Assembly: GCF_003987395.1 (NCBI RefSeq)
Contig: NZ_PIPT01000006.1
Coordinates: 124,001-188,000 of the forward strand
From: Pseudidiomarina aquimaris
Lineage (GTDB): Bacteria; Pseudomonadota; Gammaproteobacteria; Enterobacterales; Alteromonadaceae
Reading direction: 5' to 3'
DNA length: 64,000 bases
This document shows positions 1 through 64,000 of this stretch, in pieces (position 1 is the stretch's first letter; each line of letters opens with the position of its first letter). A program made the position numbers and the translations under genes. The notes beneath the pieces are model-generated. The model saw nothing but the letters and a program-made list of their open reading frames with translations, was not told the DNA's origin and did not search any database.

Positions 1-1782
1 AGGTAAACCTAACTGCAACAGCTGGGTATTGCTACCTTGCGCATGCAAATACTCTCCAACGGCGCTACCCGCACCACCAGCAACCACATTGTCTTCCACT
101 GTCACTAGGAGTTCGTGCGACGCAGCAAGCTCGTTAATAAGTGCTTCGTCGAGTGGCTTCACAAAACGCATATCAGCAACAGTTGCATCCAATTGTTCAG
201 CGCACGGTAAGACGTCATGCAAAGCCGTACCAAAACTTAAGATAGCAATCTTACCTGCTTCGCTCTTGCGCACCACACGCCCTTTACCAACCTCGAGTTG
301 CTGCATTTCGGTATCAATTGCACAACCGATACCATTGCCGCGTGGATAACGGACAGCGGCAGGCTGTTGCAACAGGTGACCGGTATAAAGCATATTACGA
401 CATTCGTTTTCGTCGCTTGGCGCCATGATCACGAGATTTGGAATGCAGCGCAAGTAACTGAGATCAAATGCACCTTGGTGCGTGGGGCCATCGGCGCCAA
501 CAACACCCGCGCGATCGATAGCGAATAACACCGGTAGGTTTTGCAGGGCAACATCATGGATAAGTTGATCGTAGCCGCGTTGCAAGAAGGTTGAATAAAT
601 CGCTACCACAGGGTGATAGCCTCCAATGGCTAAACCTGCGCCAAAGGTAACGGCGTGTTGTTCAGCAATTGCGACATCGAAGTACTGTTGCGGGAACTCT
701 TGCGAAAAGCGCACCATTCCCGAACCTTCGCGCATCGCTGGCGTTACCGCCATTAATTTCGGGTCGCTCGCCGCCATTTCACAGAGCCAGTCGCCGAACA
801 CTTTTGAGTACGACGGGTGAGTAGGCTTTTTACTCGGCAACGAGGTAGTCGCAGGATCAAATTTGGGCACCCCGTGGTAACCAATTGGATCTTTCTCGGC
901 TGGCTCGTAACCTTTACCCTTGCGCGTCACGATGTGCAGGAACTGCGGTCCCTTCAAGTTACGCATATTGCGCAAGGTTGAAACCAATAGGTTCACGTCA
1001 TGACCGTCAATAGGTCCGATATAGTTGAAGCCGAGTTCTTCAAAAATCGTCCCAGGGGCAACCATACCTTTCATGTGTTCTTCGGCACGGCTGGCCAGAT
1101 GTTGGATGCCAGGCATGCCCTGCAGAAGCTTTTTGCTACCTTCGCGTACAGAGTTATAGAAACTTCCGGAAAGTACGCGCGCGAGGTGGTTATTTAACGC
1201 ACCCACATTTTCTGAAATCGACATGTCATTGTCGTTCAGGATAACCAGCATGTTGGGCTTAATGTCGCCCGCATGGTTAAGGGCTTCGAAGGCCATACCA
1301 GCAGTCATCGCACCATCACCGATGATAGCCGCTATTTTTTGTTCGGTGCGCTCGCGTTCAGCGGCAATGGCCATGCCAAGCGCAGCACTGATCGACGTGC
1401 TCGAGTGGCCCACGCTCAGCGTGTCGTATTCACTTTCTGGACGCCAAGGAAACGGATGCAGACCATCTTTTTGTCGAATGGTATGCAGCTGCTCTTTACG
1501 GCCGGTGAGTATTTTGTGGGGGTAGGCTTGGTGGCCTACGTCCCATACCAATTGATCGTACGGGGTCGCATAAACATAGTGCAGGGCGACGGTCAGTTCG
1601 ACGGTACCAAGACCTGAAGCAAGGTGACCGCTACTCTGGCTGACAGAATTCAATAAAAACTCACGCACCTCAGCACACAGCTGCGGTAGCTGGCGTTCAG
1701 TTAGCGTACGTAAGTCTGCCGGTGAATCGATATTATCAAGCAGCGGATACGAACCGTGTGCGGCGTGAGAAGTAGATGACAT
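1..1782 (-). CDS. dxs: 1-deoxy-D-xylulose-5-phosphate synthase, C-terminus cut by window edge
   Basis: Makes 1-deoxy-D-xylulose 5-phosphate from pyruvate and glyceraldehyde 3-phosphate with thiamine diphosphate, the first step of the MEP isoprenoid pathway; cytosolic. My translation of the minus strand from the ATG at 1782 gives an open frame of 594 codons with no stop before base 1. The N-terminal part shows the Dxs signatures [25 protein letters not shown] and [16 protein letters not shown], the last one around the cofactor/active-site histidines. The frame ends in GLP, which in the family lies about 25-30 residues before the C-terminus, so only a short tail is missing. It lies 4 bases downstream of ispA and forms an isoprenoid operon with xseB and ispA. 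The ribosome-binding site is weak and lies inside the end of ispA, which suggests translational coupling. Confidence 0.96.
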
Positions 1783-1786
1783 GCGT

Positions 1787-2674
1787 TTAGTGATCCCGAT
1801 TTAACAACTGTTCTGCAAAATTTTCTAGTAGCTGTGTATTGTAGGGGATTCTTTGCAGTGCTTGAAGCGCTTTCTGGTGTAATTGCGCGAGCTTTACTTG
1901 CGCCTGCTCAAGACCGAGCAGTTGTACGTATGTACTTTTGTTGGCCGCTTCGTCTTTGCCATTGGTCTTCCCAAGGGTTTCGGTCGAGCTGGTGACATCT
2001 AAAATATCATCTTGGACCTGAAAGGCCAGGCCTAACCAGCCGGCAAACTCGCTGAAATCATCAAAATAAAGTTGCGCTTCGTCATGACCTGCCAGCACGC
2101 CGAGTTGCACAGCAGCTTGTATGAGGGCGCCGGTTTTGAGTTGATGTACCTGCGACAACTGAGCTTCGGTAAGTTGTTTCCCGGTTGCCGCAAGGTCCAG
2201 CGCTTGGCCACCACACATGCCACGACCGCCACTGGCGCGACTTAATACTTGGAGCATTTGTAACTGCCGTGCCGCAGGCAACTCAAGCTGCTCATCACTT
2301 AGCAATTCAAACGCTAGGGTTTGCAAGGCATCCCCAGCCAAAATGGCGGTCGCTTCATCAAAGGCTCGATGACAGGTGGGCTGTCCGCGCCGCAGGTCAT
2401 CGTCATCCATCGCGGGTAAGTCGTCATGAATCAGTGAATAGGCGTGGATACACTCAACTGCAGCCGCTGCGTGGTTTAAAGCTTTCGATGGCGCACCACA
2501 AATGCTGCCGACCGCATAGGTAAGAAACGGCCGTACACGTTTGCCACCTAACACCAAGGCATAGCGCATGGCGTCCTGCAGGCGGACTGCAGGCGAGGCG
2601 AACTGCTGCAGTTGTTCTTCTAAAACGCGATTAATGGTGTCTCGTTGCGGTGCAGTTAAAGCTTGGAGGGTCAC
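1787..2674 (-). CDS. ispA: farnesyl diphosphate synthase (geranyltranstransferase)
   Basis: Condenses isopentenyl diphosphate with dimethylallyl and geranyl diphosphate to farnesyl diphosphate, the precursor of undecaprenyl lipid and ubiquinone side chains. The 295-residue protein has the first aspartate-rich motif DDLPAMD (D84, D85, D90) and the second DDILD (D222, D223, D226), the two magnesium-diphosphate sites of trans-prenyltransferases, plus GGKRVRP near residue 43-49. Length fits E. coli IspA (299). The start is GTG at 2674-2672, which shares its first base with the TAG stop of xseB (TAGTG overlap); AAGGAG lies about 12 bases upstream. Operon order is xseB-ispA-dxs, as in many gammaproteobacteria. 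Confidence 0.97.
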
Positions 2675-2919
2675 TACGAAGCTGCTCCTTGGTCATCGTT
2701 ATCGGTCGCAAAAGGTGCCAATTGCTCACCGTTTTGTTTTTGCAAGAGCTGACTCACTTTCTGCTCGGCCTGTTGAAGCTTTTCTTGGCTTACGCGTGAC
2801 AAACGCACCGCTTTTTCGAACTCTTCAAGGGCTTTCTCTAAGGGTAAGTCGCCTTGTTCCAGTTGAACGACAATTTTTTCTAATTCGGCAATCGCCTGCT
2901 CTAACGTGACATCACTCAT
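2674..2919 (-). CDS. xseB: exodeoxyribonuclease VII small subunit
   Basis: Small subunit of exonuclease VII, which degrades single-stranded DNA to oligonucleotides together with XseA (encoded at 24323-25663 in this window). The 81-residue acidic helical protein carries the family pattern TLEQAIAELEKIVVQLEQG followed by PLEKALEEFEKAVRL, i.e. the two-helix XseB core, with a short unstructured tail. First gene of the xseB-ispA-dxs operon and divergent from thiI; the 104-base gap between the two holds both promoters. Confidence 0.96.
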   Translation of the reverse strand: MSDVTLEQAIAELEKIVVQLEQGDLPLEKALEEFEKAVRLSRVSQEKLQQAEQKVSQLLQKQNGEQLAPFATDNDDQGAAS

Positions 2920-2960
2920 GGTGCTACCTGATTAAAGGGTTCGCGCACAAGTTACCCTGA

Positions 2961-2989
2961 TTCCGATGGACCGTCAAATCGGTTATACT
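2961..2989 (+). promoter_or_regulatory. putative sigma-70 promoter of thiI
   Basis: A good -10 hexamer TATACT at 2984-2989 is preceded at a 17-base spacer by TTCCGA, a poor -35 match. It lies 34 bases upstream of the thiI start codon. Assigned by inspection only. Confidence 0.4.
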
Positions 2990-3023
2990 AGCGCGTTTTT
3001 AGCATCCGATAAGTTGTTCGTTC

Positions 3024-4523
3024 ATGAAATTTGTTATTCGCTTACACGCCGAAATCACCATCAAGAGCAAAGGCGTTCGCAAACGCTACGGCAAGGTCTT
3101 GGTAAATAACCTGAAAAAGATTTTGCAACGGGTTGAATTACCCCCTGCAGCGCAAGTAAAAGTACTCTGGTGTTGGGATCGTATTGAGGTCAATGTCGAC
3201 AGCAACGATGCGCTGGTAGCCGAACAAATAGGCGATGAACTGCAACGTATTCCTGGTATTGCCTGGTTTAGTCAGTCCCATGAGTTGCCGTTAAACGATT
3301 GTGAGAGCGCTGATTTCACACCGATTCTGCAACAGGTATTGGCAACGTGGGCGCCGCGCTTAACGCGGCGAAGCTTTGCCGTACGCGTAAAGCGTAAGGG
3401 TAAACATGGTTTTAGCTCGCTCGATCTCGAACGTTATATCGGTGGTGGTGTGTTGCAAAATGTGAGCGATACGCGGGTCGATTTGCGTAAGCCTGATGTT
3501 GAGTTACGTATCGAAGTCGACAACGACTTAGTCCGCGTGTTTGGCGACAAGCAGGCGGGGTTGGGTGGCTTCCCATTACCAACGCAAGAAACTGTCGTGA
3601 GCTTATTGTCCGGTGGCTTCGATTCAAGTGTCGCGAGTTTTCAGCTGTTGCGGCGCGGTGCCCGCACGCACTTCTGCTTTTTTAATCTCGGCGGCGATCG
3701 CCACGAAACTGGGGTCCGACAAACCGCCTACTATTTGTGGGAAAGCTACGCTAGCTCACATCCGTTGAAGTTTATCAGTATTGACTTCGCGCCAGTGGTG
3801 GAAGAAATTCTCGAGCACGTTGATAACGGCTTGATGGGCGTCGTGCTCAAGCGACAAATGCTGCGGACCGCGCAAATTGTCGCTCGCCGTATTAATGCGA
3901 GCGCATTGGTGACCGGTGAAGCCTTAGGCCAAGTATCGAGCCAGACGCTGAGTAACCTTGCGGTGATCGATGAAGCCATCGAAAGTCTCGTATTGCGGCC
4001 GTTGATTACTATGGATAAACAAGAAATTATCAATATTGCAGAACAAATAGGTACCGCAGATATTGCGCGGAGCATGCCTGAATACTGCGGTGTGATCTCG
4101 GTAAAACCGAATGTAAAAGCACAGCGTGAAGCGGTCTTAGAAGCAGAAGCTAAACTTGATCCAGAGTTGCTCTATAAAGTAGTGCGGGCAGCGAATGTCG
4201 AAGAAGTTCGCCATATCGGTGAACAGACGGCTGCAGAAGCGCAAGTGGTCGACAGCGTAGATGCAGTTCAAGCGGATGAAATCATCATCGATATTCGCAG
4301 TGCCGATGAGCAAGAAGCGAAACCGCTTGATGCGCAGCATTTAGGTGTCGCAGTAAAACATGTGCCGTTTTTTAAATTAGCTACGGCATTTGCGGAACTA
4401 GATCAGGCGAAGCACTATCTACTGTACTGCGAAAAAGGTGTGATGAGTAAATTGCAGGCGTTGTACTTGCACGAACAAGGCTACGCCAATGTCGGTGTCT
4501 ATCAACCGAAACGCAAAGGTTGA
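3024..4523 (+). CDS. thiI: tRNA 4-thiouridine sulfurtransferase / thiamine biosynthesis protein ThiI
   Basis: Adenylates U8 of tRNA and transfers sulfur from IscS to form 4-thiouridine; in enterics it also supplies sulfur to ThiS for the thiazole of thiamine. The 499-residue protein has an N-terminal ferredoxin-like/THUMP region (about 1-165), the PP-loop SGGFDSS at 196-202, the conserved Cys355 (MPEYCG) and a C-terminal rhodanese domain with the persulfide cysteine Cys469 in LYCEKG. The presence of the rhodanese domain marks the long, E. coli-like ThiI class (E. coli is 482 residues). Divergent from xseB and followed 23 bases later by a VanZ-like gene. Confidence 0.96.
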   Translation: MKFVIRLHAEITIKSKGVRKRYGKVLVNNLKKILQRVELPPAAQVKVLWCWDRIEVNVDSNDALVAEQIGDELQRIPGIAWFSQSHELPLNDCESADFTPILQQVLATWAPRLTRRSFAVRVKRKGKHGFSSLDLERYIGGGVLQNVSDTRVDLRKPDVELRIEVDNDLVRVFGDKQAGLGGFPLPTQETVVSLLSGGFDSSVASFQLLRRGARTHFCFFNLGGDRHETGVRQTAYYLWESYASSHPLKFISIDFAPVVEEILEHVDNGLMGVVLKRQMLRTAQIVARRINASALVTGEALGQVSSQTLSNLAVIDEAIESLVLRPLITMDKQEIINIAEQIGTADIARSMPEYCGVISVKPNVKAQREAVLEAEAKLDPELLYKVVRAANVEEVRHIGEQTAAEAQVVDSVDAVQADEIIIDIRSADEQEAKPLDAQHLGVAVKHVPFFKLATAFAELDQAKHYLLYCEKGVMSKLQALYLHEQGYANVGVYQPKRKG

Positions 4524-4546
4524 TGTAGTAAGCACAAGGGCTAAAT

Positions 4547-4915
4547 ATGCTATCGAAGAATTGGGCTAGAGTTCTCTTTTTGGTGTTATTGGTGGCGGTG
4601 ACTGCGATCTTTCTGATGCAGGTCTCGACGGGCGACTTACCGCGCTTTGAACACATGGACAAGGTAGTACACTTCGGCGCCTTTTTTGTTTTGGCGTGGG
4701 CGTTTTACCATGCCTTTCCTATCCCAATCTGGCTCGCACTGCTGGTGTTAACCGGCTATGGTTTGCTGATTGAGTACGTTCAGGAGCTCTTGCCTTATCG
4801 CACCTCAAGTTGGGCTGACTTAGCCGCTGATGCGGCTGGTGCTGCGAGTTTTTATTTTATTGCGTGGTGGCGCTTTATGCGCCACCGTAAGCGCCGCACT
4901 AAGACTTCTTCTTAG
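4547..4915 (+). CDS. VanZ-like family membrane protein
   Basis: A 122-residue inner-membrane protein with about four hydrophobic segments (near residues 7-24, 41-58, 60-80 and 89-107) and a basic cytoplasmic tail (RHRKRRTK). The VanZ-like family pattern is visible: MDKVVHFGAFFVLAW, then EYVQELLPYRTSSWADLAADAAG. The family is named after the teicoplanin-resistance accessory protein, but most proteobacterial members have no known role, so I assign none. The 3' end overlaps the 3' end of srmB on the other strand by 17 bases. It follows thiI closely and may be cotranscribed with it. Confidence 0.85.
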   Translation: MLSKNWARVLFLVLLVAVTAIFLMQVSTGDLPRFEHMDKVVHFGAFFVLAWAFYHAFPIPIWLALLVLTGYGLLIEYVQELLPYRTSSWADLAADAAGAASFYFIAWWRFMRHRKRRTKTSS

Positions 4916-6119
4916 CTTTCTTGCTGTCGGTTTTCTTCTTTTTCTTCTTCGCTTTTTTACGCGGATCGGGGAATTTATATTGCGGCTTTAACTCAGCAAA
5001 GACGCGGCGTTCGATTTTAGCGTCTTGATAACGCTCGATGCGGCCAAGTAGGTCGGCATCGTGCGCTTCCACTAATGACACAGCGACACCGGTTTTACCG
5101 GCACGGCCGGTACGACCGATACGGTGCAAATAGATGTCTGCTTGACGCGGTAGGTCGTAGTTAACGACCAGCTCTACTGCTTCGATATCAATCCCACGTG
5201 CGGCAACATCGGTGGCGACCAGTGTTGCATCGCCAAAGGTTTCCATACGGGCAATGATTTTCTGCCGCTCGTCTTGGGGCATGTCGCCGCGCAGTGTCAT
5301 ATTTTTAATGCCAGCACTCCAGAGCTTGCCAGAGATTTCTTCGACTTTTTCGCGGGTGCGAACGAAGATAATCCGTCGGCCCGGGTAGTCTGGCAATAGG
5401 CGTAACAGCAGTTGCAGCTTGTGTTCGGCGGTGTCTGCCTGGTACCAACGCTGCAAGATCTTACCCTTCTCGCGTTTTGGCGGTTGGACGACGATATGTT
5501 CTGGCTCTTTCTGGATGGCGGCCGAAAACTTCAGTACGCCGGCGCTTTCGAGGGTGGCAGAAAAGAGCAAGGTCTGCTTTAAATGCAGCGCTGACTGAGC
5601 GATCATTTCGACCGAGCCAGCGAAGCCCATATCCAACATCCGATCGGCTTCATCGATGATCAGCCATTCGATGTGCTCCAGTTCATATTGTTCAGCATTG
5701 AGCAGATCAAGTAAGCGACCGGGTGTCGCAACGAGAATATCGTGCGGTTGTTCCAAGAGTTGATGCTGGCTGCCATAATTGACGCCACCCGTCACCAAAA
5801 CGGTACGCAAGCCTGAGGTTTCTTCGAAGGCGTCGGCTTGTTCAGCGATTTGTTGCGCAAGTTCTCGGGTCGGTGCGAGAATAAGCACGCGCGCGCTACC
5901 CGGTTGGTGACGCGGAAAGTCGAGCAAATGCTGTAGTGCGGGCAGCAAAAATGCCAAGGTTTTACCGGTTCCGGTCGGTGAGTTGACCAACAAGTCCTGA
6001 CCGGCCAGTGCTGCAGGAATTACGGCCTGTTGCACTTTGGCAGGCTTATTTAGCTCTGCAGCGACTAAGACGTCGATAAGGTCATCGTCGAGTTCGAGTT
6101 GATCCCAGTCAGGGGTCAT
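4899..6119 (-). CDS. srmB: DEAD-box ATP-dependent RNA helicase SrmB
   Basis: RNA helicase that helps early assembly of the 50S ribosomal subunit. Motifs in order: Q-motif region near residue 30, Walker A PTGTGKT (48-54), PTRELAQQ (83-90), DEADRMLDMGF (DEAD at 156-159), SATLES, and C-terminal RecA domain motifs ATDVAARGID and HRIGRTGRAGK. The phrase LLPALQHLLDFPR and the helicase core match E. coli SrmB closely, and the lysine-rich tail (residues about 385-406) replaces the longer basic tail of the E. coli protein (444 residues). The gene is divergent from trmN, exactly as srmB and yfiC are in E. coli, which supports the specific name. Confidence 0.93.
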   Translation of the reverse strand: MTPDWDQLELDDDLIDVLVAAELNKPAKVQQAVIPAALAGQDLLVNSPTGTGKTLAFLLPALQHLLDFPRHQPGSARVLILAPTRELAQQIAEQADAFEETSGLRTVLVTGGVNYGSQHQLLEQPHDILVATPGRLLDLLNAEQYELEHIEWLIIDEADRMLDMGFAGSVEMIAQSALHLKQTLLFSATLESAGVLKFSAAIQKEPEHIVVQPPKREKGKILQRWYQADTAEHKLQLLLRLLPDYPGRRIIFVRTREKVEEISGKLWSAGIKNMTLRGDMPQDERQKIIARMETFGDATLVATDVAARGIDIEAVELVVNYDLPRQADIYLHRIGRTGRAGKTGVAVSLVEAHDADLLGRIERYQDAKIERRVFAELKPQYKFPDPRKKAKKKKKKTDSKKAKKKS

Positions 6120-6164
6120 GATGTCATCCTTTCATTGCAGCATCGCGCTGTGGTTGGAGTCAAA

Positions 6165-6872
6165 ATGGGCTTTCAATGCCGGCAATTTTATATCAAAGAC
6201 GACCAATGTGCGATGAAAGTCAGCACCGATAGCCTGCTTTTTGGCAGTTATGTGCCGGTCGCAGGGGTCAAAAGGGCACTGGATATGGGCACTGGCAGCG
6301 GCTTGTTGGCATTAATGCTGGCCCAGCGTGCGGCGCAAGCGTATATCGATGGGTTTGATGCGGATGCGGCGGCAATCGCTCAGGCGCGACAAAATGTGCT
6401 CACGAGTCCATGGCCGGAGCGTATCCAGCTTGAGCAACAATGCGTTTCGGCTTGGCAGTCACCGCAGCCCTATGATCTCATTGTTTGTAATCCACCTTAC
6501 TTTGCCAATCATCTTGCCAGTGCTCAGGATGCGCGTGCACTAGCGCGGCAGGGAGAGGTTGCTCCCAGTGCTTGGCTCAAATGCGCCGCGCGCTCACTGT
6601 GCGACACAGGGACATTTTATTGGGTGTTACCGACCCACCAAGCTGAGCAATGGCAGGCTTTGGCCGAAGCCGAGGGCTTCTATTTAGGCAATGAGTTACG
6701 GGTACAAACGACAGTTAAGAAAAAGCCGAAATTAGTCGTGCAAGGTTGGCAACTCAGCGCGCCGCAAAATATAGTGCGAGAGGCGTTGGTGATTCACGCT
6801 GAAGACGGGAGTTATAGCGAAGCTTATCGGCGTTTGACCGGCGAGTTTTATCTCGCCGGTCAAAACTTTTAA
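6165..6872 (+). CDS. trmN: tRNA1(Val) (adenine(37)-N6)-methyltransferase
   Basis: SAM-dependent methyltransferase that makes N6-methyladenosine at position 37 of tRNA1(Val) (E. coli YfiC/TrmN6). The translation shows FYIKDDQCAMKVSTDSLLFG, the SAM-binding loop LDMGTGSGLLALMLAQR and the N6-adenine methylase motif NPPYF. I choose the ATG at 6165 (giving MGFQCRQFYIK, 235 residues) rather than the ATG at 6099: it aligns with the E. coli N-terminus, has GGAG five bases upstream and avoids overlapping srmB. Divergent from srmB as in E. coli. Confidence 0.92.
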   Translation: MGFQCRQFYIKDDQCAMKVSTDSLLFGSYVPVAGVKRALDMGTGSGLLALMLAQRAAQAYIDGFDADAAAIAQARQNVLTSPWPERIQLEQQCVSAWQSPQPYDLIVCNPPYFANHLASAQDARALARQGEVAPSAWLKCAARSLCDTGTFYWVLPTHQAEQWQALAEAEGFYLGNELRVQTTVKKKPKLVVQGWQLSAPQNIVREALVIHAEDGSYSEAYRRLTGEFYLAGQNF

Positions 6873-6883
6873 GCCGATAAAGG

Positions 6884-8566
6884 TTAGAGACCTAGCGTGG
6901 CCTTACCTTGATTGAAAGTAATATCGACTGGAATGCTCGCTGCGGAGAGACGGTCGAGGTCGGCTTGCAGTTGCGCACTGACGTTGCCCATCTGATCGAA
7001 TAACTGGCCAACACCTGCATAATCACCGTCACCTTGTAGGGTGAGGATCTTTTCTGACAGGCTATTCATGGCACTACGCATGGCGTCCATGTCGACCGCA
7101 TATTGACCCTTTTCATTACGAGTGAAAGCACCGGCATCGGCGAAATAGTTAAACCGAATCATATTAGCTTTCCCGTGCGCACTCGATGCGCCAAAACGCA
7201 CTGAACGGAAGATCCCAGCTAAGAAAGTCGTGTAATAATCTTCCAATTGGCCTTCGCTGATCACACCTTGCTCAAGCAGTTGCGTGACCATGTAAAGACC
7301 TAAAATATCCGCTTTGCCCTCTTCGAGCGCAGAGGCGTGTTCCTTCAAGGCTTGGCGCACAGTACTTGTACCATCAATGGTGTTTTTGATGCCAAGCCCA
7401 TGAGCGACTTCATGGAACATGGTATTGGCAAAAAAGGCATCAAACGTAATGTGTTGACGTTGCTCTGGTACGATTAACACGTCCGCAATCGGCACTAGAA
7501 TTTCATCAAACTTGGCGCGCATCGCATTTTTAAGCTGTAAGCGGCGCGTGCCTTTTTCGAGTTGCACCTGCTCATCATTAGGTAGGTTAATCGCAATGGT
7601 CTTACTACCGGCGTTCGAGTGGCCCGCATAGTAAACCACATCGTAAGCGTTCAGTTGGGCACCAGAGCCCGGCATTTCGGCTTTGTAGGCATCCTCAACG
7701 GGCAGACCGCGTTGCAGGCTTGGCAGGTATTCAGCGTATTTTTCTAGGCGCTGGCTCCAGTCCATGTCTTTGATGAGTACGTAAGACTCAAACCCCGCGC
7801 GATACCCGTACAACTGGTCTTCGTAGGTTTCGATAGGCCCCATGACGATATCGATTTGGTTGTCGGTCATGTCCATCCAAGCGAAATCAGAAGCTTGGTA
7901 ACTGTTACTTTCAAAAGCATCGGCGCGCAGGTTGAGGTAGTTCGCGAAGGCTTCGCTTTTAGCTAGCGTGGCGGCTTCGCGTAAGAGGCTGGCGGCCGCT
8001 TGCAATTGCTCGGTGTAGGCCACGTTGTATGGAATTGAATAAAGCTCACCGTCTTGGTTGCGACGCACGAGGGTATACAGATCAATCTTGCCTTCAAAGT
8101 TTGCGGCTTCGAACTCTTCCTTGCTCATGTCGGCTGGATAGAAATTTGCCCCAGCAGGTTTTGCGTCAACGCCAGTTAGGAAAGGCTTATTACTGTTCAA
8201 GCGATCCCATGGACCGTAATTGATTTCGACGAACTTCTTCACTTTCGGATCATCAATAGCCGCTAGCAGCTCTTGCTTATCACCTGGGTACGCTTGCGAC
8301 CAAAACAGCTCATCCATAATCTTCGAAGCGTCAATTAAGAGGCCAATCATCTTTTGCTGGTCAGCTGACAAATGGCTCAAATCGGCGGTTAAGTCTACTG
8401 GTTGATAGATATCTAAACGCTGTTCAGCGTCAGCAACCAGACTAACGCTGGCTGCTTGAGATGCAGCTTCCGCAGTAGTTGCGCTATTCTCGCTGGCCGG
8501 CTGGCTGCAGGCTGTAATGAGCAGCGCGCTGGCAATTGCGGTGAGTGAAAATCGAAACGTGTTCAT
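6884..8566 (-). CDS. M49-like (dipeptidyl-peptidase III family) zinc metallopeptidase lipoprotein
   Basis: A 560-residue envelope protein with a lipoprotein signal (ITAC, acylated Cys20) and a zinc-peptidase core: HEVAHG (His385, Glu386, His389) followed about 26 residues later by EEGKAD (Glu415/Glu416, Asp420), the arrangement of the M49 family's two metal motifs. Classical DPP III uses a six-residue HExxGH motif; the five-residue HExxH spacing here is the variant found in bacterial relatives. The likely role is cleavage of short peptides at the cell surface or periplasm; substrate is unknown. Lipoprotein status follows from the lipobox; residues after Cys20 (SQ) do not signal inner-membrane retention. 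Flanked by trmN (convergent) and rdgC (35 bases upstream, same strand). Confidence 0.8.
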   Translation of the reverse strand: MNTFRFSLTAIASALLITACSQPASENSATTAEAASQAASVSLVADAEQRLDIYQPVDLTADLSHLSADQQKMIGLLIDASKIMDELFWSQAYPGDKQELLAAIDDPKVKKFVEINYGPWDRLNSNKPFLTGVDAKPAGANFYPADMSKEEFEAANFEGKIDLYTLVRRNQDGELYSIPYNVAYTEQLQAAASLLREAATLAKSEAFANYLNLRADAFESNSYQASDFAWMDMTDNQIDIVMGPIETYEDQLYGYRAGFESYVLIKDMDWSQRLEKYAEYLPSLQRGLPVEDAYKAEMPGSGAQLNAYDVVYYAGHSNAGSKTIAINLPNDEQVQLEKGTRRLQLKNAMRAKFDEILVPIADVLIVPEQRQHITFDAFFANTMFHEVAHGLGIKNTIDGTSTVRQALKEHASALEEGKADILGLYMVTQLLEQGVISEGQLEDYYTTFLAGIFRSVRFGASSAHGKANMIRFNYFADAGAFTRNEKGQYAVDMDAMRSAMNSLSEKILTLQGDGDYAGVGQLFDQMGNVSAQLQADLDRLSAASIPVDITFNQGKATLGL

Positions 8567-8600
8567 TTTTATGTCTCTCTGTTGTGCTGTTTTAGTGCGT

Positions 8601-9509
8601 TTAATCTACGCTTATTTCGTCGTTAAATAAACTGACCAACTGCGGATACAGCTCGCGAATTTCGCCGCTAAGCAAGGCAAAATCGGCATCGATTTTTTCT
8701 TCCGCAGTAGCATCCACTAACTTGTCTTGGTCATCGAGCAAAACGTCGGTGGCTTTAAAGCGTTTAATGGCCATATCCTGTTCGATCACCATAGTGATGC
8801 GATCAGCCCAAGTGATACCCAGTTTAGTCAGCTGTTTGCCATGTTCCAAGTGAGCCAAAATTTCTGGAGTTGTCAGCTCATGATTTTTACAGCGCAGAAT
8901 GCCACCGTCTTGGTCGTTGTCGCGCAATTCAGCTTCATCACCAAAATCGAAGTCACCGGGGATTTCACTGTTTTTAAGCCATTTCGTGAAATAAAGCTCG
9001 GTTGGATTGTCACTAAACCATGGTTTCACCGGTAACGAGCCGAGGCTACTGCGTAATAGGCCTAAAAAGTCCTCGGCTTGATTGCTCGCCGAAGCATCAA
9101 CGACGACGATGCCGAGCTGGGTATCGAGCATGCCCCAGGTTAACTTAAAGCGCGTGAAGGCTTGCGGTAGCAAACGGTGCACGAGGTCTTCTTTCATCGT
9201 TTGCTTTTCTTTGCCGACTACGCGGCGACCTTGCTCAGCTTCGACCGCTTCGATTTGCTCCTCTAACTGTGCGTTGACCACACTGCTTGGCAATACTTTT
9301 TCTTCTTTGCGGGCACAGAAAAGGTAGCTGTCGCCGATTTTGTGAAACAACACTTCGCTGCGCGGGCCAAACGGCGACGACCAGCCAAAGCTAGCCAGCT
9401 CGCTGCGACCACACGGAGTAAAACTATGTTCGGCGAGGGCTTGGTCAAGATCCGTCGTCAACTCGAAGTCGTCAGCTAACGTATAAATACGCAAATTACG
9501 AAACCACAT
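8601..9509 (-). CDS. rdgC: recombination-associated protein RdgC
   Basis: Ring-forming DNA-binding protein that limits RecA filament activity; nucleoid-associated. The 302-residue product matches E. coli RdgC (303) in length and in signature phrases: WFRNLRIYTL at the N-terminus, FTPCG, FCARKEEKVLPSSVV, HRLLPQAFTRF, LLRSSLGSLPV and the C-terminal DADFALLSGEI. Start ATG at 9509 is preceded by AAGGAAC. Lies between the M49-like lipoprotein gene and the histidine kinase gene, all on the minus strand. Confidence 0.95.
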   Translation of the reverse strand: MWFRNLRIYTLADDFELTTDLDQALAEHSFTPCGRSELASFGWSSPFGPRSEVLFHKIGDSYLFCARKEEKVLPSSVVNAQLEEQIEAVEAEQGRRVVGKEKQTMKEDLVHRLLPQAFTRFKLTWGMLDTQLGIVVVDASASNQAEDFLGLLRSSLGSLPVKPWFSDNPTELYFTKWLKNSEIPGDFDFGDEAELRDNDQDGGILRCKNHELTTPEILAHLEHGKQLTKLGITWADRITMVIEQDMAIKRFKATDVLLDDQDKLVDATAEEKIDADFALLSGEIRELYPQLVSLFNDEISVD

Positions 9510-9541
9510 ATACTGTTCCTTGCTGTAAAAATGGGACCGCG

Positions 9542-11296
9542 TTAGCGATCAATAAATTGAATCGGTAGTTCGATGGTATAAGCCAAACCTTCTTGCGGGG
9601 CCGACTTAATTGAAATTTTACCTTTGAAGGTTTGTGCCACGAGGCTGTGAATGATGTGCGTACCTAAGCCGCTCCCACCGCGCTCGCGACGAGTGGTATA
9701 AAACGGTGTGAACAACTGCTCTTGTTGGGACTCGGTTAATCCTTTGCCATCGTCTTGATAATGCAGCGTTAGCACATCGCCTCGACGCGACAGCGATAGT
9801 TCAAGGTGTCCCTCTTGATCGTCTTCAAAGGCATGAATCAGCGAGTTGAGAATTAAATTAGTAATGATTTGCGCCAAGGCACCAGCATTACAGCGCACAT
9901 TAAAGTCTTCTGGGCAATCGAGGCTAAATTTGTGCGGAGTATTTTTAAACCGCGGACGTAGTGCTTGCAGAACGCTTTCAATATAGTTTTTTACATTGAT
10001 TTCTCGAACTGCATCGGACGTTTGATCCACGGCAACTTGTTTAAAGCTCCCTAATAATTCTGAAGCGCGTTGAAGATTACTTTCGAGCAAGCCGACACTT
10101 TCACCGCCAGCGGCCAAAAACTCACGCAACTGGGCCTCGGTAAGCTCACGATTTTCAAGTGCAGTGCGCATGGCCTCGAGCTTTTCGCCCAAAACACTGG
10201 CAGCGGTGATACCAATCCCCAATGGCGTACCAACATCATGGGTGATACCGCCTACTAAGCGGCCAAGTGCCGCTAGTTTTTCTGCTTCGAGCAGCTGGTC
10301 TTGTAAACGTTCTGAGGCCGTGACTGAGCTTTGTAATTGTTGGTTTGCCTCACGCAAGTCTTCTTCAATAATTTTTCGTTGACGGATTTCCCGTTCAAGT
10401 TTCTCTTGGCGTTGCTCGAGTTCGTTCTTGCGCCGCTCGAGGTCAGTTAAAACCTGACTCAAGCTGGAGGTTTTACGCGCCACTTCTTGCTCAAGCATGG
10501 CATTTTGGTCATCTAATTGACGGTTGGCTTTGAGCAATTGCTGTTGCGTGCGTTTTAAGTCCTCTTGATAGTCTTCGATGCTATCGAGCAGCTGGTTGTA
10601 GGCTTGCTCTAGCATCGTAAACTCCGCTTGGCGGTGACTTTTCAGGTTGATACGTGAATGCTCAAGATCATCGAGGCGGAAGTTGCGTATTTGCTGGGTC
10701 AGCATCTCCATAGGACGGTTCAGCATACGACTAAACGCCAAGGTAAACAGCACAATCAAAAAGGTGCTTTTAATGATGGCGTTACCAAAAATAAAATAGA
10801 GACTAAAACGGATGCGCTCGAGGGCGATATCACGGGTTGAGAACAGGGTAACGTCACCGACACGGTTGGAGGTGCCTGCGAATTCAAAAATAATCGAGGA
10901 GTAATAGCCGAACAGCCCGTTGTGCTCTTCAATCACGTAGTCCTCAACGTCCGCCGCGAGGTTATAGGTATTGACGTTCTCGGTTAGGCCCAACTTAACG
11001 ATCACGTCGCCGCCTTCATCGCGAATCACGATGCCAGCGATGGCTGGAATATTGATCAAACCCTCAGCAATCGCTTCAATTTGTGGATTATTGTACTCCC
11101 ACAGCGAGCGGGCTACGGAATTACTAAAAGTGCTTTGTTGGTTTTGCAATTCCTGAACGAGTTGGCTTTTGGTATCAAAGTACTCACCCATTACCTGCAC
11201 ACAGGTCACCACCAGCGTCAGCACAAAATACACTGACAACACGTTGGTAAGCAGGGATTTGGAAATTTTGGTGGTACCTGACATCGACTCACTCAT
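9542..11296 (-). CDS. orphan membrane sensor histidine kinase
   Basis: A 584-residue two-pass sensor kinase. Visible in order: membrane segment about 15-36, periplasmic domain 37-163, second membrane segment about 166-188, a HAMP-like stretch to about 245, a long coiled coil (about 240-340, rich in E, Q, R), the H-box ITHDVGTPLG with phospho-acceptor His353, N-box TNLILNSLIHAF, and ATP-lid motifs DDGKGL and GGSGLGTHI. The H-box class with a long coiled coil resembles kinases of chemotaxis-like or two-component hybrid lineages. No response regulator gene is adjacent. It is divergent from the PhoB-box lipoprotein gene, so its promoter shares the 11297-11449 gap, but the PhoB repeats there face the lipoprotein. 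Ligand unknown. Confidence 0.88.
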   Translation of the reverse strand: MSESMSGTTKISKSLLTNVLSVYFVLTLVVTCVQVMGEYFDTKSQLVQELQNQQSTFSNSVARSLWEYNNPQIEAIAEGLINIPAIAGIVIRDEGGDVIVKLGLTENVNTYNLAADVEDYVIEEHNGLFGYYSSIIFEFAGTSNRVGDVTLFSTRDIALERIRFSLYFIFGNAIIKSTFLIVLFTLAFSRMLNRPMEMLTQQIRNFRLDDLEHSRINLKSHRQAEFTMLEQAYNQLLDSIEDYQEDLKRTQQQLLKANRQLDDQNAMLEQEVARKTSSLSQVLTDLERRKNELEQRQEKLEREIRQRKIIEEDLREANQQLQSSVTASERLQDQLLEAEKLAALGRLVGGITHDVGTPLGIGITAASVLGEKLEAMRTALENRELTEAQLREFLAAGGESVGLLESNLQRASELLGSFKQVAVDQTSDAVREINVKNYIESVLQALRPRFKNTPHKFSLDCPEDFNVRCNAGALAQIITNLILNSLIHAFEDDQEGHLELSLSRRGDVLTLHYQDDGKGLTESQQEQLFTPFYTTRRERGGSGLGTHIIHSLVAQTFKGKISIKSAPQEGLAYTIELPIQFIDR

Positions 11297-11348
11297 TTGT
11301 TGGCTGTGCTCAGTTTATCCAATCTCTCCTCGAGCGCAACTATTCCTA

Positions 11349-11404
11349 TTGTCATGAAGTGTTCATAAACGCGTCACCTAGGTGTCACATAACCTCCTTA
11401 AAGT
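11349..11404 (+). promoter_or_regulatory. PhoB-type promoter of the lipoprotein / TonB receptor pair
   Basis: Four heptamers at exact 11-base period: TTGTCAT (11349), TGTTCAT (11360), GCGTCAC (11371) and GTGTCAC (11382), matching the PhoB half-site CTGTCAT with 4-base A/T-containing spacers. A -10-like TAAAGT follows the last heptamer by 10 bases. PhoB sites replace the -35 element in known Pho promoters. Confidence 0.8.
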
Positions 11405-11449
11405 GCGTTCACGAAATTCAGATTCGGCTACAATCCTTTGGAGACTAAC

Positions 11450-12919
11450 ATGAACCGCACTAAAGCTTTCGCTCTTTCTGCCCTGACCGCTTCTATGCTA
11501 CTTGCTGGTTGTGGTGGCGACATCAACTTGACGCCTACTTCAATCGACAACTCAGTTAATGAAGGTGGTGGCAGCACGCCAGATACCAACAACTGTGCTT
11601 CTTACGAGTCTTCTGGTACGACGATTCGTGGTGAGAAAATCGGTGCAGACTGCGTTTATCCACGTAGCTTCTCAACGCCAGAAAGCCCAGTGACGAGCGA
11701 CATTCGTTTGGTAGAACTGCCAGGCGGCGCGCACATTTTCCCGAATGGTCTTTATATCGGTGAAAACGTTGAAGCTACTGCAGACGTCAACCGTGAAGGT
11801 CCAACCTTGACCATCGATGCAGGTGTAACACTTGCTTTTGAAGACGGCGACTCGTTCGTACGTATTGCACGTGGTGCAAACATCATGGCAGATGGTAACC
11901 GTAACGCGCCGATCACTTTCACTTCGGTACAAGAAGTTGAAGGCTTTGACATTGACGAAAATGCCCGTGGTTTGTGGGGCGGTATCGTTATTAATGGCTT
12001 CGGTATCTCGAACAAATGTGATCAGAACGACCTAGCCAACTGTGTACTGCAAGGTGAAGGTGGCGCAGGCTTCTATGGTGGTGATGACAATGCGGATGAC
12101 TCAGGCGTATTACGTTATGCCTTGGTTAAGTATGCGGGCTACGAAGTCTCACTGGACAACGAGTTGAACGGTATCACTTTCAACGCAGTGGGCTCAGGTA
12201 CGACTCTCGAATATATCCAAGTTCACAATAACCTGGATGATGGTATTGAGTTCTTCGGCGGAGCAGCCAACGTGAAAAACGTAGTTCTGACCGGTAACGA
12301 TGATGACTCATTGGATTGGGCTGATGGCTGGCAAGGTAAGATTCAGTACATTCTGGTGAAGCATGCTGATGACCGCGCCAACCGTGCTATCGAAGCGGAT
12401 GGTAACAGCGGCAACAACGACGCAACTCCGTACTCAGACCCGATCATTGCTAACTTCACTTCAATTGGTTCGCTAACAGCTACAGATGGTTCTGACGAGT
12501 CAGAAGGTGTGTTGGTGCGTGAAGGTACGCACGGCGCATTATATAACTTTGTGATCACTGAAGCGCGTGGCGAATGTTTGGAAATCGATGATGCTGCAAC
12601 CCTAACCGCAGCAGCGAACGGTGACCTCTCTATCCAGAACTCAGTCATTGCATGTACTGAGAACTTTAAAGATACCGATACCCAGAACTGGTTCGAAGCT
12701 GGTACAGGCAACGTAACACTGAGTGCTGGCGCAAGTGTATTGACTTCAGGCTACATCACAGCAAGCGATATGGCAGACGCTTCAGGTGCACCAGTGACGG
12801 TAACGCCAAAAACTGACCTGAGCAGCATTGACCCATTCTTTGATGATGTCGACTTCATCGGTGCGGTAAGCGAAGACGACGATTGGACCAACGGCTGGAC
12901 CGTAGGCCTGCGCGACTAA
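11450..12919 (+). CDS. surface-type lipoprotein with predicted beta-helix repeats, partner of TonB receptor
   Basis: A 489-residue lipoprotein (lipobox LLAGC, Cys21) that is rich in Asn, Asp and Gly. The pattern of the body (LTIDAGVTLAF, then GLWGGIVINGFG, then SGVLRYALVKYAG, GTTLEYIQVHNNLDDGIEFFGG, DDDSLDWADGW) is that of a large family of predicted right-handed beta-helix secreted proteins, common in Bacteroidetes and marine proteobacteria, usually of unknown function. A conserved Asp cluster around DDSLDW could bind metal or substrate; this is inference. ATG at 11450 is chosen over an in-frame TTG at 11438 because GGAG precedes it and the signal peptide then starts MNRTK. Followed after 70 bases by a TonB receptor gene, with which it probably forms an operon behind four PhoB heptamers. 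A short hairpin (around 12933-12946) lies between the two genes. Confidence 0.8.
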   Translation: MNRTKAFALSALTASMLLAGCGGDINLTPTSIDNSVNEGGGSTPDTNNCASYESSGTTIRGEKIGADCVYPRSFSTPESPVTSDIRLVELPGGAHIFPNGLYIGENVEATADVNREGPTLTIDAGVTLAFEDGDSFVRIARGANIMADGNRNAPITFTSVQEVEGFDIDENARGLWGGIVINGFGISNKCDQNDLANCVLQGEGGAGFYGGDDNADDSGVLRYALVKYAGYEVSLDNELNGITFNAVGSGTTLEYIQVHNNLDDGIEFFGGAANVKNVVLTGNDDDSLDWADGWQGKIQYILVKHADDRANRAIEADGNSGNNDATPYSDPIIANFTSIGSLTATDGSDESEGVLVREGTHGALYNFVITEARGECLEIDDAATLTAAANGDLSIQNSVIACTENFKDTDTQNWFEAGTGNVTLSAGASVLTSGYITASDMADASGAPVTVTPKTDLSSIDPFFDDVDFIGAVSEDDDWTNGWTVGLRD

Positions 12920-12989
12920 ACACGGATTAGGGGCACATGGATGTGCATCTTTCCCCCGTATTTCTCAAGTCACGCAATCGGAGTTTCCT

Positions 12990-15623
12990 ATGAAAAAGCA
13001 GGCTGTTTTAACTCAAAGTAAACTGGGCCTTGCCATCGCGCTAGCGTTGTCAGGACCTGTTGCTTATGCACAACAAGAAACGTCAACCAGTGATGATACG
13101 ACAATTGAAGAAGTGGTAACCACTGGTACAAGGCTACAGGGCTCGGCTGCTGCAGTGGTTGAAGAGCGCAAGGCTCAAGCTTTCGTAGCGGATATTCTTG
13201 GTGCAGAGCAAATTTCCCGAACTGGTGATAGCGATGCAGCTGCGGCGTTGCGCCGTGTAACTGGTTTGACACTGGTGGATGGTAAATTCATTTATGTTCG
13301 TGGTTTAGGTGAGCGCTATTCAAGTACGCAATTAAATGGTGCGTCGGTACCATCACCTGATCCAACTCGAAATGTTATTCCACTTGATATGTTTCCAGCT
13401 AGCATCATCGAGAGTATGGCAGTACAAAAATCATACTCACCTGATATGCCAGCAAACTTTGGTGGCGGTAATGTTGATATTCGTACAGTCTCGATTCCAA
13501 CCGAAGAAGTGTTTGATGTTTCAATTGGAACCGGCTGGAATACTAACTTATCTGACGACGGTTTTAGTTACTCTGGCGGCAGTGATGATTGGCTTGGTGA
13601 AGACGACGGTACCCGCGCTCTCTCGCCCGAAATGTGGTCTGCCTTAGCGCGTTATCAAGAGTCGATTAACACCGCGAGTATTGCCAGCTACGAGAATATC
13701 TCGTTAGCCGAAGCCGCAGAAATTAACCGTAGCCTTGCGGCGTCAATGAATACGCAAAACGAAGTGTACAGTAAGTCGATGGCGCCTGATATCAAGGGCT
13801 CACTGACCTATGGTTCAAACTACGATTTGGGTAACGATATTACCTTTGGTTTCTTAGCCGGTGTTGATTATGACAGCGGTTGGTCGAACAATGAAGAAAC
13901 TGAAGAAGTGCTCGGTATCGCCAATGGCGAGACCGTGGTGAATCAACGCAGTGAAACCCGCGTTACTACCCAAGACGTTGAACTGAGCGGCTTATTAAAC
14001 TTCGGCTTGCAAATTGGTGACTATCATAAGCTTGAAACCTCGACGATTTTCTTACGCAACACTTCAGATCGTGTAGAGCAGGGTGGCATCGAAACGCCGA
14101 ACTCAATTAATGAGGATGGCTTAAGCTACTATGACACTGATATTCGCTATGAGCAGCGCGAACTTTTAACCAACCAAATCCGTGGCTCGCATTATTTTCC
14201 TGAACTGTGGGGCTTTGCCTTGGATTGGCAATATGCTGACTCACGCGCTAACCGTGATGCACCGGGTGAAGTCTTTTACCGCCGTATCAACAATCGCGAT
14301 CTAGGTGAAGGCATTGGTGACTTGGCGTTCCAACAGACGCGTACCGCGACCACCATGCAATTCCAAACGCTGCAGGATGATGCCCAGGATTGGCGAGTGG
14401 ATGGAGAGTTGCCATTGTATTTGGCTGATATGGAAATCTTAGTCAAAGGCGGTGGACAAGTTTCGAAAAAAGCTCGTTCTTCGTATTCACGTCGCTTCGC
14501 CTTGAGTGCTGAACAAGTGGCGAATGAAGACCTGGTTAATGTTGGCTACAACGACTTGTTTAGTGTTGGCAACATTACTGATGCTGACTTTGGTCTAGCG
14601 TTGTTTGGCGCGCCAACGGCAACCGATCCGAACTACCTTGCTGCTCAGCAAATCGAAGCTGGTTACGGCTTGCTTGATGTCCAAGTGAATCAAGATTGGC
14701 GGGTCAGCGGTGGTCTGCGTTGGGAGCAATATACCCAAGTTGCAGCGCAACTAGACATTCGCGACATGACCGTTATCGGTGACGCGGCAGAAGCAGGTCG
14801 TATGGAAGACGATATCTATGGCTCACTCGCACTGACCTATCAACTGAACGATGAAATGCAACTGCGTTTCGGCTACGGCAGCACTGTTGTACGTCCAGAC
14901 TTGCGAGAGCTAACCGAAGTCATCTTCGTTGACCCGATCACCAACTTCAAGGTGCGTGGTAACAGCGAGCTGATGACCACCGACATTGATAACTTCGATG
15001 TGCGTTGGGAGTGGTACCTGCCTTCAGGTGAAAACTACTCTGTGGCAGCGTTCTACAAAGATCTCGCCAACCCAATTGAGGCAGTGGAAGCCAAAGGTAC
15101 CGACTCCGACCGAGTGATTACCTTCTTGAATGGCCAGGCTGGTGAAGTGTATGGCGTTGAATTTGAATTCTTGAAAGACTTAACAGCGCTTGCTGACGGC
15201 TTATTTGTCACTGGTAACCTGACCCTTTCAGATTCTGAAATTAGCATCGCTAACACAGGTAACGTGGAGCTCACCAACAATACCCGTCGTATGACTGGGC
15301 ATTCGAAGTATGTTGCCAACTTGCAGTTAGGATACGATTCACTGAATGGTGAACACAGTGCCTCGTTGATCTACAACGTCGCAGGCGAGCGCATTGCGTT
15401 TGCGGGTGTGAAGCAGGGTGAAATCGGTATCGACGATGCCTTCGAGCAACCGTTCCATAGCCTGGATGCAGTTTACACGTACTACCCAGACTTCAATTCG
15501 AAGCTGAAGTTCAAGGTGCAAAATCTGTTGGGTGACGACGTTGAAATCGAGCAGAACGGTCGAATGATTCAGATGCGTACGGTCGGCACGGGCATTAGCT
15601 TGGAGTATAGCTATTCGTTCTGA
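12990..15623 (+). CDS. TonB-dependent outer-membrane receptor (Pho-controlled)
   Basis: An 877-residue outer-membrane receptor. A signal peptide ends at AYAQ (about residue 27), a TonB-box-like stretch IEEVVTTG follows (about 39-46), then the plug domain with RRVTGLTLVDGKFIYVRGLG and ESMAVQKSYSPDMPANFGGG, and a 22-strand barrel ending in the aromatic C-terminus EYSYSF typical of outer-membrane proteins. This plug signature (RGLGERYSSTQLNGA) belongs to a TonB receptor subgroup often paired with the beta-helix lipoprotein seen just upstream. ATG at 12990 has GGAG nine bases upstream. Substrate unknown; the PhoB promoter of the upstream gene suggests a phosphorus-containing compound. A strong terminator follows at 15654. 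Confidence 0.9.
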   Translation: MKKQAVLTQSKLGLAIALALSGPVAYAQQETSTSDDTTIEEVVTTGTRLQGSAAAVVEERKAQAFVADILGAEQISRTGDSDAAAALRRVTGLTLVDGKFIYVRGLGERYSSTQLNGASVPSPDPTRNVIPLDMFPASIIESMAVQKSYSPDMPANFGGGNVDIRTVSIPTEEVFDVSIGTGWNTNLSDDGFSYSGGSDDWLGEDDGTRALSPEMWSALARYQESINTASIASYENISLAEAAEINRSLAASMNTQNEVYSKSMAPDIKGSLTYGSNYDLGNDITFGFLAGVDYDSGWSNNEETEEVLGIANGETVVNQRSETRVTTQDVELSGLLNFGLQIGDYHKLETSTIFLRNTSDRVEQGGIETPNSINEDGLSYYDTDIRYEQRELLTNQIRGSHYFPELWGFALDWQYADSRANRDAPGEVFYRRINNRDLGEGIGDLAFQQTRTATTMQFQTLQDDAQDWRVDGELPLYLADMEILVKGGGQVSKKARSSYSRRFALSAEQVANEDLVNVGYNDLFSVGNITDADFGLALFGAPTATDPNYLAAQQIEAGYGLLDVQVNQDWRVSGGLRWEQYTQVAAQLDIRDMTVIGDAAEAGRMEDDIYGSLALTYQLNDEMQLRFGYGSTVVRPDLRELTEVIFVDPITNFKVRGNSELMTTDIDNFDVRWEWYLPSGENYSVAAFYKDLANPIEAVEAKGTDSDRVITFLNGQAGEVYGVEFEFLKDLTALADGLFVTGNLTLSDSEISIANTGNVELTNNTRRMTGHSKYVANLQLGYDSLNGEHSASLIYNVAGERIAFAGVKQGEIGIDDAFEQPFHSLDAVYTYYPDFNSKLKFKVQNLLGDDVEIEQNGRMIQMRTVGTGISLEYSYSF

Positions 15624-15653
15624 CGGTGGTTGCTGAACGTTCTGACTGATTTG

Positions 15654-15679
15654 AAACGGGGGCCAAGGCTCCCGTTTTT
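15654..15679 (+). terminator. intrinsic terminator after TonB receptor gene
   Basis: Ten-pair stem (15654-15663 with 15668-15677, one G-T pair), loop CAAG, followed by a T tract. Ends the lipoprotein-receptor operon 30 bases after the stop codon. Confidence 0.85.
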
Positions 15680-15683
15680 GTAT

Positions 15684-15706
15684 GTAGCCCGCAGTTCTAC
15701 TGCGGG
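15684..15706 (+). repeat. REP-like palindrome, copy 1 (GTAG type)
   Basis: GTAG (15684-15687) followed by a 7-pair stem CCCGCAG/CTGCGGG with loop TTCTA. A GTAG foot next to an imperfect hairpin is the hallmark of REP elements mobilised by RAYT transposases. Pairs with the inverted copy at 15749-15771. Confidence 0.75.
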
Positions 15707-15748
15707 GAATAGCGAATTGAACCAGCATCGTTGAAACGTGAGATCTGT

Positions 15749-15771
15749 CCCGTGGTAAAACCACGGGCTAC
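15749..15771 (-). repeat. REP-like palindrome, copy 2, inverted
   Basis: On the minus strand GTAG (15771-15768) followed by a 7-pair stem CCCGTGG/CCACGGG with loop TTTTA. Same design as copy 1 but with compensatory changes in the stem; the two face away from each other 42 bases apart, like a BIME unit. Confidence 0.75.
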
Positions 15772-15812
15772 GCTATTTGTTGAAACCTAAAGCTAGATGG
15801 TTTCTAATCATT

Positions 15813-15902
15813 AGCGAACAGCGAACAGCGAACAGCGAACAGCGAACAGCGAACAGCGAACAGCGAACAGCGAACAGCGAACAGCGAACAGCGAACAGCG
15901 AA
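15813..15902. repeat. tandem heptamer array (AGCGAAC), about 12.9 copies
   Basis: Twelve perfect copies of AGCGAAC plus AGCGAA, without a single mismatch, ending 11 bases before the start codon of the mechanosensitive channel gene. The heptamer is not a multiple of three, so slippage would change spacing but not add codons. No start codon lies within the array; a TAG in the channel gene's frame overlaps its first base. Related, diverged heptamers occur at 46163-46240. Confidence 0.95.
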
Positions 15903-15913
15903 TAACGGACTTT

Positions 15914-17188
15914 ATGCAGGACTTACAAGAAAAACTTGAAACCGCAGAACAATGGCTGATTGAACGGCCCGACATGGACACGCTTACCAAGTTAGGTTTG
16001 CTCCTGCTGGGTGCCTGGATCGCCAACTTCATAGTGAAGAAAGTTTTACTGCGTGGCTTGCTGAACCTCATCAGCTACACACCTGTGGGCAAAGATCGAC
16101 AAGCAATTGAGCGCAATATTGTGGCTCGCCTTGCGAATGTCGTTCCTGCGCTAGTCATTGCTTTCGGCATCACCTCGGTTCCTAATCTGGTTGAAGAACT
16201 CACGATTGTTGTCACTAACGTCTGTTATGCATTTATTGTCATAACCATCGCACGCGCTATCAGTGGCACGCTGACGATTATTAATATGCTCTATGAGCGG
16301 CAGCCGGATGCTCATGAACGCCCCATCAAGGGCTATATCCAAGTTGCCAAGATCGTGATCTATGCAGTGGCTACCATCTTAATGGTGGCGGTACTGATCG
16401 ATAAATCGCCAGTGATTTTGCTGTCCGGTTTAGGTGCTATGGCGGCGGTCTTGATGTTGGTATTTCAAGATACCTTGTTGAGTCTCGTGGCTAGTGTGCA
16501 AATCACCTCGAATGATATTATTCGGGTTGGTGACTGGGTCGAAATGCCAAACCTTAATGCCGATGGTGATGTCATCGATATCGCCTTGCATCAAGTCAAG
16601 GTGCAAAACTGGGATAAAACCATAACCTTTATTCCTACGCGCCGCTTCATCTCAGACCCGTTCAAAAACTGGCGCGGTATGCAGGAGTCGGGCGGGCGTC
16701 GTATCAAGCGTAGTCTATTACTCGATCAGCAAAGTATTCACTTTTTGACCGAAGATGAAATGAATGCGGTAAAGCGTTTTCGGTTGTTGAAGGATTATTT
16801 GAAAGACAAGCAACAAGAAATCGATGAGTGGAACCAGCAGCTCAAGGACGAAGGCAAAGAGCCAGTGAATACGCGCCGTATTACCAACATCGGTACTTTC
16901 CGCGCTTATGTGAAGAAATATTTGGAAAATAACGAGCGCGTGCATCAGGAAATGACACTGATGGTGCGCCAGTTAAATCCGACTTCTGATGGCCTACCGC
17001 TCGAAGTCTACTGCTTTACCAACACCACAGCTTGGACCGAGTACGAAAGTATCCAGTCGGATATTTTCGACCACTTGCTGTCGATTTTGCCTGAGTTTGG
17101 CTTACGTGTGTTCCAGCATCCAAGTGGTATCGATATGCGCGAAATGACACGAAACTTAAATCAAACTGGCACAAAAGATTCATCCTGA
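15914..17188 (+). CDS. ybdG: YbdG/MscM-type small-conductance mechanosensitive channel
   Basis: A 424-residue MscS-superfamily inner-membrane channel that opens under membrane tension. The closest known relative I recognise is E. coli YbdG (415 residues): shared N-terminus MQDL, pore-region phrase LLSGLGAMAAVLMLVFQD, beta-domain GDWVEMP, then TFIPTRRFISDPFKNW, GGRRIKRS, TNIGTFRAYV, TLMVRQLNP and YESIQSDIFDHL. About five membrane segments lie before residue 200. The conserved MQDL start supports the ATG at 15914, although only a weak GGA precedes it and the tandem heptamer array ends 11 bases upstream. The stop codon overlaps the first of five PhoB heptamers that drive the next operon. Confidence 0.92.
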   Translation: MQDLQEKLETAEQWLIERPDMDTLTKLGLLLLGAWIANFIVKKVLLRGLLNLISYTPVGKDRQAIERNIVARLANVVPALVIAFGITSVPNLVEELTIVVTNVCYAFIVITIARAISGTLTIINMLYERQPDAHERPIKGYIQVAKIVIYAVATILMVAVLIDKSPVILLSGLGAMAAVLMLVFQDTLLSLVASVQITSNDIIRVGDWVEMPNLNADGDVIDIALHQVKVQNWDKTITFIPTRRFISDPFKNWRGMQESGGRRIKRSLLLDQQSIHFLTEDEMNAVKRFRLLKDYLKDKQQEIDEWNQQLKDEGKEPVNTRRITNIGTFRAYVKKYLENNERVHQEMTLMVRQLNPTSDGLPLEVYCFTNTTAWTEYESIQSDIFDHLLSILPEFGLRVFQHPSGIDMREMTRNLNQTGTKDSS

Positions 17189-17240
17189 CATAAAACTGCC
17201 ATAATACAGTCACCAAGCTGTCACAGAACTGACGTATCTT
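17185..17240 (+). promoter_or_regulatory. PhoB-type promoter of the TonB2 operon, five heptamers
   Basis: Five heptamers at exact 11-base period: CTGACAT (17185), CTGCCAT (17196), CAGTCAC (17207), CTGTCAC (17218), CTGACGT (17229). A -10-like TATCTT (17235-17240) begins 10 bases after the fourth heptamer, the spacing also seen upstream of phoB, pstS and pstC here. The first heptamer overlaps the stop codon of the channel gene. Confidence 0.88.
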
Positions 17241-17276
17241 GCACACCATCATTCACAACGTGTGCAAGGTGTTTCC

Positions 17277-18068
17277 ATGAACCCATGTTTCACTCGCACG
17301 CTGTTGGTGGCCAGTTTTCTAGCCACCGTAGGCGTTGCCAGTCCGCAATTAAACGCGCAAGAACAGGCACTCGACCCCGTGGTCGACGCTGCTAATGAAA
17401 TCAACCAAGCTGCGCGTTCTTCTCAACTTACCGTCGATAAAATTGCCGATACGACGCAAGAGCGTTTGCAGCAGTACAAGCAAATTAGTCGTCAAATCGA
17501 AGGACTCGAAGTCTATGTGCAGCAACTGCAAAAGCAGATCGCGTCGCAACAGACCGAAAAAAGCGATTTGAACGCCTCAATCGATGAAGTGAGCGTCGTC
17601 GAGCGTCAAATCACACCTCTCATGCTGCGCATGATCGATAGCTTGGCTACCTTTGTGGAGCTAGATGTTCCTTTCTTACCAGAAGAACGCAACAACCGTA
17701 TCGCCGGACTTGAGGACTTGATGGACCGTGCCGATGTTGATGTGTCTGAGAAGTTTCGTCGGGTTATGGAGGCCTACCAAATCGAGTCGGAATATGGTCG
17801 TACGATTGAAGCCTATAACGGTGCGATGGAAGTCAATGGCCAAAGCCAAGATGTCGAATTCCTTCGCGTAGGGCGCACCGCGCTTATCTACAAGACCCGT
17901 AATGGTGACACCATGGGTGTCTGGAATCAGCAAGCGCGAGCTTGGCAAGAGCTGGACTCCAGTTATGCCGCAAATGTTCAAGAAGCACTCCGTATCGCGC
18001 GTAAGCAACTTGCGCCGGACTTGTTGATGTTGCCGATCTTTCACTCTGACGTTCAGGCAGGAGAGTAA
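17277..18068 (+). CDS. DUF3450 periplasmic protein, first gene of TonB2 operon
   Basis: A 263-residue exported protein: signal peptide to about residue 27 (LNAQ), a long coiled coil (about 30-100, many Q/E/K heptads), then a globular part containing the DUF3450 patterns VPFLPEERNNRIAGLEDLMDR, EKFRRVMEAYQIESEYGRT and LRVGRTALIYKT. The family is regularly encoded beside TtpC-type TonB systems; its role is unproven. I see a resemblance to the periplasmic domain of the next gene product (see findings). ATG at 17277 (AAGGT upstream) is preferred to an in-frame GTG at 17262. It opens a six-gene operon with 3-16 base gaps or short overlaps. Confidence 0.88.
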   Translation: MNPCFTRTLLVASFLATVGVASPQLNAQEQALDPVVDAANEINQAARSSQLTVDKIADTTQERLQQYKQISRQIEGLEVYVQQLQKQIASQQTEKSDLNASIDEVSVVERQITPLMLRMIDSLATFVELDVPFLPEERNNRIAGLEDLMDRADVDVSEKFRRVMEAYQIESEYGRTIEAYNGAMEVNGQSQDVEFLRVGRTALIYKTRNGDTMGVWNQQARAWQELDSSYAANVQEALRIARKQLAPDLLMLPIFHSDVQAGE

Positions 18069-18071
18069 TCC

Positions 18072-19442
18072 ATGTTGAAGCTCAAACATTTGTTAACTGC
18101 CGTCGTGTTGGTGGCTAGCTCGTTCACAATGGCTACGCCCACTATTGCCCAAGAACCGGTTGACTTAGACCAACTTCTACAGCAGTTGAAAGAAGGTAAG
18201 TTTGCCCAGTCGCAAGCCAACCAGGAACGTGAAGCTCGGTTTCGTGCGCAAGCAGAGCAACAGCAGCAAATTCTGCGCGACGCGATTGCCCAGCGTGATC
18301 AATTAGAGGCTCTGAGTGCTGAACTCGAAGGGCAGTTTGAAGAAAATGAACGTGATTTAGCGGCACTTGAAGATGCGCTTACCCAGCGCATGGGCTCGCT
18401 GAAAGAGTTATTTGGTGTGTTGCAGCAAGTCGCTGGCGATACGGCAAGCACGCTACAGAATTCCTATGTATCAGTAGAGTTTCCAGGCCGCAGTGATGCT
18501 CTAAGTGACTTGGCACAGAAAATGGGCTCAAGCTCTAAGCTAGCCAGTATCGAAGAAATTGAGTCGGTGTGGTTTGCGCTTCAGCAAGAAATGACCGAGT
18601 CGGGCAAAGTGAGTCAGTTTGACACCACTGTAACCTTGGCGAGTGGTGAGAAAGTAGAGAAGTCCGTCGTGCGGGTTGGTACTTTCAATATGGTTGCTGA
18701 TGGCAAATACCTTGAGCTGATTCCCGGTACCGATGCTGTTGCCGAGTTAGTTCGTCAGCCGAGTGGCCGTTACTTATCGACTGTTGAAGCACTAGAGCAG
18801 GGCGATGAAAACCCAGTGCGTTTTGGTTTAGACCCTACCGGTGGCTCAATTCTTGGTTTGCTTGTGCAAGCACCGGGCACCATGGAACGTATTGAGCAAG
18901 GTTCGACTGTGGGTTACATCATTCTTGGCTTAGGTGTGATTGGTTTATTGATTGCACTGGAGCGCTTTATCACCTTGACCCTGATGGGCGGCAAAGTGAA
19001 GCGTCAATTGAAGCAAAATGATGCCAAACAAGATAATCCGTTGGGCCGCGTTATGGCGGTACAAGATAAGTATCCGCAAGTCGACACTGAAACTCTGGAG
19101 CTGAAACTAAGCGAAGCGATCTTGCGTGAGGTACCTAAGATTACCCGCAACTTGACCTTTATTAAGATCATCTCAGTGGTGGCGCCTTTGCTGGGTCTAC
19201 TCGGTACGGTAACCGGTATGATTAACACCTTCCAAGCCATTACCTTATTCGGTACGGGCGACCCGAAACTCATGGCAGGTGGTATTTCGCAAGCGTTGGT
19301 AACCACCGTACTCGGTTTGGTTGTAGCGATTCCGATGACGTTACTGTTCGCGACCCTTAACACGCGTAGCCGAAATATTGTGCACGTCTTGCAGGAACAG
19401 GCCTCTGGCATTATCGCGGAGCGTTCTGAGCGGAGTCACTAA
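18072..19442 (+). CDS. ttpC: TtpC: MotA/TolQ/ExbB-family protein with periplasmic extension
   Basis: A 456-residue fourth component of Vibrio-type TonB2 systems. Signal peptide (cleavage after IAQ, about 27), coiled coil about 45-115, a periplasmic globular domain to about 275, then the proton-channel unit: membrane segments near 278-300, 366-388 (PLLGLLGTVTGMI, the ExbB/TolQ signature) and 408-428. In Vibrio, TtpC is needed for TonB2-driven siderophore uptake; here the operon is headed by PhoB sites instead of an iron box. The stop TAA overlaps the ATG of exbB2 by one base. Confidence 0.92.
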   Translation: MLKLKHLLTAVVLVASSFTMATPTIAQEPVDLDQLLQQLKEGKFAQSQANQEREARFRAQAEQQQQILRDAIAQRDQLEALSAELEGQFEENERDLAALEDALTQRMGSLKELFGVLQQVAGDTASTLQNSYVSVEFPGRSDALSDLAQKMGSSSKLASIEEIESVWFALQQEMTESGKVSQFDTTVTLASGEKVEKSVVRVGTFNMVADGKYLELIPGTDAVAELVRQPSGRYLSTVEALEQGDENPVRFGLDPTGGSILGLLVQAPGTMERIEQGSTVGYIILGLGVIGLLIALERFITLTLMGGKVKRQLKQNDAKQDNPLGRVMAVQDKYPQVDTETLELKLSEAILREVPKITRNLTFIKIISVVAPLLGLLGTVTGMINTFQAITLFGTGDPKLMAGGISQALVTTVLGLVVAIPMTLLFATLNTRSRNIVHVLQEQASGIIAERSERSH

Positions 19443-19975
19443 TGATGGTGTTCTTCATCGACTTTTATAGTGCGATTCAGGACTTTGTTGAAACCGGTGG
19501 CCAAGTCTTACTGGTCATCGGCATCCTCATCTTCGTGATGTGGTTGATGATTCTGGAGCGCGTTTTTTATTACAGCCGTGGTCATCAGCAAGAGAAGCGC
19601 CGCGTTTTGCAAAAGTGGCAAAGCCGCGATGACAAATCGTCATGGCATGCTGAGCAAATTCGCCAGGCGATGATCTCGCGCGTTTCCTTAGCTTTAGGTG
19701 GCAAGGTTCCGGTTCTGCAAGCCTTGGTTGCGCTTTGTCCGCTGCTTGGCTTGATGGGAACCGTGACGGGCATGATTGAAGTATTTGATGTGATGGCCAT
19801 TGCTGGCACTGGCAATGCGCGTTCGATGGCAGCTGGTGTATCGAAAGCTACGATTCCAACGATGGCTGGCATGGTAGGCGCACTATCAGGCGTTTTCGCC
19901 ACCACTTGGTTGCAACGAACAGCAAAGCGTGAGCGCTTGAAGCTTGAAGATCGCATGCTGATGGAACATCACTAG
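19442..19975 (+). CDS. exbB: ExbB2 proton-channel subunit
   Basis: A 177-residue MotA/TolQ/ExbB protein, the short second member typical of TonB2 systems. Three membrane segments (about 20-38, 93-115, 128-150) with the signature LVALCPLLGLMGTVTGMIEVFD. With ExbD it converts the proton gradient into motion of TonB. Starts inside the stop of ttpC (TAATG); a second ATG follows immediately at 19445. Confidence 0.93.
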   Translation: MMVFFIDFYSAIQDFVETGGQVLLVIGILIFVMWLMILERVFYYSRGHQQEKRRVLQKWQSRDDKSSWHAEQIRQAMISRVSLALGGKVPVLQALVALCPLLGLMGTVTGMIEVFDVMAIAGTGNARSMAAGVSKATIPTMAGMVGALSGVFATTWLQRTAKRERLKLEDRMLMEHH

Positions 19976-19986
19976 AGGGTCAACTT

Positions 19987-20394
19987 ATGAAACAACATTT
20001 TGCTAATTTACTTGACGAAGAAGAAGCGCAAATTGATATGACGCCGATGCTGGACGTGGTGTTTATTATGCTGATCTTCTTCATTGTTACCGCAACCTTT
20101 GTGAAAGAGGCGGGGATTGACGTGAATCGTCCAGATGCCGCAACTGCTGTACAAAAAGATCGTGCCAACATCTTGGTTGCTATTAGCGAAACCGGAGAGA
20201 TCTGGATCAACAAACGTCAGGTCGACGTACGCGCAGTGCAAGCGAATATTGAACGGCTATATGCCGAGAATCCGCAAGGTTCAGTAGTGATTCAAGCTGA
20301 CAAGCTCGCGACTACCGAAACCCTGATCAAAGTCATGGATGCAGCACGGGCTGCTGGTGTGTTCGATGTCTCGATTGCCGCACAGGAAGAATAA
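19987..20394 (+). CDS. exbD: ExbD2 subunit (biopolymer transport)
   Basis: A 135-residue ExbD/TolR protein with one N-terminal membrane helix. The family motif IDMTPMLDVVFIMLIFFIVTATF carries the membrane aspartate (Asp at LDVVF) needed for proton conduction. Periplasmic C-terminal domain follows. Gap of 11 bases after exbB and 3 bases before tonB. Confidence 0.94.
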   Translation: MKQHFANLLDEEEAQIDMTPMLDVVFIMLIFFIVTATFVKEAGIDVNRPDAATAVQKDRANILVAISETGEIWINKRQVDVRAVQANIERLYAENPQGSVVIQADKLATTETLIKVMDAARAAGVFDVSIAAQEE

Positions 20395-20397
20395 TTT

Positions 20398-21003
20398 ATG
20401 CGTTTTTTAGCTGCATTAGCCGTTGCTGCCGTTGTGACCTTAGGACTGTTTTATTTGATGCAGTCCTTCATCACCGGCGGTGAAGGTGCGATGACGGAGC
20501 CACCGAAGGGCAGCGTACTCGATTTCGTACGAGTAAAGCCCGAAGAAGTGGTGCAAGAAAAGGAACGTAAGCCACAACGTCCGCCCGAGCCTGAGCAACC
20601 CCCTGAGGATCTGCCACAGCCGCAAATGGATAGTAGCGAATTAACGCCGGGCGAGGGTAGCTACGACTTCTCTGCTGTTGCACAAGCTGACACGGGTCTA
20701 AGCGGTGGGATGAATCTGGATACTAGTGATGGTGAATACTTGCCGATTGTAAAGGTTCAGGCTGCCTACCCACGTCGTGCGCTACAGCGCGGCATCGAGG
20801 GTTATGTGGTGGTTGAGTTTACGGTCACTAAGCAAGGCACAGTTCGCAACCCACGGGTTGTTGAGGCTGAGCCTGAGCAGATTTTTGATCAAGCAGCATT
20901 GGATGCAGTGGTGAAATTTAAATACAAGCCGCGCGTTGTGAACGGTGAAACGGTTGAAGTTGAAGGCGTACAAAACCGTTTAACCTTTGAAATTGACGGC
21001 TAG
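20398..21003 (+). CDS. tonB: TonB2 energy transducer
   Basis: A 201-residue TonB: one N-terminal membrane helix (about 4-24), a short proline/glutamate-rich spacer (RPPEPEQPPEDLPQPQ, about 60-75), and a C-terminal TonB domain with YPRRALQRGIEGYVVVEFTV and DQAALDAVVKFKYKPRVV. The short length and spacer are typical of TonB2. It should contact TonB boxes of the outer-membrane receptors; three such receptors lie in this window and share the same PhoB-type promoters. Confidence 0.93.
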   Translation: MRFLAALAVAAVVTLGLFYLMQSFITGGEGAMTEPPKGSVLDFVRVKPEEVVQEKERKPQRPPEPEQPPEDLPQPQMDSSELTPGEGSYDFSAVAQADTGLSGGMNLDTSDGEYLPIVKVQAAYPRRALQRGIEGYVVVEFTVTKQGTVRNPRVVEAEPEQIFDQAALDAVVKFKYKPRVVNGETVEVEGVQNRLTFEIDG

Positions 21004-21013
21004 GAGAAAAACC

Positions 21014-22276
21014 ATGCGTAACTTACTTATTGCGATTGTTTTGCTGGTTGTTGCTCAATCGAGCCTGCAACTGGTTCATGCCCAGGAAACCAAACGAGTA
21101 CCTGCGCTGCGTGAACAAGTCTATTCACAGTTGGCGCGCGCCCAAGAATTGGCAGATAACGGGGATGTTACAGCCGGTTTAGCAGCGCTTAAAAACGTTG
21201 AATCAAAGCTCAGTAGCATGAACAGCTATGAACGAGCGATGCTGTGGAATTTCTATGGTTACATGTACTACGGCAAAGATCAGCTCGCTGAGGCGATAGA
21301 CTACTTTGCTAAGGTGGTTGATGAAGACCCTATCCCGGACGCTTTAAAGCAGAATACGTTGTTTAGTTTGGCGCAATTGTCATTGGGACAGGGGAATTAC
21401 GCAGAAACATTGAACTACCTTGAGCGTTGGCAGCAAGTTGTGGGTGATGAAAATGCGCAAAAAGCCGATGTTCTGCGTGCCCAAGCGTTGTACCAAAAAG
21501 GCGACTACCAACAAGCACTAGGTCCGATTCAGCGGGCGATTACAACTGCCGAGCAGAATGGCGGTGCTGGCGACGAAAACTGGTACGTGCTGCAACGCGC
21601 AATTCACTACGAGTTGGGACAGACAGAAGCGGTTGCATTGGTGCTCGAAAAAATGATCAAGCATTTCAATAAGCCTGAATACTGGGTGCAACTTGCCGGT
21701 GTTTATGGACAGTTGGGTAACGACGAGCAGCAATTGGCAATGCTGGAAGCTGCTTATCAACAAGGTTTCTTAACTAAAGGGCAAGACTTGCAAATGTTGG
21801 TACAAAGCTACTTCTTTGGCGGCATTCCCTACAAAGCAGGTAAGGTAATGGAACAGGCTTTGCTTGACGGCAAACTGGAAGCTAATTTACGTAACTTGAA
21901 ACTACTGGCGCAAAGCTGGATTGCGGCGCGCGAGACAGATCGTGCTGTCGCCGCACTTGAGCGCGCGGCTGAACTCAGTAGCGATGGTGAGCTAGATGCA
22001 CAACGTGCGCAAGTGTTATTGAATGCCGAGCGTTACCCGCAGGCTATTGCCGCGGCTGAAATGGCGTTGAACAAAGGCAACCTAGAAAAGCCAGGAACCA
22101 TGCATTTAGTTATCGGCATGGCTGAACTAGAACAAGAGAACTATAATCCTGCGTTGCAAGCATTTGCCAAAGCGAAAGCTTTTGACGATGCGCGCAAGGC
22201 AGCAGCACAATGGGAGCGCTATGCAACCTCTGAAAAAGAGCAAGCAGAGCGGATAAAACAGTTACAAGCGTCATAA
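21014..22276 (+). CDS. TPR-repeat periplasmic protein, last gene of TonB2 operon
   Basis: A 420-residue exported protein with a signal peptide (cleavage near VHAQ, residue 24) and tetratricopeptide-like helix pairs from about residue 35 to the end (for example NFYGYMYYGKDQLAEAIDYF and LVIGMAELEQENYNPALQAF). TPR proteins close several TonB2 operons; one has been linked to TonB2 function in Vibrio, but the mechanism is unclear. ATG at 21014 (AGGAG upstream) is used, not the upstream in-frame ATG at 20987, which lies inside tonB. The stop region overlaps a further heptamer pair GCGTCAT/ACGCCAT (22268-22285). Confidence 0.88.
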   Translation: MRNLLIAIVLLVVAQSSLQLVHAQETKRVPALREQVYSQLARAQELADNGDVTAGLAALKNVESKLSSMNSYERAMLWNFYGYMYYGKDQLAEAIDYFAKVVDEDPIPDALKQNTLFSLAQLSLGQGNYAETLNYLERWQQVVGDENAQKADVLRAQALYQKGDYQQALGPIQRAITTAEQNGGAGDENWYVLQRAIHYELGQTEAVALVLEKMIKHFNKPEYWVQLAGVYGQLGNDEQQLAMLEAAYQQGFLTKGQDLQMLVQSYFFGGIPYKAGKVMEQALLDGKLEANLRNLKLLAQSWIAARETDRAVAALERAAELSSDGELDAQRAQVLLNAERYPQAIAAAEMALNKGNLEKPGTMHLVIGMAELEQENYNPALQAFAKAKAFDDARKAAAQWERYATSEKEQAERIKQLQAS

Positions 22277-22311
22277 ATACGCCATAAAAATTTTATCGAA
22301 ACGAAAAAAAA

Positions 22312-22353
22312 CTGACATATAGTCATCAAACTGTCATAAAAGTGCCATATGCT
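22312..22353 (+). promoter_or_regulatory. PhoB-type promoter of the porin gene
   Basis: CTGTCAT (22331) and GTGCCAT (22342) at 11-base period, with CTGACAT (22312) 19 bases further upstream. TATGCT (22348-22353) begins 10 bases after the central CTGTCAT, fitting a -10. Another pair (GCGTCAT 22268, ACGCCAT 22279) overlaps the end of the TPR gene. Confidence 0.75.
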
Positions 22354-22415
22354 ATGCGCGTGTTGAGTAGGCGGGTGCCTGCTTGAATTTCAATTTAGCA
22401 ATCATGGTAACCGTT

Positions 22416-23354
22416 ATGACAGTTAAATCTTCAATTTGGACGGTACTTCCACTAACACTTCTTAGTGGCGCAGCTGCAGCTCAGGACGAGAACCCAATCT
22501 CTTTCGACTTTTACGGCAAGGCCAACCTCTCATTGCAAAGCAATGATGAAGGTGACGGCAGTGAAACTGAGTTAGTAAGCAACGCCTCGCGTATTGGCGT
22601 AAAAGGCGGTACTAAGCTTAATGATGATTTTGAAGTTATCTACAAGCTAGAGTGGCAAGTCGACCTTGCTGACTTGGGTGGTGACGGCAATTTGAAGTCG
22701 CGTAACCAGTATGTTGGCTTAAAAGGAAAATTCGGTGAGCTTACTGTAGGTCGTCGTGATACTGCGTTGAAAACGCTGCAAGGCGATATTGATCAGTTCA
22801 GCGACTACGAAGCTGATATTAAAGCGCTTTTCGAAGGTGAGAACCGTACCAGCGACACCATCTCCTATTACTCGCCAGCATTCGCTGATTTCCGTGTGGC
22901 TGGCTCGATTGTTCTGAGCGAAGATGAGACCCAAGACGACGGTTACTCTCTTGCCCTTACCTATGGCGACGAGGGTTTAGATGATACACCCTACTATTTC
23001 GGTGCTGGTATTGATCGTGATGTAGACGGTTACGATATTGAGCGCTTGATCGGTTACACCAAGGTCGCTGACACGATGTTTGGTCTTATGTGGCAACAAC
23101 AACAGGAAGTTGCAGGTACTAATGAAGCCGATGGCTTTGTTGCCAGCGTGGAGCATGCGCTTGGCAGCTGGCGCTTGAAGGCACAATACCAAATGATGGA
23201 ATTCGTTGATGGTGACGACGATTCGATTGCTTTCGGTGCTGATTACAAATTTAGTAAAAACACTAAAGTCTACGCTTGGTATACCGGTCGTGACCTCGAT
23301 ACTTTAGCGGAAGAGCAAACCTACATCGCTATTGGACTTGAACACCGCTTCTAA
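22416..23354 (+). CDS. outer-membrane general porin (Gram-negative porin family)
   Basis: A 312-residue porin (signal peptide MTVKSSIWTV...AAAAQ, mature start DENPISFDFYGK). Features: alternating beta-strand pattern, ASRIGVKGG and QYVGLKGKFGELTVGRRDT near the N-terminus (typical of 16-strand porins), an L3-like acidic loop, and a C-terminal Phe (LEHRF). With PhoB heptamers upstream it is a functional counterpart of E. coli PhoE or Pseudomonas OprP, though sequence alone does not prove anion selectivity and the loops are acidic. The start could also be ATG 22404; neither has a strong ribosome-binding site, and 22416 gives the standard signal peptide. Confidence 0.85.
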   Translation: MTVKSSIWTVLPLTLLSGAAAAQDENPISFDFYGKANLSLQSNDEGDGSETELVSNASRIGVKGGTKLNDDFEVIYKLEWQVDLADLGGDGNLKSRNQYVGLKGKFGELTVGRRDTALKTLQGDIDQFSDYEADIKALFEGENRTSDTISYYSPAFADFRVAGSIVLSEDETQDDGYSLALTYGDEGLDDTPYYFGAGIDRDVDGYDIERLIGYTKVADTMFGLMWQQQQEVAGTNEADGFVASVEHALGSWRLKAQYQMMEFVDGDDDSIAFGADYKFSKNTKVYAWYTGRDLDTLAEEQTYIAIGLEHRF

Positions 23355-23418
23355 AGTCTAATTTCTCTTGGCAACGAAAGCCTTGTAGACTATCGCCATC
23401 ACTCACTAGCTAGCTTGA

Positions 23419-24351
23419 ATGATGGCGAATTTTCTTTATATTGCGGGCTACGTTTTGATTGGCTTACTGCTCAGACGTAGCCGGCAGTTTCCCCAGAATA
23501 CCGGACAGATTCTTAATGCCTACGTAATTTACGTGGCATTGCCCGCTTTAGTACTGCAAAAGATCCCAGCGCTTACCTTCGGTAAAGAGTTGCTTTTTCC
23601 TGCTCTAATTCCTTGGCTGCTGCTGGCGCTAACTGTCCCCGTGGTGCTTTGGGTTGCGAAATGGCGTCAATGGTCGCGCACGACGACGGGTGCCATGCTT
23701 ATTGTTATCCCGCTGGGTAACACCTCGTTTGTCGGCTTTCCAATGATCGAGGCGTTTTTCGGTGCCGAGGGTATTCCGTACGCGTTACTCTATGATCAAC
23801 TCGGCTCATTTTTTATCCTCTCGATCTACGCTACCATCATTGCCGCCGTTTACAGTCATAGTGAGGGCGAGCAAGCGCAACGTCCAGCGGCCAAGACAAT
23901 CGCCTGGAAAATCATCAAGTTTCCCCCTTTCGTTGCGCTCGTGGCAGCGTTTGCACTGCGCAGCTTCACCTATCCCGATGTCATGCAGAACTTTATTGAT
24001 TCACTCGCAGTGACCCTCGTGCCAGTTATTATGGTCGCGGTTGGCTTTCAGTTGCGCTTCCGTTTACCGCAGGAAGATCGTGGACCTTTGGTTTGGGCAT
24101 TGGTACTCAAATTAGGGCTTATGCCATTGGTTGCGTTGCTGATGCTGTGGGGTTTTGGACTTGAGCAACTGGCGGTGCAGGTCACCATTATGGAAGCAGC
24201 TATGCCGGCGATGATTTCGGCTGGCGCCTTAGCCATAATGGCTGGGTTGGCGCCAACGCTCTCTGCTGCAGTGGTTGGCTACGGGGTACTCTTTTGTTTT
24301 GTCACCTTGCCACTTTGGTACTTTATTTTGCAGACCTTGCAGGGGCTTTAA
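23419..24351 (+). CDS. AEC-family (auxin efflux carrier-like) transporter
   Basis: A 310-residue integral membrane protein with about ten hydrophobic segments split in two halves. Family patterns: [18 protein letters not shown] near residue 30-50, [18 protein letters not shown] near 95-115, and [15 protein letters not shown] in the second half, all typical of the AEC/bile-acid-sodium superfamily. Substrates in bacteria are usually small organic acids such as malonate or malate; none can be assigned here. The 3' end overlaps xseA (opposite strand) by 29 bases. No PhoB sites upstream. Confidence 0.88.
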
Positions 24352-25663
24352 TGGCGTTAAACTCGCCTTCGGCGACGCGAACCGAGAATACTTCGTCTTG
24401 GCTGAGCTGAGCAGGGTCACGAATTACTTCACCTTGCTGCGAACGCACCACTGCATAGCCGCGCGCAATCGTTTGGAGCGGGCTTACCAACTGTAAGTTT
24501 TGCACGACCGTCTGCTGGCGCTGTTGCCAGTACTTCAACATTTGCCGCATCGCCAAGTTTTGTCGCTGTTGCAATTGTTGCAGTTGTTGCTGTAGCGGTG
24601 CGAGCTGGCGCTGCGGATGTACAGCGACAAGGCGTTGTTGCTGGTAGCCCAAACGTTCGCGCGTCTGCCGTTGACAGCGTTGCATCGCTGCCGCTGCGCG
24701 GGCGATGAGCTCATCGACGCGTTGGCTGTGTTGTTGTAACCGACGCTGCGGATGTTGCTGGTCAAGGCGGTGCTGCCAATGTTGTAAGGTCTGCTGAATA
24801 AAGTTACGCTGCCGTTGCCAACACTGTTGTAAGCGGTGGTCAAGTTGTTGCAAGCGTTGTAGCACTTCACGCTGGTCACGACTCACTAACTCTGCGGCCG
24901 CTGAGGGCGTAGGTGCGCGTACGTCGGCCACGTAGTCGGCGATGGTAAAGTCCACTTCGTGGCCCACAGCACTGATGGTTGGCAATGGGCAGCTATGCAG
25001 AGCAGAGGCGAATTGTTCATCGTTAAAGCACCATAAATCCTCGAGCGAACCACCCCCACGACTGACAATCAGTACATCGACCTCGTTGCGCGCAATGGCA
25101 CGCTGCAGCGCAAAGAGTAAATCGTTGGCAGCACTCTGCCCTTGCACGGCACTTGGATAAATAATCACTTCAATGCTTGGATCACGACGTTGCAGAACGG
25201 CCAGAATATCGCGAATTGCCGCGCCCGTTGGAGAAGTGATGACGCCTACCTTACGAATCGTATCGGGCAGGGGTTGCTTGTGTTCAGGGGCAAACAGTCC
25301 TGCGGCCTGAAGCTTATTCTTCAACTGCTCATAGCGCTGCTGCAGCAGGCCTGCCCCAGCGTCTTCCATATGCTCGACAATCAGCTGATAATCGCCACGT
25401 GGTTCGTACACCGTGAGCTTGGCGCGAACCAACACCTGCATGCCGTGTTGCGGACGGACTTTAGCCCGTTGATTGGCATTACGGAACATCGCCGCGCGGA
25501 TCTGGGCGCGTTCGTCTTTGAGGGTAAAATACCAATGTCCCGAGCTTGGCGCCGCAAAGTTCGAAATTTCACCAATTAGCCAAATCGAGCCAAATCCTTG
25601 CTCAAGTACTTGACGTACTTCAGCATTCAATTGAGCAACGGTAAAAATGGCGGCATCGGGCAT
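24323..25663 (-). CDS. xseA: exodeoxyribonuclease VII large subunit
   Basis: Catalytic subunit of exonuclease VII. The 446-residue protein has an N-terminal OB-fold ([24 protein letters not shown], about 24-47), the conserved catalytic region with [43 protein letters not shown] and [17 protein letters not shown], a very glutamine-rich coiled-coil segment (about 270-390) and a C-terminal segment beginning ARGYAVVRS. Divergent from guaB, as in E. coli. Its small partner XseB is encoded 21 kb away. Confidence 0.96.
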
Positions 25664-25771
25664 GAGGCGGAACCTTAGTTAAGTAGCGATTAGTAAAAAA
25701 ATTAGTTTACTGAAAAGCCGATTACGAGTAAAATCTGCCCGCAACATTAACTCAGCTAGTGGGATGTTGCC

Positions 25772-27241
25772 ATGCTACGAATCGCTCAAGAAGCACTTAC
25801 CTTTGACGATGTTTTACTCGTCCCCGGTCACTCGACCGTTTTACCTCATACTGCTGACCTGCGCACGCGTCTGACGCGCGGTATTGAGCTGAATATTCCA
25901 ATGGTCTCGGCCGCTATGGATACCGTTACTGAAGCGGCGTTAGCTATTGCGCTAGCGCAAGAAGGTGGTATTGGCTTTGTCCATAAAAACATGACCATTG
26001 CTGAGCAAGCTGCACATGTACGCAAAGTTAAAAAATACGAAAGCGGTATGGTGTCTGACCCCGTTACGGTTACGCCTGACACCACGCTTGGTGAAATTCG
26101 CGCGTTAAGTGTCGAACATGGCTTTCACGGATTTCCGGTCGTTGAGAGTAGCGGTGAGCTCGTTGGTATTATCACCGGCCGTGACGCTCGCGCAGAGAGC
26201 GACAATAGCAAGCGTGTTGCCACTATCATGACGCCAAAAGAAAACCTCATCACGGTCAAGGAAAGTGCTGGCAGCGAGGAAATCTTAGGCTTAATGCACA
26301 AACACCGCATCGAAAAAATTCTCGTGGTGGATGACGCCTTCCATTTGCGCGGTATGATCACCCTGAAGGATTTCACCAAAGCTGAAAACAAACCTAATGC
26401 CTGTAAAGATGAGCTCGGTCGTTTGCGCGTAGGTGCCGCTGTCGGTGTGGGTCCTGGCACGGAAGAACGCATCGCAGCGTTGGTCGAAGCAGGCGTTGAT
26501 GTGTTGCTCATCGATACCTCGCATGGCCATTCACAAGGCGTGATTGATCGCGTCGCTTATGTTCGTAAAGAATATCCGAACCTCCAGCTTATCGCAGGTA
26601 ATGTCGCGACAGGGGCAGGTGCCAAAGCACTTGCCGATGCCGGTGTTGATGCCGTGAAAGTGGGTATCGGTCCTGGTTCTATTTGTACGACCCGTATCGT
26701 AACCGGCTGTGGCGTCCCACAAATCACTGCCATCAGTGACGCCGTGGATGCACTGAAAGGGACTGGTATTCCAGTGATTGCCGATGGCGGTATTCGCTTC
26801 TCAGGCGACATTGCCAAGGCGATTGCTGCTGGTGCGGACTGCGTCATGGTTGGCAGCATGCTAGCCGGTACGGAAGAATCTCCAGGTGAAGTAGAGCTGT
26901 ATCAAGGCCGTTACTATAAGTCTTATCGTGGTATGGGAAGCTTAGGTGCGATGAATCAGCGTCACGGCTCATCTGACCGTTATTTCCAAGCCAGTAACGA
27001 AGCCGAAAAGCTAGTACCTGAAGGCATCGAAGGGCGCATCGCCTATAAAGGCCCAATTGCGACGATTATCCATCAGCAAATGGGCGGTCTGCGTTCAGCG
27101 ATGGGGCTGACTGGCAGTGCGACGATTAAAGAAATGCGTACCAAGCCGCAATTCGTTCGTGTGACCTCTGCAGGTATGGGCGAATCACACGTGCACGATG
27201 TGCAAATCACCAAAGAAGCTCCAAACTACCGAATGGGTTAA
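25772..27241 (+). CDS. guaB: inosine-5'-monophosphate dehydrogenase
   Basis: Oxidises IMP to XMP with NAD, the committed step of GMP synthesis. The 489-residue protein has a TIM barrel with an inserted CBS pair (about 90-205), the flap/active site [11 protein letters not shown] with the catalytic cysteine near residue 305, and the C-terminal [12 protein letters not shown]. Heads the guaBA operon; guaA starts 6 bases downstream. TAAAAT (around 25730) is a plausible -10. No riboswitch-like structure is apparent in the short leader. Confidence 0.97.
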
Positions 27242-27247
27242 GCCGAC

Positions 27248-28822
27248 ATGCAAGATATTCATGCGCATCGCATATTGATTTTAGATTTTGGTTCACAGTA
27301 CACGCAGTTAATTGCGCGTCGTATTCGTGAAATTGGCGTTTATTGTGAGTTGTGGGCGTGGGACGTCGACGCCGAAGATATTAAAAACTTTAATCCAAAC
27401 GGCATTATTTTGTCGGGTGGTCCAGAATCAGTAACCGAAGAAGGTTCACCACGCGCACCTGAGTATGTTTTTGAAGCGGGTGTACCCGTCTTAGGTGTCT
27501 GCTACGGCATGCAAACCATGGCCGCGCAACTGGGGGGTAAAGTTCAAGGCTCATTGGAGCGTGAATTTGGTTACGCCCAAGTTGAACGCACCGAGCCGTG
27601 CCCGTTGTTCCATCACATTGAAGACGCAGTACACGAGAATGGTAATCCACTGCTTGATGTGTGGATGAGTCATGGCGATAAAGTCATTGAAGCGCCAGAA
27701 GGCTTCCATATCGTGGCACAGACACCAACCTGTCCAATCGCGGCAATGGCTGATGATGCGCGTGACTTTTATGGCGTGCAGTTCCACCCTGAAGTAACCC
27801 ACACACGCCAAGGCATGCGGATGCTCGAGCACTTCGTGGTGGAGATCTGTGAGTGTGAGACCAACTGGACAGCTGCGCACATCATTAATGACGCCGTAGC
27901 GCGTATCCGTGAGCAAGTAGGTAATGGCAAAGTGGTGTTAGGCTTGTCTGGCGGCGTGGATAGCTCCGTCACTGCCATGTTACTCCACCGCGCCATCGGC
28001 GATCAGCTGACCTGTGTGTTCGTCGACAATGGCTTGTTGCGTTACAAAGAAGCCGAGCAAGTCATGGAAATGTTCGGTGACCATTATGGTTTGAACATCG
28101 TTCATGTCGATGCTGAGAATCGCTTCCTGGACGCACTTGCCGGTGAACATGACCCAGAAGCGAAGCGTAAAATTATCGGTCGTGTATTTATCGAAATTTT
28201 TGATGAGCAGGCAACTCGCATCAACGACGTTTCTTACTTAGCGCAGGGCACTATTTACCCGGACGTGATTGAGTCGGCTGGCTCAAAAACTGGTAAAGCG
28301 CACGTGATTAAATCGCACCACAATGTGGGTGGCTTGCCAGAAGACATGAAACTTGAGTTAGTTGAACCGTTGCGTGAACTGTTCAAAGACGAAGTACGCA
28401 AGATTGGTCTCGAACTCGGTCTGCCATACGATATGCTCTATCGTCACCCGTTCCCAGGCCCAGGTCTTGGGGTGCGCGTGCTGGCGGAGGTGAAGAAAGA
28501 ATACTGTGACTTGCTGCGTCGCGCGGACCATATTTTTATTTCCGAACTACGCAATGCTGGGATTTATCACGATGTCAGCCAAGCTTTCGCCGTGTTCTTG
28601 CCGGTACGCTCAGTAGGTGTCATGGGCGATGCACGAAAGTACGATTGGGTGATTGCATTGCGTGCTGTCGAAACTATTGACTTTATGACCGCACGTTGGG
28701 CACATTTACCTTATGAACTCTTGGAAAAAGTGTCCAACCGTATCATCAATGAAATTGATGGTATTTCACGGGTGGTCTATGACATCTCAGGTAAACCTCC
28801 TGCCACCATTGAGTGGGAGTAA
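27248..28822 (+). CDS. guaA: GMP synthase (glutamine-hydrolysing)
   Basis: Converts XMP to GMP using glutamine. The 524-residue protein carries an N-terminal class I amidotransferase ([18 protein letters not shown], catalytic Cys in GVCYGMQTM near residue 86, FHPEVTHT) and a C-terminal ATP-pyrophosphatase (SGGVDSSV near residue 235) with dimerisation domain ([24 protein letters not shown] at the end). Second gene of guaBA; length equals E. coli GuaA (525). Confidence 0.97.
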
Positions 28823-28827
28823 TTAGC

Positions 28828-30228
28828 ATGGCGCGTTGGCTTGCCGTTATAGCGATAGTGCTATTGGCTGGCTGCGCGCCGCAACCGCAGCCCGACCACC
28901 TTGCACAAATTAAGGAGCGTGGTGTGTTGCGGGTCGGAACCTTGTTGGGGCCGACAACCTACTACCATGATCTCGAAAGTGAAGGAGGGCTTGAATACGC
29001 ACTCGCTGCTACTTTTGCTGAACAACTCGACGTAGAGCTCGAAGTCGTTTCACGCTACAACGTCAATGATCTCTTTTCGCTCCTTGACCAAGCGCAAGTC
29101 GATATCATCGCTGCCGGTCTCGACCGCACTCCGCGCCGCGATCGCCGTTATCGCTTCGGTCCCCCTTATCAAGAAGTCGCCCAACGGCTGGTTTACCGCC
29201 AAGGCTCCCGTGATCGACCGCGTGACTGGACACAAGTAGATGGTGAAGTGGTCGTCGTTGCGGGCAGCAGCCATCATGATTGGCTGCAACGCAATGCTAA
29301 GGACTATCCGAATCTACAATGGCGCGCCACCAATGAGCATGATGCCACGGAATTATTGCGCTCTGTCGTTGAGGGGGAAATCGCTTTTACGATTACCGAT
29401 AGCAACATACTTGATATGCAGCGGCGCTATTTTCCGAACATCAGTGTCGCGTTTACCGTACGTGAGGATCTTGATATCAGCTGGATGCTGGCGCCTGGAC
29501 GTGATGGCTCGTTGTACGCGGAAGTTATCCGTTTCTTTGGTGACTTGCGCGCCTCGGGTGAACTAGCGCAGTTGGTTGACCGCCATTTTGGTCATGTTTC
29601 GCAATTTAATTATGTCGATACCAGTTATTTTATCGATGCAGTGCAAAGCACACTTCCTAAATACCGCGACTTCTTTGTTGAGCATTCAGGCCGCCTTGAT
29701 TGGCGTTTGCTCGCTGCCATTTCCTACCAAGAAAGCTTATGGAACCCGCGGGCTACATCCCCTACGGGTGTGCGCGGTTTGATGATGCTGACGCTGCCGA
29801 CCGCAGAACAGATGGGGGTAAGCAGCCGCTTGAATCCAGAAGAGAGCATTCGTGGTGGGGCGCGTTATTTTGAGCGCATGCTTGATACCATACCGGCGCG
29901 CATACCAGAGCCAGACCGCACCTGGTTTGCACTTGCTGCCTATAATATTGGCTATGGTCATTTAGAAGATGCGCGGGTACTGACAGAACGCCAAGGCGCT
30001 GACCCCGATCGCTGGATTGACGTGCGCAAACGACTACCCTTATTACGACAGAAAAAATATTACCGTCAAACGCGTTATGGCTTTGCGCGTGGTGATGAAC
30101 CGGTGCGATATGTAGGGAATATTCGTCGCTACTACGATACTTTGGTTTGGTTGGATGAAAGAGGACGCATCCCAGCTCAGCCGCTAGATATTTCACTTCC
30201 CACGGGAAGTGGTGATGAGGCCCCCTAA
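28828..30228 (+). CDS. mltF: membrane-bound lytic murein transglycosylase F
   Basis: Outer-membrane lipoprotein that cleaves peptidoglycan glycan strands. The 466-residue product has a lipobox LAGC (Cys16), a solute-binding-protein family 3 domain (about 25-255, with GVLRVGTLLGPTTYY) that regulates the enzyme, and a C-terminal lysozyme-like domain with catalytic Glu302 in SYQESLWNPRATSPTGVRG. I use the ATG at 28828 (GGGAG upstream) and not the in-frame GTG at 28813 inside guaA. Its stop overlaps the ATG of a 39-residue ORF. Confidence 0.94.
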   Translation: MARWLAVIAIVLLAGCAPQPQPDHLAQIKERGVLRVGTLLGPTTYYHDLESEGGLEYALAATFAEQLDVELEVVSRYNVNDLFSLLDQAQVDIIAAGLDRTPRRDRRYRFGPPYQEVAQRLVYRQGSRDRPRDWTQVDGEVVVVAGSSHHDWLQRNAKDYPNLQWRATNEHDATELLRSVVEGEIAFTITDSNILDMQRRYFPNISVAFTVREDLDISWMLAPGRDGSLYAEVIRFFGDLRASGELAQLVDRHFGHVSQFNYVDTSYFIDAVQSTLPKYRDFFVEHSGRLDWRLLAAISYQESLWNPRATSPTGVRGLMMLTLPTAEQMGVSSRLNPEESIRGGARYFERMLDTIPARIPEPDRTWFALAAYNIGYGHLEDARVLTERQGADPDRWIDVRKRLPLLRQKKYYRQTRYGFARGDEPVRYVGNIRRYYDTLVWLDERGRIPAQPLDISLPTGSGDEAP

Positions 30229-30347
30229 TGCGTACAACAAAACGTCTGGTTCCGCATGCGCGTCGCCGAGCATGGTTACGCAAGAAACGCCACCTGCTGA
30301 ATGATCGTCGGCAGAAGTGGTTTCGGTTATGTGAAAAAGACGATTAA
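30228..30347 (+). CDS. small, very basic 39-residue ORF coupled to mltF
   Basis: ATG overlaps the mltF stop (TAATG), suggesting translational coupling. The 39-residue product (MRTTKRLVPHARRR..., ending CEKDD) holds about 13 Arg/Lys, three Trp/Phe in WLRKK and KWFRL, and would be strongly cationic with an amphipathic appearance. I do not recognise a family. A promoter -10 for purL lies only 6 bases after its stop. It could be a real small protein or a fortuitous ORF; the coupled start and purL-like spacing favour a gene, but conservation is needed to decide. Confidence 0.45.
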   Translation: MRTTKRLVPHARRRAWLRKKRHLLNDRRQKWFRLCEKDD

Positions 30348-30352
30348 ACCTT

Positions 30353-30358
30353 TATAAT
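30353..30358 (+). promoter_or_regulatory. -10 element of purL promoter
   Basis: Perfect TATAAT, 55 bases upstream of the purL start codon, with no clear -35 hexamer at 16-18 bases. No PurR-like palindrome was recognised. Confidence 0.45.
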
Positions 30359-30412
30359 ACGCGGCTGCGAAAAGTCGTAATTGCCATCCAATGCCAATCT
30401 GGAGAATGATCT

Positions 30413-33400
30413 GTGGAGATAGTACGCGGCGCCCCAGCCCTATCTGAATTCCGAACGGAAAAGTTATTGCAACGTCTGCAACAAGCCGATGTGCCGGTGC
30501 AAGACATCTATGCTGAATACATGCACTTTGTAGATGTAAAAAGTGCATTGGATGAAGCGGACCAGCATGTCTTGAAAAAGCTACTCACGTACGGCCCTGC
30601 ATTAGCGCAGCATCTACCAGAAGGGCGCTTGCTGGTAGTGACGCCACGCCAAGGAACAATTTCGCCGTGGTCATCGAAAGCCACCGATATCGCCCATAAT
30701 TGTGGTTTGCAGCAGATTCGTCGTATTGAGCGCGGCATTGCTTATTATCTTGAAGGTGAATTGAGTGAAGAGCAGTTTGCGACTGCACAAGCGCTTTTAC
30801 ATGACCGAATGACGGAAACAGTCATGCATAGCCTACAAGATGCGCAAACATTGTTTGCCGCTGCAGAACCGGCTCCGCTGGCCTCGGTCGATATTCTTGC
30901 TGGTGGCCGCGAAGCATTACAGCGAGCGAATATCGAAATGGGTCTTGCGCTTGCGGACGATGAAATCGATTACCTTTTCGAGAACTTCAATGCATTGGGT
31001 CGCAATCCAAATGACATTGAGCTCTACATGTTTGCGCAAGCAAACTCTGAACACTGTCGCCATAAGATCTTTAACGCGGATTGGACCATCGATGGCAAAG
31101 AACAGCTGAAGTCGCTGTTCAAAATGATCAAGAACACCTTCGAAGCAACCCCGGACCATGTGCTTTCGGCCTATAAAGATAATGCCGCAGTGATGGTAGG
31201 TTCAGAAGCGGGGCGCTTCTATCCTTATCCAGCGGGCACTGCAGCAGCCGGCGAATATAGCTATTTCCACGAGCCAGTACACATTTTGATGAAGGTCGAA
31301 ACACACAACCATCCGACAGCGATTTCGCCATTCCCTGGCGCCGCAACCGGCTCAGGTGGTGAAATTCGTGACGAAGGCGCAACCGGCCGTGGTGCGAAGC
31401 CGAAAGCTGGTTTGGTTGGTTTTAGCGTTTCCAACTTGCGCATTCCTGGCTTTGAACAGCCGTGGGAAGAAGACTTTGGCAAGCCCGATCGGATTGTTAC
31501 AGCGCTTGAAATCATGCTTGATGGCCCGCTAGGTGGCGCAGCCTTTAATAACGAATTTGGTCGTCCGGCACTGACGGGTTACTTCCGTACCTTCGAAGAA
31601 AAAGTAAGCAGTCACAATGGCGAAGAAGTGCGCGGCTATCATAAGCCGATCATGATCGCCGGCGGTATGGGGAATATTCGCGAGAACCATGTCGAGAAAG
31701 GTGAGATCCCTGTTGGCGCGAAGCTTGTTGTGCTGGGTGGTCCAGCGATGAACATCGGCCTTGGTGGCGGTGCGGCATCGTCTATGACCTCAGGTACCTC
31801 GAGCGAAGACTTAGATTTTGCCTCGGTGCAGCGTGATAACCCAGAGATGGAGCGTCGCTGCCAAGAAGTTATTGACCGTTGTTGGCAACTTGGTGAAAAG
31901 AATCCTATTGCCTTCATTCACGACGTCGGGGCGGGTGGCCTTTCGAACGCGATGCCAGAGCTCGTGAGCGATGGCGGTCGCGGTGGTAACTTTGAGTTAC
32001 GCAAAGTGCCGAACGATGAACCTGGCATGTCGCCATTGGCGATTTGGTGTAACGAATCACAAGAGCGCTATGTGTTAGCTATCGCTGCTGAACACATGGA
32101 CACCTTTGCGGCGATTTGTGAGCGTGAACGCGCACCTTATGCAGTTATCGGTGAAGCGACGGAAGAAGAACACCTTACACTGACGGATTCGCATTTCGAC
32201 AATACCCCGATTGATTTGCCTCTTGAGGTGTTACTCGGCAAGCCACCGAAAATGCACCGCGATGTGCAGTCGAAGCGTGCCGAGGGCAGCGAACTGGCAA
32301 GCCAAGAGATCCGCTTGGATGAGGCTGCCGAGCGTCTATTGCGCTTACCTGCGATTGCGGAAAAGACCTTCTTGATTACCATCGGTGACCGCTCGGTTAC
32401 CGGCCTCGTTGCGCGTGACCAAATGGTGGGGCCATGGCAAATCCCAGTGGCTGACGTGGCGGTGACCGCCGCAAGTTATGATAGCTATGCGGGTGAAGCA
32501 ATGGCGATGGGTGAACGTACCCCATTAGCGCTATTAGATTTTGCTGCCTCGGCAAAAATGGCGGTGGGTGAAGCGTTGACCAATATTGCCGCTGCAGATA
32601 TTGGCGATTTGAAACATATCAAACTATCTGCCAACTGGATGGCCGCGGCAGGGCACCCTGGCGAAGATGCGGGCTTGTATGAAGCGGTAAAAGCCGTGGG
32701 CGAAGAACTATGTCCAGCGCTAGGTCTGACCATTCCGGTGGGTAAAGACTCCATGTCGATGAAGACCCAATGGCAGCAAAATGGTGAAGATAAAGCCGTT
32801 ACTGCGCCATTAAGCTTGGTCATTACCGCATTCGGTCGCGTCCGCGATGTACGCCGTACGCTTACTCCACAGCTACGCACCGATAAAGGTGCAAGCAAGT
32901 TACTCCTGATTGACTTAGGGGCCGGTAAAGCGCGCTTAGGCGGTTCGGCATTGGCTCAGGTTTATCGTCAATTAGGCAAAAATGCTCCTACGGTGGACGA
33001 CGCTGAGCTGCTCGCAGGCTTCTTTAATGCGACGCAAAAACTGATCCGTGAGAAGAAATTACTGGCCTACCATGACCGCTCGGATGGCGGTTTATTCGTT
33101 ACAGTCGCAGAGATGGCCTTTGCCGGTCACTGTGGTGTGCATGTGCGCCTTGACGGCATGCATGAGCATGACCTTGCTGCGCTCTTTAACGAAGAGCTCG
33201 GTGCGGTGATTCAAGTACGTAGCGAAGACGTTGATAAAGTGCAGGCGGTCTACGCTGAGGCAGGCCTTGCAGATGTCGTAAACGTGATTGGTGAGGTCAC
33301 CGACGAAGACGTCGTACAGTTTACCCGCGATGGCCAAGTGGTGCTTGAGCACGCGCGCAGTCACTATCGCTCAATTTGGGCGGAAACGACACATCAAATG

Positions 33401-34309
33401 CAGCGCTTGCGTGATAACCCTGCCTGTGCCGATGAAGAATTTGCGGCGAAGCAAAATACCAACGACAGCGGTTTGTTTGCTGATTTAAGTTTCGATAGCA
33501 GCGAAGATATCGCGGCCCCTTATATCAATACGGGTCGCGATCCAGTGGTTGCTATTTTGCGTGAGCAAGGGGTGAACTCGCACGTGGAAATGGCTGCTGC
33601 CTTTGACCGCGCGGGCTTTGCCGCTATCGATGTGCACATGAGCGACATCTTAAGTGGTCGCGTAAACCTTGAGAAATTCAATGGCCTCGTGGCTTGTGGT
33701 GGTTTCTCCTACGGTGACGTTTTAGGTGCCGGTGAAGGTTGGGCTAAATCGATCTTGTTCAATAGCCGTGCACGCGACCAATTCGCAGCCTTCTTTGAGC
33801 GTGAGAAGACCTTCGCGCTAGGCGTCTGTAACGGCTGTCAGATGCTGTCGAACCTACGCGACTTGATTCCTGGCGCTGAAGCATGGCCGCATTTCGTAAC
33901 CAACCGTTCTGAACGTTTTGAAGCGCGCTTTAGCATGGTTGAAGTACAGGACAGCCCATCGCTATTCTTTAAAGAAATGGCGGGCTCAAAAATGCCAATC
34001 GCGGTTTCGCATGGTGAGGGACGCGCCGAGTTCAAAGGTAATAACCTTGCCGAAGTAACAGCGAAAGGCTTGGTGGCAATGCGCTACATCAACAACGATG
34101 GCAGTATCGCTAGTCAGTATCCTGCGAACCCGAATGGCTCACCTGAGGGGATAACCGGCTTAACTACGCCAGATGGCCGCGTATCCATTATGATGCCACA
34201 CCCGGAGCGCGTATTCCGTACGGTAGCCAACAGCTGGCATCCAGATGATTGGAGCGAGGATAGCCCATGGATGCGCATGTTCCGTAACGCGCGCGTCTAT
34301 TTAGGTTAA
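30413..34309 (+). CDS. purL: phosphoribosylformylglycinamidine synthase
   Basis: Fourth step of purine synthesis: FGAR plus glutamine and ATP to FGAM. The 1298-residue single-chain enzyme shows the N-terminal [13 protein letters not shown] (E. coli begins MMEILRGSPALSAFR), the linker and FGAM synthase domains ([47 protein letters not shown]) and a C-terminal class I amidotransferase (catalytic Cys in [20 protein letters not shown]). The start is GTG at 30413 with GGAG upstream, chosen by alignment with E. coli. Neighbours mltF and tadA are typical, except that a TonB receptor gene now separates purL from tadA. Confidence 0.97.
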
Positions 34310-34357
34310 GCCTTTTAACGACCTATAAGACCTGTACTACCTGTTAATACAGGCAAT

Positions 34358-34387
34358 AAAAAACCCGGCTCGAAAGCCGGGTTTTTT
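34358..34387. terminator. bidirectional terminator between purL and TonB receptor gene
   Basis: Near-perfect 13-pair stem AAAAAACCCGGCT / AGCCGGGTTTTTT with loop CGAA; A and T tracts on both sides let it work for the two convergent genes. Confidence 0.92.
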
Positions 34388-34404
34388 GTGCTCGTCCGTC
34401 AGAC

Positions 34405-37400
34405 TTAGAAGTCGTACTGGAAGCCTAAGCGAACGCTCCAGAGTGATGGAGAGCCAGCACGGCCTTGAACAGAGTTGATGCGTGGGTTGATCTCTTCGAA
34501 TACCCACTGGTTTTGGTCGTTGATATCAACTTCAGCAACGTTTACTGCGCGTGGGAAGCTTGCTTCGTACAAGACACCCCAGTCGTCGTTCAGCATGTTA
34601 GTGAAGTTATCGACAACAAAGTAAATGCTAGATTTATGACCTTCCATAAAGCCTGGCAATTCTTGCTCTACTTTCAGGTCAACCTTGTGCCACCAGTCGC
34701 TGTTGAACTCGTTACGAGGAGCGATACCGCCCGCGTATTGGCTCAAACCGTGGTTATCGATAAACGCCAAGAACTCTTGGATTTGCGCTTCAGTTAGGTC
34801 ATCGCCCCAAACTACGTTGCTGTCGTTCATACCGTCTGGCACGTAGAGTAACGAGCGACCGCTGGTGATATCACCTACCGCTGCGTTCATGGTGTAGCTG
34901 TATGGACGACCTTTGTTCGCAGAACCGAATACGCTGAACTTAGTATCGTATCCGTTTAACCATTCAGTGGTGTAAGTACCACGGAAAGTGAAGCGGTGTG
35001 GGATTTCATAGTTCGACGTAGCGATGCCAGGGTTTTCAGCATCAGCAGTTGCAACGCTGGTGTAGTTTGAATACGCAACAGAGCTGGTCATTGGGTTGAC
35101 GTCTTCAGCTTTGTTCCATGCGTAAGCAAGTGACCAATCGAAGCCCCAATCGTGCTCTTTTGAAATTGCGAAGCTGATGCTCGTTTGGTCGCCAGCGTCG
35201 CCATCAACGTTGGTTAACAAGAAGGCATCTGAACCGCTACGTGAGTAGATTGGACGACCGTCTGGAGCTGTACCAGATTGAACCGCACGAAGGTCTTTAA
35301 TGATTGCCGCGTCTTGCTTGCGAGTGTGCAAGAAGTCAGCCATCAAAACGTAGTCGTTTTCAGTCACATAGGTTGCACCCAATGCGAACTTCCATTCGTT
35401 TGGAATTTCGAAGTTCGGGTCAAGTGCGTTCACTGGGCCACGGCCTGCTGCTTCGGCAACTTCGTCGATCATTTCCAATGGGATGTCGATGATTGGGCTA
35501 CCAGTACCGTAGTCAAGGTCAAACAAGTTGACGCCGAAACGGTTAGCTTCATACAAGCTCACACCGTTGTTTGAGTAGTTGTTAGACAACCAAACGTTCG
35601 GGTTACCACCTGAGTACAGACCGAAACCACCACGTACTTCTAATTGGTCATTCACAACCCAGTTCATACCAACACGTGGTTGAATCAAACCTTCGCCATC
35701 TAGGGTCGCAGTGTTAGCGAAACCATAGGTGTCTTGGAAAGCTTGGTTTAGGGTTGGTGCATCGCTGGTGGTGTACCAGTCATAACGAAGACCTAAAGTA
35801 AGGGTTAGGTCGTGATCAATAAAGTAGTACTCGTCTTGCGCATAAAGCGTGTTAACTGCGTACTTGAATTGACCCGCGCCATCGTCAGGGTTGTTGGTAC
35901 CTGCAGCATTTTCATAAATGATGCGGTTAACTATACCATTTTCGAAGTCGTCAATTGAGCTAAAGCGGTGCTCACCTTGTGACTCCTGAATGAACAGGTT
36001 GAACACGTCATAACTTTCATATTCGTAACCGAAAGTGAAGGTATGATCGTTGTACAAGTAAGTACCTGAAAGCTTGTAGAACATAGTGTCATAAGCAAGC
36101 TTGTTCGAGTGACGTGAGTCATCAGCGCCGAGGTAAATGGTGTTACCGTTGTGACGGATTTGCACTTCACCGATTTCAGTTCCACCTAAAGGTACAACCG
36201 CGTTCTCTAACTCTGAGTAACCAGCACGGAGCTCAGTTGAGAAGTTGTAAGTCCAGTCAGAGTACAACTGCGCAACGTATGAGTTGAACTCTGCACCACG
36301 TGAGTAGAAGTGGTTTGAGAATTCTAGCTCGTTGTCATCGCCGTCTGATTCTGCGATTGAGTAGCCATCGTTGTAGTTGTAAGTGAACTGTGCACGGTGG
36401 TCTTGGTTGATGTACCAGTCAATTTTTGCCAAGAATTTTTCATCTTCAACCGGCAAGCTTGATGGGAATGAACCTGGCTCAAAGCCGTAAACGTCACGCG
36501 CGATACCAGCGATACGGTCAAGATCTGCTTGCGTTACGCCAAGCACTGGAGTTGCAACGTTGGCATCTTCAGGACCACGGTCGAAAGTGTCAGAACCTTC
36601 AAGCTTTTCGTAAGCAACAAATGCGAAAAGTTTGTCTTTAATCAGTGCGCCACCGCCATTGAAGCCGTAACGTTTCTCGTTAAAGGCACCAATATTTACT
36701 GGCTCACCTTCGAGTTTGTCACCGGTCAAAGAGTCGTTGGTGTAGTCAAAGAAGACGCTACCGAAGAATTCGTTTTCACCTGATTTGGTAACAGCGTTGA
36801 TGTTACATGCGGTGAAGCCGCCGTACTGAACATCAAACGGTGCTAATTCTACGGCAACCTGCTCGATGGCATCGTAAGAGAACGGCATGCGCTCAGTAGG
36901 GTAACCACTTGAGTTCAAACCGAAGTTATCGTTGGTGCGCACACCATCAACGGTCAAGCTATTGAAACGTGGGTTGGCACCGCCACACTGAATGTCACGT
37001 GCGTTGGTTTCGTTGATATAGATACGTGGGTCAATTTGTACCACGTCTTTGATATCACGATTCGCAGCAGGTTGCTCTTGTAAGTCATTCAAGCTGAAGT
37101 TAGATGCTGGGCTGCTTGAACCAGAAGTCATGGTTAAGCGACGGCCAGAAACCTCAATACGCTCAACGCTTTGTTGCGCGATTTGCACACTTAAGTTTTC
37201 AGTTTCACCAAGAGTTAGGTAGACGTTTTCAACAACTTCGGTATTACCCATGTTGTCGGTAACGGTTAAAGTGTAAGGACCACCAACTGCAAGACCACGA
37301 GCTGAGAACAGACCATTGGCGTTTGCTGACAACGTAGTGCTGGTGCCGGTACGTTCATCACGTAAAGTCACGCTTGCATTAGCGATGGTTTGCCCGGTGC

Positions 37401-37518
37401 TTTCGTTGGTTACGACGCCACGGATACTAGATGAGGTCTCTTGTGCCGTAGCAGTTGCGGACAAGCCAATGGCAAGTGCGACTGCGGCAGCAATACGACT
37501 AGGTTTATTATTCAACAT
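34405..37518 (-). CDS. Oar-like TonB-dependent receptor A (Pho-controlled)
   Basis: A 1037-residue outer-membrane receptor: signal peptide to about residue 25 (ATAQ), an N-terminal carboxypeptidase-regulatory-like domain (about 30-115, SSIRGVVTNESTGQTIANASV), a plug with RDIKDVVQIDPRIYINE and FNSLTVDGVRTNDNFGLNSSGYP, and a large barrel ending RLGFQYDF. This is the Oar-like receptor group. It is a paralogue of receptor B (38229-41480). Two cysteines in the plug (DIQCGG and FTACNIN) are absent from receptor B and could form a disulfide. PhoB heptamers precede it. It sits between purL and tadA, genes that are usually close neighbours, which suggests it was inserted there. Confidence 0.9.
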   Translation of the reverse strand: MLNNKPSRIAAAVALAIGLSATATAQETSSSIRGVVTNESTGQTIANASVTLRDERTGTSTTLSANANGLFSARGLAVGGPYTLTVTDNMGNTEVVENVYLTLGETENLSVQIAQQSVERIEVSGRRLTMTSGSSSPASNFSLNDLQEQPAANRDIKDVVQIDPRIYINETNARDIQCGGANPRFNSLTVDGVRTNDNFGLNSSGYPTERMPFSYDAIEQVAVELAPFDVQYGGFTACNINAVTKSGENEFFGSVFFDYTNDSLTGDKLEGEPVNIGAFNEKRYGFNGGGALIKDKLFAFVAYEKLEGSDTFDRGPEDANVATPVLGVTQADLDRIAGIARDVYGFEPGSFPSSLPVEDEKFLAKIDWYINQDHRAQFTYNYNDGYSIAESDGDDNELEFSNHFYSRGAEFNSYVAQLYSDWTYNFSTELRAGYSELENAVVPLGGTEIGEVQIRHNGNTIYLGADDSRHSNKLAYDTMFYKLSGTYLYNDHTFTFGYEYESYDVFNLFIQESQGEHRFSSIDDFENGIVNRIIYENAAGTNNPDDGAGQFKYAVNTLYAQDEYYFIDHDLTLTLGLRYDWYTTSDAPTLNQAFQDTYGFANTATLDGEGLIQPRVGMNWVVNDQLEVRGGFGLYSGGNPNVWLSNNYSNNGVSLYEANRFGVNLFDLDYGTGSPIIDIPLEMIDEVAEAAGRGPVNALDPNFEIPNEWKFALGATYVTENDYVLMADFLHTRKQDAAIIKDLRAVQSGTAPDGRPIYSRSGSDAFLLTNVDGDAGDQTSISFAISKEHDWGFDWSLAYAWNKAEDVNPMTSSVAYSNYTSVATADAENPGIATSNYEIPHRFTFRGTYTTEWLNGYDTKFSVFGSANKGRPYSYTMNAAVGDITSGRSLLYVPDGMNDSNVVWGDDLTEAQIQEFLAFIDNHGLSQYAGGIAPRNEFNSDWWHKVDLKVEQELPGFMEGHKSSIYFVVDNFTNMLNDDWGVLYEASFPRAVNVAEVDINDQNQWVFEEINPRINSVQGRAGSPSLWSVRLGFQYDF

Positions 37519-37571
37519 GATGTTGCTTTCCTGGGTTGTGGTTAGAACAAATTGTCTTTATTGGGTGACAA

Positions 37572-37605
37572 ATCCTATGCGACTTCTATGACAGTTTGAT
37601 GAAAT
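37572..37605 (-). promoter_or_regulatory. PhoB-type promoter of TonB receptor A
   Basis: On the minus strand: ATTTCAT (37605-37599), CTGTCAT (37594-37588) and GTCGCAT (37583-37577) at 11-base period. TAGGAT (37577-37572) starts 10 bases after CTGTCAT and may serve as -10, in which case the third heptamer overlaps the promoter spacer. Confidence 0.75.
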
Positions 37606-37621
37606 AGTAGCCAAAAATTGA

Positions 37622-38110
37622 TCAATGCACACTATTTTCTTCACGTTTCTTGTTCTTTGCCTGTTCACGCTTTTTACGGAAGAAATTCTGCAAAATCGCT
37701 GCTGATTCGTGTTCAAGGACCCCACCGACCACCTCAACTTTATGGTTCATGGTGGCGTGATTAAGCACGTCGATGGCGCTGCCGGTAGCGCCGGTACGCG
37801 GATCTGGTGCAGCGAAGACTAAGGTTTTGATGCGCGCATGTGTAATAAGCCCCGCGCACATGGCGCAGGGCTCTAAAGAAACATATAAAGTCGTGTCAAC
37901 GAGACGATAATTTTTGAGATGTTGCCCAGCGGCACGAATGGCTTGGGCTTCGGCATGTGCCGAGGGATCGCTAAGACGGATAACTTCGTTATAGCCTTCG
38001 CCGATAATGGTGTCATTGGCGACCACAACGGCGCCGACAGGCACTTCACCGATAGCTTCGGCTTGTTGTGCCAGTTCAAGGGCGCGACGCATGTAACGTT
38101 CGTGGTCCAT
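37622..38110 (-). CDS. tadA: tRNA-specific adenosine deaminase (wobble inosine)
   Basis: Deaminates A34 of tRNA-Arg(ACG) to inosine; essential in E. coli. The 162-residue zinc enzyme shows HAE (His52, Glu54) and PCAMC (Cys82, Cys85), the metal and catalytic residues of the cytidine-deaminase fold, plus the TadA-type N-terminus MDHERYMRRALELAQQA and the basic C-terminal tail RKKREQAKNKKR. It lies between the two Oar-like receptor genes, all on the minus strand. Confidence 0.95.
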   Translation of the reverse strand: MDHERYMRRALELAQQAEAIGEVPVGAVVVANDTIIGEGYNEVIRLSDPSAHAEAQAIRAAGQHLKNYRLVDTTLYVSLEPCAMCAGLITHARIKTLVFAAPDPRTGATGSAIDVLNHATMNHKVEVVGGVLEHESAAILQNFFRKKREQAKNKKREENSVH

Positions 38111-38151
38111 TAGCGATCTCTGAAGTAAGAAAGCAATATGGCGCGCATTCT

Positions 38152-38184
38152 AAAAAAAAGCCCCCGCAATTGCGAGGGCTTTTT
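38152..38184 (-). terminator. terminator after TonB receptor B gene
   Basis: Stem AAAAAGCCCCCGCA / TGCGAGGGCTTTTT with one mismatch around the AATTG loop, flanked by A and T runs. Placed 45 bases beyond the stop of receptor B and upstream of the tadA start, so it insulates tadA from the Pho-controlled receptor. Confidence 0.88.
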
Positions 38185-38228
38185 GTACATTTCTGTACTT
38201 TTTTACACTTTAGATGTTAGCAACGCGC

Positions 38229-41200
38229 TTAGAAGCGGTAACGGATACCGATCTTAGCCTGCCACGTTGAACGCTCTGGCAAGTAACGCGTAGGTGCTTG
38301 AGTTACCAAGTCGAAGGCACGATTGTTGTACGGGGTACCGTAAACATATTGGCCGTCGTCGTTGATATAAGCACTTACCAACTCACGCACGTTGTCGCCG
38401 TATGGCAACACGTGTTTCTGTCCTGCATCTTTATCGAAGATAGCAATCAAGTTACGCACGTTGATATACAACTCACCTTTGTGGCCTTCAGCAAACCCTG
38501 GAAGTTCTTGGGTAAATTTGAAGTCCAAGTTGGTGGTCCAAGGACCGCGCTCAGTGTTACGTGGCAAGTATTCGCCAGCATAACCAGAAAGACCTGCGCG
38601 CTCGAGGTATTCCATGAACTGGTCGTAACCAAAGCCATCTTCGTAGGCAACTGCTGGATCATCAGCACCGGTTGGGATGTACGGCAGGTAAACTGACGAT
38701 TGACCCAAGGTACCGAACGGCTGGTTACCAAAGCTTACGTCACCGTAGCTGTCATACACATAGCCCCAAGGACGACCTGAGTAACGTTCCCAGAAGAGAC
38801 CGAAGGTTGAGGTGTAACCATTAAAGATTTCAGTCTTGTAGGTTACGTCCGCCATGAAGCGGTGCTCAACTTGGTAAGACGCAGTGCCTGGACGAACGTT
38901 TTGACGGTCGATAGCAACCGGGAAACGGTAGTTAGAGATAGCAGTACTCGAGCTACCTGCAACCGCTTCTTGGATGTCTTGGTTGGTGTAGCTTGCACGC
39001 ATGCTTAGACCGTTGTCCCATGCTTTACCAAGGGTTGTGGTAAAGATTTGGCTCTTACCACCGTCGCCGTTGGTAAGCAACAAGTCATAACGCTGTACGT
39101 TACCGTGATCGCCAACACTGCCTGGAGTGTGGTCGTCAAGCGGATCGTCAACTACATAAATGATACGACCGCCGTCGACGGTGCGACGTGGTTGGCCATT
39201 TTCGTCTAACAGCGGTACACGAGTTAAGTCTTTCCACTGCACGTCATCTTTACGACGGGTGTAGATGTATTCAACACTTGCGAACCAGTCATCACCAAGT
39301 GCTGGGATGCTGAAACTGTTGAAATCAACCCCGAAGCTACCACGCCAGTCTGAAGGCAAGTCAAAGTCCGGGTCAATAGCATTCACATAACCGTCAGCAA
39401 TCAAACCGTCTTTAACAGCTTGTGGTACTTCAGTTGGGTCGACATTGTCGAAGAAGACTGACCATGGCACGTCTGACAAGAAACGGTCAAACTGAGAGAA
39501 GGTCAAGCCATTGTTAGTGTATGAGTTTGATACCCAAACATTAGGACGACCACCGGCATAGCGACCGAAGCCACCACGCAATTGAACGTCGTCAGTCAAC
39601 TGATACTTGAAACCTACACGTGGCAAGATCAAGTCTTTACCGTTGAGGTTTTCAGTGTTTGCAAAGCCGTAACGTGCAGCAAAGTTCGGGTTGTACATCG
39701 GCTTGTCTTCAGCGTGCATACGCTCGTAACGCACACCGAACATTAGCTCTAGGTCCCAAGTTGGCTGCCACGTATCTTGGATATAAACAGCTTGCTGGCC
39801 TTGAGTGAAGTTCGCAGCGGCATCGTTGATGTCGCCAGTCAAACTACCTGAATAGTAGAATGCGCCTGCTTCACGGTTACGGAAGTCTTCGATGCTATCG
39901 AATTCCCATGAACCTAAAGCGTTCTGTACGAACAAGTTGTAGATATCGGTTTCTGAGAAAGCATAACCAAAGCCAATCGCGTGGTCGCCGATCAGGTATT
40001 CACCGTTCGCTTGGAATTCGATGGTGGTGTTTTCACCTTCGTTCGCGTGGCGTGAATAGTCAGGACCAAATTCAATGGCGTTACGGCCACCCACTTCAAC
40101 GGTAACCATACCCATGGTACGACCGTTCAAAGGATCTTGAATCGCTTCAACGTTCTTGTGCGAAAGCTTGATGTCGCTCGAGAAGTTTGAGCTCCAGTTT
40201 GAGTAAACTTGCACTGCGTAAGCATCAAGAATTTGCTCGTTGTTGTACCAGCTTGAAGACAACGTCAACGTACCGTCGCCGCCGTATTGGTTACGAATCG
40301 AGTTGCCGTCGGTGCGCTGATAAGTAAACGCAGCACGGTGTTCGTTGCTGATGTTCCAGTCAAGTTTAACGAGAAGTTTATTGTCTTCTTCGTCTGCTGG
40401 AATGTCCCAGCCACCGAGTTGGCTGTCGCTTAAGCCATAGACTTCGCGCGCAATTGCCAATACTTCGTTAAGCTCTTCGGTAGTGATGTTCGCAATGTTT
40501 GCTGCGTCAGAACCGATAGGACCACGATAAGGCGCGTTGCTCTCATCTTGGGTCTCATAGTTCACGTAGAAGAACAATTTGTCTTTGATGATTGGACCAC
40601 CAAGACCAAAACCTAAAGTCTTCTCTTCGTAGTCAACATTCGGCGGCAAAGCATCTTCGTCGTACTTTGAAGCTTCAGCGTCGCCGGCGAGGCTGTCGCT
40701 GGTGTACTGATAGAAGAATGAACCTTCAAGTTCGTTGGTACCTGATTTGGTTACCGCGTTCACTTTCGCACCAGTGAAGTTAGTGTCTTTCGCATTGAAA
40801 GGCGCTACGTCAACAGTGATCTGCTCAATCGCGTCGATTGAAATCGGTGAACCTTGGGTTGGGTATCCGTTGTTGTTCAAACCAAAATCATCATTCTGGT
40901 TGATACCATCAACAGTAATAGAGTTGTATTTCGGGTTGTTACCTGCAACAACCAACTGGTCGCCGTCGCCCAACTGAGTCGCAAGTGGGTTCAAACGTAC
41001 GATTTCTTTCAAGTCACGGCTATAAGTAGGCAGTGATTCGATTTGCTCTTCGCCGAATGAGCTGCTTGAGCCATTATTCAATTGTGCGTAGTTGATCGCT
41101 TGACCAGTCACACTGATGCGCTCAACATTAGCTGATTCAAGTTGTGCATTAAGGCGGAAGGTTTCGCCAAGTTTCAAGAACACTTCTGAGTATTGAGCGT

Positions 41201-41480
41201 CTTGATACACGTCTGAATCGATAGTGATGCGGTAAGGACCGCCAACACGTAAACCGCTGGCAATGAAGCTACCGTTGTTATCGGTATTTACTTCAGTACG
41301 GCTACCTGAAGGCATGTGTTCAATAACAACCGTGGTATTGGCTGCGCCACTACCTTGGGGTCCAAGAATTTCGCCTCGCATAGAAGCTGAGGTGTCTTGT
41401 GCTACCGCTGTTGCTGAGGCAAAGCCTAAGGCAATTGCGACGGCACTTGCGGTGCGCGAAAATCGCAGAGATGTACTCAT
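38229..41480 (-). CDS. Oar-like TonB-dependent receptor B (Pho-controlled)
   Basis: A 1083-residue outer-membrane receptor with the same build as receptor A: signal peptide (AVAQ, about residue 28), carboxypeptidase-regulatory-like domain (about 30-120, SASMRGEILGPQGSGAANTTV), plug (RDLKEIVRLNPLATQLGDGD, YNSITVDGINQNDDFGLNNNGYP) and barrel ending AKIGIRYRF. Shared phrases with receptor A (DGxxxNDxFGLNxxGYPT, NAVTKSGxNE, GGxxIKDKLF) show duplication, but divergence is large enough for different ligands. Preceded by a PhoB heptamer pair with an exact -10. Confidence 0.9.
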   Translation of the reverse strand: MSTSLRFSRTASAVAIALGFASATAVAQDTSASMRGEILGPQGSGAANTTVVIEHMPSGSRTEVNTDNNGSFIASGLRVGGPYRITIDSDVYQDAQYSEVFLKLGETFRLNAQLESANVERISVTGQAINYAQLNNGSSSSFGEEQIESLPTYSRDLKEIVRLNPLATQLGDGDQLVVAGNNPKYNSITVDGINQNDDFGLNNNGYPTQGSPISIDAIEQITVDVAPFNAKDTNFTGAKVNAVTKSGTNELEGSFFYQYTSDSLAGDAEASKYDEDALPPNVDYEEKTLGFGLGGPIIKDKLFFYVNYETQDESNAPYRGPIGSDAANIANITTEELNEVLAIAREVYGLSDSQLGGWDIPADEEDNKLLVKLDWNISNEHRAAFTYQRTDGNSIRNQYGGDGTLTLSSSWYNNEQILDAYAVQVYSNWSSNFSSDIKLSHKNVEAIQDPLNGRTMGMVTVEVGGRNAIEFGPDYSRHANEGENTTIEFQANGEYLIGDHAIGFGYAFSETDIYNLFVQNALGSWEFDSIEDFRNREAGAFYYSGSLTGDINDAAANFTQGQQAVYIQDTWQPTWDLELMFGVRYERMHAEDKPMYNPNFAARYGFANTENLNGKDLILPRVGFKYQLTDDVQLRGGFGRYAGGRPNVWVSNSYTNNGLTFSQFDRFLSDVPWSVFFDNVDPTEVPQAVKDGLIADGYVNAIDPDFDLPSDWRGSFGVDFNSFSIPALGDDWFASVEYIYTRRKDDVQWKDLTRVPLLDENGQPRRTVDGGRIIYVVDDPLDDHTPGSVGDHGNVQRYDLLLTNGDGGKSQIFTTTLGKAWDNGLSMRASYTNQDIQEAVAGSSSTAISNYRFPVAIDRQNVRPGTASYQVEHRFMADVTYKTEIFNGYTSTFGLFWERYSGRPWGYVYDSYGDVSFGNQPFGTLGQSSVYLPYIPTGADDPAVAYEDGFGYDQFMEYLERAGLSGYAGEYLPRNTERGPWTTNLDFKFTQELPGFAEGHKGELYINVRNLIAIFDKDAGQKHVLPYGDNVRELVSAYINDDGQYVYGTPYNNRAFDLVTQAPTRYLPERSTWQAKIGIRYRF

Positions 41481-41569
41481 CTTTCTTAATTTCCTGGGTT
41501 GTGGTTTAAAAAAAAATCTTAGAAAGGCAATACCGCTTGATGTTGAGCCTTGTGAATTAATTCTACGCT

Positions 41570-41603
41570 TTTATAACACTTGGTTGTGTCAAAAATGTGA
41601 CAG
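41570..41603 (-). promoter_or_regulatory. PhoB-type promoter of TonB receptor B
   Basis: Minus strand: CTGTCAC (41603-41597) and TTGACAC (41592-41586) at 11-base period; -10 TATAAA (41575-41570) starts exactly 10 bases later. The pair is nearly palindromic (TGTCA...TGACA), so it could also act toward the divergent hydrolase gene. Confidence 0.85.
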
Positions 41604-41627
41604 TATTTTAATCAATTTTGCTGGCAA

Positions 41628-41656
41628 TTGCACCGATAAAGTCGAACTAATATGAT
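41628..41656 (+). promoter_or_regulatory. putative promoter of the secreted hydrolase gene
   Basis: TTGCAC (41628-41633), 17-base spacer, TATGAT (41651-41656), 43 bases before the chosen start codon. The quasi-palindromic PhoB heptamer pair lies 25 bases further upstream. Confidence 0.4.
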
Positions 41657-41699
41657 AAAAAACTGTCCTATTCGCTCTTCAAATGTTGCAGGAATGTCT

Positions 41700-42896
41700 A
41701 TGAAGCCTATTCTGTTCGGTGTTGTAGCTTTGTTCACTTTTTTCTTAAATGGGTGTGATGTGCCGAAAAAAAATTTACAACCGCCGGTGACACTTCGTGT
41801 GGCAACTTTCAATGTGAGTATGGACGCGTCGAACTACATACCTTCTGAGCAATGGCAAACCACCGGCGCGCAAGCCTTGCCACAAGCACTTGCGGATCAG
41901 CATCCACAAATTCGTGCCATCGCAGAAATCATTCAACATGTGCGGCCGGATGTGATCGTTCTGAATGAATTTGATTACTTACCCGAAGCGCAAGTATTGG
42001 AGAGTTTTCGCCGCGACTTTTTGGCGGTCAGCCAAAATGGCGAAGCACCGATTGAATATCCGTACAGCTTCATTGCACCGGTCAATACAGGGCGGGCCAG
42101 TCCGTTTGACCTCAATCGCGATGGCAAAGAGAGTGGCGTTGCAGATGACGCTTGGGGGTACGGAAATTATCCTGGGCAATATGGCATGGCTGTGTTGTCT
42201 AAGTATCCGATAGACCAAACAGCGACGCGAACCTTTCAGTTTTTCAAATGGCGTGACTTACCCGGTGCCTTACAGCCGTTGGTGCCAAATTCTCACGAAC
42301 CTTGGTACAGCGCCGATGCGTGGTCACAAATGCCGCTTAGCTCAAAATCTCATTGGGACGTGCTGCTCGATGTCAAAGGCTACCCATTGCATATGCTGGT
42401 CAGCCATCCGACACCACCGGTATTTGATGGTGGAGAGAACCGCAATGGGCGGCGTAACCATGACGAAATACGTTTTTGGCAGGAATATGTAAGTGACCTC
42501 GACACCGACTACATCTATGACGATCAAGGACGGCGAGGGGGACTCGACTCACAACAACGATTTGTCATCGCAGGTGATTTGAATGCTTCGATAGAGAGCG
42601 ATGATAACGTCCCAGGAACCATTGAACAGTTGTTAGAAAACACCAAAATACAAGGTGAGTTTCTCCCTAAAAGTGCTGGTGGTCAGGCTCACACACCAGA
42701 TAACCCGCTGGCGGGTCAACATACTGCAGGTTGGCGTAAACGCGCTGACTATGTGCTGCCATCAACGTTTGGTATTCGGATCATCGATGGCGGAGTGTTT
42801 TGGCCGGCCCAAGGTGAACCTAAAGCAGATTTAGTCAGCAAGCGAGAACGCTCTTCGGACCATCGTTTAGTATGGATTGACATTCAATTGCAGTAA
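41700..42896 (+). CDS. secreted endonuclease/exonuclease/phosphatase-family lipoprotein
   Basis: A 398-residue exported protein (lipobox FLNGC, Cys19) with the metal-dependent EEP fold: RVATFNVSMD at the start of the domain, the metal ligand Glu in VLNEFDYL, SHPTPP, NHDEIRFW, GDLNAS and the C-terminal SSDHRLVWIDI (Asp-His pair). Members cleave phosphodiester or phosphomonoester bonds in DNA, phospholipids or inositol phosphates; the substrate here is not visible. Between the Pho-controlled receptor B and phoB it plausibly frees phosphate from organic sources at the cell surface (inference). ATG 41700 (AGGA six bases upstream) is preferred to ATG 41652, which lacks a site and would add 16 residues before the signal peptide. 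Confidence 0.82.
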   Translation: MKPILFGVVALFTFFLNGCDVPKKNLQPPVTLRVATFNVSMDASNYIPSEQWQTTGAQALPQALADQHPQIRAIAEIIQHVRPDVIVLNEFDYLPEAQVLESFRRDFLAVSQNGEAPIEYPYSFIAPVNTGRASPFDLNRDGKESGVADDAWGYGNYPGQYGMAVLSKYPIDQTATRTFQFFKWRDLPGALQPLVPNSHEPWYSADAWSQMPLSSKSHWDVLLDVKGYPLHMLVSHPTPPVFDGGENRNGRRNHDEIRFWQEYVSDLDTDYIYDDQGRRGGLDSQQRFVIAGDLNASIESDDNVPGTIEQLLENTKIQGEFLPKSAGGQAHTPDNPLAGQHTAGWRKRADYVLPSTFGIRIIDGGVFWPAQGEPKADLVSKRERSSDHRLVWIDIQLQ

Positions 42897-42949
42897 TTTT
42901 CACAAATATGTCGTAGATTCATAAAACTGTCATATTGTGTCGTAATAAT
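42897..42949 (+). promoter_or_regulatory. PhoB-type promoter of phoBR (autoregulatory)
   Basis: GATTCAT (42916) and CTGTCAT (42927) at 11-base period, followed after exactly 10 bases by AATAAT (42944-42949). A further pair TTTTCAC (42897) and ATGTCGT (42908) lies upstream, and GTGTCGT (42937) downstream at a 10-base offset. Confidence 0.85.
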
Positions 42950-42981
42950 GGCGGTGCTTAAAAACGACTAGGTGAAGCACG

Positions 42982-43668
42982 ATGTCACGAAAAATTTTGA
43001 TTGTTGAAGACGAAGCTCCGATTCGCGAAATGCTTAGCTTTGTCATGGAGCAGCATGGCTACCAAGCAGTGGAAGCCAACGATTATCAAGTAGCCCTAGA
43101 GAAAATTGTCGAGCCTTTCCCTGATATGATTCTGCTCGACTGGATGTTACCAGGAGGTTCGGGCATCCAGTTGGCGAAGAAGCTCAAGAGCGATGATTTT
43201 ACGCGTGGTATTCCAATTATTATGCTCACCGCGCGTGGTGAGGAAGAAGATAAAATCCGTGGTCTTGAGGTCGGCGCTGACGATTACATTACCAAACCGT
43301 TTTCGCCAAAAGAACTGATGGCGCGGATGCGCGCAGTGTTCCGCCGAGTCTCGCCTACAGCGCTAGATGAACCATTGGAAATCGAAGGACTCAAGCTTGA
43401 TCCCATTTCGCATCGAGTGAGCGCCTACAATGACCGCCTCGATATGGGGCCAACTGAATTTAAATTACTTCATTTCTTTATGACACACCCAGATCGCGTG
43501 TATAGTCGAGAGCAACTCCTCGATAACGTTTGGGGCACGAATGTCTACGTTGAAGACCGTACCGTGGATGTCCATATTCGCCGATTACGCAAAGCCATCG
43601 AAATGCACGGCCATGATCGCTTGGTGCAGACGGTGCGTGGTGTCGGCTATCGCTTCTCACCAAGATAA
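42982..43668 (+). CDS. phoB: phosphate regulon response regulator PhoB
   Basis: OmpR/PhoB-family transcription factor that binds the heptamer repeats described in this window when phosphorylated by PhoR. Receiver domain 1-120 with acidic pair in VEDEAP, phospho-acceptor Asp53 (LLDWMLPG) and Lys in ITKPFSP near 105; winged-helix DNA-binding domain about 130-228 with [22 protein letters not shown] and [12 protein letters not shown]. Length 228 against 229 in E. coli. phoR follows 26 bases later. Confidence 0.97.
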
Positions 43669-43694
43669 ATTGTTGCAGCGTAGGGTAGTGCGAC

Positions 43695-44999
43695 ATGGAT
43701 AAACGATTCTCCGCCGTATTTATTCTGCGCGGCTTCCTTTGGTATGTCGCCCCTCTTGCCGTAATCGGCTGGCTATTTGGCTATTTCTGGCAAGTGTTGA
43801 GTATCGGCTTACTCGGCATTCTCGCGTGGCATTACTTCTATCAATACAAGCTTGTCGATTGGTTGTGGCACCGTCGCACCATGTTGCCGCCGAGTGCTCC
43901 GGGTAGCTGGAGCTATATCTACGACGGAATCTACCGTACGCAGCGTCGCAGCCAACAACGTCGTCGTGCGCTTGCGCGTATCTTGCGTCGCTTCCGTGAG
44001 GCCTCAGAAGCTATTCCTGATGCGGCAATTGTGTTTCGTAAGGACGGTGGGCTGATTTGGTGTAACAAGCTTGGACAGTTTTATTTTGGCTTAAAGTGGC
44101 CTGCGGACACGGGCATTCGGTTGTCAAACCTGATCCGTTACCCAGAGTTTATTGCGTACTTGCAAAAGGGTGACTTTAGCCAAGAAATTTATTTGCCGTC
44201 GCCGGTGCGCGAAGATATCGAGTTAGAAATTCGCGTCATGCCTTACAGCGAGGATCAATACTTGCTGATGGCGCGTGATGTGACTCAGCTGCGCCGGCTC
44301 GAGCAAATGCGCAAAGACTTTGTTGCCAACGTATCTCATGAATTGAAAACACCGTTGACGGTTATTCAAGGCTACCTCGAAATGCTCGACGATGATGTCA
44401 GTGCGATGCCTCCTGCGCTGCTACAAAAAGCGGTGAAGGATATGAATGGGCAGTCGACACGGATGCGTAATTTGGTCGACCAACTGTTATCGTTGTCACG
44501 CATTGACTCAGCCCGCGGGGATATTTTTGAGCGCGCCGTTAATGTTCCGGAACTGCTTCGTCGTATCCAACAAGATGCCGAGCAACTCAATCAAGCAAAA
44601 CAGCATGACTTACGATTTGAGATTGCTGACCAGACAATGTATGGGCGCGAAGATGAGTTACGCAGTGTGTTCGCCAACCTCATTACTAACGCCATTCATT
44701 ATACTCAGCCAAAGGGCACGATTACCGTGCGCTGGCGCTCTGTTGGTAAACAAATGGAATTTAGCGTCACCGATAATGGCCCGGGCATTCCGGCCGAGCA
44801 TATTCCGTTGTTGACCGAACGCTTTTACCGCATCGATAAAGATCGCAATAGTAGCAAAGGCGGCTCAGGACTTGGCTTAGCTATCGTTAAGCAGGCCGTT
44901 GAGCATCATCATTGCAAACTTACCATCGACTCCGTAGTAGGACGTGGTTCGACCTTTAGTGTGCGAGTTCCAGAAGAGCTGGTGATTACGCCCGCATAG
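43695..44999 (+). CDS. phoR: phosphate regulon sensor histidine kinase PhoR
   Basis: A 434-residue inner-membrane kinase: two membrane segments (about 15-48), a basic linker (RTQRRSQQRRRALARILRRF), a PAS domain (about 100-195), the H-box SHELKTP with His215, and a HATPase domain with NLITNAIHYT, DNGPGIP and GSGLGLAIV. No large periplasmic domain, as expected for PhoR, which reads phosphate status through PstSCAB and PhoU. Length 434 against 431 in E. coli. Confidence 0.97.
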   Translation: MDKRFSAVFILRGFLWYVAPLAVIGWLFGYFWQVLSIGLLGILAWHYFYQYKLVDWLWHRRTMLPPSAPGSWSYIYDGIYRTQRRSQQRRRALARILRRFREASEAIPDAAIVFRKDGGLIWCNKLGQFYFGLKWPADTGIRLSNLIRYPEFIAYLQKGDFSQEIYLPSPVREDIELEIRVMPYSEDQYLLMARDVTQLRRLEQMRKDFVANVSHELKTPLTVIQGYLEMLDDDVSAMPPALLQKAVKDMNGQSTRMRNLVDQLLSLSRIDSARGDIFERAVNVPELLRRIQQDAEQLNQAKQHDLRFEIADQTMYGREDELRSVFANLITNAIHYTQPKGTITVRWRSVGKQMEFSVTDNGPGIPAEHIPLLTERFYRIDKDRNSSKGGSGLGLAIVKQAVEHHHCKLTIDSVVGRGSTFSVRVPEELVITPA

Positions 45000-45000
45000 C

Positions 45001-45029
45001 GTGACACTAAAATGGCAGAAATATGACAA
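45001..45029 (-). promoter_or_regulatory. inverted PhoB heptamer array between phoR and pstS
   Basis: On the minus strand three heptamers at 11-base period: TTGTCAT (45029-45023), CTGCCAT (45018-45012) and GTGTCAC (45007-45001). They point back into phoR, opposite to the pstS promoter 12 bases away, and no gene reads in that direction. Possibly an extra binding site that helps loop or load PhoB. Confidence 0.7.
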
Positions 45030-45040
45030 ATAAATAGCTG

Positions 45041-45074
45041 TTGTCATTAAAGTGTCACATTGACCTGCTAAAAT
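45041..45074 (+). promoter_or_regulatory. PhoB-type promoter of pstS
   Basis: TTGTCAT (45041) and GTGTCAC (45052) at 11-base period, then exactly 10 bases later the -10 TAAAAT (45069-45074). The best match to the classical Pho promoter layout in the window. Confidence 0.92.
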
Positions 45075-45153
45075 TCCCAGTGTTGATTAAGCAAAGCTAA
45101 GTTTTTAACCCATTATTTTTGGCATGACCTTAGCACAGACACTTGGAGTCATT

Positions 45154-46125
45154 ATGAAAGTTAAATCAGTACTTCTTGCTTTAAGCGTAGCCGGCCTCGT
45201 AGCCACTTCAGCACATGCGCAAAAAGCTACCGACAACCTTCCTGAATACGAGAAAGTAAGCGGTTTATCTGGCAACCTTTCTTCTGTTGGTTCAGACACC
45301 TTGGCCAACATGATGACCTTCTGGGCAGAAGAGTTTAAGCGCCTCTACCCGAACGTGAACATGCAGATTCAAGCGGCTGGTTCATCAACTGCGCCACCGG
45401 CCCTTACTGAAGGAACTTCAAACTTTGGCCCAATGAGCCGTGGTATGAAGTCGAAAGAAATCGAAGCTTTTGAAAAACGTCATGGCTACAAACCGACGCC
45501 TGTTCGCGTAGCAATCGATGCCTTGGCGGTATTCGTGCACAAAGACAACCCAATTGAAGGCATGACCATTGCTGAAGTTGACGCAGTATTTAGTAACACA
45601 CGTCTTTGTGGCGCTACTGAACAAGTTCAGCGTTGGGGCGATTTAGGTCTAACTGGCAGCTGGGGCAACCGCGACTTGCAGCTATACGGTCGTAACTCAG
45701 TATCAGGCACCTACGGTTACTTCAAAGAGATCGCCCTTTGTGACGGTGATTTCCGCGCGAACGTGAATGAACAGCCAGGTTCAGCTTCTGTTGTGCAGTC
45801 TGTTTCAACCTCGTTGAATGCTATCGGTTACTCAGGTATCGGCTACCTAACCTCTGGTGTTAAAACCGTGCCTATCGCGGTTGAAGAAGGCGGTGAGTAT
45901 GTGGATGCGACAACTGAAAGCGCATTGGCTGGTAAGTACCCACTTGCACGCTTCTTGTACGTTTACGTAAATAAGCACCCAAACAAGCCACTTGACCCAG
46001 CAACTGCTGAGTTCTTGAAAATGGTACTGTCGAAAAAAGGACAAGAGATTGTCGATAAAGACGGTTACATTCCGCTGCCGAAAATGGTCGTTGAGCAAGA
46101 ACTAGAAAAGCTCGGACTCAACTAA
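45154..46125 (+). CDS. pstS: periplasmic phosphate-binding protein PstS
   Basis: Phosphate-capturing subunit of the PstSCAB ABC transporter. The 323-residue protein has a Sec signal peptide ([15 protein letters not shown]...SAHAQ) and the PstS-like pattern [28 protein letters not shown] (the phosphate loop), [12 protein letters not shown] and [17 protein letters not shown] 45154 with GGAG upstream is used; the in-frame ATG at 45124 would add ten residues before the signal peptide. Followed by a strong terminator and, 228 bases later, pstC with its own PhoB site. Confidence 0.95.
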
Positions 46126-46130
46126 AAACG

Positions 46131-46156
46131 AAAAACCCGGCACCCGCCGGGTTTTT
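46131..46156 (+). terminator. terminator after pstS
   Basis: Eleven-pair stem AAAAACCCGGC / GCCGGGTTTTT, loop ACCC, five T residues. It separates abundant pstS message from pstCAB-phoU. Confidence 0.92.
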
Positions 46157-46162
46157 CTTCGT

Positions 46163-46240
46163 TGTTCGCTATTCGCTGTTTGCTGTTTGTTTAAACCAAG
46201 AGCGAGCGCAGCGAGCGTGCAAACAGCGAACATCAAACAT
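46163..46240. repeat. diverged heptamer repeats and inverted repeat upstream of pstC
   Basis: Left part reads GTTCGCT, ATTCGCT, GTTTGCT; right part carries the complement (AAACAGCGAAC). The 12-base TTCGCTGTTTGC (46172-46183) recurs inverted at 46219-46230, and GAGCGAGCG repeats lie between. GTTCGCT is the complement of AGCGAAC, the unit of the array at 15813-15902. Confidence 0.8.
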
Positions 46241-46274
46241 CGGTTTTCGTGAAAATGTCAGTTTTATGACGGTG

Positions 46275-46308
46275 CTGTAACAATTCTGTCATACTTCTCG
46301 ACTATACT
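46275..46308 (+). promoter_or_regulatory. PhoB-type promoter of pstC-pstA-pstB-phoU
   Basis: CTGTAAC (46275) and CTGTCAT (46286) at 11-base period, then exactly 10 bases later TATACT (46303-46308), 44 bases before the pstC start. Confidence 0.88.
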
Positions 46309-46352
46309 GCGCGCAGTGAAATTTCTAACTTGCACAACCACTCGAGGTTACG

Positions 46353-48593
46353 ATGGCGGCAGCAAAACCCTCAATGGGAGCCAGCAATTATCGACTCTTT
46401 AAAGACCGCGCGGCGCGCTGGGGCGTAAGCTTCGGCGGGGTGATGGTCTTGGTCGCATTGTTGCTCATCTTCTTTTACCTACTTTACGTAATCGAACCGA
46501 TTTTCCGTGGGGTCGAAATCAACCACCAACGCAGCTTCCAAACGCCGGCGGAGAATGTCGTCGCCATGGGCATGGAAGAGCAATCGGAAATTGGTTACCA
46601 GTTCACCGCTGAAGGTGAGTTGGTGTATTTTGCAATGCAGGCAAAGAAAGGTACCGATTGGCAGCCTGGTCAGGAACTATTGCGGGCCAAAGTGACGGCG
46701 GAGCAGCCGACTGCGTTTACGCAAACGCAGCCGCAAAACAACCGTTATGCCTATGCTGTACCCGGTGGTTCGGTGCGAATTGTGGAGCCCAAGTTCAACA
46801 GTCGTTTTATTGACGGTGAAATGTTTGTCGAGCCGCGCGAGGTTGAACTTTCAGATCGGGAATTACTGCAGGTTGATCCGCAGCAACAAAACATCGTGAA
46901 GCTTGCTTATGAATATGATGGCGAGTCGAAGTTGTTTGCAGCGCAAACCAGCGACGGTCGTGTGCTGGTAAACTTTATGCAAGCCAAGCGTAACTTTTTA
47001 AGTGGCGCAGTGGAAATGGAATCAAAGGTTAGTGAGCTGCCGATTAACGGCGCAGTTGACCAGCTGGTGGTTACCCCTGATTTGCGCCAAGTGATGGTGC
47101 GGCAGAACAATCGTTTTTGGGTTTATGATGTGACCCGTACGGGTTCCATAAAAGAACGTCAGTTGATTAATGTGGATGCGCGACGCTATGGCGAAGTGAC
47201 CTCAATGAGCCTATTAGCGGGCGCGAGCTCGGTGTTGTTTGGCCATGCCAACGGTAAAATCACGCAATGGTTTGAAGTAGCCGGTGACGATGGTCGCCGC
47301 TATCAGTTCATTCGTGACTTCCAAGCGGCTGACAGCGCGATTGCCGAGATCGTTGTTGAGTATTACCGCCGCACCTTCTACACCATCGCCGAAAGCGGCG
47401 AAGTAGGCGTGTTCCACACCACCTCAGAAGCAGAGTTGTACCGTGGACACCCTGATGCTTATCAAGCCGAGCAACTCGTTATCGATCCTCGCGCAAATAC
47501 CTTACTGATGCGTGAAGGCAATCAGTTGCATATGTTCGAACTGATCAACGAACACCCAGAAGTTACTTGGAGTGGTTTGTGGCAGGAAGTCTGGTATGAA
47601 GGTTATCCGGAACCAGATTACGTGTGGCAGTCGACTTCGGGTTCAGATGACTTTGAACCGAAGTTTAGCTTAGTCCCGATCTCTTTCGGTACCATTAAAG
47701 CAGCGGCCTACGCTATGTTGTTTGCGGTACCGATTGGCCTCGCAGCCGCGGTCTATACTGCCTACTTCATGTCGCCAAGCGTGCGCAAAGTAGTGAAACC
47801 AACCGTAGAAATCATGGAGGCGTTGCCGACAGTTATTCTTGGTTTCTTGGCTGGGCTATGGCTGGCGCCGCTGGTGGAGTCCTATCTACCAGGAATCATT
47901 GCGGTAATCGTGTTGGTGCCGTTAGCCATCGTGTTATTTGCGGCGGCGAGCGCTTTGCTGCCGCAAGTGATTCGGGCGCGTCTCACCGACGGTCGAGCTG
48001 CGTTAGTTCTAGTACCGTTGGTCGCTTTTGTCGGTTGGCTCTCGTTTCAACTGTCACCAGCGATCGAGAACGTTCTATTTGATGGCAACGTGCGTCAGTA
48101 TCTCACCAACGAACTTGGTATTACCTTCGACCAGCGTAACTCGTTGGTAGTGGGGATCGCCATGGGCTTTGCGGTGATACCAACTATTTTCTCGATTGCC
48201 GAAGATGCCGTATTTAGTGTACCGAAGCACTTATCGAACGGCTCGTTAGCACTTGGTGCAACGACGTGGCAGACGCTCACCAAAGTCGTTTTGTTAACGG
48301 CGAGTCCAGGGATTTTCTCGGCTGTCATGATGGGGCTTGGTCGTGCCGTTGGTGAGACCATGATCGTGCTTATGGCGACGGGTAACACGCCTATTATGGA
48401 CTGGAATATCTTTGAAGGAATGCGCACCTTGTCGGCCAATATCGCCGTTGAAATGCCAGAGTCTGAAGTTGGCAGCTCGCATTATCGCATTCTGTTCTTG
48501 GCGGCCTTTGTGCTCTTTGTTTTCACCTTCGCGTTCAATACGGTGGCGGAACTTGTTCGTCAACGTCTACGCGATAAATACAGCTCGATGTAA
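46353..48593 (+). CDS. pstC: phosphate ABC transporter permease PstC, long form
   Basis: Inner-membrane permease of PstSCAB. At 746 residues it is more than twice E. coli PstC (319): after a first membrane helix (about 28-50) comes a periplasmic domain of about 390 residues, then the permease domain from about 450 with IKAAAYAMLFAVPIGLAAAVY, EIMEALPTVILGFLAG and the ABC-coupling loop region LALGATTWQTLTKVVL. Long PstC forms of this kind are usual in Vibrio, Pseudomonas and Alteromonadales. pstA follows 14 bases later. Confidence 0.95.
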   Translation: MAAAKPSMGASNYRLFKDRAARWGVSFGGVMVLVALLLIFFYLLYVIEPIFRGVEINHQRSFQTPAENVVAMGMEEQSEIGYQFTAEGELVYFAMQAKKGTDWQPGQELLRAKVTAEQPTAFTQTQPQNNRYAYAVPGGSVRIVEPKFNSRFIDGEMFVEPREVELSDRELLQVDPQQQNIVKLAYEYDGESKLFAAQTSDGRVLVNFMQAKRNFLSGAVEMESKVSELPINGAVDQLVVTPDLRQVMVRQNNRFWVYDVTRTGSIKERQLINVDARRYGEVTSMSLLAGASSVLFGHANGKITQWFEVAGDDGRRYQFIRDFQAADSAIAEIVVEYYRRTFYTIAESGEVGVFHTTSEAELYRGHPDAYQAEQLVIDPRANTLLMREGNQLHMFELINEHPEVTWSGLWQEVWYEGYPEPDYVWQSTSGSDDFEPKFSLVPISFGTIKAAAYAMLFAVPIGLAAAVYTAYFMSPSVRKVVKPTVEIMEALPTVILGFLAGLWLAPLVESYLPGIIAVIVLVPLAIVLFAAASALLPQVIRARLTDGRAALVLVPLVAFVGWLSFQLSPAIENVLFDGNVRQYLTNELGITFDQRNSLVVGIAMGFAVIPTIFSIAEDAVFSVPKHLSNGSLALGATTWQTLTKVVLLTASPGIFSAVMMGLGRAVGETMIVLMATGNTPIMDWNIFEGMRTLSANIAVEMPESEVGSSHYRILFLAAFVLFVFTFAFNTVAELVRQRLRDKYSSM

Positions 48594-48607
48594 GCGAGAG
48601 GATTTCC

Positions 48608-50263
48608 ATGAAGCAATGGTTTAACTCAGGAAAACCCTGGATTTGGCTCACCGCAGGTTCTGTGAGTATCAGTCTGATCGCGGTTATCGGGCTGCTGATA
48701 CTGATTGGCTGGCGCGGTCTGTCGTTCTTTTGGCCAGCGCAGATCCACGAGATGGATGTGCGTGCCAACGATGGCTCGATTTCGACCATCATTGGTGAAG
48801 TCTATGATACCGAAACGATTCCGCTTGAGCGTTTACAAGAGTCGGGTGTACAGCTGGATAACTTCAATGAACCGACACTTGATCGCTGGTTGATTAAGAT
48901 TGGTAACCGTGAATACGTGCCACTTGATTTTACTTGGGTGCTCAAGCCGCAAATCGTCCGCGACGAAACGCCTTCCGATTTGGCTAAATTAGAACGCTCG
49001 AAAGACGGTAACTTCTACGGTTACGTCGTCGATGTTCTCGAAAATGGCGAGTCAGTAGCGAATTCAGAGAACGTGCATCAAATTCTTGAGGAGCGTATAG
49101 AGCGCGTCGTTGAAATCAACGAGCAAGCTGCGGATCTGCAAGACACCGAAATTGGTGCCATCAACTATCAGTTGAACCAGTTGCGTCTTGAGCGACGCGC
49201 GTTGGATCTTGAAGGGCAACTCACCGCTGAGGAAGAGGCTCGCATCAGTGCCGCTGAGCAACAACTGCGTGAAGACTATCAAGTGCTGGAACAAGAGCTG
49301 TTCGAACTGCGTGATCAAGCTAGCCGTGATGAAGTCGTGATGCGCGACATGCGTGGAGTAGAAGTAACGCTACCGATGTATCGCATGTTAGCCGTGTACT
49401 TTCCAAACGACATGAACTTGGTTGAAAAGCTTGGCCACTTCTTCGTCCAAATCGGTAAGTTCGTCAGCGAAGACCCGCGCGAAGCGAACACTGAAGGTGG
49501 TGTATTCCCAGCGATTTTCGGTACCGTATTTATGGTGCTGTTGATGTCGGTGATTGTGACGCCATTTGGTGTCGTTGCTGCAATTTACCTGCATGAATAC
49601 GCAGGTAAAAACGCAGTGACTCGGCTTATACGGATCGCGGTGATTAACTTGGCGGGTGTACCCTCGATTGTTTACGGGGTATTCGGTTTAGGTTTCTTCG
49701 TCTACATGGTGGGTGGTTCGCTTGACCAAATCTTCTATCCAGAAGCCTTGCCGAGCCCAACCTTTGGTACACCGGGCGTCATGTGGGCGGCGATTACCTT
49801 GGCGATTCTAACTTTGCCAGTGGTCATTGTCTCGACCGAAGAAGGTTTGTCGCGTATTCCAAGCACGCTGCGCGAAGGTAGCTTGGCACTCGGTGCGACC
49901 AAAGCTGAAACCCTGTGGCGGATTATTATTCCAATGGCGTCACCGGCGATTATGACCGGTCTGATCTTGGCCGTCGCCCGAGCGGCGGGTGAGGTTGCAC
50001 CATTGATGTTGGTAGGTGTGGTGAAGTCGGCACCGATGTTACCGGTGGATGGTAACTTCCCGTACTTCCATTTAGATCGCAAATTTATGCACTTAGGTTT
50101 CCACATTTATGATGTTGGCTTCCAGAGCCCGAACGTTGAAGCGGCGCGGCCGCTGGTTTACGCCACCTCGTTCCTGTTGGTAACGGTGATTATTGGCTTG
50201 AACTTAACGGCTATTGGTGTGCGTAACCATTTACGTGAAAAGTATCGCTCACTTGAGCATTAA
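48608..50263 (+). CDS. pstA: phosphate ABC transporter permease PstA, long form
   Basis: Second permease of PstSCAB, 551 residues against 296 in E. coli. One N-terminal helix (about 15-38), a periplasmic region with a strong coiled coil (about 150-240, EERIERVVEINEQ through QLREDYQVLEQELFELRDQ), then the permease domain with PFGVVAAIYLHEYAG, GVPSIVYGVFGLGFF and the coupling loop LREGSLALGATKAETLWRI. The extended periplasmic parts of PstC and PstA may interact. Confidence 0.95.
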   Translation: MKQWFNSGKPWIWLTAGSVSISLIAVIGLLILIGWRGLSFFWPAQIHEMDVRANDGSISTIIGEVYDTETIPLERLQESGVQLDNFNEPTLDRWLIKIGNREYVPLDFTWVLKPQIVRDETPSDLAKLERSKDGNFYGYVVDVLENGESVANSENVHQILEERIERVVEINEQAADLQDTEIGAINYQLNQLRLERRALDLEGQLTAEEEARISAAEQQLREDYQVLEQELFELRDQASRDEVVMRDMRGVEVTLPMYRMLAVYFPNDMNLVEKLGHFFVQIGKFVSEDPREANTEGGVFPAIFGTVFMVLLMSVIVTPFGVVAAIYLHEYAGKNAVTRLIRIAVINLAGVPSIVYGVFGLGFFVYMVGGSLDQIFYPEALPSPTFGTPGVMWAAITLAILTLPVVIVSTEEGLSRIPSTLREGSLALGATKAETLWRIIIPMASPAIMTGLILAVARAAGEVAPLMLVGVVKSAPMLPVDGNFPYFHLDRKFMHLGFHIYDVGFQSPNVEAARPLVYATSFLLVTVIIGLNLTAIGVRNHLREKYRSLEH

Positions 50264-50293
50264 TTAACGAAGCAGAAGCGAAAAGGTCTTACT

Positions 50294-51112
50294 ATGATTT
50301 CGGTAACTCCGACAAACAATCAGGCAGAGAGCCTCGATTTAGAAAATTTAACGGCGGATCAAACCGCTCTGGAAATTCGCAATTTGAATCTGCACTACGG
50401 CGATGCTCAAGCTTTGCATGATATTTCCATGGCAATTCCAAAGAACCGCGTCACCGCTTTTATCGGCCCATCGGGCTGCGGTAAATCAACCTTATTGCGT
50501 TGTATTAACCGCATGAACGACTTGGTTGAGATTTGTAAAATTACCGGCGAGATTCGTCTGCACGAGAAAAACATCTATGACAAAGATGTCGACGTTGCGG
50601 AATTACGTCGTCGTGTGGGCATGGTATTCCAGCGCCCGAACCCGTTCCCAAAATCAATTTACGAGAACGTGGTTTATGGCATGCGCTTGATGGGTGTGAA
50701 CGACCGCCGTACTTTAGATGAAGTGGTCGAGCGTTCATTGAAAGGCGCAGCACTTTGGGAAGAAGTAAAAGATCGTCTAAACGCGAGTGCTTTCAGCTTG
50801 TCAGGTGGTCAGCAACAACGTTTGGTCATCGCCCGCGCTATCGCGATCGAGCCTGAAGTATTGTTGCTCGATGAACCGACTTCGGCACTTGACCCAATTT
50901 CAACTTTGACGATCGAAGAGTTGATCACTGAGTTGAAAGAAAAATACACCGTAGTCATTGTCACGCATAACATGCAACAAGCGGCGCGGGTATCGGACCA
51001 GACAGCCTTTATGTACATGGGTAAGCTGATTGAATATGCTGATACCAATACGCTGTTTACCACGCCGACCCAGAAGCAAACCGAAGATTACATTACTGGA
51101 CGTTACGGCTAA
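50294..51112 (+). CDS. pstB: phosphate ABC transporter ATP-binding protein PstB
   Basis: ATPase of PstSCAB, 272 residues. Walker [10 protein letters not shown] (about 57-65), PstB signature [20 protein letters not shown] signature LSGGQQQR, Walker [14 protein letters not shown]-loop [10 protein letters not shown]. An N-terminal extension of about 30 residues (to LEIRNL) precedes the ABC domain. Starts 30 bases after pstA. Confidence 0.97.
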
Positions 51113-51125
51113 GAGGAGCTGAATC

Positions 51126-51854
51126 ATGGATAAATTAAATACTGGTCGGCACATCTCCGGCAAATTTAATGACGAACTCGATGCCGTCCGTACCCAAGTG
51201 ATGAACATGGGCGGCTTGGTTGAGCAGCAACTACGTGACTCGCTGGTCGCGATTGAAAACTCAGACCATGAGCTTGCCGAGCAAGTCTTGCAACGCGACT
51301 ATAAAATTAACGCGTTGGAAGTGCAGATTGATGAAGCTTGTGTGCAAATCATTGCCAAACGTCAGCCTGCGGCAAGTGACCTGCGTTTGATTATCGCTAT
51401 TTTCAAAACCATTGCCGACTTAGAGCGCATTGGTGATGAAGCTGAGCGTATTGCGCGTGTGGCTCTTGAGAGTTTCAACAACGACCAGCAGCAGTTCTTG
51501 GTCAGTCTTGAGAACCTCGGTCAGCAGGTCTTGGCGATGTTGCATGGCGTGCTTGATGCATTTGCACGTATGGACCTCGACAGCGCCTATGAAGTGCACC
51601 AAATGGACGCCCAAGCCGACCGTCAATACGAAGGCTTAACGCGTCAATTGATGACTTACATGATGGAAGACCCGCGTGGGATTCCGAAGGTCATGAATGT
51701 ACTTTGGTCAGCGCGTTCACTCGAGCGCATCGGTGACCGTTGCCAGAACATCGCCGAGTACATTATTTTCTTCGTCAAAGGTAAAGACGTACGTCATGTG
51801 TCGCCAGAATCCATGGCGCGCACCGTGGGTCGGCCGCAGCCTGACACTGAGTAA
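51126..51854 (+). CDS. phoU: phosphate signalling regulator PhoU
   Basis: Links PstSCAB activity to PhoR and restrains phosphate uptake. The 242-residue all-helical protein shows the two PhoU repeats with metal-site motifs: DLRLIIAIFKTIADLERIGDEAERI and NVLWSARSLERIGDRCQNIAEY. Ends the pst operon, 13 bases after pstB, and is followed by a strong terminator. Confidence 0.97.
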   Translation: MDKLNTGRHISGKFNDELDAVRTQVMNMGGLVEQQLRDSLVAIENSDHELAEQVLQRDYKINALEVQIDEACVQIIAKRQPAASDLRLIIAIFKTIADLERIGDEAERIARVALESFNNDQQQFLVSLENLGQQVLAMLHGVLDAFARMDLDSAYEVHQMDAQADRQYEGLTRQLMTYMMEDPRGIPKVMNVLWSARSLERIGDRCQNIAEYIIFFVKGKDVRHVSPESMARTVGRPQPDTE

Positions 51855-51874
51855 ATAGGATTGCTTGCTGTAAG

Positions 51875-51900
51875 CGCCGACCACTAGGGTCGGCGTTTTT
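51875..51900 (+). terminator. terminator after phoU
   Basis: Eight-pair stem CGCCGACC / GGTCGGCG, loop ACTAG, then five T residues. It overlaps the end of the opposite-strand membrane protein gene by two bases. Confidence 0.9.
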
Positions 51901-52186
51901 ATTTGAAGGGCATAAACTTGGTCCGCAGCCAGTTGAGAATCACTGCTGCCAAGATAATATAAAGCGCTAAATTAACATGGGCGATAATCATCCAGCCGTC
52001 ATTCGCACATGACGTCGAGAAGATAAAGCATGCGTGCCAAGTCACGAGCGCGAACGTGATGATTGGCGTCAACAACAGCAGGAGCACTGCAAACCCACGC
52101 CAGCGTAGTCTGAAAACATAGCTCAGAACAACAATAAGCAGTGCGGCGATACCAACTTCGGCGACTAGTGTTAAAGTGTCTGCCAT
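51899..52186 (-). CDS. small three-pass membrane protein, unknown function
   Basis: A 95-residue hydrophobic protein with segments near residues 5-26, 30-50 and 62-84 and the pairs Cys48/Cys55 (WHACFIFSTSCAND) in the loop between helices 2 and 3, which could form a disulfide in the periplasm. ATG 52186 with AAGGA upstream is chosen over the longer frame from 52243. No family recognised. It is 81 bases downstream of hipA in the opposite sense of transcription order (hipA ends at 52268, same strand), so cotranscription with hipBA is possible. Confidence 0.65.
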   Translation of the reverse strand: MADTLTLVAEVGIAALLIVVLSYVFRLRWRGFAVLLLLLTPIITFALVTWHACFIFSTSCANDGWMIIAHVNLALYIILAAVILNWLRTKFMPFK

Positions 52187-52267
52187 TTGATTATCCTTTT
52201 TGCAACGTTTTTTTAAAATAACCAAGTTGGAATGGAACTGCAAGAGTCCAACTACATAGCGCCGGTG

Positions 52268-53554
52268 TCATAGCTGTTTTACAAGAGCATCGCGAGAGCG
52301 TTCAATGCGTTGCGAAATAAGCCGTCGGGTTTGTTGCTGAATATCGAGCTCCTTTGCAATTGCGTTAAACTCATCAACAACCTCGGTAACTGCAAAAATA
52401 TCGTGTTTTGCCTGTGACCAGCGCGCGTAGCCAGCAGAGTTCGCTAACTTCTGCAGAGCTTTAAGCGGCGGTTCTTTACCATAACCAGCGTAGGCTGTGG
52501 CATGCTCGTTAAATGCGCTGGGGTTAAAAATGATGTCGTAGAACGGAGCTGGATGCCATGCTCCATTGTCATCGAGTAAAAATCCCCAGTTTTTACTGTG
52601 ATCATCCTGATTACAGGTGAGTAAATTGAAAATTGCGCGCTTAAATTGTAATTGACCATAGGCTGGTGACCTACAGAGCATTCTGGTTGCTTTGATTAAA
52701 TCATCATAGTCGAGGCTTGGCGTGCGAAAATCAGCGTCAAGCAACCCACAAGCACTATGAAAATGTTGTCGCCCCGAAGTAGTCGCAGAATTTCTCACAT
52801 AATCGAAACGTTGCGTTGCGAGCCATTGTCGAGCCCCCGAGGCTTGCGGTGCATCGAGTAACTGCCACTTCGGTGGGCTGAGCTTAGCTTTTGCCGCTAA
52901 GGTTAAATAGGCTGCTTCACATAAGCCTTCTTCATGGCCTAATGGCAGGCTAGCTGAAGTAAATTTGACCAACCAAGCATCGTCTCCCGCAAGAGGCTTA
53001 GTGCGACAACTGGCGTAATCATTACCTTGGAAATAAATTTGTGCTTTCGGGCGTGCACCGCCTGAACCGCCAGCGGCAATAAGCTGTGCTAACACATCAT
53101 CGGTTTGTCCATCGAAAACGGCTTGGGCGTTGAGACCAAGTGTAGCCAAGTCGATTTCTCCCTGGTCGAGCGGAACGTAATCAGATGTGGGGCTGAAACT
53201 CAGCGCTCCGAGCGCGGAATTGCCGACGAACGCAAGTCGATCCATTGCGGTGACGGTGTTAGGTAGTAGGTCGTGTTGCCGAAACACGCGATCTTGTAGC
53301 AACAATCCCCAACCATCAGGCAGTGAGTCGGCAAACAATCCATGTAAACCTGCGTGTGGTGAATGTGGCGCAGCTTGCACAGAATTGTCGAAGCGAAGAC
53401 CGAACGGTGAGAGGTTATCGTGCTGGTCGAGGTAGTTTTGCGCGTACTGAAAGAATACACCCTGCCGATTTTGTGCAAGCGTACCCACGAGGACTTTCAC
53501 TCCAGACATAAGGGTGCGGTGTACTTGGAGTTTCTTAACGGGTCTAAAACTCAT
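52268..53554 (-). CDS. hipA: HipA-family serine/threonine kinase toxin
   Basis: A 428-residue HipA-like kinase. E. coli HipA phosphorylates glutamyl-tRNA synthetase and induces dormancy. Visible: N-terminal coupling subdomain (about 1-125), the Gly-rich loop GGSGGARPK (Ser164 at the place of E. coli auto-phosphorylated Ser150), catalytic Asp317 in NQDDHSKNWGF and metal-binding Asp340 in PFYDIIFNP. All key residues are present, so it looks active. It overlaps the antitoxin gene by 11 bases (frame change), which suggests translational coupling. Confidence 0.9.
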   Translation of the reverse strand: MSFRPVKKLQVHRTLMSGVKVLVGTLAQNRQGVFFQYAQNYLDQHDNLSPFGLRFDNSVQAAPHSPHAGLHGLFADSLPDGWGLLLQDRVFRQHDLLPNTVTAMDRLAFVGNSALGALSFSPTSDYVPLDQGEIDLATLGLNAQAVFDGQTDDVLAQLIAAGGSGGARPKAQIYFQGNDYASCRTKPLAGDDAWLVKFTSASLPLGHEEGLCEAAYLTLAAKAKLSPPKWQLLDAPQASGARQWLATQRFDYVRNSATTSGRQHFHSACGLLDADFRTPSLDYDDLIKATRMLCRSPAYGQLQFKRAIFNLLTCNQDDHSKNWGFLLDDNGAWHPAPFYDIIFNPSAFNEHATAYAGYGKEPPLKALQKLANSAGYARWSQAKHDIFAVTEVVDEFNAIAKELDIQQQTRRLISQRIERSRDALVKQL

Positions 53555-53828
53555 CTTTCAGCACCTCTTCGATAGAGGTCGGCGTCATTGACCGTTGTGC
53601 TTGAGTAAGTGCGTAAAGTCGTTTTAAGTCATCGAGGGTTTGCCACAACAATAGCAACTGGCGAAATGAAATTTGCCCAGTTAACTCGAATTTCTTAATT
53701 GTGGAGGCGGGAACAGTGCTTTTTTCGGCAAGAGCCGCGCGCGACAGTTTTGCTTGCTCACGCGCGGCACGCAGGTAGTCCGCAAACGCAGACTGAACAT
53801 CTTGCTCCACCAATAATTGATACTTCAT
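53544..53828 (-). CDS. hipB: HipB-like antitoxin, XRE-type HTH repressor
   Basis: A 94-residue protein with a helix-turn-helix of the Cro/C1 type (ADYLRAAREQAKLSRAALAEKS, then VPASTIKKFELTGQ) and a short C-terminal tail; expected to bind the operators upstream and to neutralise HipA. ATG 53828 is chosen because the longer frame from 53891 would run through the two operator sequences. The ribosome-binding site is weak (GGGTG). Confidence 0.85.
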   Translation of the reverse strand: MKYQLLVEQDVQSAFADYLRAAREQAKLSRAALAEKSTVPASTIKKFELTGQISFRQLLLLWQTLDDLKRLYALTQAQRSMTPTSIEEVLKDEF

Positions 53829-53841
53829 AGTGCACCCAAAG

Positions 53842-53900
53842 TAGACATAATGGTGTCTATTATAGCCTAAAAAATGTGCTTTTGGATACAATGATATCTA
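53842..53900 (-). promoter_or_regulatory. hipBA promoter with two operators
   Basis: Operator 1 is a perfect palindrome TAGACA-N6-TGTCTA (53842-53859), 13 bases upstream of the hipB start. Operator 2 (53883-53900, minus strand TAGATATCATTGTATCCA) matches operator 1 at 13 of 18 positions. Their centres are 41 bases apart, close to four helical turns. A perfect -10 TATAAT (minus strand, 53864-53859) lies between them; no good -35 is seen. Confidence 0.75.
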
Positions 53901-53915
53901 TTTGAGCGGCTATTC

Positions 53916-55157
53916 TTAGTACAAAACCCTAGCGCGAATGGTGCCTTCAATGGCGCGCATTTGCTCGAGCAGGTCGTCGGCGATGGTGCTCTCTTCCGGC
54001 GTGTCGACGTCGATGACCACGTAACCCACTTCGCTGTCGGTTTGCAGGTACTGACCCGAGACGTTGATGTTTTGCTCGGCCATGATTTGATTGATTTTGG
54101 TCAACATGCCGGGGCGGTTTTGGTGAATATGCAGCAAACGGCGGGCGCCGTGGTGCGCTGGCAATGATACTTCTGGGAAGTTGACTGCTGACAAGGTAGA
54201 GCCGTTGTCAGAGTAGTGAGCCAGTTTACCCGCCACTTCAATACCAATGTTTTCTTGTGCTTCTTGGGTTGAGCCACCAACATGCGGGGTCAGAATGCAG
54301 TTGTCGATACCGCGTAGTGGTGATTCGAACAAGTCGTTATTGCTGCTTGGTTCCACTGGGAAGACGTCAATCGCTGCGCCGCCCAAGTGACCGCTGCGCA
54401 GACTGGCAGCCAAATCTTCAATATTTACCACAGTACCGCGTGAGGCATTGATAAGAAGGGCGCCTTGTTTCATCTTGGCGAGTTGTGAAGCACTGATCAT
54501 CCATTGGGTTTGCGCTGTTTCGGGTACGTGCAAAGTCACCACATCTGCTTGCTCCAGCAGGGCGTCGAGTGAACCGACCGAGAGGGCATTCCCTAGTGGC
54601 AGTTTGGTTTCAATGTCGTAAAAACGCACCTGCATACCGATTTGTTCGGCGAGGATACTCAACTGGCTACCTATATGGCCGTAGCCAATAATGCCAAGCA
54701 CTTTGCCGCGCGCTTCGAATGAGCCGTTGGCTGATTTGTCCCAGCCTCCACGGTGAGCTGCGGCATTTTTCTCAGGTACGCGGCGCAACAACATAATGAT
54801 TTCGGCTAGAACCAGTTCGGCTACACTACGGGTGTTGGAAAATGGTGCGTTAAAGACCACCACACCGTGACGGCGCGCCGCTGCCAGATCCACTTGGTTG
54901 GTACCGATACAAAAACAACCGACGCCGATTAACTTCTCAGCCGCGGCAAAGACTTTTTCGGTCAGTTGCGTACGAGAACGTATCCCCAAAAAGTGAACGT
55001 CTTTGACGCGCTCGCAAAGTTCCTCTTCGCTCAATGAAGTTTTCACATACTCAATCGAATCATAGCCCTGCTGTTTGAGCACGTTGACCGCACTGTCGTG
55101 AACGCCTTCTAAAAGTAAAATTTTGATTCGGTCTTTGGCGAGCGATACTTGCGACAT
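53916..55157 (-). CDS. serA: D-3-phosphoglycerate dehydrogenase
   Basis: First step of serine synthesis. The 413-residue protein has the NAD-binding fold (LGIIGYGHIGSQLSILAE near 155-172), GCFCIGTNQVDL, the active-site region LTPHVGGSTQEAQENIG with catalytic His, and a C-terminal ACT domain for serine feedback (NRPGMLTKINQIMAEQNINV). Length fits E. coli SerA (410). It follows rpiA by 26 bases on the same strand; the two genes are neighbours in E. coli too. Confidence 0.97.
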   Translation of the reverse strand: MSQVSLAKDRIKILLLEGVHDSAVNVLKQQGYDSIEYVKTSLSEEELCERVKDVHFLGIRSRTQLTEKVFAAAEKLIGVGCFCIGTNQVDLAAARRHGVVVFNAPFSNTRSVAELVLAEIIMLLRRVPEKNAAAHRGGWDKSANGSFEARGKVLGIIGYGHIGSQLSILAEQIGMQVRFYDIETKLPLGNALSVGSLDALLEQADVVTLHVPETAQTQWMISASQLAKMKQGALLINASRGTVVNIEDLAASLRSGHLGGAAIDVFPVEPSSNNDLFESPLRGIDNCILTPHVGGSTQEAQENIGIEVAGKLAHYSDNGSTLSAVNFPEVSLPAHHGARRLLHIHQNRPGMLTKINQIMAEQNINVSGQYLQTDSEVGYVVIDVDTPEESTIADDLLEQMRAIEGTIRARVLY

Positions 55158-55183
55158 GGCTGTTATTGCACCTTTTATTGGGA

Positions 55184-55870
55184 TTATTTAAGGGTTTGGA
55201 TACCGCTTGCGCTGGCAACGATGGTCACGTCAGCGCCGCGCTGGGCAAAGAGTCCGTTGGTGACGACACCGACGATATTGTTCAGCTGCTGCTCGAGATG
55301 AATCGGGTCGAGGATATCGAAGTTATGCACATCGAGGATCCAGTTACCATTATCGGTGGTCACGCCTTCACGCCAAACCGGGTCACCGCCGAGTTTGACG
55401 ATTTCGCGGGCGATATACGAACGCGCCATGGGAATGACTTCGACAGGTATTGGAAAGCGACCGAGGCGACCTACTTGCTTACTTGAATCAACAATACAAA
55501 CAAAGGTATCAGCAACTGCGGCGACAATTTTTTCGCGGGTGAGAGCAGCGCCACCACCTTTGACCATGCGCATGTGCTCGTCAATTTCATCGGCGCCATC
55601 GACGTAAATCGGTAGCTCGCTGACGCTATTTAGGTCAACCACACGAATGCCGTGCTGCTTCAATCGCTCAGTTGAAGCTTCCGAGCTTGAAACGGCGGCT
55701 TCGATATCATGTTTGATACTAGCGAGCGCATCAATGAAGAAGTTGACCGTGGAGCCCGTGCCGACACCTATGACTGCTTGCTGCGGCAAATTGGCTTTGA
55801 CGTAGTCGAGAGCTGCTTCTGCAGCCTTTTGTTTTTGCTCGTTTTTCTGTTGTTCTGATGAGGTAGCCAT
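55184..55870 (-). CDS. rpiA: ribose-5-phosphate isomerase A
   Basis: Interconverts ribose 5-phosphate and ribulose 5-phosphate. The 228-residue protein shows [15 protein letters not shown], the catalytic YVDGADEID and [14 protein letters not shown], all RpiA signatures; a short Gln/Lys-rich N-terminal extension precedes the fold. Starts 45 bases after the fau stop and runs toward serA. Confidence 0.97.
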
Positions 55871-55915
55871 GCCTGCTTCCTGAGTGAGTGGGCTATGGCT
55901 TTTCAGTATACATTT

Positions 55916-56536
55916 TTAGCATCTAAAGTCCCATATTTTTGTTGGTGTAATGACCCTAGGTAGTGGTACGTCCCAAGCTTCGGTCGGCAGGCTTTCGACG
56001 AACTGGCAATCATAGGCGAGGCCGATGGGATGTAGGTTGGGGTAGCGACCTGCGCGCCAACCGGCGAGGGTGCGATCATAAAAGCCGCCGCCCATGCCGA
56101 GACGGTTGCCCACAGCGTCAAAGCCAACCAAAGGAACGAATAAGACGTGGAGGCTTTGCAGCGGCACAACACGCTGGCATTCAAGCACTGGCTCCGGTAT
56201 GGCGTATTCGTTGTGGCGCCATTCGCTGTGTTCGTCAATATGTAGCATCAATAAATGATGCTTGACGATAGGGTGCAGGACCGGGAGCGCCACACTGTGA
56301 CCGCCGTGCTGTAGCGCTTGATTGAGCGTATGGGTTGGCAGCTCGGCACGAACACTGTGATAGCTGCCGATAGAGCACGGTTGCTGCAGCTCTGCAAGGG
56401 TCAATAGTTGCGTTTGGATGGCAGCAGCAGCCTGTTTGCGCTCTGCGGCACTTAGCGCTTTACGTGCGGCAAGCAACTCGCGCCGTAATTGCTGTCGGCT
56501 CGGCGCACTGCTATTCTGAGGCAATTGTCTTTTCAT
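55916..56536 (-). CDS. fau: 5-formyltetrahydrofolate cyclo-ligase family protein
   Basis: Converts 5-formyltetrahydrofolate to 5,10-methenyltetrahydrofolate with ATP (E. coli YgfA). The 206-residue protein has RRELLAARKAL at the N-terminus, FVPLVGFDAVGNRLGMGGGFYDRTLAG (the conserved nucleotide/folate loop) and GLAYDCQFVESLP. In E. coli this gene directly follows the 6S RNA gene; here an amidohydrolase gene on the other strand lies between. Only 15 bases separate its start codon from that of the amidohydrolase, so at least one promoter lies inside the other gene. Confidence 0.93.
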   Translation of the reverse strand: MKRQLPQNSSAPSRQQLRRELLAARKALSAAERKQAAAAIQTQLLTLAELQQPCSIGSYHSVRAELPTHTLNQALQHGGHSVALPVLHPIVKHHLLMLHIDEHSEWRHNEYAIPEPVLECQRVVPLQSLHVLFVPLVGFDAVGNRLGMGGGFYDRTLAGWRAGRYPNLHPIGLAYDCQFVESLPTEAWDVPLPRVITPTKIWDFRC

Positions 56537-56551
56537 AGAGTGATTTATAGC

Positions 56552-58114
56552 ATGTTGAAACGGGTTCTGACTACGCTAGTTTTGTCCACCATTATGTCTT
56601 CACAGCTCATGGCGGCTCCGCCGAAAGCACCACCACGTGGCGAGCAAGGTGAAGGGCCCTACGAACGGCTGATTTTGCGTGGGGTGAATCTGATCAACGG
56701 TGAAGGCGCACCGATGCAAGGCCCGGTCGACATTGTGATTGAAAACGATCGCATCAAAAATGTCGTCAGCGTGGGTAATCCTGGCGTGCCGATCCTTGAG
56801 CAGCGTCGCCCGAAAGCGGAGCCTGGCGATAAAGAACTCGATTTAACCGGCCACTACGTTTTGCCGGGCTTCATTGACATGCATGGACACATTGGCGGTT
56901 CTGCCGACGGTATCCCAGCAGAGTACGTGTTGAAATTGTGGTTAGCGCACGGCATTACCACGGTGCGCGAGCCGGGTAGTTTTAATGGGCTCGAGTGGAC
57001 CAAATGGCACCAAGAGCAGGCCGCAAATAATTCCATCGTTTCACCGCGTATTATTCCGTACCTCGGCTATGGTATGAACAGCGACGAGCCGATTTTCAAG
57101 CCAGAGCAGGCCCGTGAGTGGGTGCGTGACATCAAGCAAAAGGGCGCAGAAGGCATTAAATTCTTCGGTGCACGGCCTGAAATTATGGCCGCAGCGCTCG
57201 ATGAAGCTGAGAAGCAGGGCCTTGGCACCATGATGCACCATGCACAACTCAATGTAGTGCGCACCAACGTGGTGGACTCAGCGCGTTTGGGCCTCGACAG
57301 CATGGAACATTGGTACGGCTTGCCAGAGGCATTGTTCACCGAGCAAGTGATTCAGGACTATCCAGCCGACTACAATTACAACAACGAACAAGATCGCTTT
57401 GCCGAAGCGGGGCGCTTGTGGAAGCAAGCTGCCGAGCCGGGTTCAGAAAAATGGAACCAAGTGCGAGATGAGTTGATTGAGCTCGATTTCACCATTAACC
57501 CGACGCTGACCATTTACGAAGCCAGCCGCGACTTGATGCGTGAGCGCCAAGCCATTTGGCACAACGAATACACGCTGCCGCAGTTGTGGGAGTTCTTCGA
57601 ACCCAGCCGCTATGCTCACGGTTCTTACTGGTTTGACTGGACCACCGACGAAGAAGTCGCGTGGCGCAAGAATTATCAAAAGTGGATGACCTTCTTGCAA
57701 GACTACAAAAACCACGGTGGGCGTATTACCACGGGTTCTGACGCGGGTTACATCTACAAAATCTACGGTTTCGGATTGATTCGCGAATTCGAATTGCTGC
57801 GTGAAGCGGGCTTTAACGCACTCGAAGTGGTGCAAGCGGCAACCTTGAATGGTGCAGAGGCATTGGGTCTTGAGCATGAAATTGGCTCTGTGGTGCCCGG
57901 TAAAAAAGCTGACCTCGTGGTCGTAGCAGAGAATCCACTGGCGAACTTCAAAGTGTTGTACGGCACAGGCCATTTCAAGTTGAACGATCAGAACGAACCG
58001 ATTCGCACCAAAGGCGTTCGCTACACCATTAAAGACGGTATCGTTTACGATGCGCAAGAATTACTCAGTGATGTGCGTCGCTTGGTCGCCGAGGCGAAGG
58101 CCGACCAAGAGTAA
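56552..58114 (+). CDS. exported amidohydrolase (imidazolonepropionase-like family)
   Basis: A 520-residue metal-dependent hydrolase with a signal peptide (MLKRVLTTLVLSTIMSSQLMAA). Amidohydrolase motifs: VLPGFIDMHGHIGG with metal ligands His111 and His113, a histidine pair in MMHHAQL, DSMEHWYG and the catalytic Asp in TTGSDAGYIY, then GSVVPGKKADLVVVAENPL, the closing beta-sandwich. Related proteins act on cyclic amides, dipeptides or prolidase-type substrates; the substrate here is unknown. The gene separates fau from 6S RNA. ATG 56552 is preferred to 56489, which lies inside fau and would bury the signal peptide. Confidence 0.85.
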   Translation: MLKRVLTTLVLSTIMSSQLMAAPPKAPPRGEQGEGPYERLILRGVNLINGEGAPMQGPVDIVIENDRIKNVVSVGNPGVPILEQRRPKAEPGDKELDLTGHYVLPGFIDMHGHIGGSADGIPAEYVLKLWLAHGITTVREPGSFNGLEWTKWHQEQAANNSIVSPRIIPYLGYGMNSDEPIFKPEQAREWVRDIKQKGAEGIKFFGARPEIMAAALDEAEKQGLGTMMHHAQLNVVRTNVVDSARLGLDSMEHWYGLPEALFTEQVIQDYPADYNYNNEQDRFAEAGRLWKQAAEPGSEKWNQVRDELIELDFTINPTLTIYEASRDLMRERQAIWHNEYTLPQLWEFFEPSRYAHGSYWFDWTTDEEVAWRKNYQKWMTFLQDYKNHGGRITTGSDAGYIYKIYGFGLIREFELLREAGFNALEVVQAATLNGAEALGLEHEIGSVVPGKKADLVVVAENPLANFKVLYGTGHFKLNDQNEPIRTKGVRYTIKDGIVYDAQELLSDVRRLVAEAKADQE

Positions 58115-58130
58115 AAATAGGGAAAAGGGT

Positions 58131-58313
58131 GATCACCCAGGATGCCGCTGCGTGCTTTGGCCCTTGAACCCACTGGTTCAAGGCGGGGCGCAAATCAACG
58201 GCCGTAGGCTTCTCGATACATGTCGAGCTTGCACAATAGCCGGTCAGTGAGCCCCTTTACTGATGACATCGGCTCAGGGACATTAGCGTGCTGGCGCACA
58301 TCCCAGGCGATCC
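58131..58313 (-). ncRNA. ssrS: 6S RNA
   Basis: Binds sigma-70 RNA polymerase and inhibits it in stationary phase. On the minus strand the ends pair in a 15-base-pair stem (GATCGCCTGGGATGT with GCATCCTGGGTGATC, some G-U pairs). Conserved 6S blocks are visible in order: CCCTGAGCCGAT, GAGAAGCC, and the hairpin CCTTGAACC...GGTTCAAGG, then GCGGCATCCTGG. It starts 8 bases after the zapA stop, the E. coli arrangement zapA-ssrS. Exact ends are estimated to within a few bases. Confidence 0.93.
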
Positions 58314-58320
58314 TAACTTT

Positions 58321-58629
58321 TTACTTCCGCCCTGGACGCTGTTCGCTGGTAACTTGCTCCAGGGTTTCTTGCAGCAACTTAATCTTTTCTTCCAGCTCTT
58401 GAATGCGCTGCTGTTGTTCATGCTCGAGTTTGCTGCTCTCGTGGCTTAAATTCAGCGCTGCCATCACCGCTATCTGCTCGGGGTGGCTGAGCTTGGTCGC
58501 TTGGCGAATATGCTCAAGCTTGTGATTCAGCTTGTCTGCGGCTTGCTGCAACGCAACTTCCTGCCCCTCAGGGCAATTCACTTTGTAGTGACGGTCCATC
58601 AACTTGATGTCCATGGTGCGTTGAGTCAT
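58321..58629 (-). CDS. zapA: cell division protein ZapA
   Basis: Cross-links FtsZ filaments at the division site. The 102-residue protein has the ZapA head (MDIKLMDRHYKVNCPEGQE) followed by helices and a C-terminal coiled coil (EQQQRIQELEEKIKLLQETLEQV). ATG 58629 with AAGGA upstream is used; the longer frame from 58668 lacks a binding site. Divergent from ygfB; 6S RNA follows. Confidence 0.94.
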   Translation of the reverse strand: MTQRTMDIKLMDRHYKVNCPEGQEVALQQAADKLNHKLEHIRQATKLSHPEQIAVMAALNLSHESSKLEHEQQQRIQELEEKIKLLQETLEQVTSEQRPGRK

Positions 58630-58757
58630 TTCACAGTTCCTTGCTGTTTTGTTGTCGTTTGCGCACATTATGCCATGCTTGAAGGGGCTTTGTCAGCTAG
58701 CCTGAAAAGACTGACAGTGGTAGGATGCAATGCAAACCATGCAAGAGAAAATAGCTT

Positions 58758-59360
58758 ATGTCAGAGCGCAAATCGCCAGAAGATAAAACTGAACTTACCA
58801 GCTCACAGAGCTACGATCGGTTGACCGAGTTTTTTGAGCATCAAGGGTTACTTGCAAGCGGGGCAGAGGTGCATGGCTTGCTGACCGGGATGGTCGCTGG
58901 GGGCGCCAGTATTGAAGGTGACGAGTGGCTGTTGTTGCTCAGTGATTTGATTAACGAAGGGCAATCGTTTAAGCCGCAGTTGCGTGAACACGTAAAAATG
59001 ATGGCAGCAGAAACCTGTGCGAGCTTGCGTGATCCGGATCTTGGTTTTCAGCTTATTTTACCTAGCGATCACGAGCCGCTGCATGAGCGTCTGCAGGCAC
59101 TCACAGCGTGGGTGCAATCGTTTTTAGTCGGTTTTGGCGTAAATCAAACGAATTTAGCCGGACTTTCTGCCGATTTGCGTGAAGCTATCGATGACATGGT
59201 CGAAATTGCGAAACTCGATATCACCATCGAAGACGATGAAGAAGCCGAGCGTGCCTATTTTGAAATCATGGAGTATCTGCGAATTTCAGCCATGTTGTGC
59301 TTCAACGAGCTTGGGCAAAACGCCAATACCACCTGCAAAACGAATAAAACCCTGCATTAA
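58758..59360 (+). CDS. ygfB: UPF0149 family protein YgfB
   Basis: A 200-residue acidic helical protein of the UPF0149/YgfB family: YDRLTEFFEHQGLLASGAEVHGLLTGMVAGG near the N-terminus, QALTAWVQSFLVGFGV, and the acidic ITIEDDEEAERAYFEIMEYLRISAML. Molecular role not settled (a Pseudomonas homologue influences antibiotic-stress gene expression). First gene of the ygfB-pepP-ubiH-ubiI operon, divergent from zapA as in E. coli. Confidence 0.93.
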   Translation: MSERKSPEDKTELTSSQSYDRLTEFFEHQGLLASGAEVHGLLTGMVAGGASIEGDEWLLLLSDLINEGQSFKPQLREHVKMMAAETCASLRDPDLGFQLILPSDHEPLHERLQALTAWVQSFLVGFGVNQTNLAGLSADLREAIDDMVEIAKLDITIEDDEEAERAYFEIMEYLRISAMLCFNELGQNANTTCKTNKTLH

Positions 59361-59386
59361 GTTGATCTCCAAGGAGTAATGTTGCT

Positions 59387-60712
59387 ATGGCCTCAGCTGT
59401 ACCCGTTGCCGAATACCAGCGCCGCCGCGAGCAGGTTCTCGAAAAGCTTGAAGCGTGTGGCGAAACGGCCATTGCGGTGATTCCAAGCGCCCACTTAGCT
59501 ACGCGGAGCAACGACACGGAGTACCCGTTTCGGCAAAATAGTGACTTCTTTTATTTGACCGGTTTCAATGAACCCGATGCAGTACTGGTACTGGCGCCAC
59601 ATGCCGAATTACCGGTACAACTCTACTGCCAACCGAAAGATCCGCAGCAAGAAGTGTGGCACGGTCGTCGATTAGGCGTCGCGCGCGCGGTCGAAGCCCT
59701 GGGTGTAGACGTTGCGCACGCCATTGACGACCTTGATGAGCACTTGTGGCAATTATTGGACGGTACCCACACGGTGTATTGCGATCAGAGCAATCAAGAC
59801 TTCTTTCAACAGCTCTTGGGCTTAGCAGCCGAGCTGCGCAACAGTGGTAAGCGCGGAGTGCAGCCGCCGCAACGCTGGCAAGATGTGTCGCCTTGGTTGC
59901 ATAGCATGCGATTAGTGAAATCCGCGGCTGAACTTGAGGTCATGCGCAAAGCTGCAAACATCAGTGTCGATGCCCACAAAAGGGCCATGCAGTTTGTGGC
60001 GCCTGGGCGCTTTGAGTATCAAGTGGCAGCTGAGCTGCATCACGCGTTCGCTATGCAAGGTGCTGCGGCACCGGCTTATGGCACCATTTGTGGAGGTGGT
60101 GAAAACGCCTGCATTTTGCACTACACCGAAAATAATGCAGTGCTAAATGACGGTGACTTGATCTTGATCGATGCCGGCGCCGAATATCAGGGGTATGCTG
60201 CCGATATTACTCGGACGTTCCCGGTAAATGGCCGTTTTAGTGAGCCACAAAAACAGCTTTATGAGGTCGTGTTGCAGGCGCAACTGGCCTCTTTGGAGAG
60301 TATTAAGCCCGGCGCGACGTTGCAGCAAATACAAGATATCGCGGCACAGGCATTGACCGAAGGTCTGGTTGAGCTTGGAATCCTGCGCGGCTCCGTACAG
60401 GACAATATGGAGCAAGCAACCTACCGGCGCTACTTTATTCATGGCCTCGGCCATTGGTTAGGTCTTGATGTGCATGACGTGGGTGATGTCCGTCGCGGCG
60501 ATAAATCAACGCCGTTTAAGCCGGGCATGGTGCTGACCGTCGAACCTGGACTTTATATTCCGGCCGATGCCGAAGAAGTTGACGCAAAGTGGCGTGGTAT
60601 GGGGATTCGTATTGAGGATGATGTAGTGGTGACCGAAACGGGCCATGACAACCTCACCGCAGCCGTTCCGAAAACAGTGACAGAGATAGAAGCGTGGATG
60701 CAAAACAAGTAA
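59387..60712 (+). CDS. pepP: Xaa-Pro aminopeptidase P
   Basis: Removes N-terminal residues preceding proline; M24B manganese enzyme, 441 residues as in E. coli (441). N-terminal domain with RSNDTEYPFRQNSDFFYLTGF; catalytic domain with LILIDAGAEYQGYAADITRTF (metal Asp residues), HGLGHWLGLDVHDVG, VEPGLYIP and GIRIEDDVVVT. Starts 26 bases after ygfB and overlaps ubiH by 19 bases. Confidence 0.97.
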   Translation: MASAVPVAEYQRRREQVLEKLEACGETAIAVIPSAHLATRSNDTEYPFRQNSDFFYLTGFNEPDAVLVLAPHAELPVQLYCQPKDPQQEVWHGRRLGVARAVEALGVDVAHAIDDLDEHLWQLLDGTHTVYCDQSNQDFFQQLLGLAAELRNSGKRGVQPPQRWQDVSPWLHSMRLVKSAAELEVMRKAANISVDAHKRAMQFVAPGRFEYQVAAELHHAFAMQGAAAPAYGTICGGGENACILHYTENNAVLNDGDLILIDAGAEYQGYAADITRTFPVNGRFSEPQKQLYEVVLQAQLASLESIKPGATLQQIQDIAAQALTEGLVELGILRGSVQDNMEQATYRRYFIHGLGHWLGLDVHDVGDVRRGDKSTPFKPGMVLTVEPGLYIPADAEEVDAKWRGMGIRIEDDVVVTETGHDNLTAAVPKTVTEIEAWMQNK

Positions 60713-61917
60713 CACCGGTGGTGATTGCTGGCGGCGGCCTCGTTGGCTCGCTGATGGCGTTTTTGTTTGCCCAACAACGCCCAGACGTTGTGGTTAAAGT
60801 TGTTGAACCCCAAGCGGACGGGCCAGTACCGGACAAACGCACCATTGCCTTAGCGGCTGCTACCGTAGACCTGTTGAACGGCCAAGGAATTTGGCATGAT
60901 CTTGCGGCGCAAGCCGAAGCGATTCGTCACATCCACGTCAGCGACCGCGGTTATCTGGGCGCCACGCGACTGCATGCCGAGCAAGAAGGCGTTGCCGCAC
61001 TCGGGTATGTTGTGCCTGCGGCCGCGCTCAATAAAGCTTTATATGAACGCATCCAAAGCTTACCGAACGTCGAGTGGCTTGCCGGTAGCAAAGTCGCACG
61101 ACTCGAACAACAGCAAGATGATTGTATCGTCACGCTTGAAACGCCCAGCGGCGAGCAACAACTACAAGCGCAACTAGTGGTGGGAGCCGACGGCCAACGT
61201 TCGTTTATCCGCGAGCAACTTGGCATTGGCGTAAAGACCACCGACTATGGGCAAGTGGGCATTATTGCCAACATTGACTTGGACAAACCATTAGAAGGCT
61301 GGGCCTACGAACGCTTCACCGAAACCGGGCCATTGGCATTATTGCCACTGCCGGACCAGCAAGCGTCATTGGTATGGAGCGTTGACGAAGAGCAGGCGGA
61401 AGCCGTGTTGGCACTCTCGGACAATGAATTCTTAGCGCAATTACAAAGTGCATTTGGTTACCGCGCAGGACGCTTTACCGGCATCGGTCAGCGCCTGCAA
61501 TTTCCGTTGCGTTTACACTTAGCTGAACGCAGCGTGGCGCATCGAGCGGTGCTCATAGGTAATGCCTCGCATACTTTGCACCCGATTGCTGGACAAGGCT
61601 TTAATCTTGGTGTTCGCGATGCGATTTGTTTAAGCGATCAGCTCGCGCGAGCCACCGATTTTGGCAGCTATGCAACGCTTGCTGCCTACTGGCGCGAACG
61701 TGAACAGGACTACAACAACATCATTGGCTTAACCGATCTTTTAGTGCGTGGCTTTTCCAATCACCACTGGCCACTCACCAAGTTCCGTAACCTTGCACTT
61801 TTGGGACTCGATGCTGTGCCGCCATTGCGCCAAGCGTTTGCGCGACAAACCATGGGGCTGGCGCCGCTCGCCCGTCGCGCAAGCTCGCTGCAAATAGAGA
61901 AAGGAGAGAGATCATGA
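60694..61917 (+). CDS. ubiH: 2-octaprenyl-6-methoxyphenol hydroxylase
   Basis: FAD monooxygenase of ubiquinone synthesis (ring C1 hydroxylation). The 407-residue protein has the dinucleotide loop VVIAGGGLVGSLMAFLF, the substrate-domain phrase VVGADGQRSFIRE and the FAD motif GNASHTLHPIAGQGFNLGVRDA. The start ATG 60694 lies inside pepP; the stop overlaps the ubiI start by four bases (ATGA), so the three genes are translationally coupled. Confidence 0.95.
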   Translation: MDAKQVTPVVIAGGGLVGSLMAFLFAQQRPDVVVKVVEPQADGPVPDKRTIALAAATVDLLNGQGIWHDLAAQAEAIRHIHVSDRGYLGATRLHAEQEGVAALGYVVPAAALNKALYERIQSLPNVEWLAGSKVARLEQQQDDCIVTLETPSGEQQLQAQLVVGADGQRSFIREQLGIGVKTTDYGQVGIIANIDLDKPLEGWAYERFTETGPLALLPLPDQQASLVWSVDEEQAEAVLALSDNEFLAQLQSAFGYRAGRFTGIGQRLQFPLRLHLAERSVAHRAVLIGNASHTLHPIAGQGFNLGVRDAICLSDQLARATDFGSYATLAAYWREREQDYNNIIGLTDLLVRGFSNHHWPLTKFRNLALLGLDAVPPLRQAFARQTMGLAPLARRASSLQIEKGERS

Positions 61918-63053
61918 GCCAACGTTTTATTGTGGTCGGCGGCGGCATGATTGGCTTAGCGGCTGCTTTAGGTCTGCGTCAGCAAGGTCACCGTGTGGTG
62001 CTGCTTGAGCGTGGACCACAACCTTCTTATGGCGAGGAAACAGAGTTGCGCGTGAGTGCTATTGCGCATCACAGTCGCGACCTGTTGCAACAACTGGGTG
62101 TTTGGGAGCGCCTGCCCACTGCCCGACTAGGGCCCTATCAAGCGATGGAAGTTTGGGACCACGACAGTTTTGGCCGTATTCAGTTTGGCGCACACGAAGT
62201 CAATCAAACGGACCTCGGCGCCATCGTTGAAAACAAAGTTATTGAAGCCGAATTATGGCTGGCAGCGGCAGAGGCTGGGGTCGACTTGCAAGCCGAGACC
62301 GAAGTGCTCAAGCACAGTATCGCGGACGACCAAGTAAGCGTGACCACCGCGGCGACCACCTACACTGCGGACTATCTGATTGCCGCCGATGGCGTGCGCT
62401 CGCCACTGCGCCAAGCCGCTGGCTTACCTATGACCTTTTGGGACTATGAACAGCAAGGCTGTGTGGCAGTGGTCAAATGTTCAGCGCCGCACGGCGGTTG
62501 TGCGCGCCAAGTTTTTTTACCGAGTGGCCCAGTGGCGTGGTTACCGTTGGGTGATAGCCATCATGTCTCTCTGGTTTGGTCGGCGGATACCGCGATTGCC
62601 GAAGAGCTTAAAGGTCTGAGCGCTGAAGCGTTTAGCAAACGTCTACAAGCCGTCAGTGATGGCGCTTTAGGCTCCTTAGAGTTAGCCTCAGAGCGCGCCT
62701 ATTTCCCACTGCGCATGCAATACACTCGCAGTTGGTTGGCGCAGCGTATGCTATTGCTTGGTGATGCGGCGCACAGTATCCACCCGTTGGCAGGGCAGGG
62801 AGCAAACCTTGGCTTTGGTGACGTACAGGCGTTGCTGAAGCTCACCAATAACGACTTCGGCCACACCGAATTACGCAACTGGGAGCGCGAGCGCAAAGTG
62901 GCAGCGGTACAAATGATCACCGCCATGGAAAGCTTCAAGCGTGGTTTTGCTGGCAGTAACCCACTGCTTAAACTGGTTCGCGGTATCGGTTTGAAACTAG
63001 CTAACGATGTGGCGCCATTAAAGCGCAGCCTGATCAAATCCGCTCTTGGATAA
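61914..63053 (+). CDS. ubiI: 2-polyprenylphenol hydroxylase UbiI (VisC)
   Basis: FAD monooxygenase (ring C5 hydroxylation in ubiquinone synthesis), paralogue of UbiH. The 379-residue protein has IVVGGGMIGLAAALGLRQQGH at the N-terminus, LIAADGVRSPLRQAAGLP, and GDAAHSIHPLAGQGANLGFGDV. Order pepP-ubiH-ubiI is that of E. coli; the gcv operon that follows there is not present here. The 3' end overlaps the LysR gene by 20 bases, convergent. Confidence 0.94.
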   Translation: MSQRFIVVGGGMIGLAAALGLRQQGHRVVLLERGPQPSYGEETELRVSAIAHHSRDLLQQLGVWERLPTARLGPYQAMEVWDHDSFGRIQFGAHEVNQTDLGAIVENKVIEAELWLAAAEAGVDLQAETEVLKHSIADDQVSVTTAATTYTADYLIAADGVRSPLRQAAGLPMTFWDYEQQGCVAVVKCSAPHGGCARQVFLPSGPVAWLPLGDSHHVSLVWSADTAIAEELKGLSAEAFSKRLQAVSDGALGSLELASERAYFPLRMQYTRSWLAQRMLLLGDAAHSIHPLAGQGANLGFGDVQALLKLTNNDFGHTELRNWERERKVAAVQMITAMESFKRGFAGSNPLLKLVRGIGLKLANDVAPLKRSLIKSALG

Positions 63054-63903
63054 AGGCCGCTAACTGCTGGGCGGCGGAATTCTCTGCTGCCCGCGTAGAC
63101 AACATCACCCCAACTTCACCTAGCTCTGGTAACGGCGTGCCATCAGCACAGCGCTGAATCTTTTCAAGGTGCGGTGGGACCGTACTTTGCGCCAAAACCG
63201 TGATCCCCAAGCCGCTCTCAATCGCTGCAGTAAGACCACTAAAATCAGAATTGGTATAGGTAATACGCGACTGAATTCCAGCGTTGCGCAGGGCCTTCAA
63301 GGCGCGTCGGCGATAAATACAGCCGTCCGGCGCAACCACCAAAGGTAGCGGTGCGGGCAGTAAGTGGCTATCACTATTGCCCACCCAAACCAGTGGTTCT
63401 TGGCGTAATTCCAGCCATTGCACCGGATTCACCCATTGCGCCGCATCTTTGCCGCCACTTTCGGTGAGCGCAATAATGACATCAAAATCATCGGCGCTGG
63501 CCACCAATTGACGGCTCAGGCCCGAACTGACTTCGAGCGCGACGTTAGGATAGCCCTGGGCAAATTGCCCAAGCACTTGCGGTAATAACTTACTGGCAAA
63601 CTCACTGGTCATGCCCAGCCGCACGCGACCGCTCAGTTCTGGCTCGGTTAGGCGAGCGATGATTTGATCGTTCAAGCTCAAGATGGAACGCGCTGCTTCA
63701 AGTAGCTCATTGCCTGCCGGGGTGAGCTGAATGCGGCCTCCGGTGCGAGCATATAGACGCATCCCTAGCATTTCTTCTAAACGCTGCAACTGCAGGCTAA
63801 TAGCCGGCTGCGAGCGATTGAGCTGTTGTCCGGCAGCGGTAAAACTTTGTAGGTCATAGACGCTGACAAAAGCACGAAGACTGTCCATCGAGAGCTGCTG
63901 CAT
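63034..63903 (-). CDS. LysR-family transcriptional regulator (LrhA-like)
   Basis: A 289-residue LysR regulator: winged HTH at about 5-64 (MDSLRAFVSVYDLQSFTAAGQQLNRSQPAISLQLQRLEE) and a ligand-binding domain from about 90. The HTH and the phrase RRALKALRNAGIQ resemble the LrhA/HexA/PecT group. Targets unknown. The upstream region (63904-64000) holds an inverted repeat that may be its operator and the start of whatever gene lies beyond the window. Confidence 0.9.
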   Translation of the reverse strand: MQQLSMDSLRAFVSVYDLQSFTAAGQQLNRSQPAISLQLQRLEEMLGMRLYARTGGRIQLTPAGNELLEAARSILSLNDQIIARLTEPELSGRVRLGMTSEFASKLLPQVLGQFAQGYPNVALEVSSGLSRQLVASADDFDVIIALTESGGKDAAQWVNPVQWLELRQEPLVWVGNSDSHLLPAPLPLVVAPDGCIYRRRALKALRNAGIQSRITYTNSDFSGLTAAIESGLGITVLAQSTVPPHLEKIQRCADGTPLPELGEVGVMLSTRAAENSAAQQLAAFIQERI

Positions 63904-63909
63904 AGGTGA

Positions 63910-63950
63910 TTTAGCCCTTAAAATATAATTAGACGTAATATACGGCTAAA
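63910..63950. promoter_or_regulatory. inverted repeat upstream of LysR gene
   Basis: TTTAGCC (63910-63916) and GGCTAAA (63944-63950) form a perfect 7-base inverted repeat 27 bases apart in an A/T-rich region. LysR proteins often bind their own divergent promoter; this is a candidate only. The rest of 63951-64000 shows an AAGGA and no complete gene. Confidence 0.35.
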
Positions 63951-64000
63951 GATTATTAATAAAACAAATAATAGCATAAGGAATTTTAATTTGTTGCCAG

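Follow-up and report, generated by a model that had tools for sequence, protein, structure and literature searches.

A probable system for phosphorus acquisition at the outer membrane of Pseudidiomarina aquimaris, under PhoB control and with a TtpC-type TonB motor of its own

The window analysed here is the whole 64,000-nucleotide stretch of DNA, within which a set of genes for outer-membrane uptake and phosphate control lies between positions 11349 and 51854. A Pfam/NCBIfam profile search identified all the named receptor, motor, porin, Oar-like, EEP and Pho/Pst genes, and these domains bear out the gene set claimed in an earlier sequence-only reading (receptors, a TonB2-type motor, porin, hydrolase and Pst/PhoBR). 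The features are as follows.

11349–11388, + strand: four PhoB-type heptamers in 11-bp phase, upstream of the lipoprotein/receptor pair
11438–12919, + strand: ElpS-type lipoprotein; likely start ATG 11450 (read from sequence); lipobox LAGC
12990–15623, + strand: TonB-dependent receptor, partner of the lipoprotein (Pfam/NCBIfam); CC0171-like by position
15914–17188, + strand: MscS-type mechanosensitive channel (Pfam/NCBIfam), between receptor and motor
17185–17235, + strand: PhoB-type array of five heptamers in 11-bp phase, upstream of the TonB motor operon
17262–18068, + strand: DUF3450 protein, first gene of the motor operon (Pfam/NCBIfam); likely start ATG 17277 (read from sequence)
18072–19442, + strand: TtpC, a DUF3450-like N-terminal part plus a MotA_ExbB domain (Pfam/NCBIfam)
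19442–19975, + strand: ExbB (Pfam/NCBIfam)
19987–20394, + strand: ExbD (Pfam/NCBIfam)
20398–21003, + strand: TonB, 201 aa (TonB_C domain)
20987–22276, + strand: TPR protein, last gene of the motor operon (Pfam/NCBIfam)
22320–22348, + strand: PhoB-type array of three heptamers, upstream of the porin
22383–23354, + strand: porin, Porin_4 (Pfam/NCBIfam)
34405–37518, - strand: OarA, outer-membrane barrel receptor with CarboxypepD_reg and OMP_b-brl_4 (Pfam/NCBIfam)
37577–37605, - strand: PhoB-type array, upstream of oarA
38229–41480, - strand: OarB, second Oar-like receptor (CarboxypepD_reg/OMP_b-brl_4), 35% identical to OarA
41586–41603, no strand assigned: PhoB-type site common to oarB and eep
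41652–42896, + strand: EEP-fold lipoprotein hydrolase (PF03372); likely start ATG 41700 (read from sequence); lipobox LNGC
42916–42933, + strand: PhoB-type site, upstream of phoB
42982–43668, + strand: phoB (Pfam/NCBIfam)
43695–44999, + strand: phoR (Pfam/NCBIfam)
45001–45058, no strand assigned: PhoB-type sites, upstream of pstS
45124–46125, + strand: pstS, PstS-type binding protein (Pfam/NCBIfam)
46255–46292, no strand assigned: PhoB-type sites, upstream of pstC
46353–48593, + strand: pstC, BPD_transp_1 permease domain; named by position
48608–50263, + strand: pstA, BPD_transp_1 permease domain; named by position
50294–51112, + strand: pstB (Pfam/NCBIfam)
51126–51854, + strand: phoU (Pfam/NCBIfam)

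The island is divided by a housekeeping block at 23.4–34.4 kb, as described previously, and we take the genes there to be an AEC-type transporter, xseA, guaB, guaA, a lytic transglycosylase and purL. The lipoprotein/receptor pair is flanked by RdgC, a histidine kinase, MscS and the TonB motor, and no type II secretion (T2SS) genes adjoin it in the window. Two further genes are found within the island which the earlier description did not mention, the MscS channel and tadA (37622–38110); the MscS channel is probably not part of the uptake system.

The hydrolase reported among these genes is likewise confirmed, having a PF03372 domain, the EEP fold, a lipobox and conserved active-site residues. 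Residues N54, E106, H252, D309, N311, D403 and H404 are invariant in 21 aligned sequences, and are presumably the catalytic ones. A fold search returned generic EEP enzymes (endonuclease/exonuclease/phosphatase proteins, sphingomyelinases and TDP2); the protein is a candidate phosphodiesterase or phosphatase. Its gene is immediately upstream of phoB in all 26 same-genus loci, this one included. A genome search for three common secreted phosphatase families, PhoX, PhoD and beta-propeller phytase, gave no match.

PhoB-type sites were scored with an ad hoc matrix built on what we take to be the heptamer consensus, CTGTCAT, in 11-bp phase. The eight regions of interest are those picked in the sequence-only reading; the scan spanned the entire window, and the cut-offs of 14 and 13.4 are our own choice, fixed after a first scan. 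All 13 sites scoring at least 14 are inside the named intergenic regions, which occupy 1059 of the 64000 bases, as are all 15 sites scoring at least 13.5, which cover seven of the eight regions; the sites are not independent, because the arrays contain overlapping pairs. The best site after those 15 scores 13.4, at 16410 within mscS. First-order Markov versions of the window gave a mean of 2.5 sites at or above 14, and a maximum of 6 in 30 runs. Direct heptamer repeats with 11-bp spacing, which are a feature of the Pho regulon, had been reported upstream of all the named operons; they are clear in seven regions and weak at the lipoprotein, where the best pair scores 12.3. Genome-wide, the pattern with up to two mismatches has 77+87 matches against 44+74 for the control, a mild excess only. 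At one mismatch, 6 of 13 matches fall in the window, and of the seven outside it two are intergenic, while each of the other five lies in a reading frame or at the end of one.

The comparison across Alteromonadales that had been proposed as a check was carried out on the best 80 of 173 DUF3450 relatives, with flanks of up to 10 kb (some loci being shorter), and finds the PhoB-type motor promoter conserved in several families. All 36 Alteromonadales-type loci have a site of at least 13.4 upstream of the TonB motor operon, and none of the 44 others does. Within the 36, the score is at least 14 in 33 and between 13.4 and 13.8 in three, while the maximum among the other 44 is 13.2. When gene starts are aligned, 26 of 30 promoters reach 14, compared to 1% of mononucleotide shuffles; n here, and in the promoter counts that follow, is smaller than the number of loci because a locus was left out when its gene start was uncovered or sat too close to the end of the locus. 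Control upstream regions reach 14 far less often (exbB 0/36, exbD 0/35, tonB 0/36, g23419 0/26, TBDR 1/18, ttpC 2/27, tadA 0/24, phoR 0/26, mscS 0/14). For the other promoters, a score of at least 14 is found in relatives at 21/23 for the porin, 9/9 for pstS and 5/7 for pstC. The lipoprotein promoter, the weakest array here, is stronger in relatives (8/15). With our own locus included, the counts are 11/22 for oarA (14/22 at 13.4 or above) and 14/30 for eep (22/30 at 13.4 or above); in four relatives from other genera (L155–L158) eep has no Pho site. Regulation of the island by phosphate through PhoB is strongly supported by these patterns in the DNA, and PhoB would be expected to bind and induce at these promoters.

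The motor is of the TtpC type, since both the gene order DUF3450-TtpC-ExbB-ExbD-TonB-TPR and the TtpC domain pair are present. In a tree of TtpC, 41 Alteromonadales-type sequences are on one side of a branch with support of 100/100, with 20 Vibrionaceae sequences and the genome's own paralogue outside it, the placement of the paralogue being unsure because of its long branch. Among the loci compared, the PhoB-type motor promoter is confined to this one clade. In the Vibrio cases that have been studied, TtpC systems are under iron (Fur) control, which is not a structural feature. The TonB2 and TonB3 systems of this type in Vibrio have been studied for iron transport (PMC6957404, cited for this point). 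The Vibrio loci examined have the same gene order as the window (TonB being undetected in one), and the 20 Vibrionaceae loci have no Pho site of at least 13.4, with TtpC proteins that lie outside the Pho-type clade. Scored against what we take to be the Fur consensus, the region upstream of the window DUF3450 gene has no site above background (best 10 of 19 positions, where window chunks peak at 10–11), and Fur control of this operon was therefore rejected. The paralogous operon has a Fur-like match upstream at 13 of 19 positions, a score reached by 6 of 255 window chunks, and also a PhoB-type match of 13.9 located 212 bp upstream.

That paralogous operon is the genome's only other Ton system with its own ExbB and ExbD, and is also TtpC-type. 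A third ExbD match is TolR of a tolQRAB-pal cluster (read from sequence). Two extra TonB_C proteins were set aside as further motors on their appearance in the sequence, because one resembles a BlaR/M56-type membrane peptidase and the other a secreted protein, each ending in TonB_C.

The surroundings of the motor also differ between clades. At least one of phoB, pstS, the lipoprotein and the receptor is found near the motor in 30 of the 36 Alteromonadales-type loci but in none of the other 44, using the window's own proteins as queries (at least 35% identity and 80 bits, within the fetched flank), so that distant relatives of the pair beside other motors could escape. In Alteromonas macleodii pBGP9 there is a continuous run of phoB, phoR, pstS, a 2OG oxygenase, lipoprotein, receptor and motor. 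The lipoprotein was found in all 14 genomes with a TtpC of at least 60% identity (the head of the match list, counted among the matches listed), although 13 of these belong to one family and the co-occurrence is thus not phylogenetically independent. Overall the lipoprotein is present in 32 of 197 genomes; 18 of these 32 have no TtpC at or above 60% identity, which implies that a different motor can serve the pair. On this evidence a physical pairing of the window motor with the window receptor can with good reason be inferred.

The operon could instead be a general second TonB motor, boosted by phosphate stress and energising many receptors, including those for iron. TonB proteins are often common to several receptors, and the genome has 22 TonB_dep_Rec_b-barrel matches, yet two Ton systems with ExbB/ExbD. 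In addition, at six of the 36 motor loci the fetched flank contains neither phoB nor pstS, and neither the lipoprotein nor the receptor. We nevertheless regard a general motor as unlikely: a second TtpC system is free for such use, the Pho-type promoter is present throughout one clade, the lipoprotein accompanies the motor in 14 of 14 genomes, and the window operon lacks a Fur-like site. The same facts bear on the earlier claim of a 'dedicated' transducer switched on by PhoB. The PhoB-type promoter on the system's own motor stands, but exclusivity is supported in part only, because a TonB can serve several receptors and because of those six loci.

A precedent for phosphate-linked Ton genes is the PUMA3 operon of Pseudomonas aeruginosa, where exbB2-exbD2-tonB4 have a promoter within a circuit of phosphate starvation/PhoB and sigma-VreI; the passages cited call it still uncharacterised, and differ from the window in describing a two-partner secretion system alongside and in naming no DUF3450, TtpC or TPR gene (PMC4971064, PMC7035377). 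The Caulobacter PhoB regulon includes various TonB receptors thought to import phosphorus compounds, but unlike the window no Ton motor is named in the passages cited (PMC11208175). Among the openly licensed papers listed in a literature search, no account was found of a PhoB-controlled TtpC/TonB system in Alteromonadales.

The lipoprotein has a stretch, ASMLLAGC, that reads as a lipoprotein signal with what we take to be a lipobox. It has no Pfam match, and the lack of a SusD domain in the Pfam search excludes it from SusCD/PusCD systems. The structure model is strand-rich and of moderate quality (pLDDT 70.6), and Foldseek returned nothing below E 0.001. The weak matches include polysaccharide lyases, pectin methylesterases, phage tailspikes and an adhesin, among others, the top ones being mostly beta-helical proteins. 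The fold is probably a beta-helix, a likely reading only, given the moderate model and the weakness of the fold matches. PDB sequence searches with the receptor, lipoprotein and EEP protein gave nothing within the set limits except one match to the receptor profile at E 0.0068, which is taken as chance.

The pair is homologous to an alphaproteobacterial lipoprotein/receptor pair that precedes T2SS genes, with 37% and 30% identity. In Caulobacter crescentus, elpS (CC0170) precedes the TonB-dependent receptor gene CC0171 and then the gsp T2SS genes, and ElpS is made under phosphate starvation and anchored at the surface (PMC2996285). The order of lipoprotein then receptor is the same here, ElpS being compared by its published arrangement only; the window pair differs in lying beside a TtpC-type motor, with phosphate genes further on, rather than beside T2SS genes (PMC2996285). 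The same source reports constitutive expression of cc0171, and intracellular phosphate that was unchanged after a shift to poor medium. This likeness to ElpS/CC0171, with its published link to phosphate, was absent from the sequence-only reading.

A second resemblance is to Flavobacterium johnsoniae, where PUSIII and PUSIV contain phosphate-induced lipoproteins, FI and FII, with phosphate-induced TBDTs nearby (PMC8115612). FI and FII are reported there to be similar to the Caulobacter protein; FII is within the phoBR cluster, and the TBDTs that neighbour FI and FII have pf13715. An orphan phosphate-induced TBDT has pf13620, which is also in the two Oar-like receptors of the window (PMC8115612). 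Flavobacterium belongs to another phylum, its published table has no Ton motor, and the likeness is by description (PMC8115612). Both the match to T2SS-adjacent alphaproteobacterial pairs and the resemblance to the Flavobacterium pairs are new here.

A further alternative is that the pair imports no phosphorus compounds: the lipoprotein would be an accessory of extracellular phosphatase activity, or an enzyme that acts on surface polymers, while receptor and motor would serve display, release or signalling. ElpS is released by the cell, and its secretion accompanies higher alkaline phosphatase activity outside the cell (PMC2996285), FI and FII are also said to resemble polygalacturonases (PMC8115612), and the lyase, methylesterase, tailspike and adhesin matches of our model point the same way. 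Such a role appears more doubtful even than that of a general motor, as the genes adjoining the pair are those of a complete TonB motor, joined in many relatives by pho/pst genes, and not those of T2SS, and the genome has no match among the three phosphatase families searched for the lipoprotein to assist. That the PhoB-type sites are chance heptamers, leaving the operon without phosphate control, has a negligible probability: the consensus is short, genome-wide counts are mildly over control and the lipoprotein site is weak, but position-specific conservation over tens of loci, with control positions at background, leads us to reject it.

The reading that we favour as probable is a system for acquiring phosphorus at the outer membrane, controlled by PhoB and equipped with a TtpC-type TonB motor of its own. 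At low phosphate, PhoR/PhoB, sensing via Pst/PhoU, would turn on the eight promoters. The ElpS-type surface lipoprotein would catch or position a phosphorus source at its partner receptor, and the co-induced DUF3450-TtpC-ExbB-ExbD-TonB-TPR complex would provide proton-motive energy, drawing the cargo into the periplasm. The two Oar-like receptors and the porin may broaden the range, the EEP-fold lipoprotein may split phosphodiesters or monoesters to free phosphate, which PstSCAB would then carry into the cell. A more specific proposal, which we put forward tentatively, is that a TonB motor under PhoB control arose in Alteromonadales and actively moves phosphate, or molecules that carry it, across the outer membrane by way of an ElpS-type surface lipoprotein and its receptor.

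Entry of phosphate through the outer membrane is usually ascribed to diffusion through porins. As judged from its gene content and promoters, the island points to scarce phosphorus being taken up actively, not passively. If this is true, it would be for phosphorus what siderophore uptake is for iron, in an organism with no PhoX, PhoD or beta-propeller phytase matches, and surveys of phosphatase marker genes can overlook a phosphorus strategy. A testable role would also be gained for the lipoproteins of the ElpS type, which were described from Caulobacter in 2010 and are reported as abundant in phosphate-starved Flavobacterium. And if PhoB controls a Ton motor throughout this marine clade, the entry of phosphate across the outer membrane would there be energy-driven.

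The genome comprises 2.80 Mb in 22 contigs, and the window is G000:C19:124001-188000 (genome, contig, positions). Every gene that the sequence-only reading had named is present in the window, and a domain scan also located the housekeeping genes that it had placed in the middle of the island; MscS and tadA are interspersed among the named genes. The nearest named relatives of the DUF3450 protein, among the matches listed, are in Pseudidiomarina sp. CB1 and P. homiensis (92%). The features discussed here are, in window coordinates:

11438-12919, + strand: lipoprotein
12990-15623, + strand: TonB receptor, forming a pair with the lipoprotein
17262-22276, + strand: motor operon, DUF3450-ttpC-exbB-exbD-tonB-TPR
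41652-42896, + strand: eep, encoding an EEP-fold lipoprotein hydrolase
52268-53554, - strand: HipA-type kinase with HipA N- and C-domains, after phoU
53544-53891, - strand: small frame overlapping and preceding the kinase gene, which may be a HipB-like partner
58130-58312, - strand: 6S RNA gene (Rfam RF00013, 109.3 bits)

The entire window was scanned with an ad hoc PhoB matrix (consensus heptamers in 11-bp phase), with thresholds chosen after the first scan. All 13 sites scoring at least 14, and all 15 scoring at least 13.5, lie within seven of the eight regions upstream of the lipoprotein, motor operon, porin, oarA, oarB/eep (shared), phoB, pstS and pstC, which jointly make up 1.65% of the window, although sites overlap inside arrays and are not independent of one another. 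Markov versions of the window gave a mean of 2.5 sites at 14 or above (maximum 6, 30 runs), and the first site outside the named regions (13.4) is within mscS. The motor operon promoter has five in-phase heptamers. The proposal of PhoB sites at all eight regions is clearly borne out for seven; the lipoprotein promoter is the weakest, at 12.3, though it has four phased heptamers. Genome-wide, 6 of 13 one-mismatch pattern matches fall in the window (binomial P about 2e-7), while two-mismatch matches show little excess over a reversed-pattern control. Two overlapping PhoB-type sites also occur in an intergenic gap elsewhere (L010:1490-1520; G000:C1:564496-564524), with an rnfA-like frame about 50 bases off in the opposite direction and a glycosyltransferase-like frame about 590 bases off.

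A DUF3450 search provided relatives' loci, of which the best 80 of 173 were kept: 36 Alteromonadales-type (Idiomarina, Pseudidiomarina, Alteromonas, Bowmanella, Aestuariibacter, Thalassotalea, and Rheinheimera, labelled Chromatiaceae in the tree), 20 Vibrionaceae and 24 other metagenome bins. In the 250 bases before DUF3450, the top-scoring site reaches at least 14 in 33 of the 36 Alteromonadales-type loci and 13.4-13.8 in the remaining three, against a maximum of 13.2 in the other 44. The motor-operon site is thus kept in 36/36 loci (at least 13.4) in the comparison across Alteromonadales that had been proposed.

With gene starts aligned, promoters reach 14 for DUF3450 (26/30), porin (21/23), pstS (9/9), pstC (5/7), phoB (7/13) and lipoprotein (8/15). 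At the same threshold the in-operon controls give exbB 0/36, exbD 0/35, tonB 0/36, TPR 0/29 and ttpC 2/27, and other controls receptor 1/18, mscS 0/14, AEC transporter 0/26, guaB 0/15, rdgC 1/26, xseA 0/15 (2/15 at 13.4), and the genes at window 6884 (0/23) and 4899 (0/9); 0-3% of mononucleotide shuffles of promoters pass. The gene at 9542 reaches 14 in 15/26; we read its upstream region in those genomes as a divergent intergenic one that it shares with the lipoprotein, operon or mscS. Further loci, own locus counted in each, give eep 14/30, oarA 11/22 and phoB 15/26, distant lipoprotein loci 7/14, and their controls tadA 0/24, phoR 0/26 and receptor 0/22. Two observations count against a Pho reading: outside the genus, no PhoB-type site was found at eep in four loci (L155-L158), and the paralogous DUF3450 gene of the same genome has a 13.9 match 212 bases upstream.

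That paralogue lies on contig C2 in another DUF3450-ttpC-exbB-exbD-tonB-TPR operon, whose TtpC and TonB are 41% and 35% identical to those of the window operon, itself a full TtpC-type gene set. The third and last ExbD match in the genome, on C18, is TolR, read from sequence as part of a tolQRAB-pal cluster. A tree built from 84 TtpC proteins has one branch, with 100/100 support, that sets off 41 Alteromonadales-type rows (the 36 loci, the window, three Pseudoalteromonas replicons and Alteromonas pBGP9), membership being set by locus origin independently of site score; 20 Vibrionaceae rows and the genome's own paralogue fall outside, the placement of long rows, this paralogue included, being unsure (program warning). 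Of the four plasmid loci included in addition, two have scores of just 13.0 and 13.8. On the sequence evidence, the TtpC-type motor of the window is very probably under PhoB control. The description "dedicated" holds in the sense of separately regulated, from its own PhoB-type promoter, but not of exclusive use. Downstream of the C2 operon (L118:9581-11528) are a small secreted Cys/Lys-rich protein and two further genes, which we take to resemble a DUF692/DUF2063-type peptide-modification pair, and at L006:1483-2682 (-) a TonB_C domain ends a membrane peptidase that reads as BlaR/M56-type.

In many relatives the motor lies near phosphate genes. Porin, transporter, phoB and phoR come after it in 11 Idiomarina-type loci, with pstS also in the nine whose flank extends there. 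The order is phoB, phoR, pstS, lipoprotein, receptor, motor in Alteromonas KUL49, the same with a 2OG oxygenase after pstS in A. macleodii pBGP9, lipoprotein-receptor-motor in four Bowmanella loci and motor-lipoprotein-receptor on three Pseudoalteromonas secondary replicons. The fetched flank holds one or more of phoB, pstS, lipoprotein and receptor in 30/36 Alteromonadales-type loci versus 0/44 others. TtpC at 60% identity or above occurs in 14 of 197 genomes of the order (next best 48%); all 14 have the lipoprotein, found in 32/197 overall (hypergeometric P 5e-13, with 13 of the 14 from one family and so not independent) and in 25/26 genomes of the genus. The motor probably serves the pair.

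The lipoprotein has no Pfam match. Its predicted structure is strand-rich, with weak fold matches that are, we presume, mostly beta-helix proteins. Relatives adjoin TonB receptors, then T2SS genes, in Alphaproteobacteria (Sphingomonas, Indioceanicola), and TonB receptors in Bacteroidota (Aureibacter); the Indioceanicola pair is 37% (lipoprotein) and 30% (receptor) identical to that of the window, and the Aureibacter receptor 25%. The alphaproteobacterial order is that published for Caulobacter, elpS(cc0170)-cc0171-gsp, where ElpS is described as a lipoprotein of the cell surface that is produced during phosphate starvation and tied to extracellular phosphatase activity (PMC2996285). The Flavobacterium FI/FII lipoproteins, according to PMC8115612, are strongly phosphate-induced, have TBDTs nearby and are 31-36% identical to the Caulobacter protein; one of the two lipoproteins, FII, lies in the phoBR cluster. 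Because of this shared gene order and the FI/FII likeness, the pair is best named ElpS-type, by way of its relatives and published ElpS homologues; in this the sequence-only reading is corrected. Elsewhere in the order, many genomes (L190-L218) have a single frame of about 900-1380 aa that contains two copies of the ElpS-type lipoprotein, or in one case three, every copy matching that of the window.

The active-site residues usual for the family do not vary among 21 aligned rows of the EEP-fold lipoprotein; one relative (L132), with a TGA inside the match region, was excluded from the alignment. The gene, found in 36/59 genomes searched, lies within 150 bases ahead of phoB in 26/26 same-genus loci (own counted in both), 25 of which have an Oar-like receptor gene on its other side. 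PhoX, PhoD and beta-propeller phytase had no match in the genome; among 14 control genomes, these searches detected each family in two or three.

Plausibly, the system would import phosphate or some phosphorus compound as its cargo, and the lipoprotein may have another role. P. aeruginosa offers a precedent for Ton genes linked to phosphate: its exbB2-exbD2-tonB4 set belongs to a PhoB/sigma-VreI circuit and is called uncharacterised in PMC4971064 and PMC7035377, although its make-up is unlike that of the window motor. The system described here therefore extends a known phenomenon, rather than being the first of its sort.
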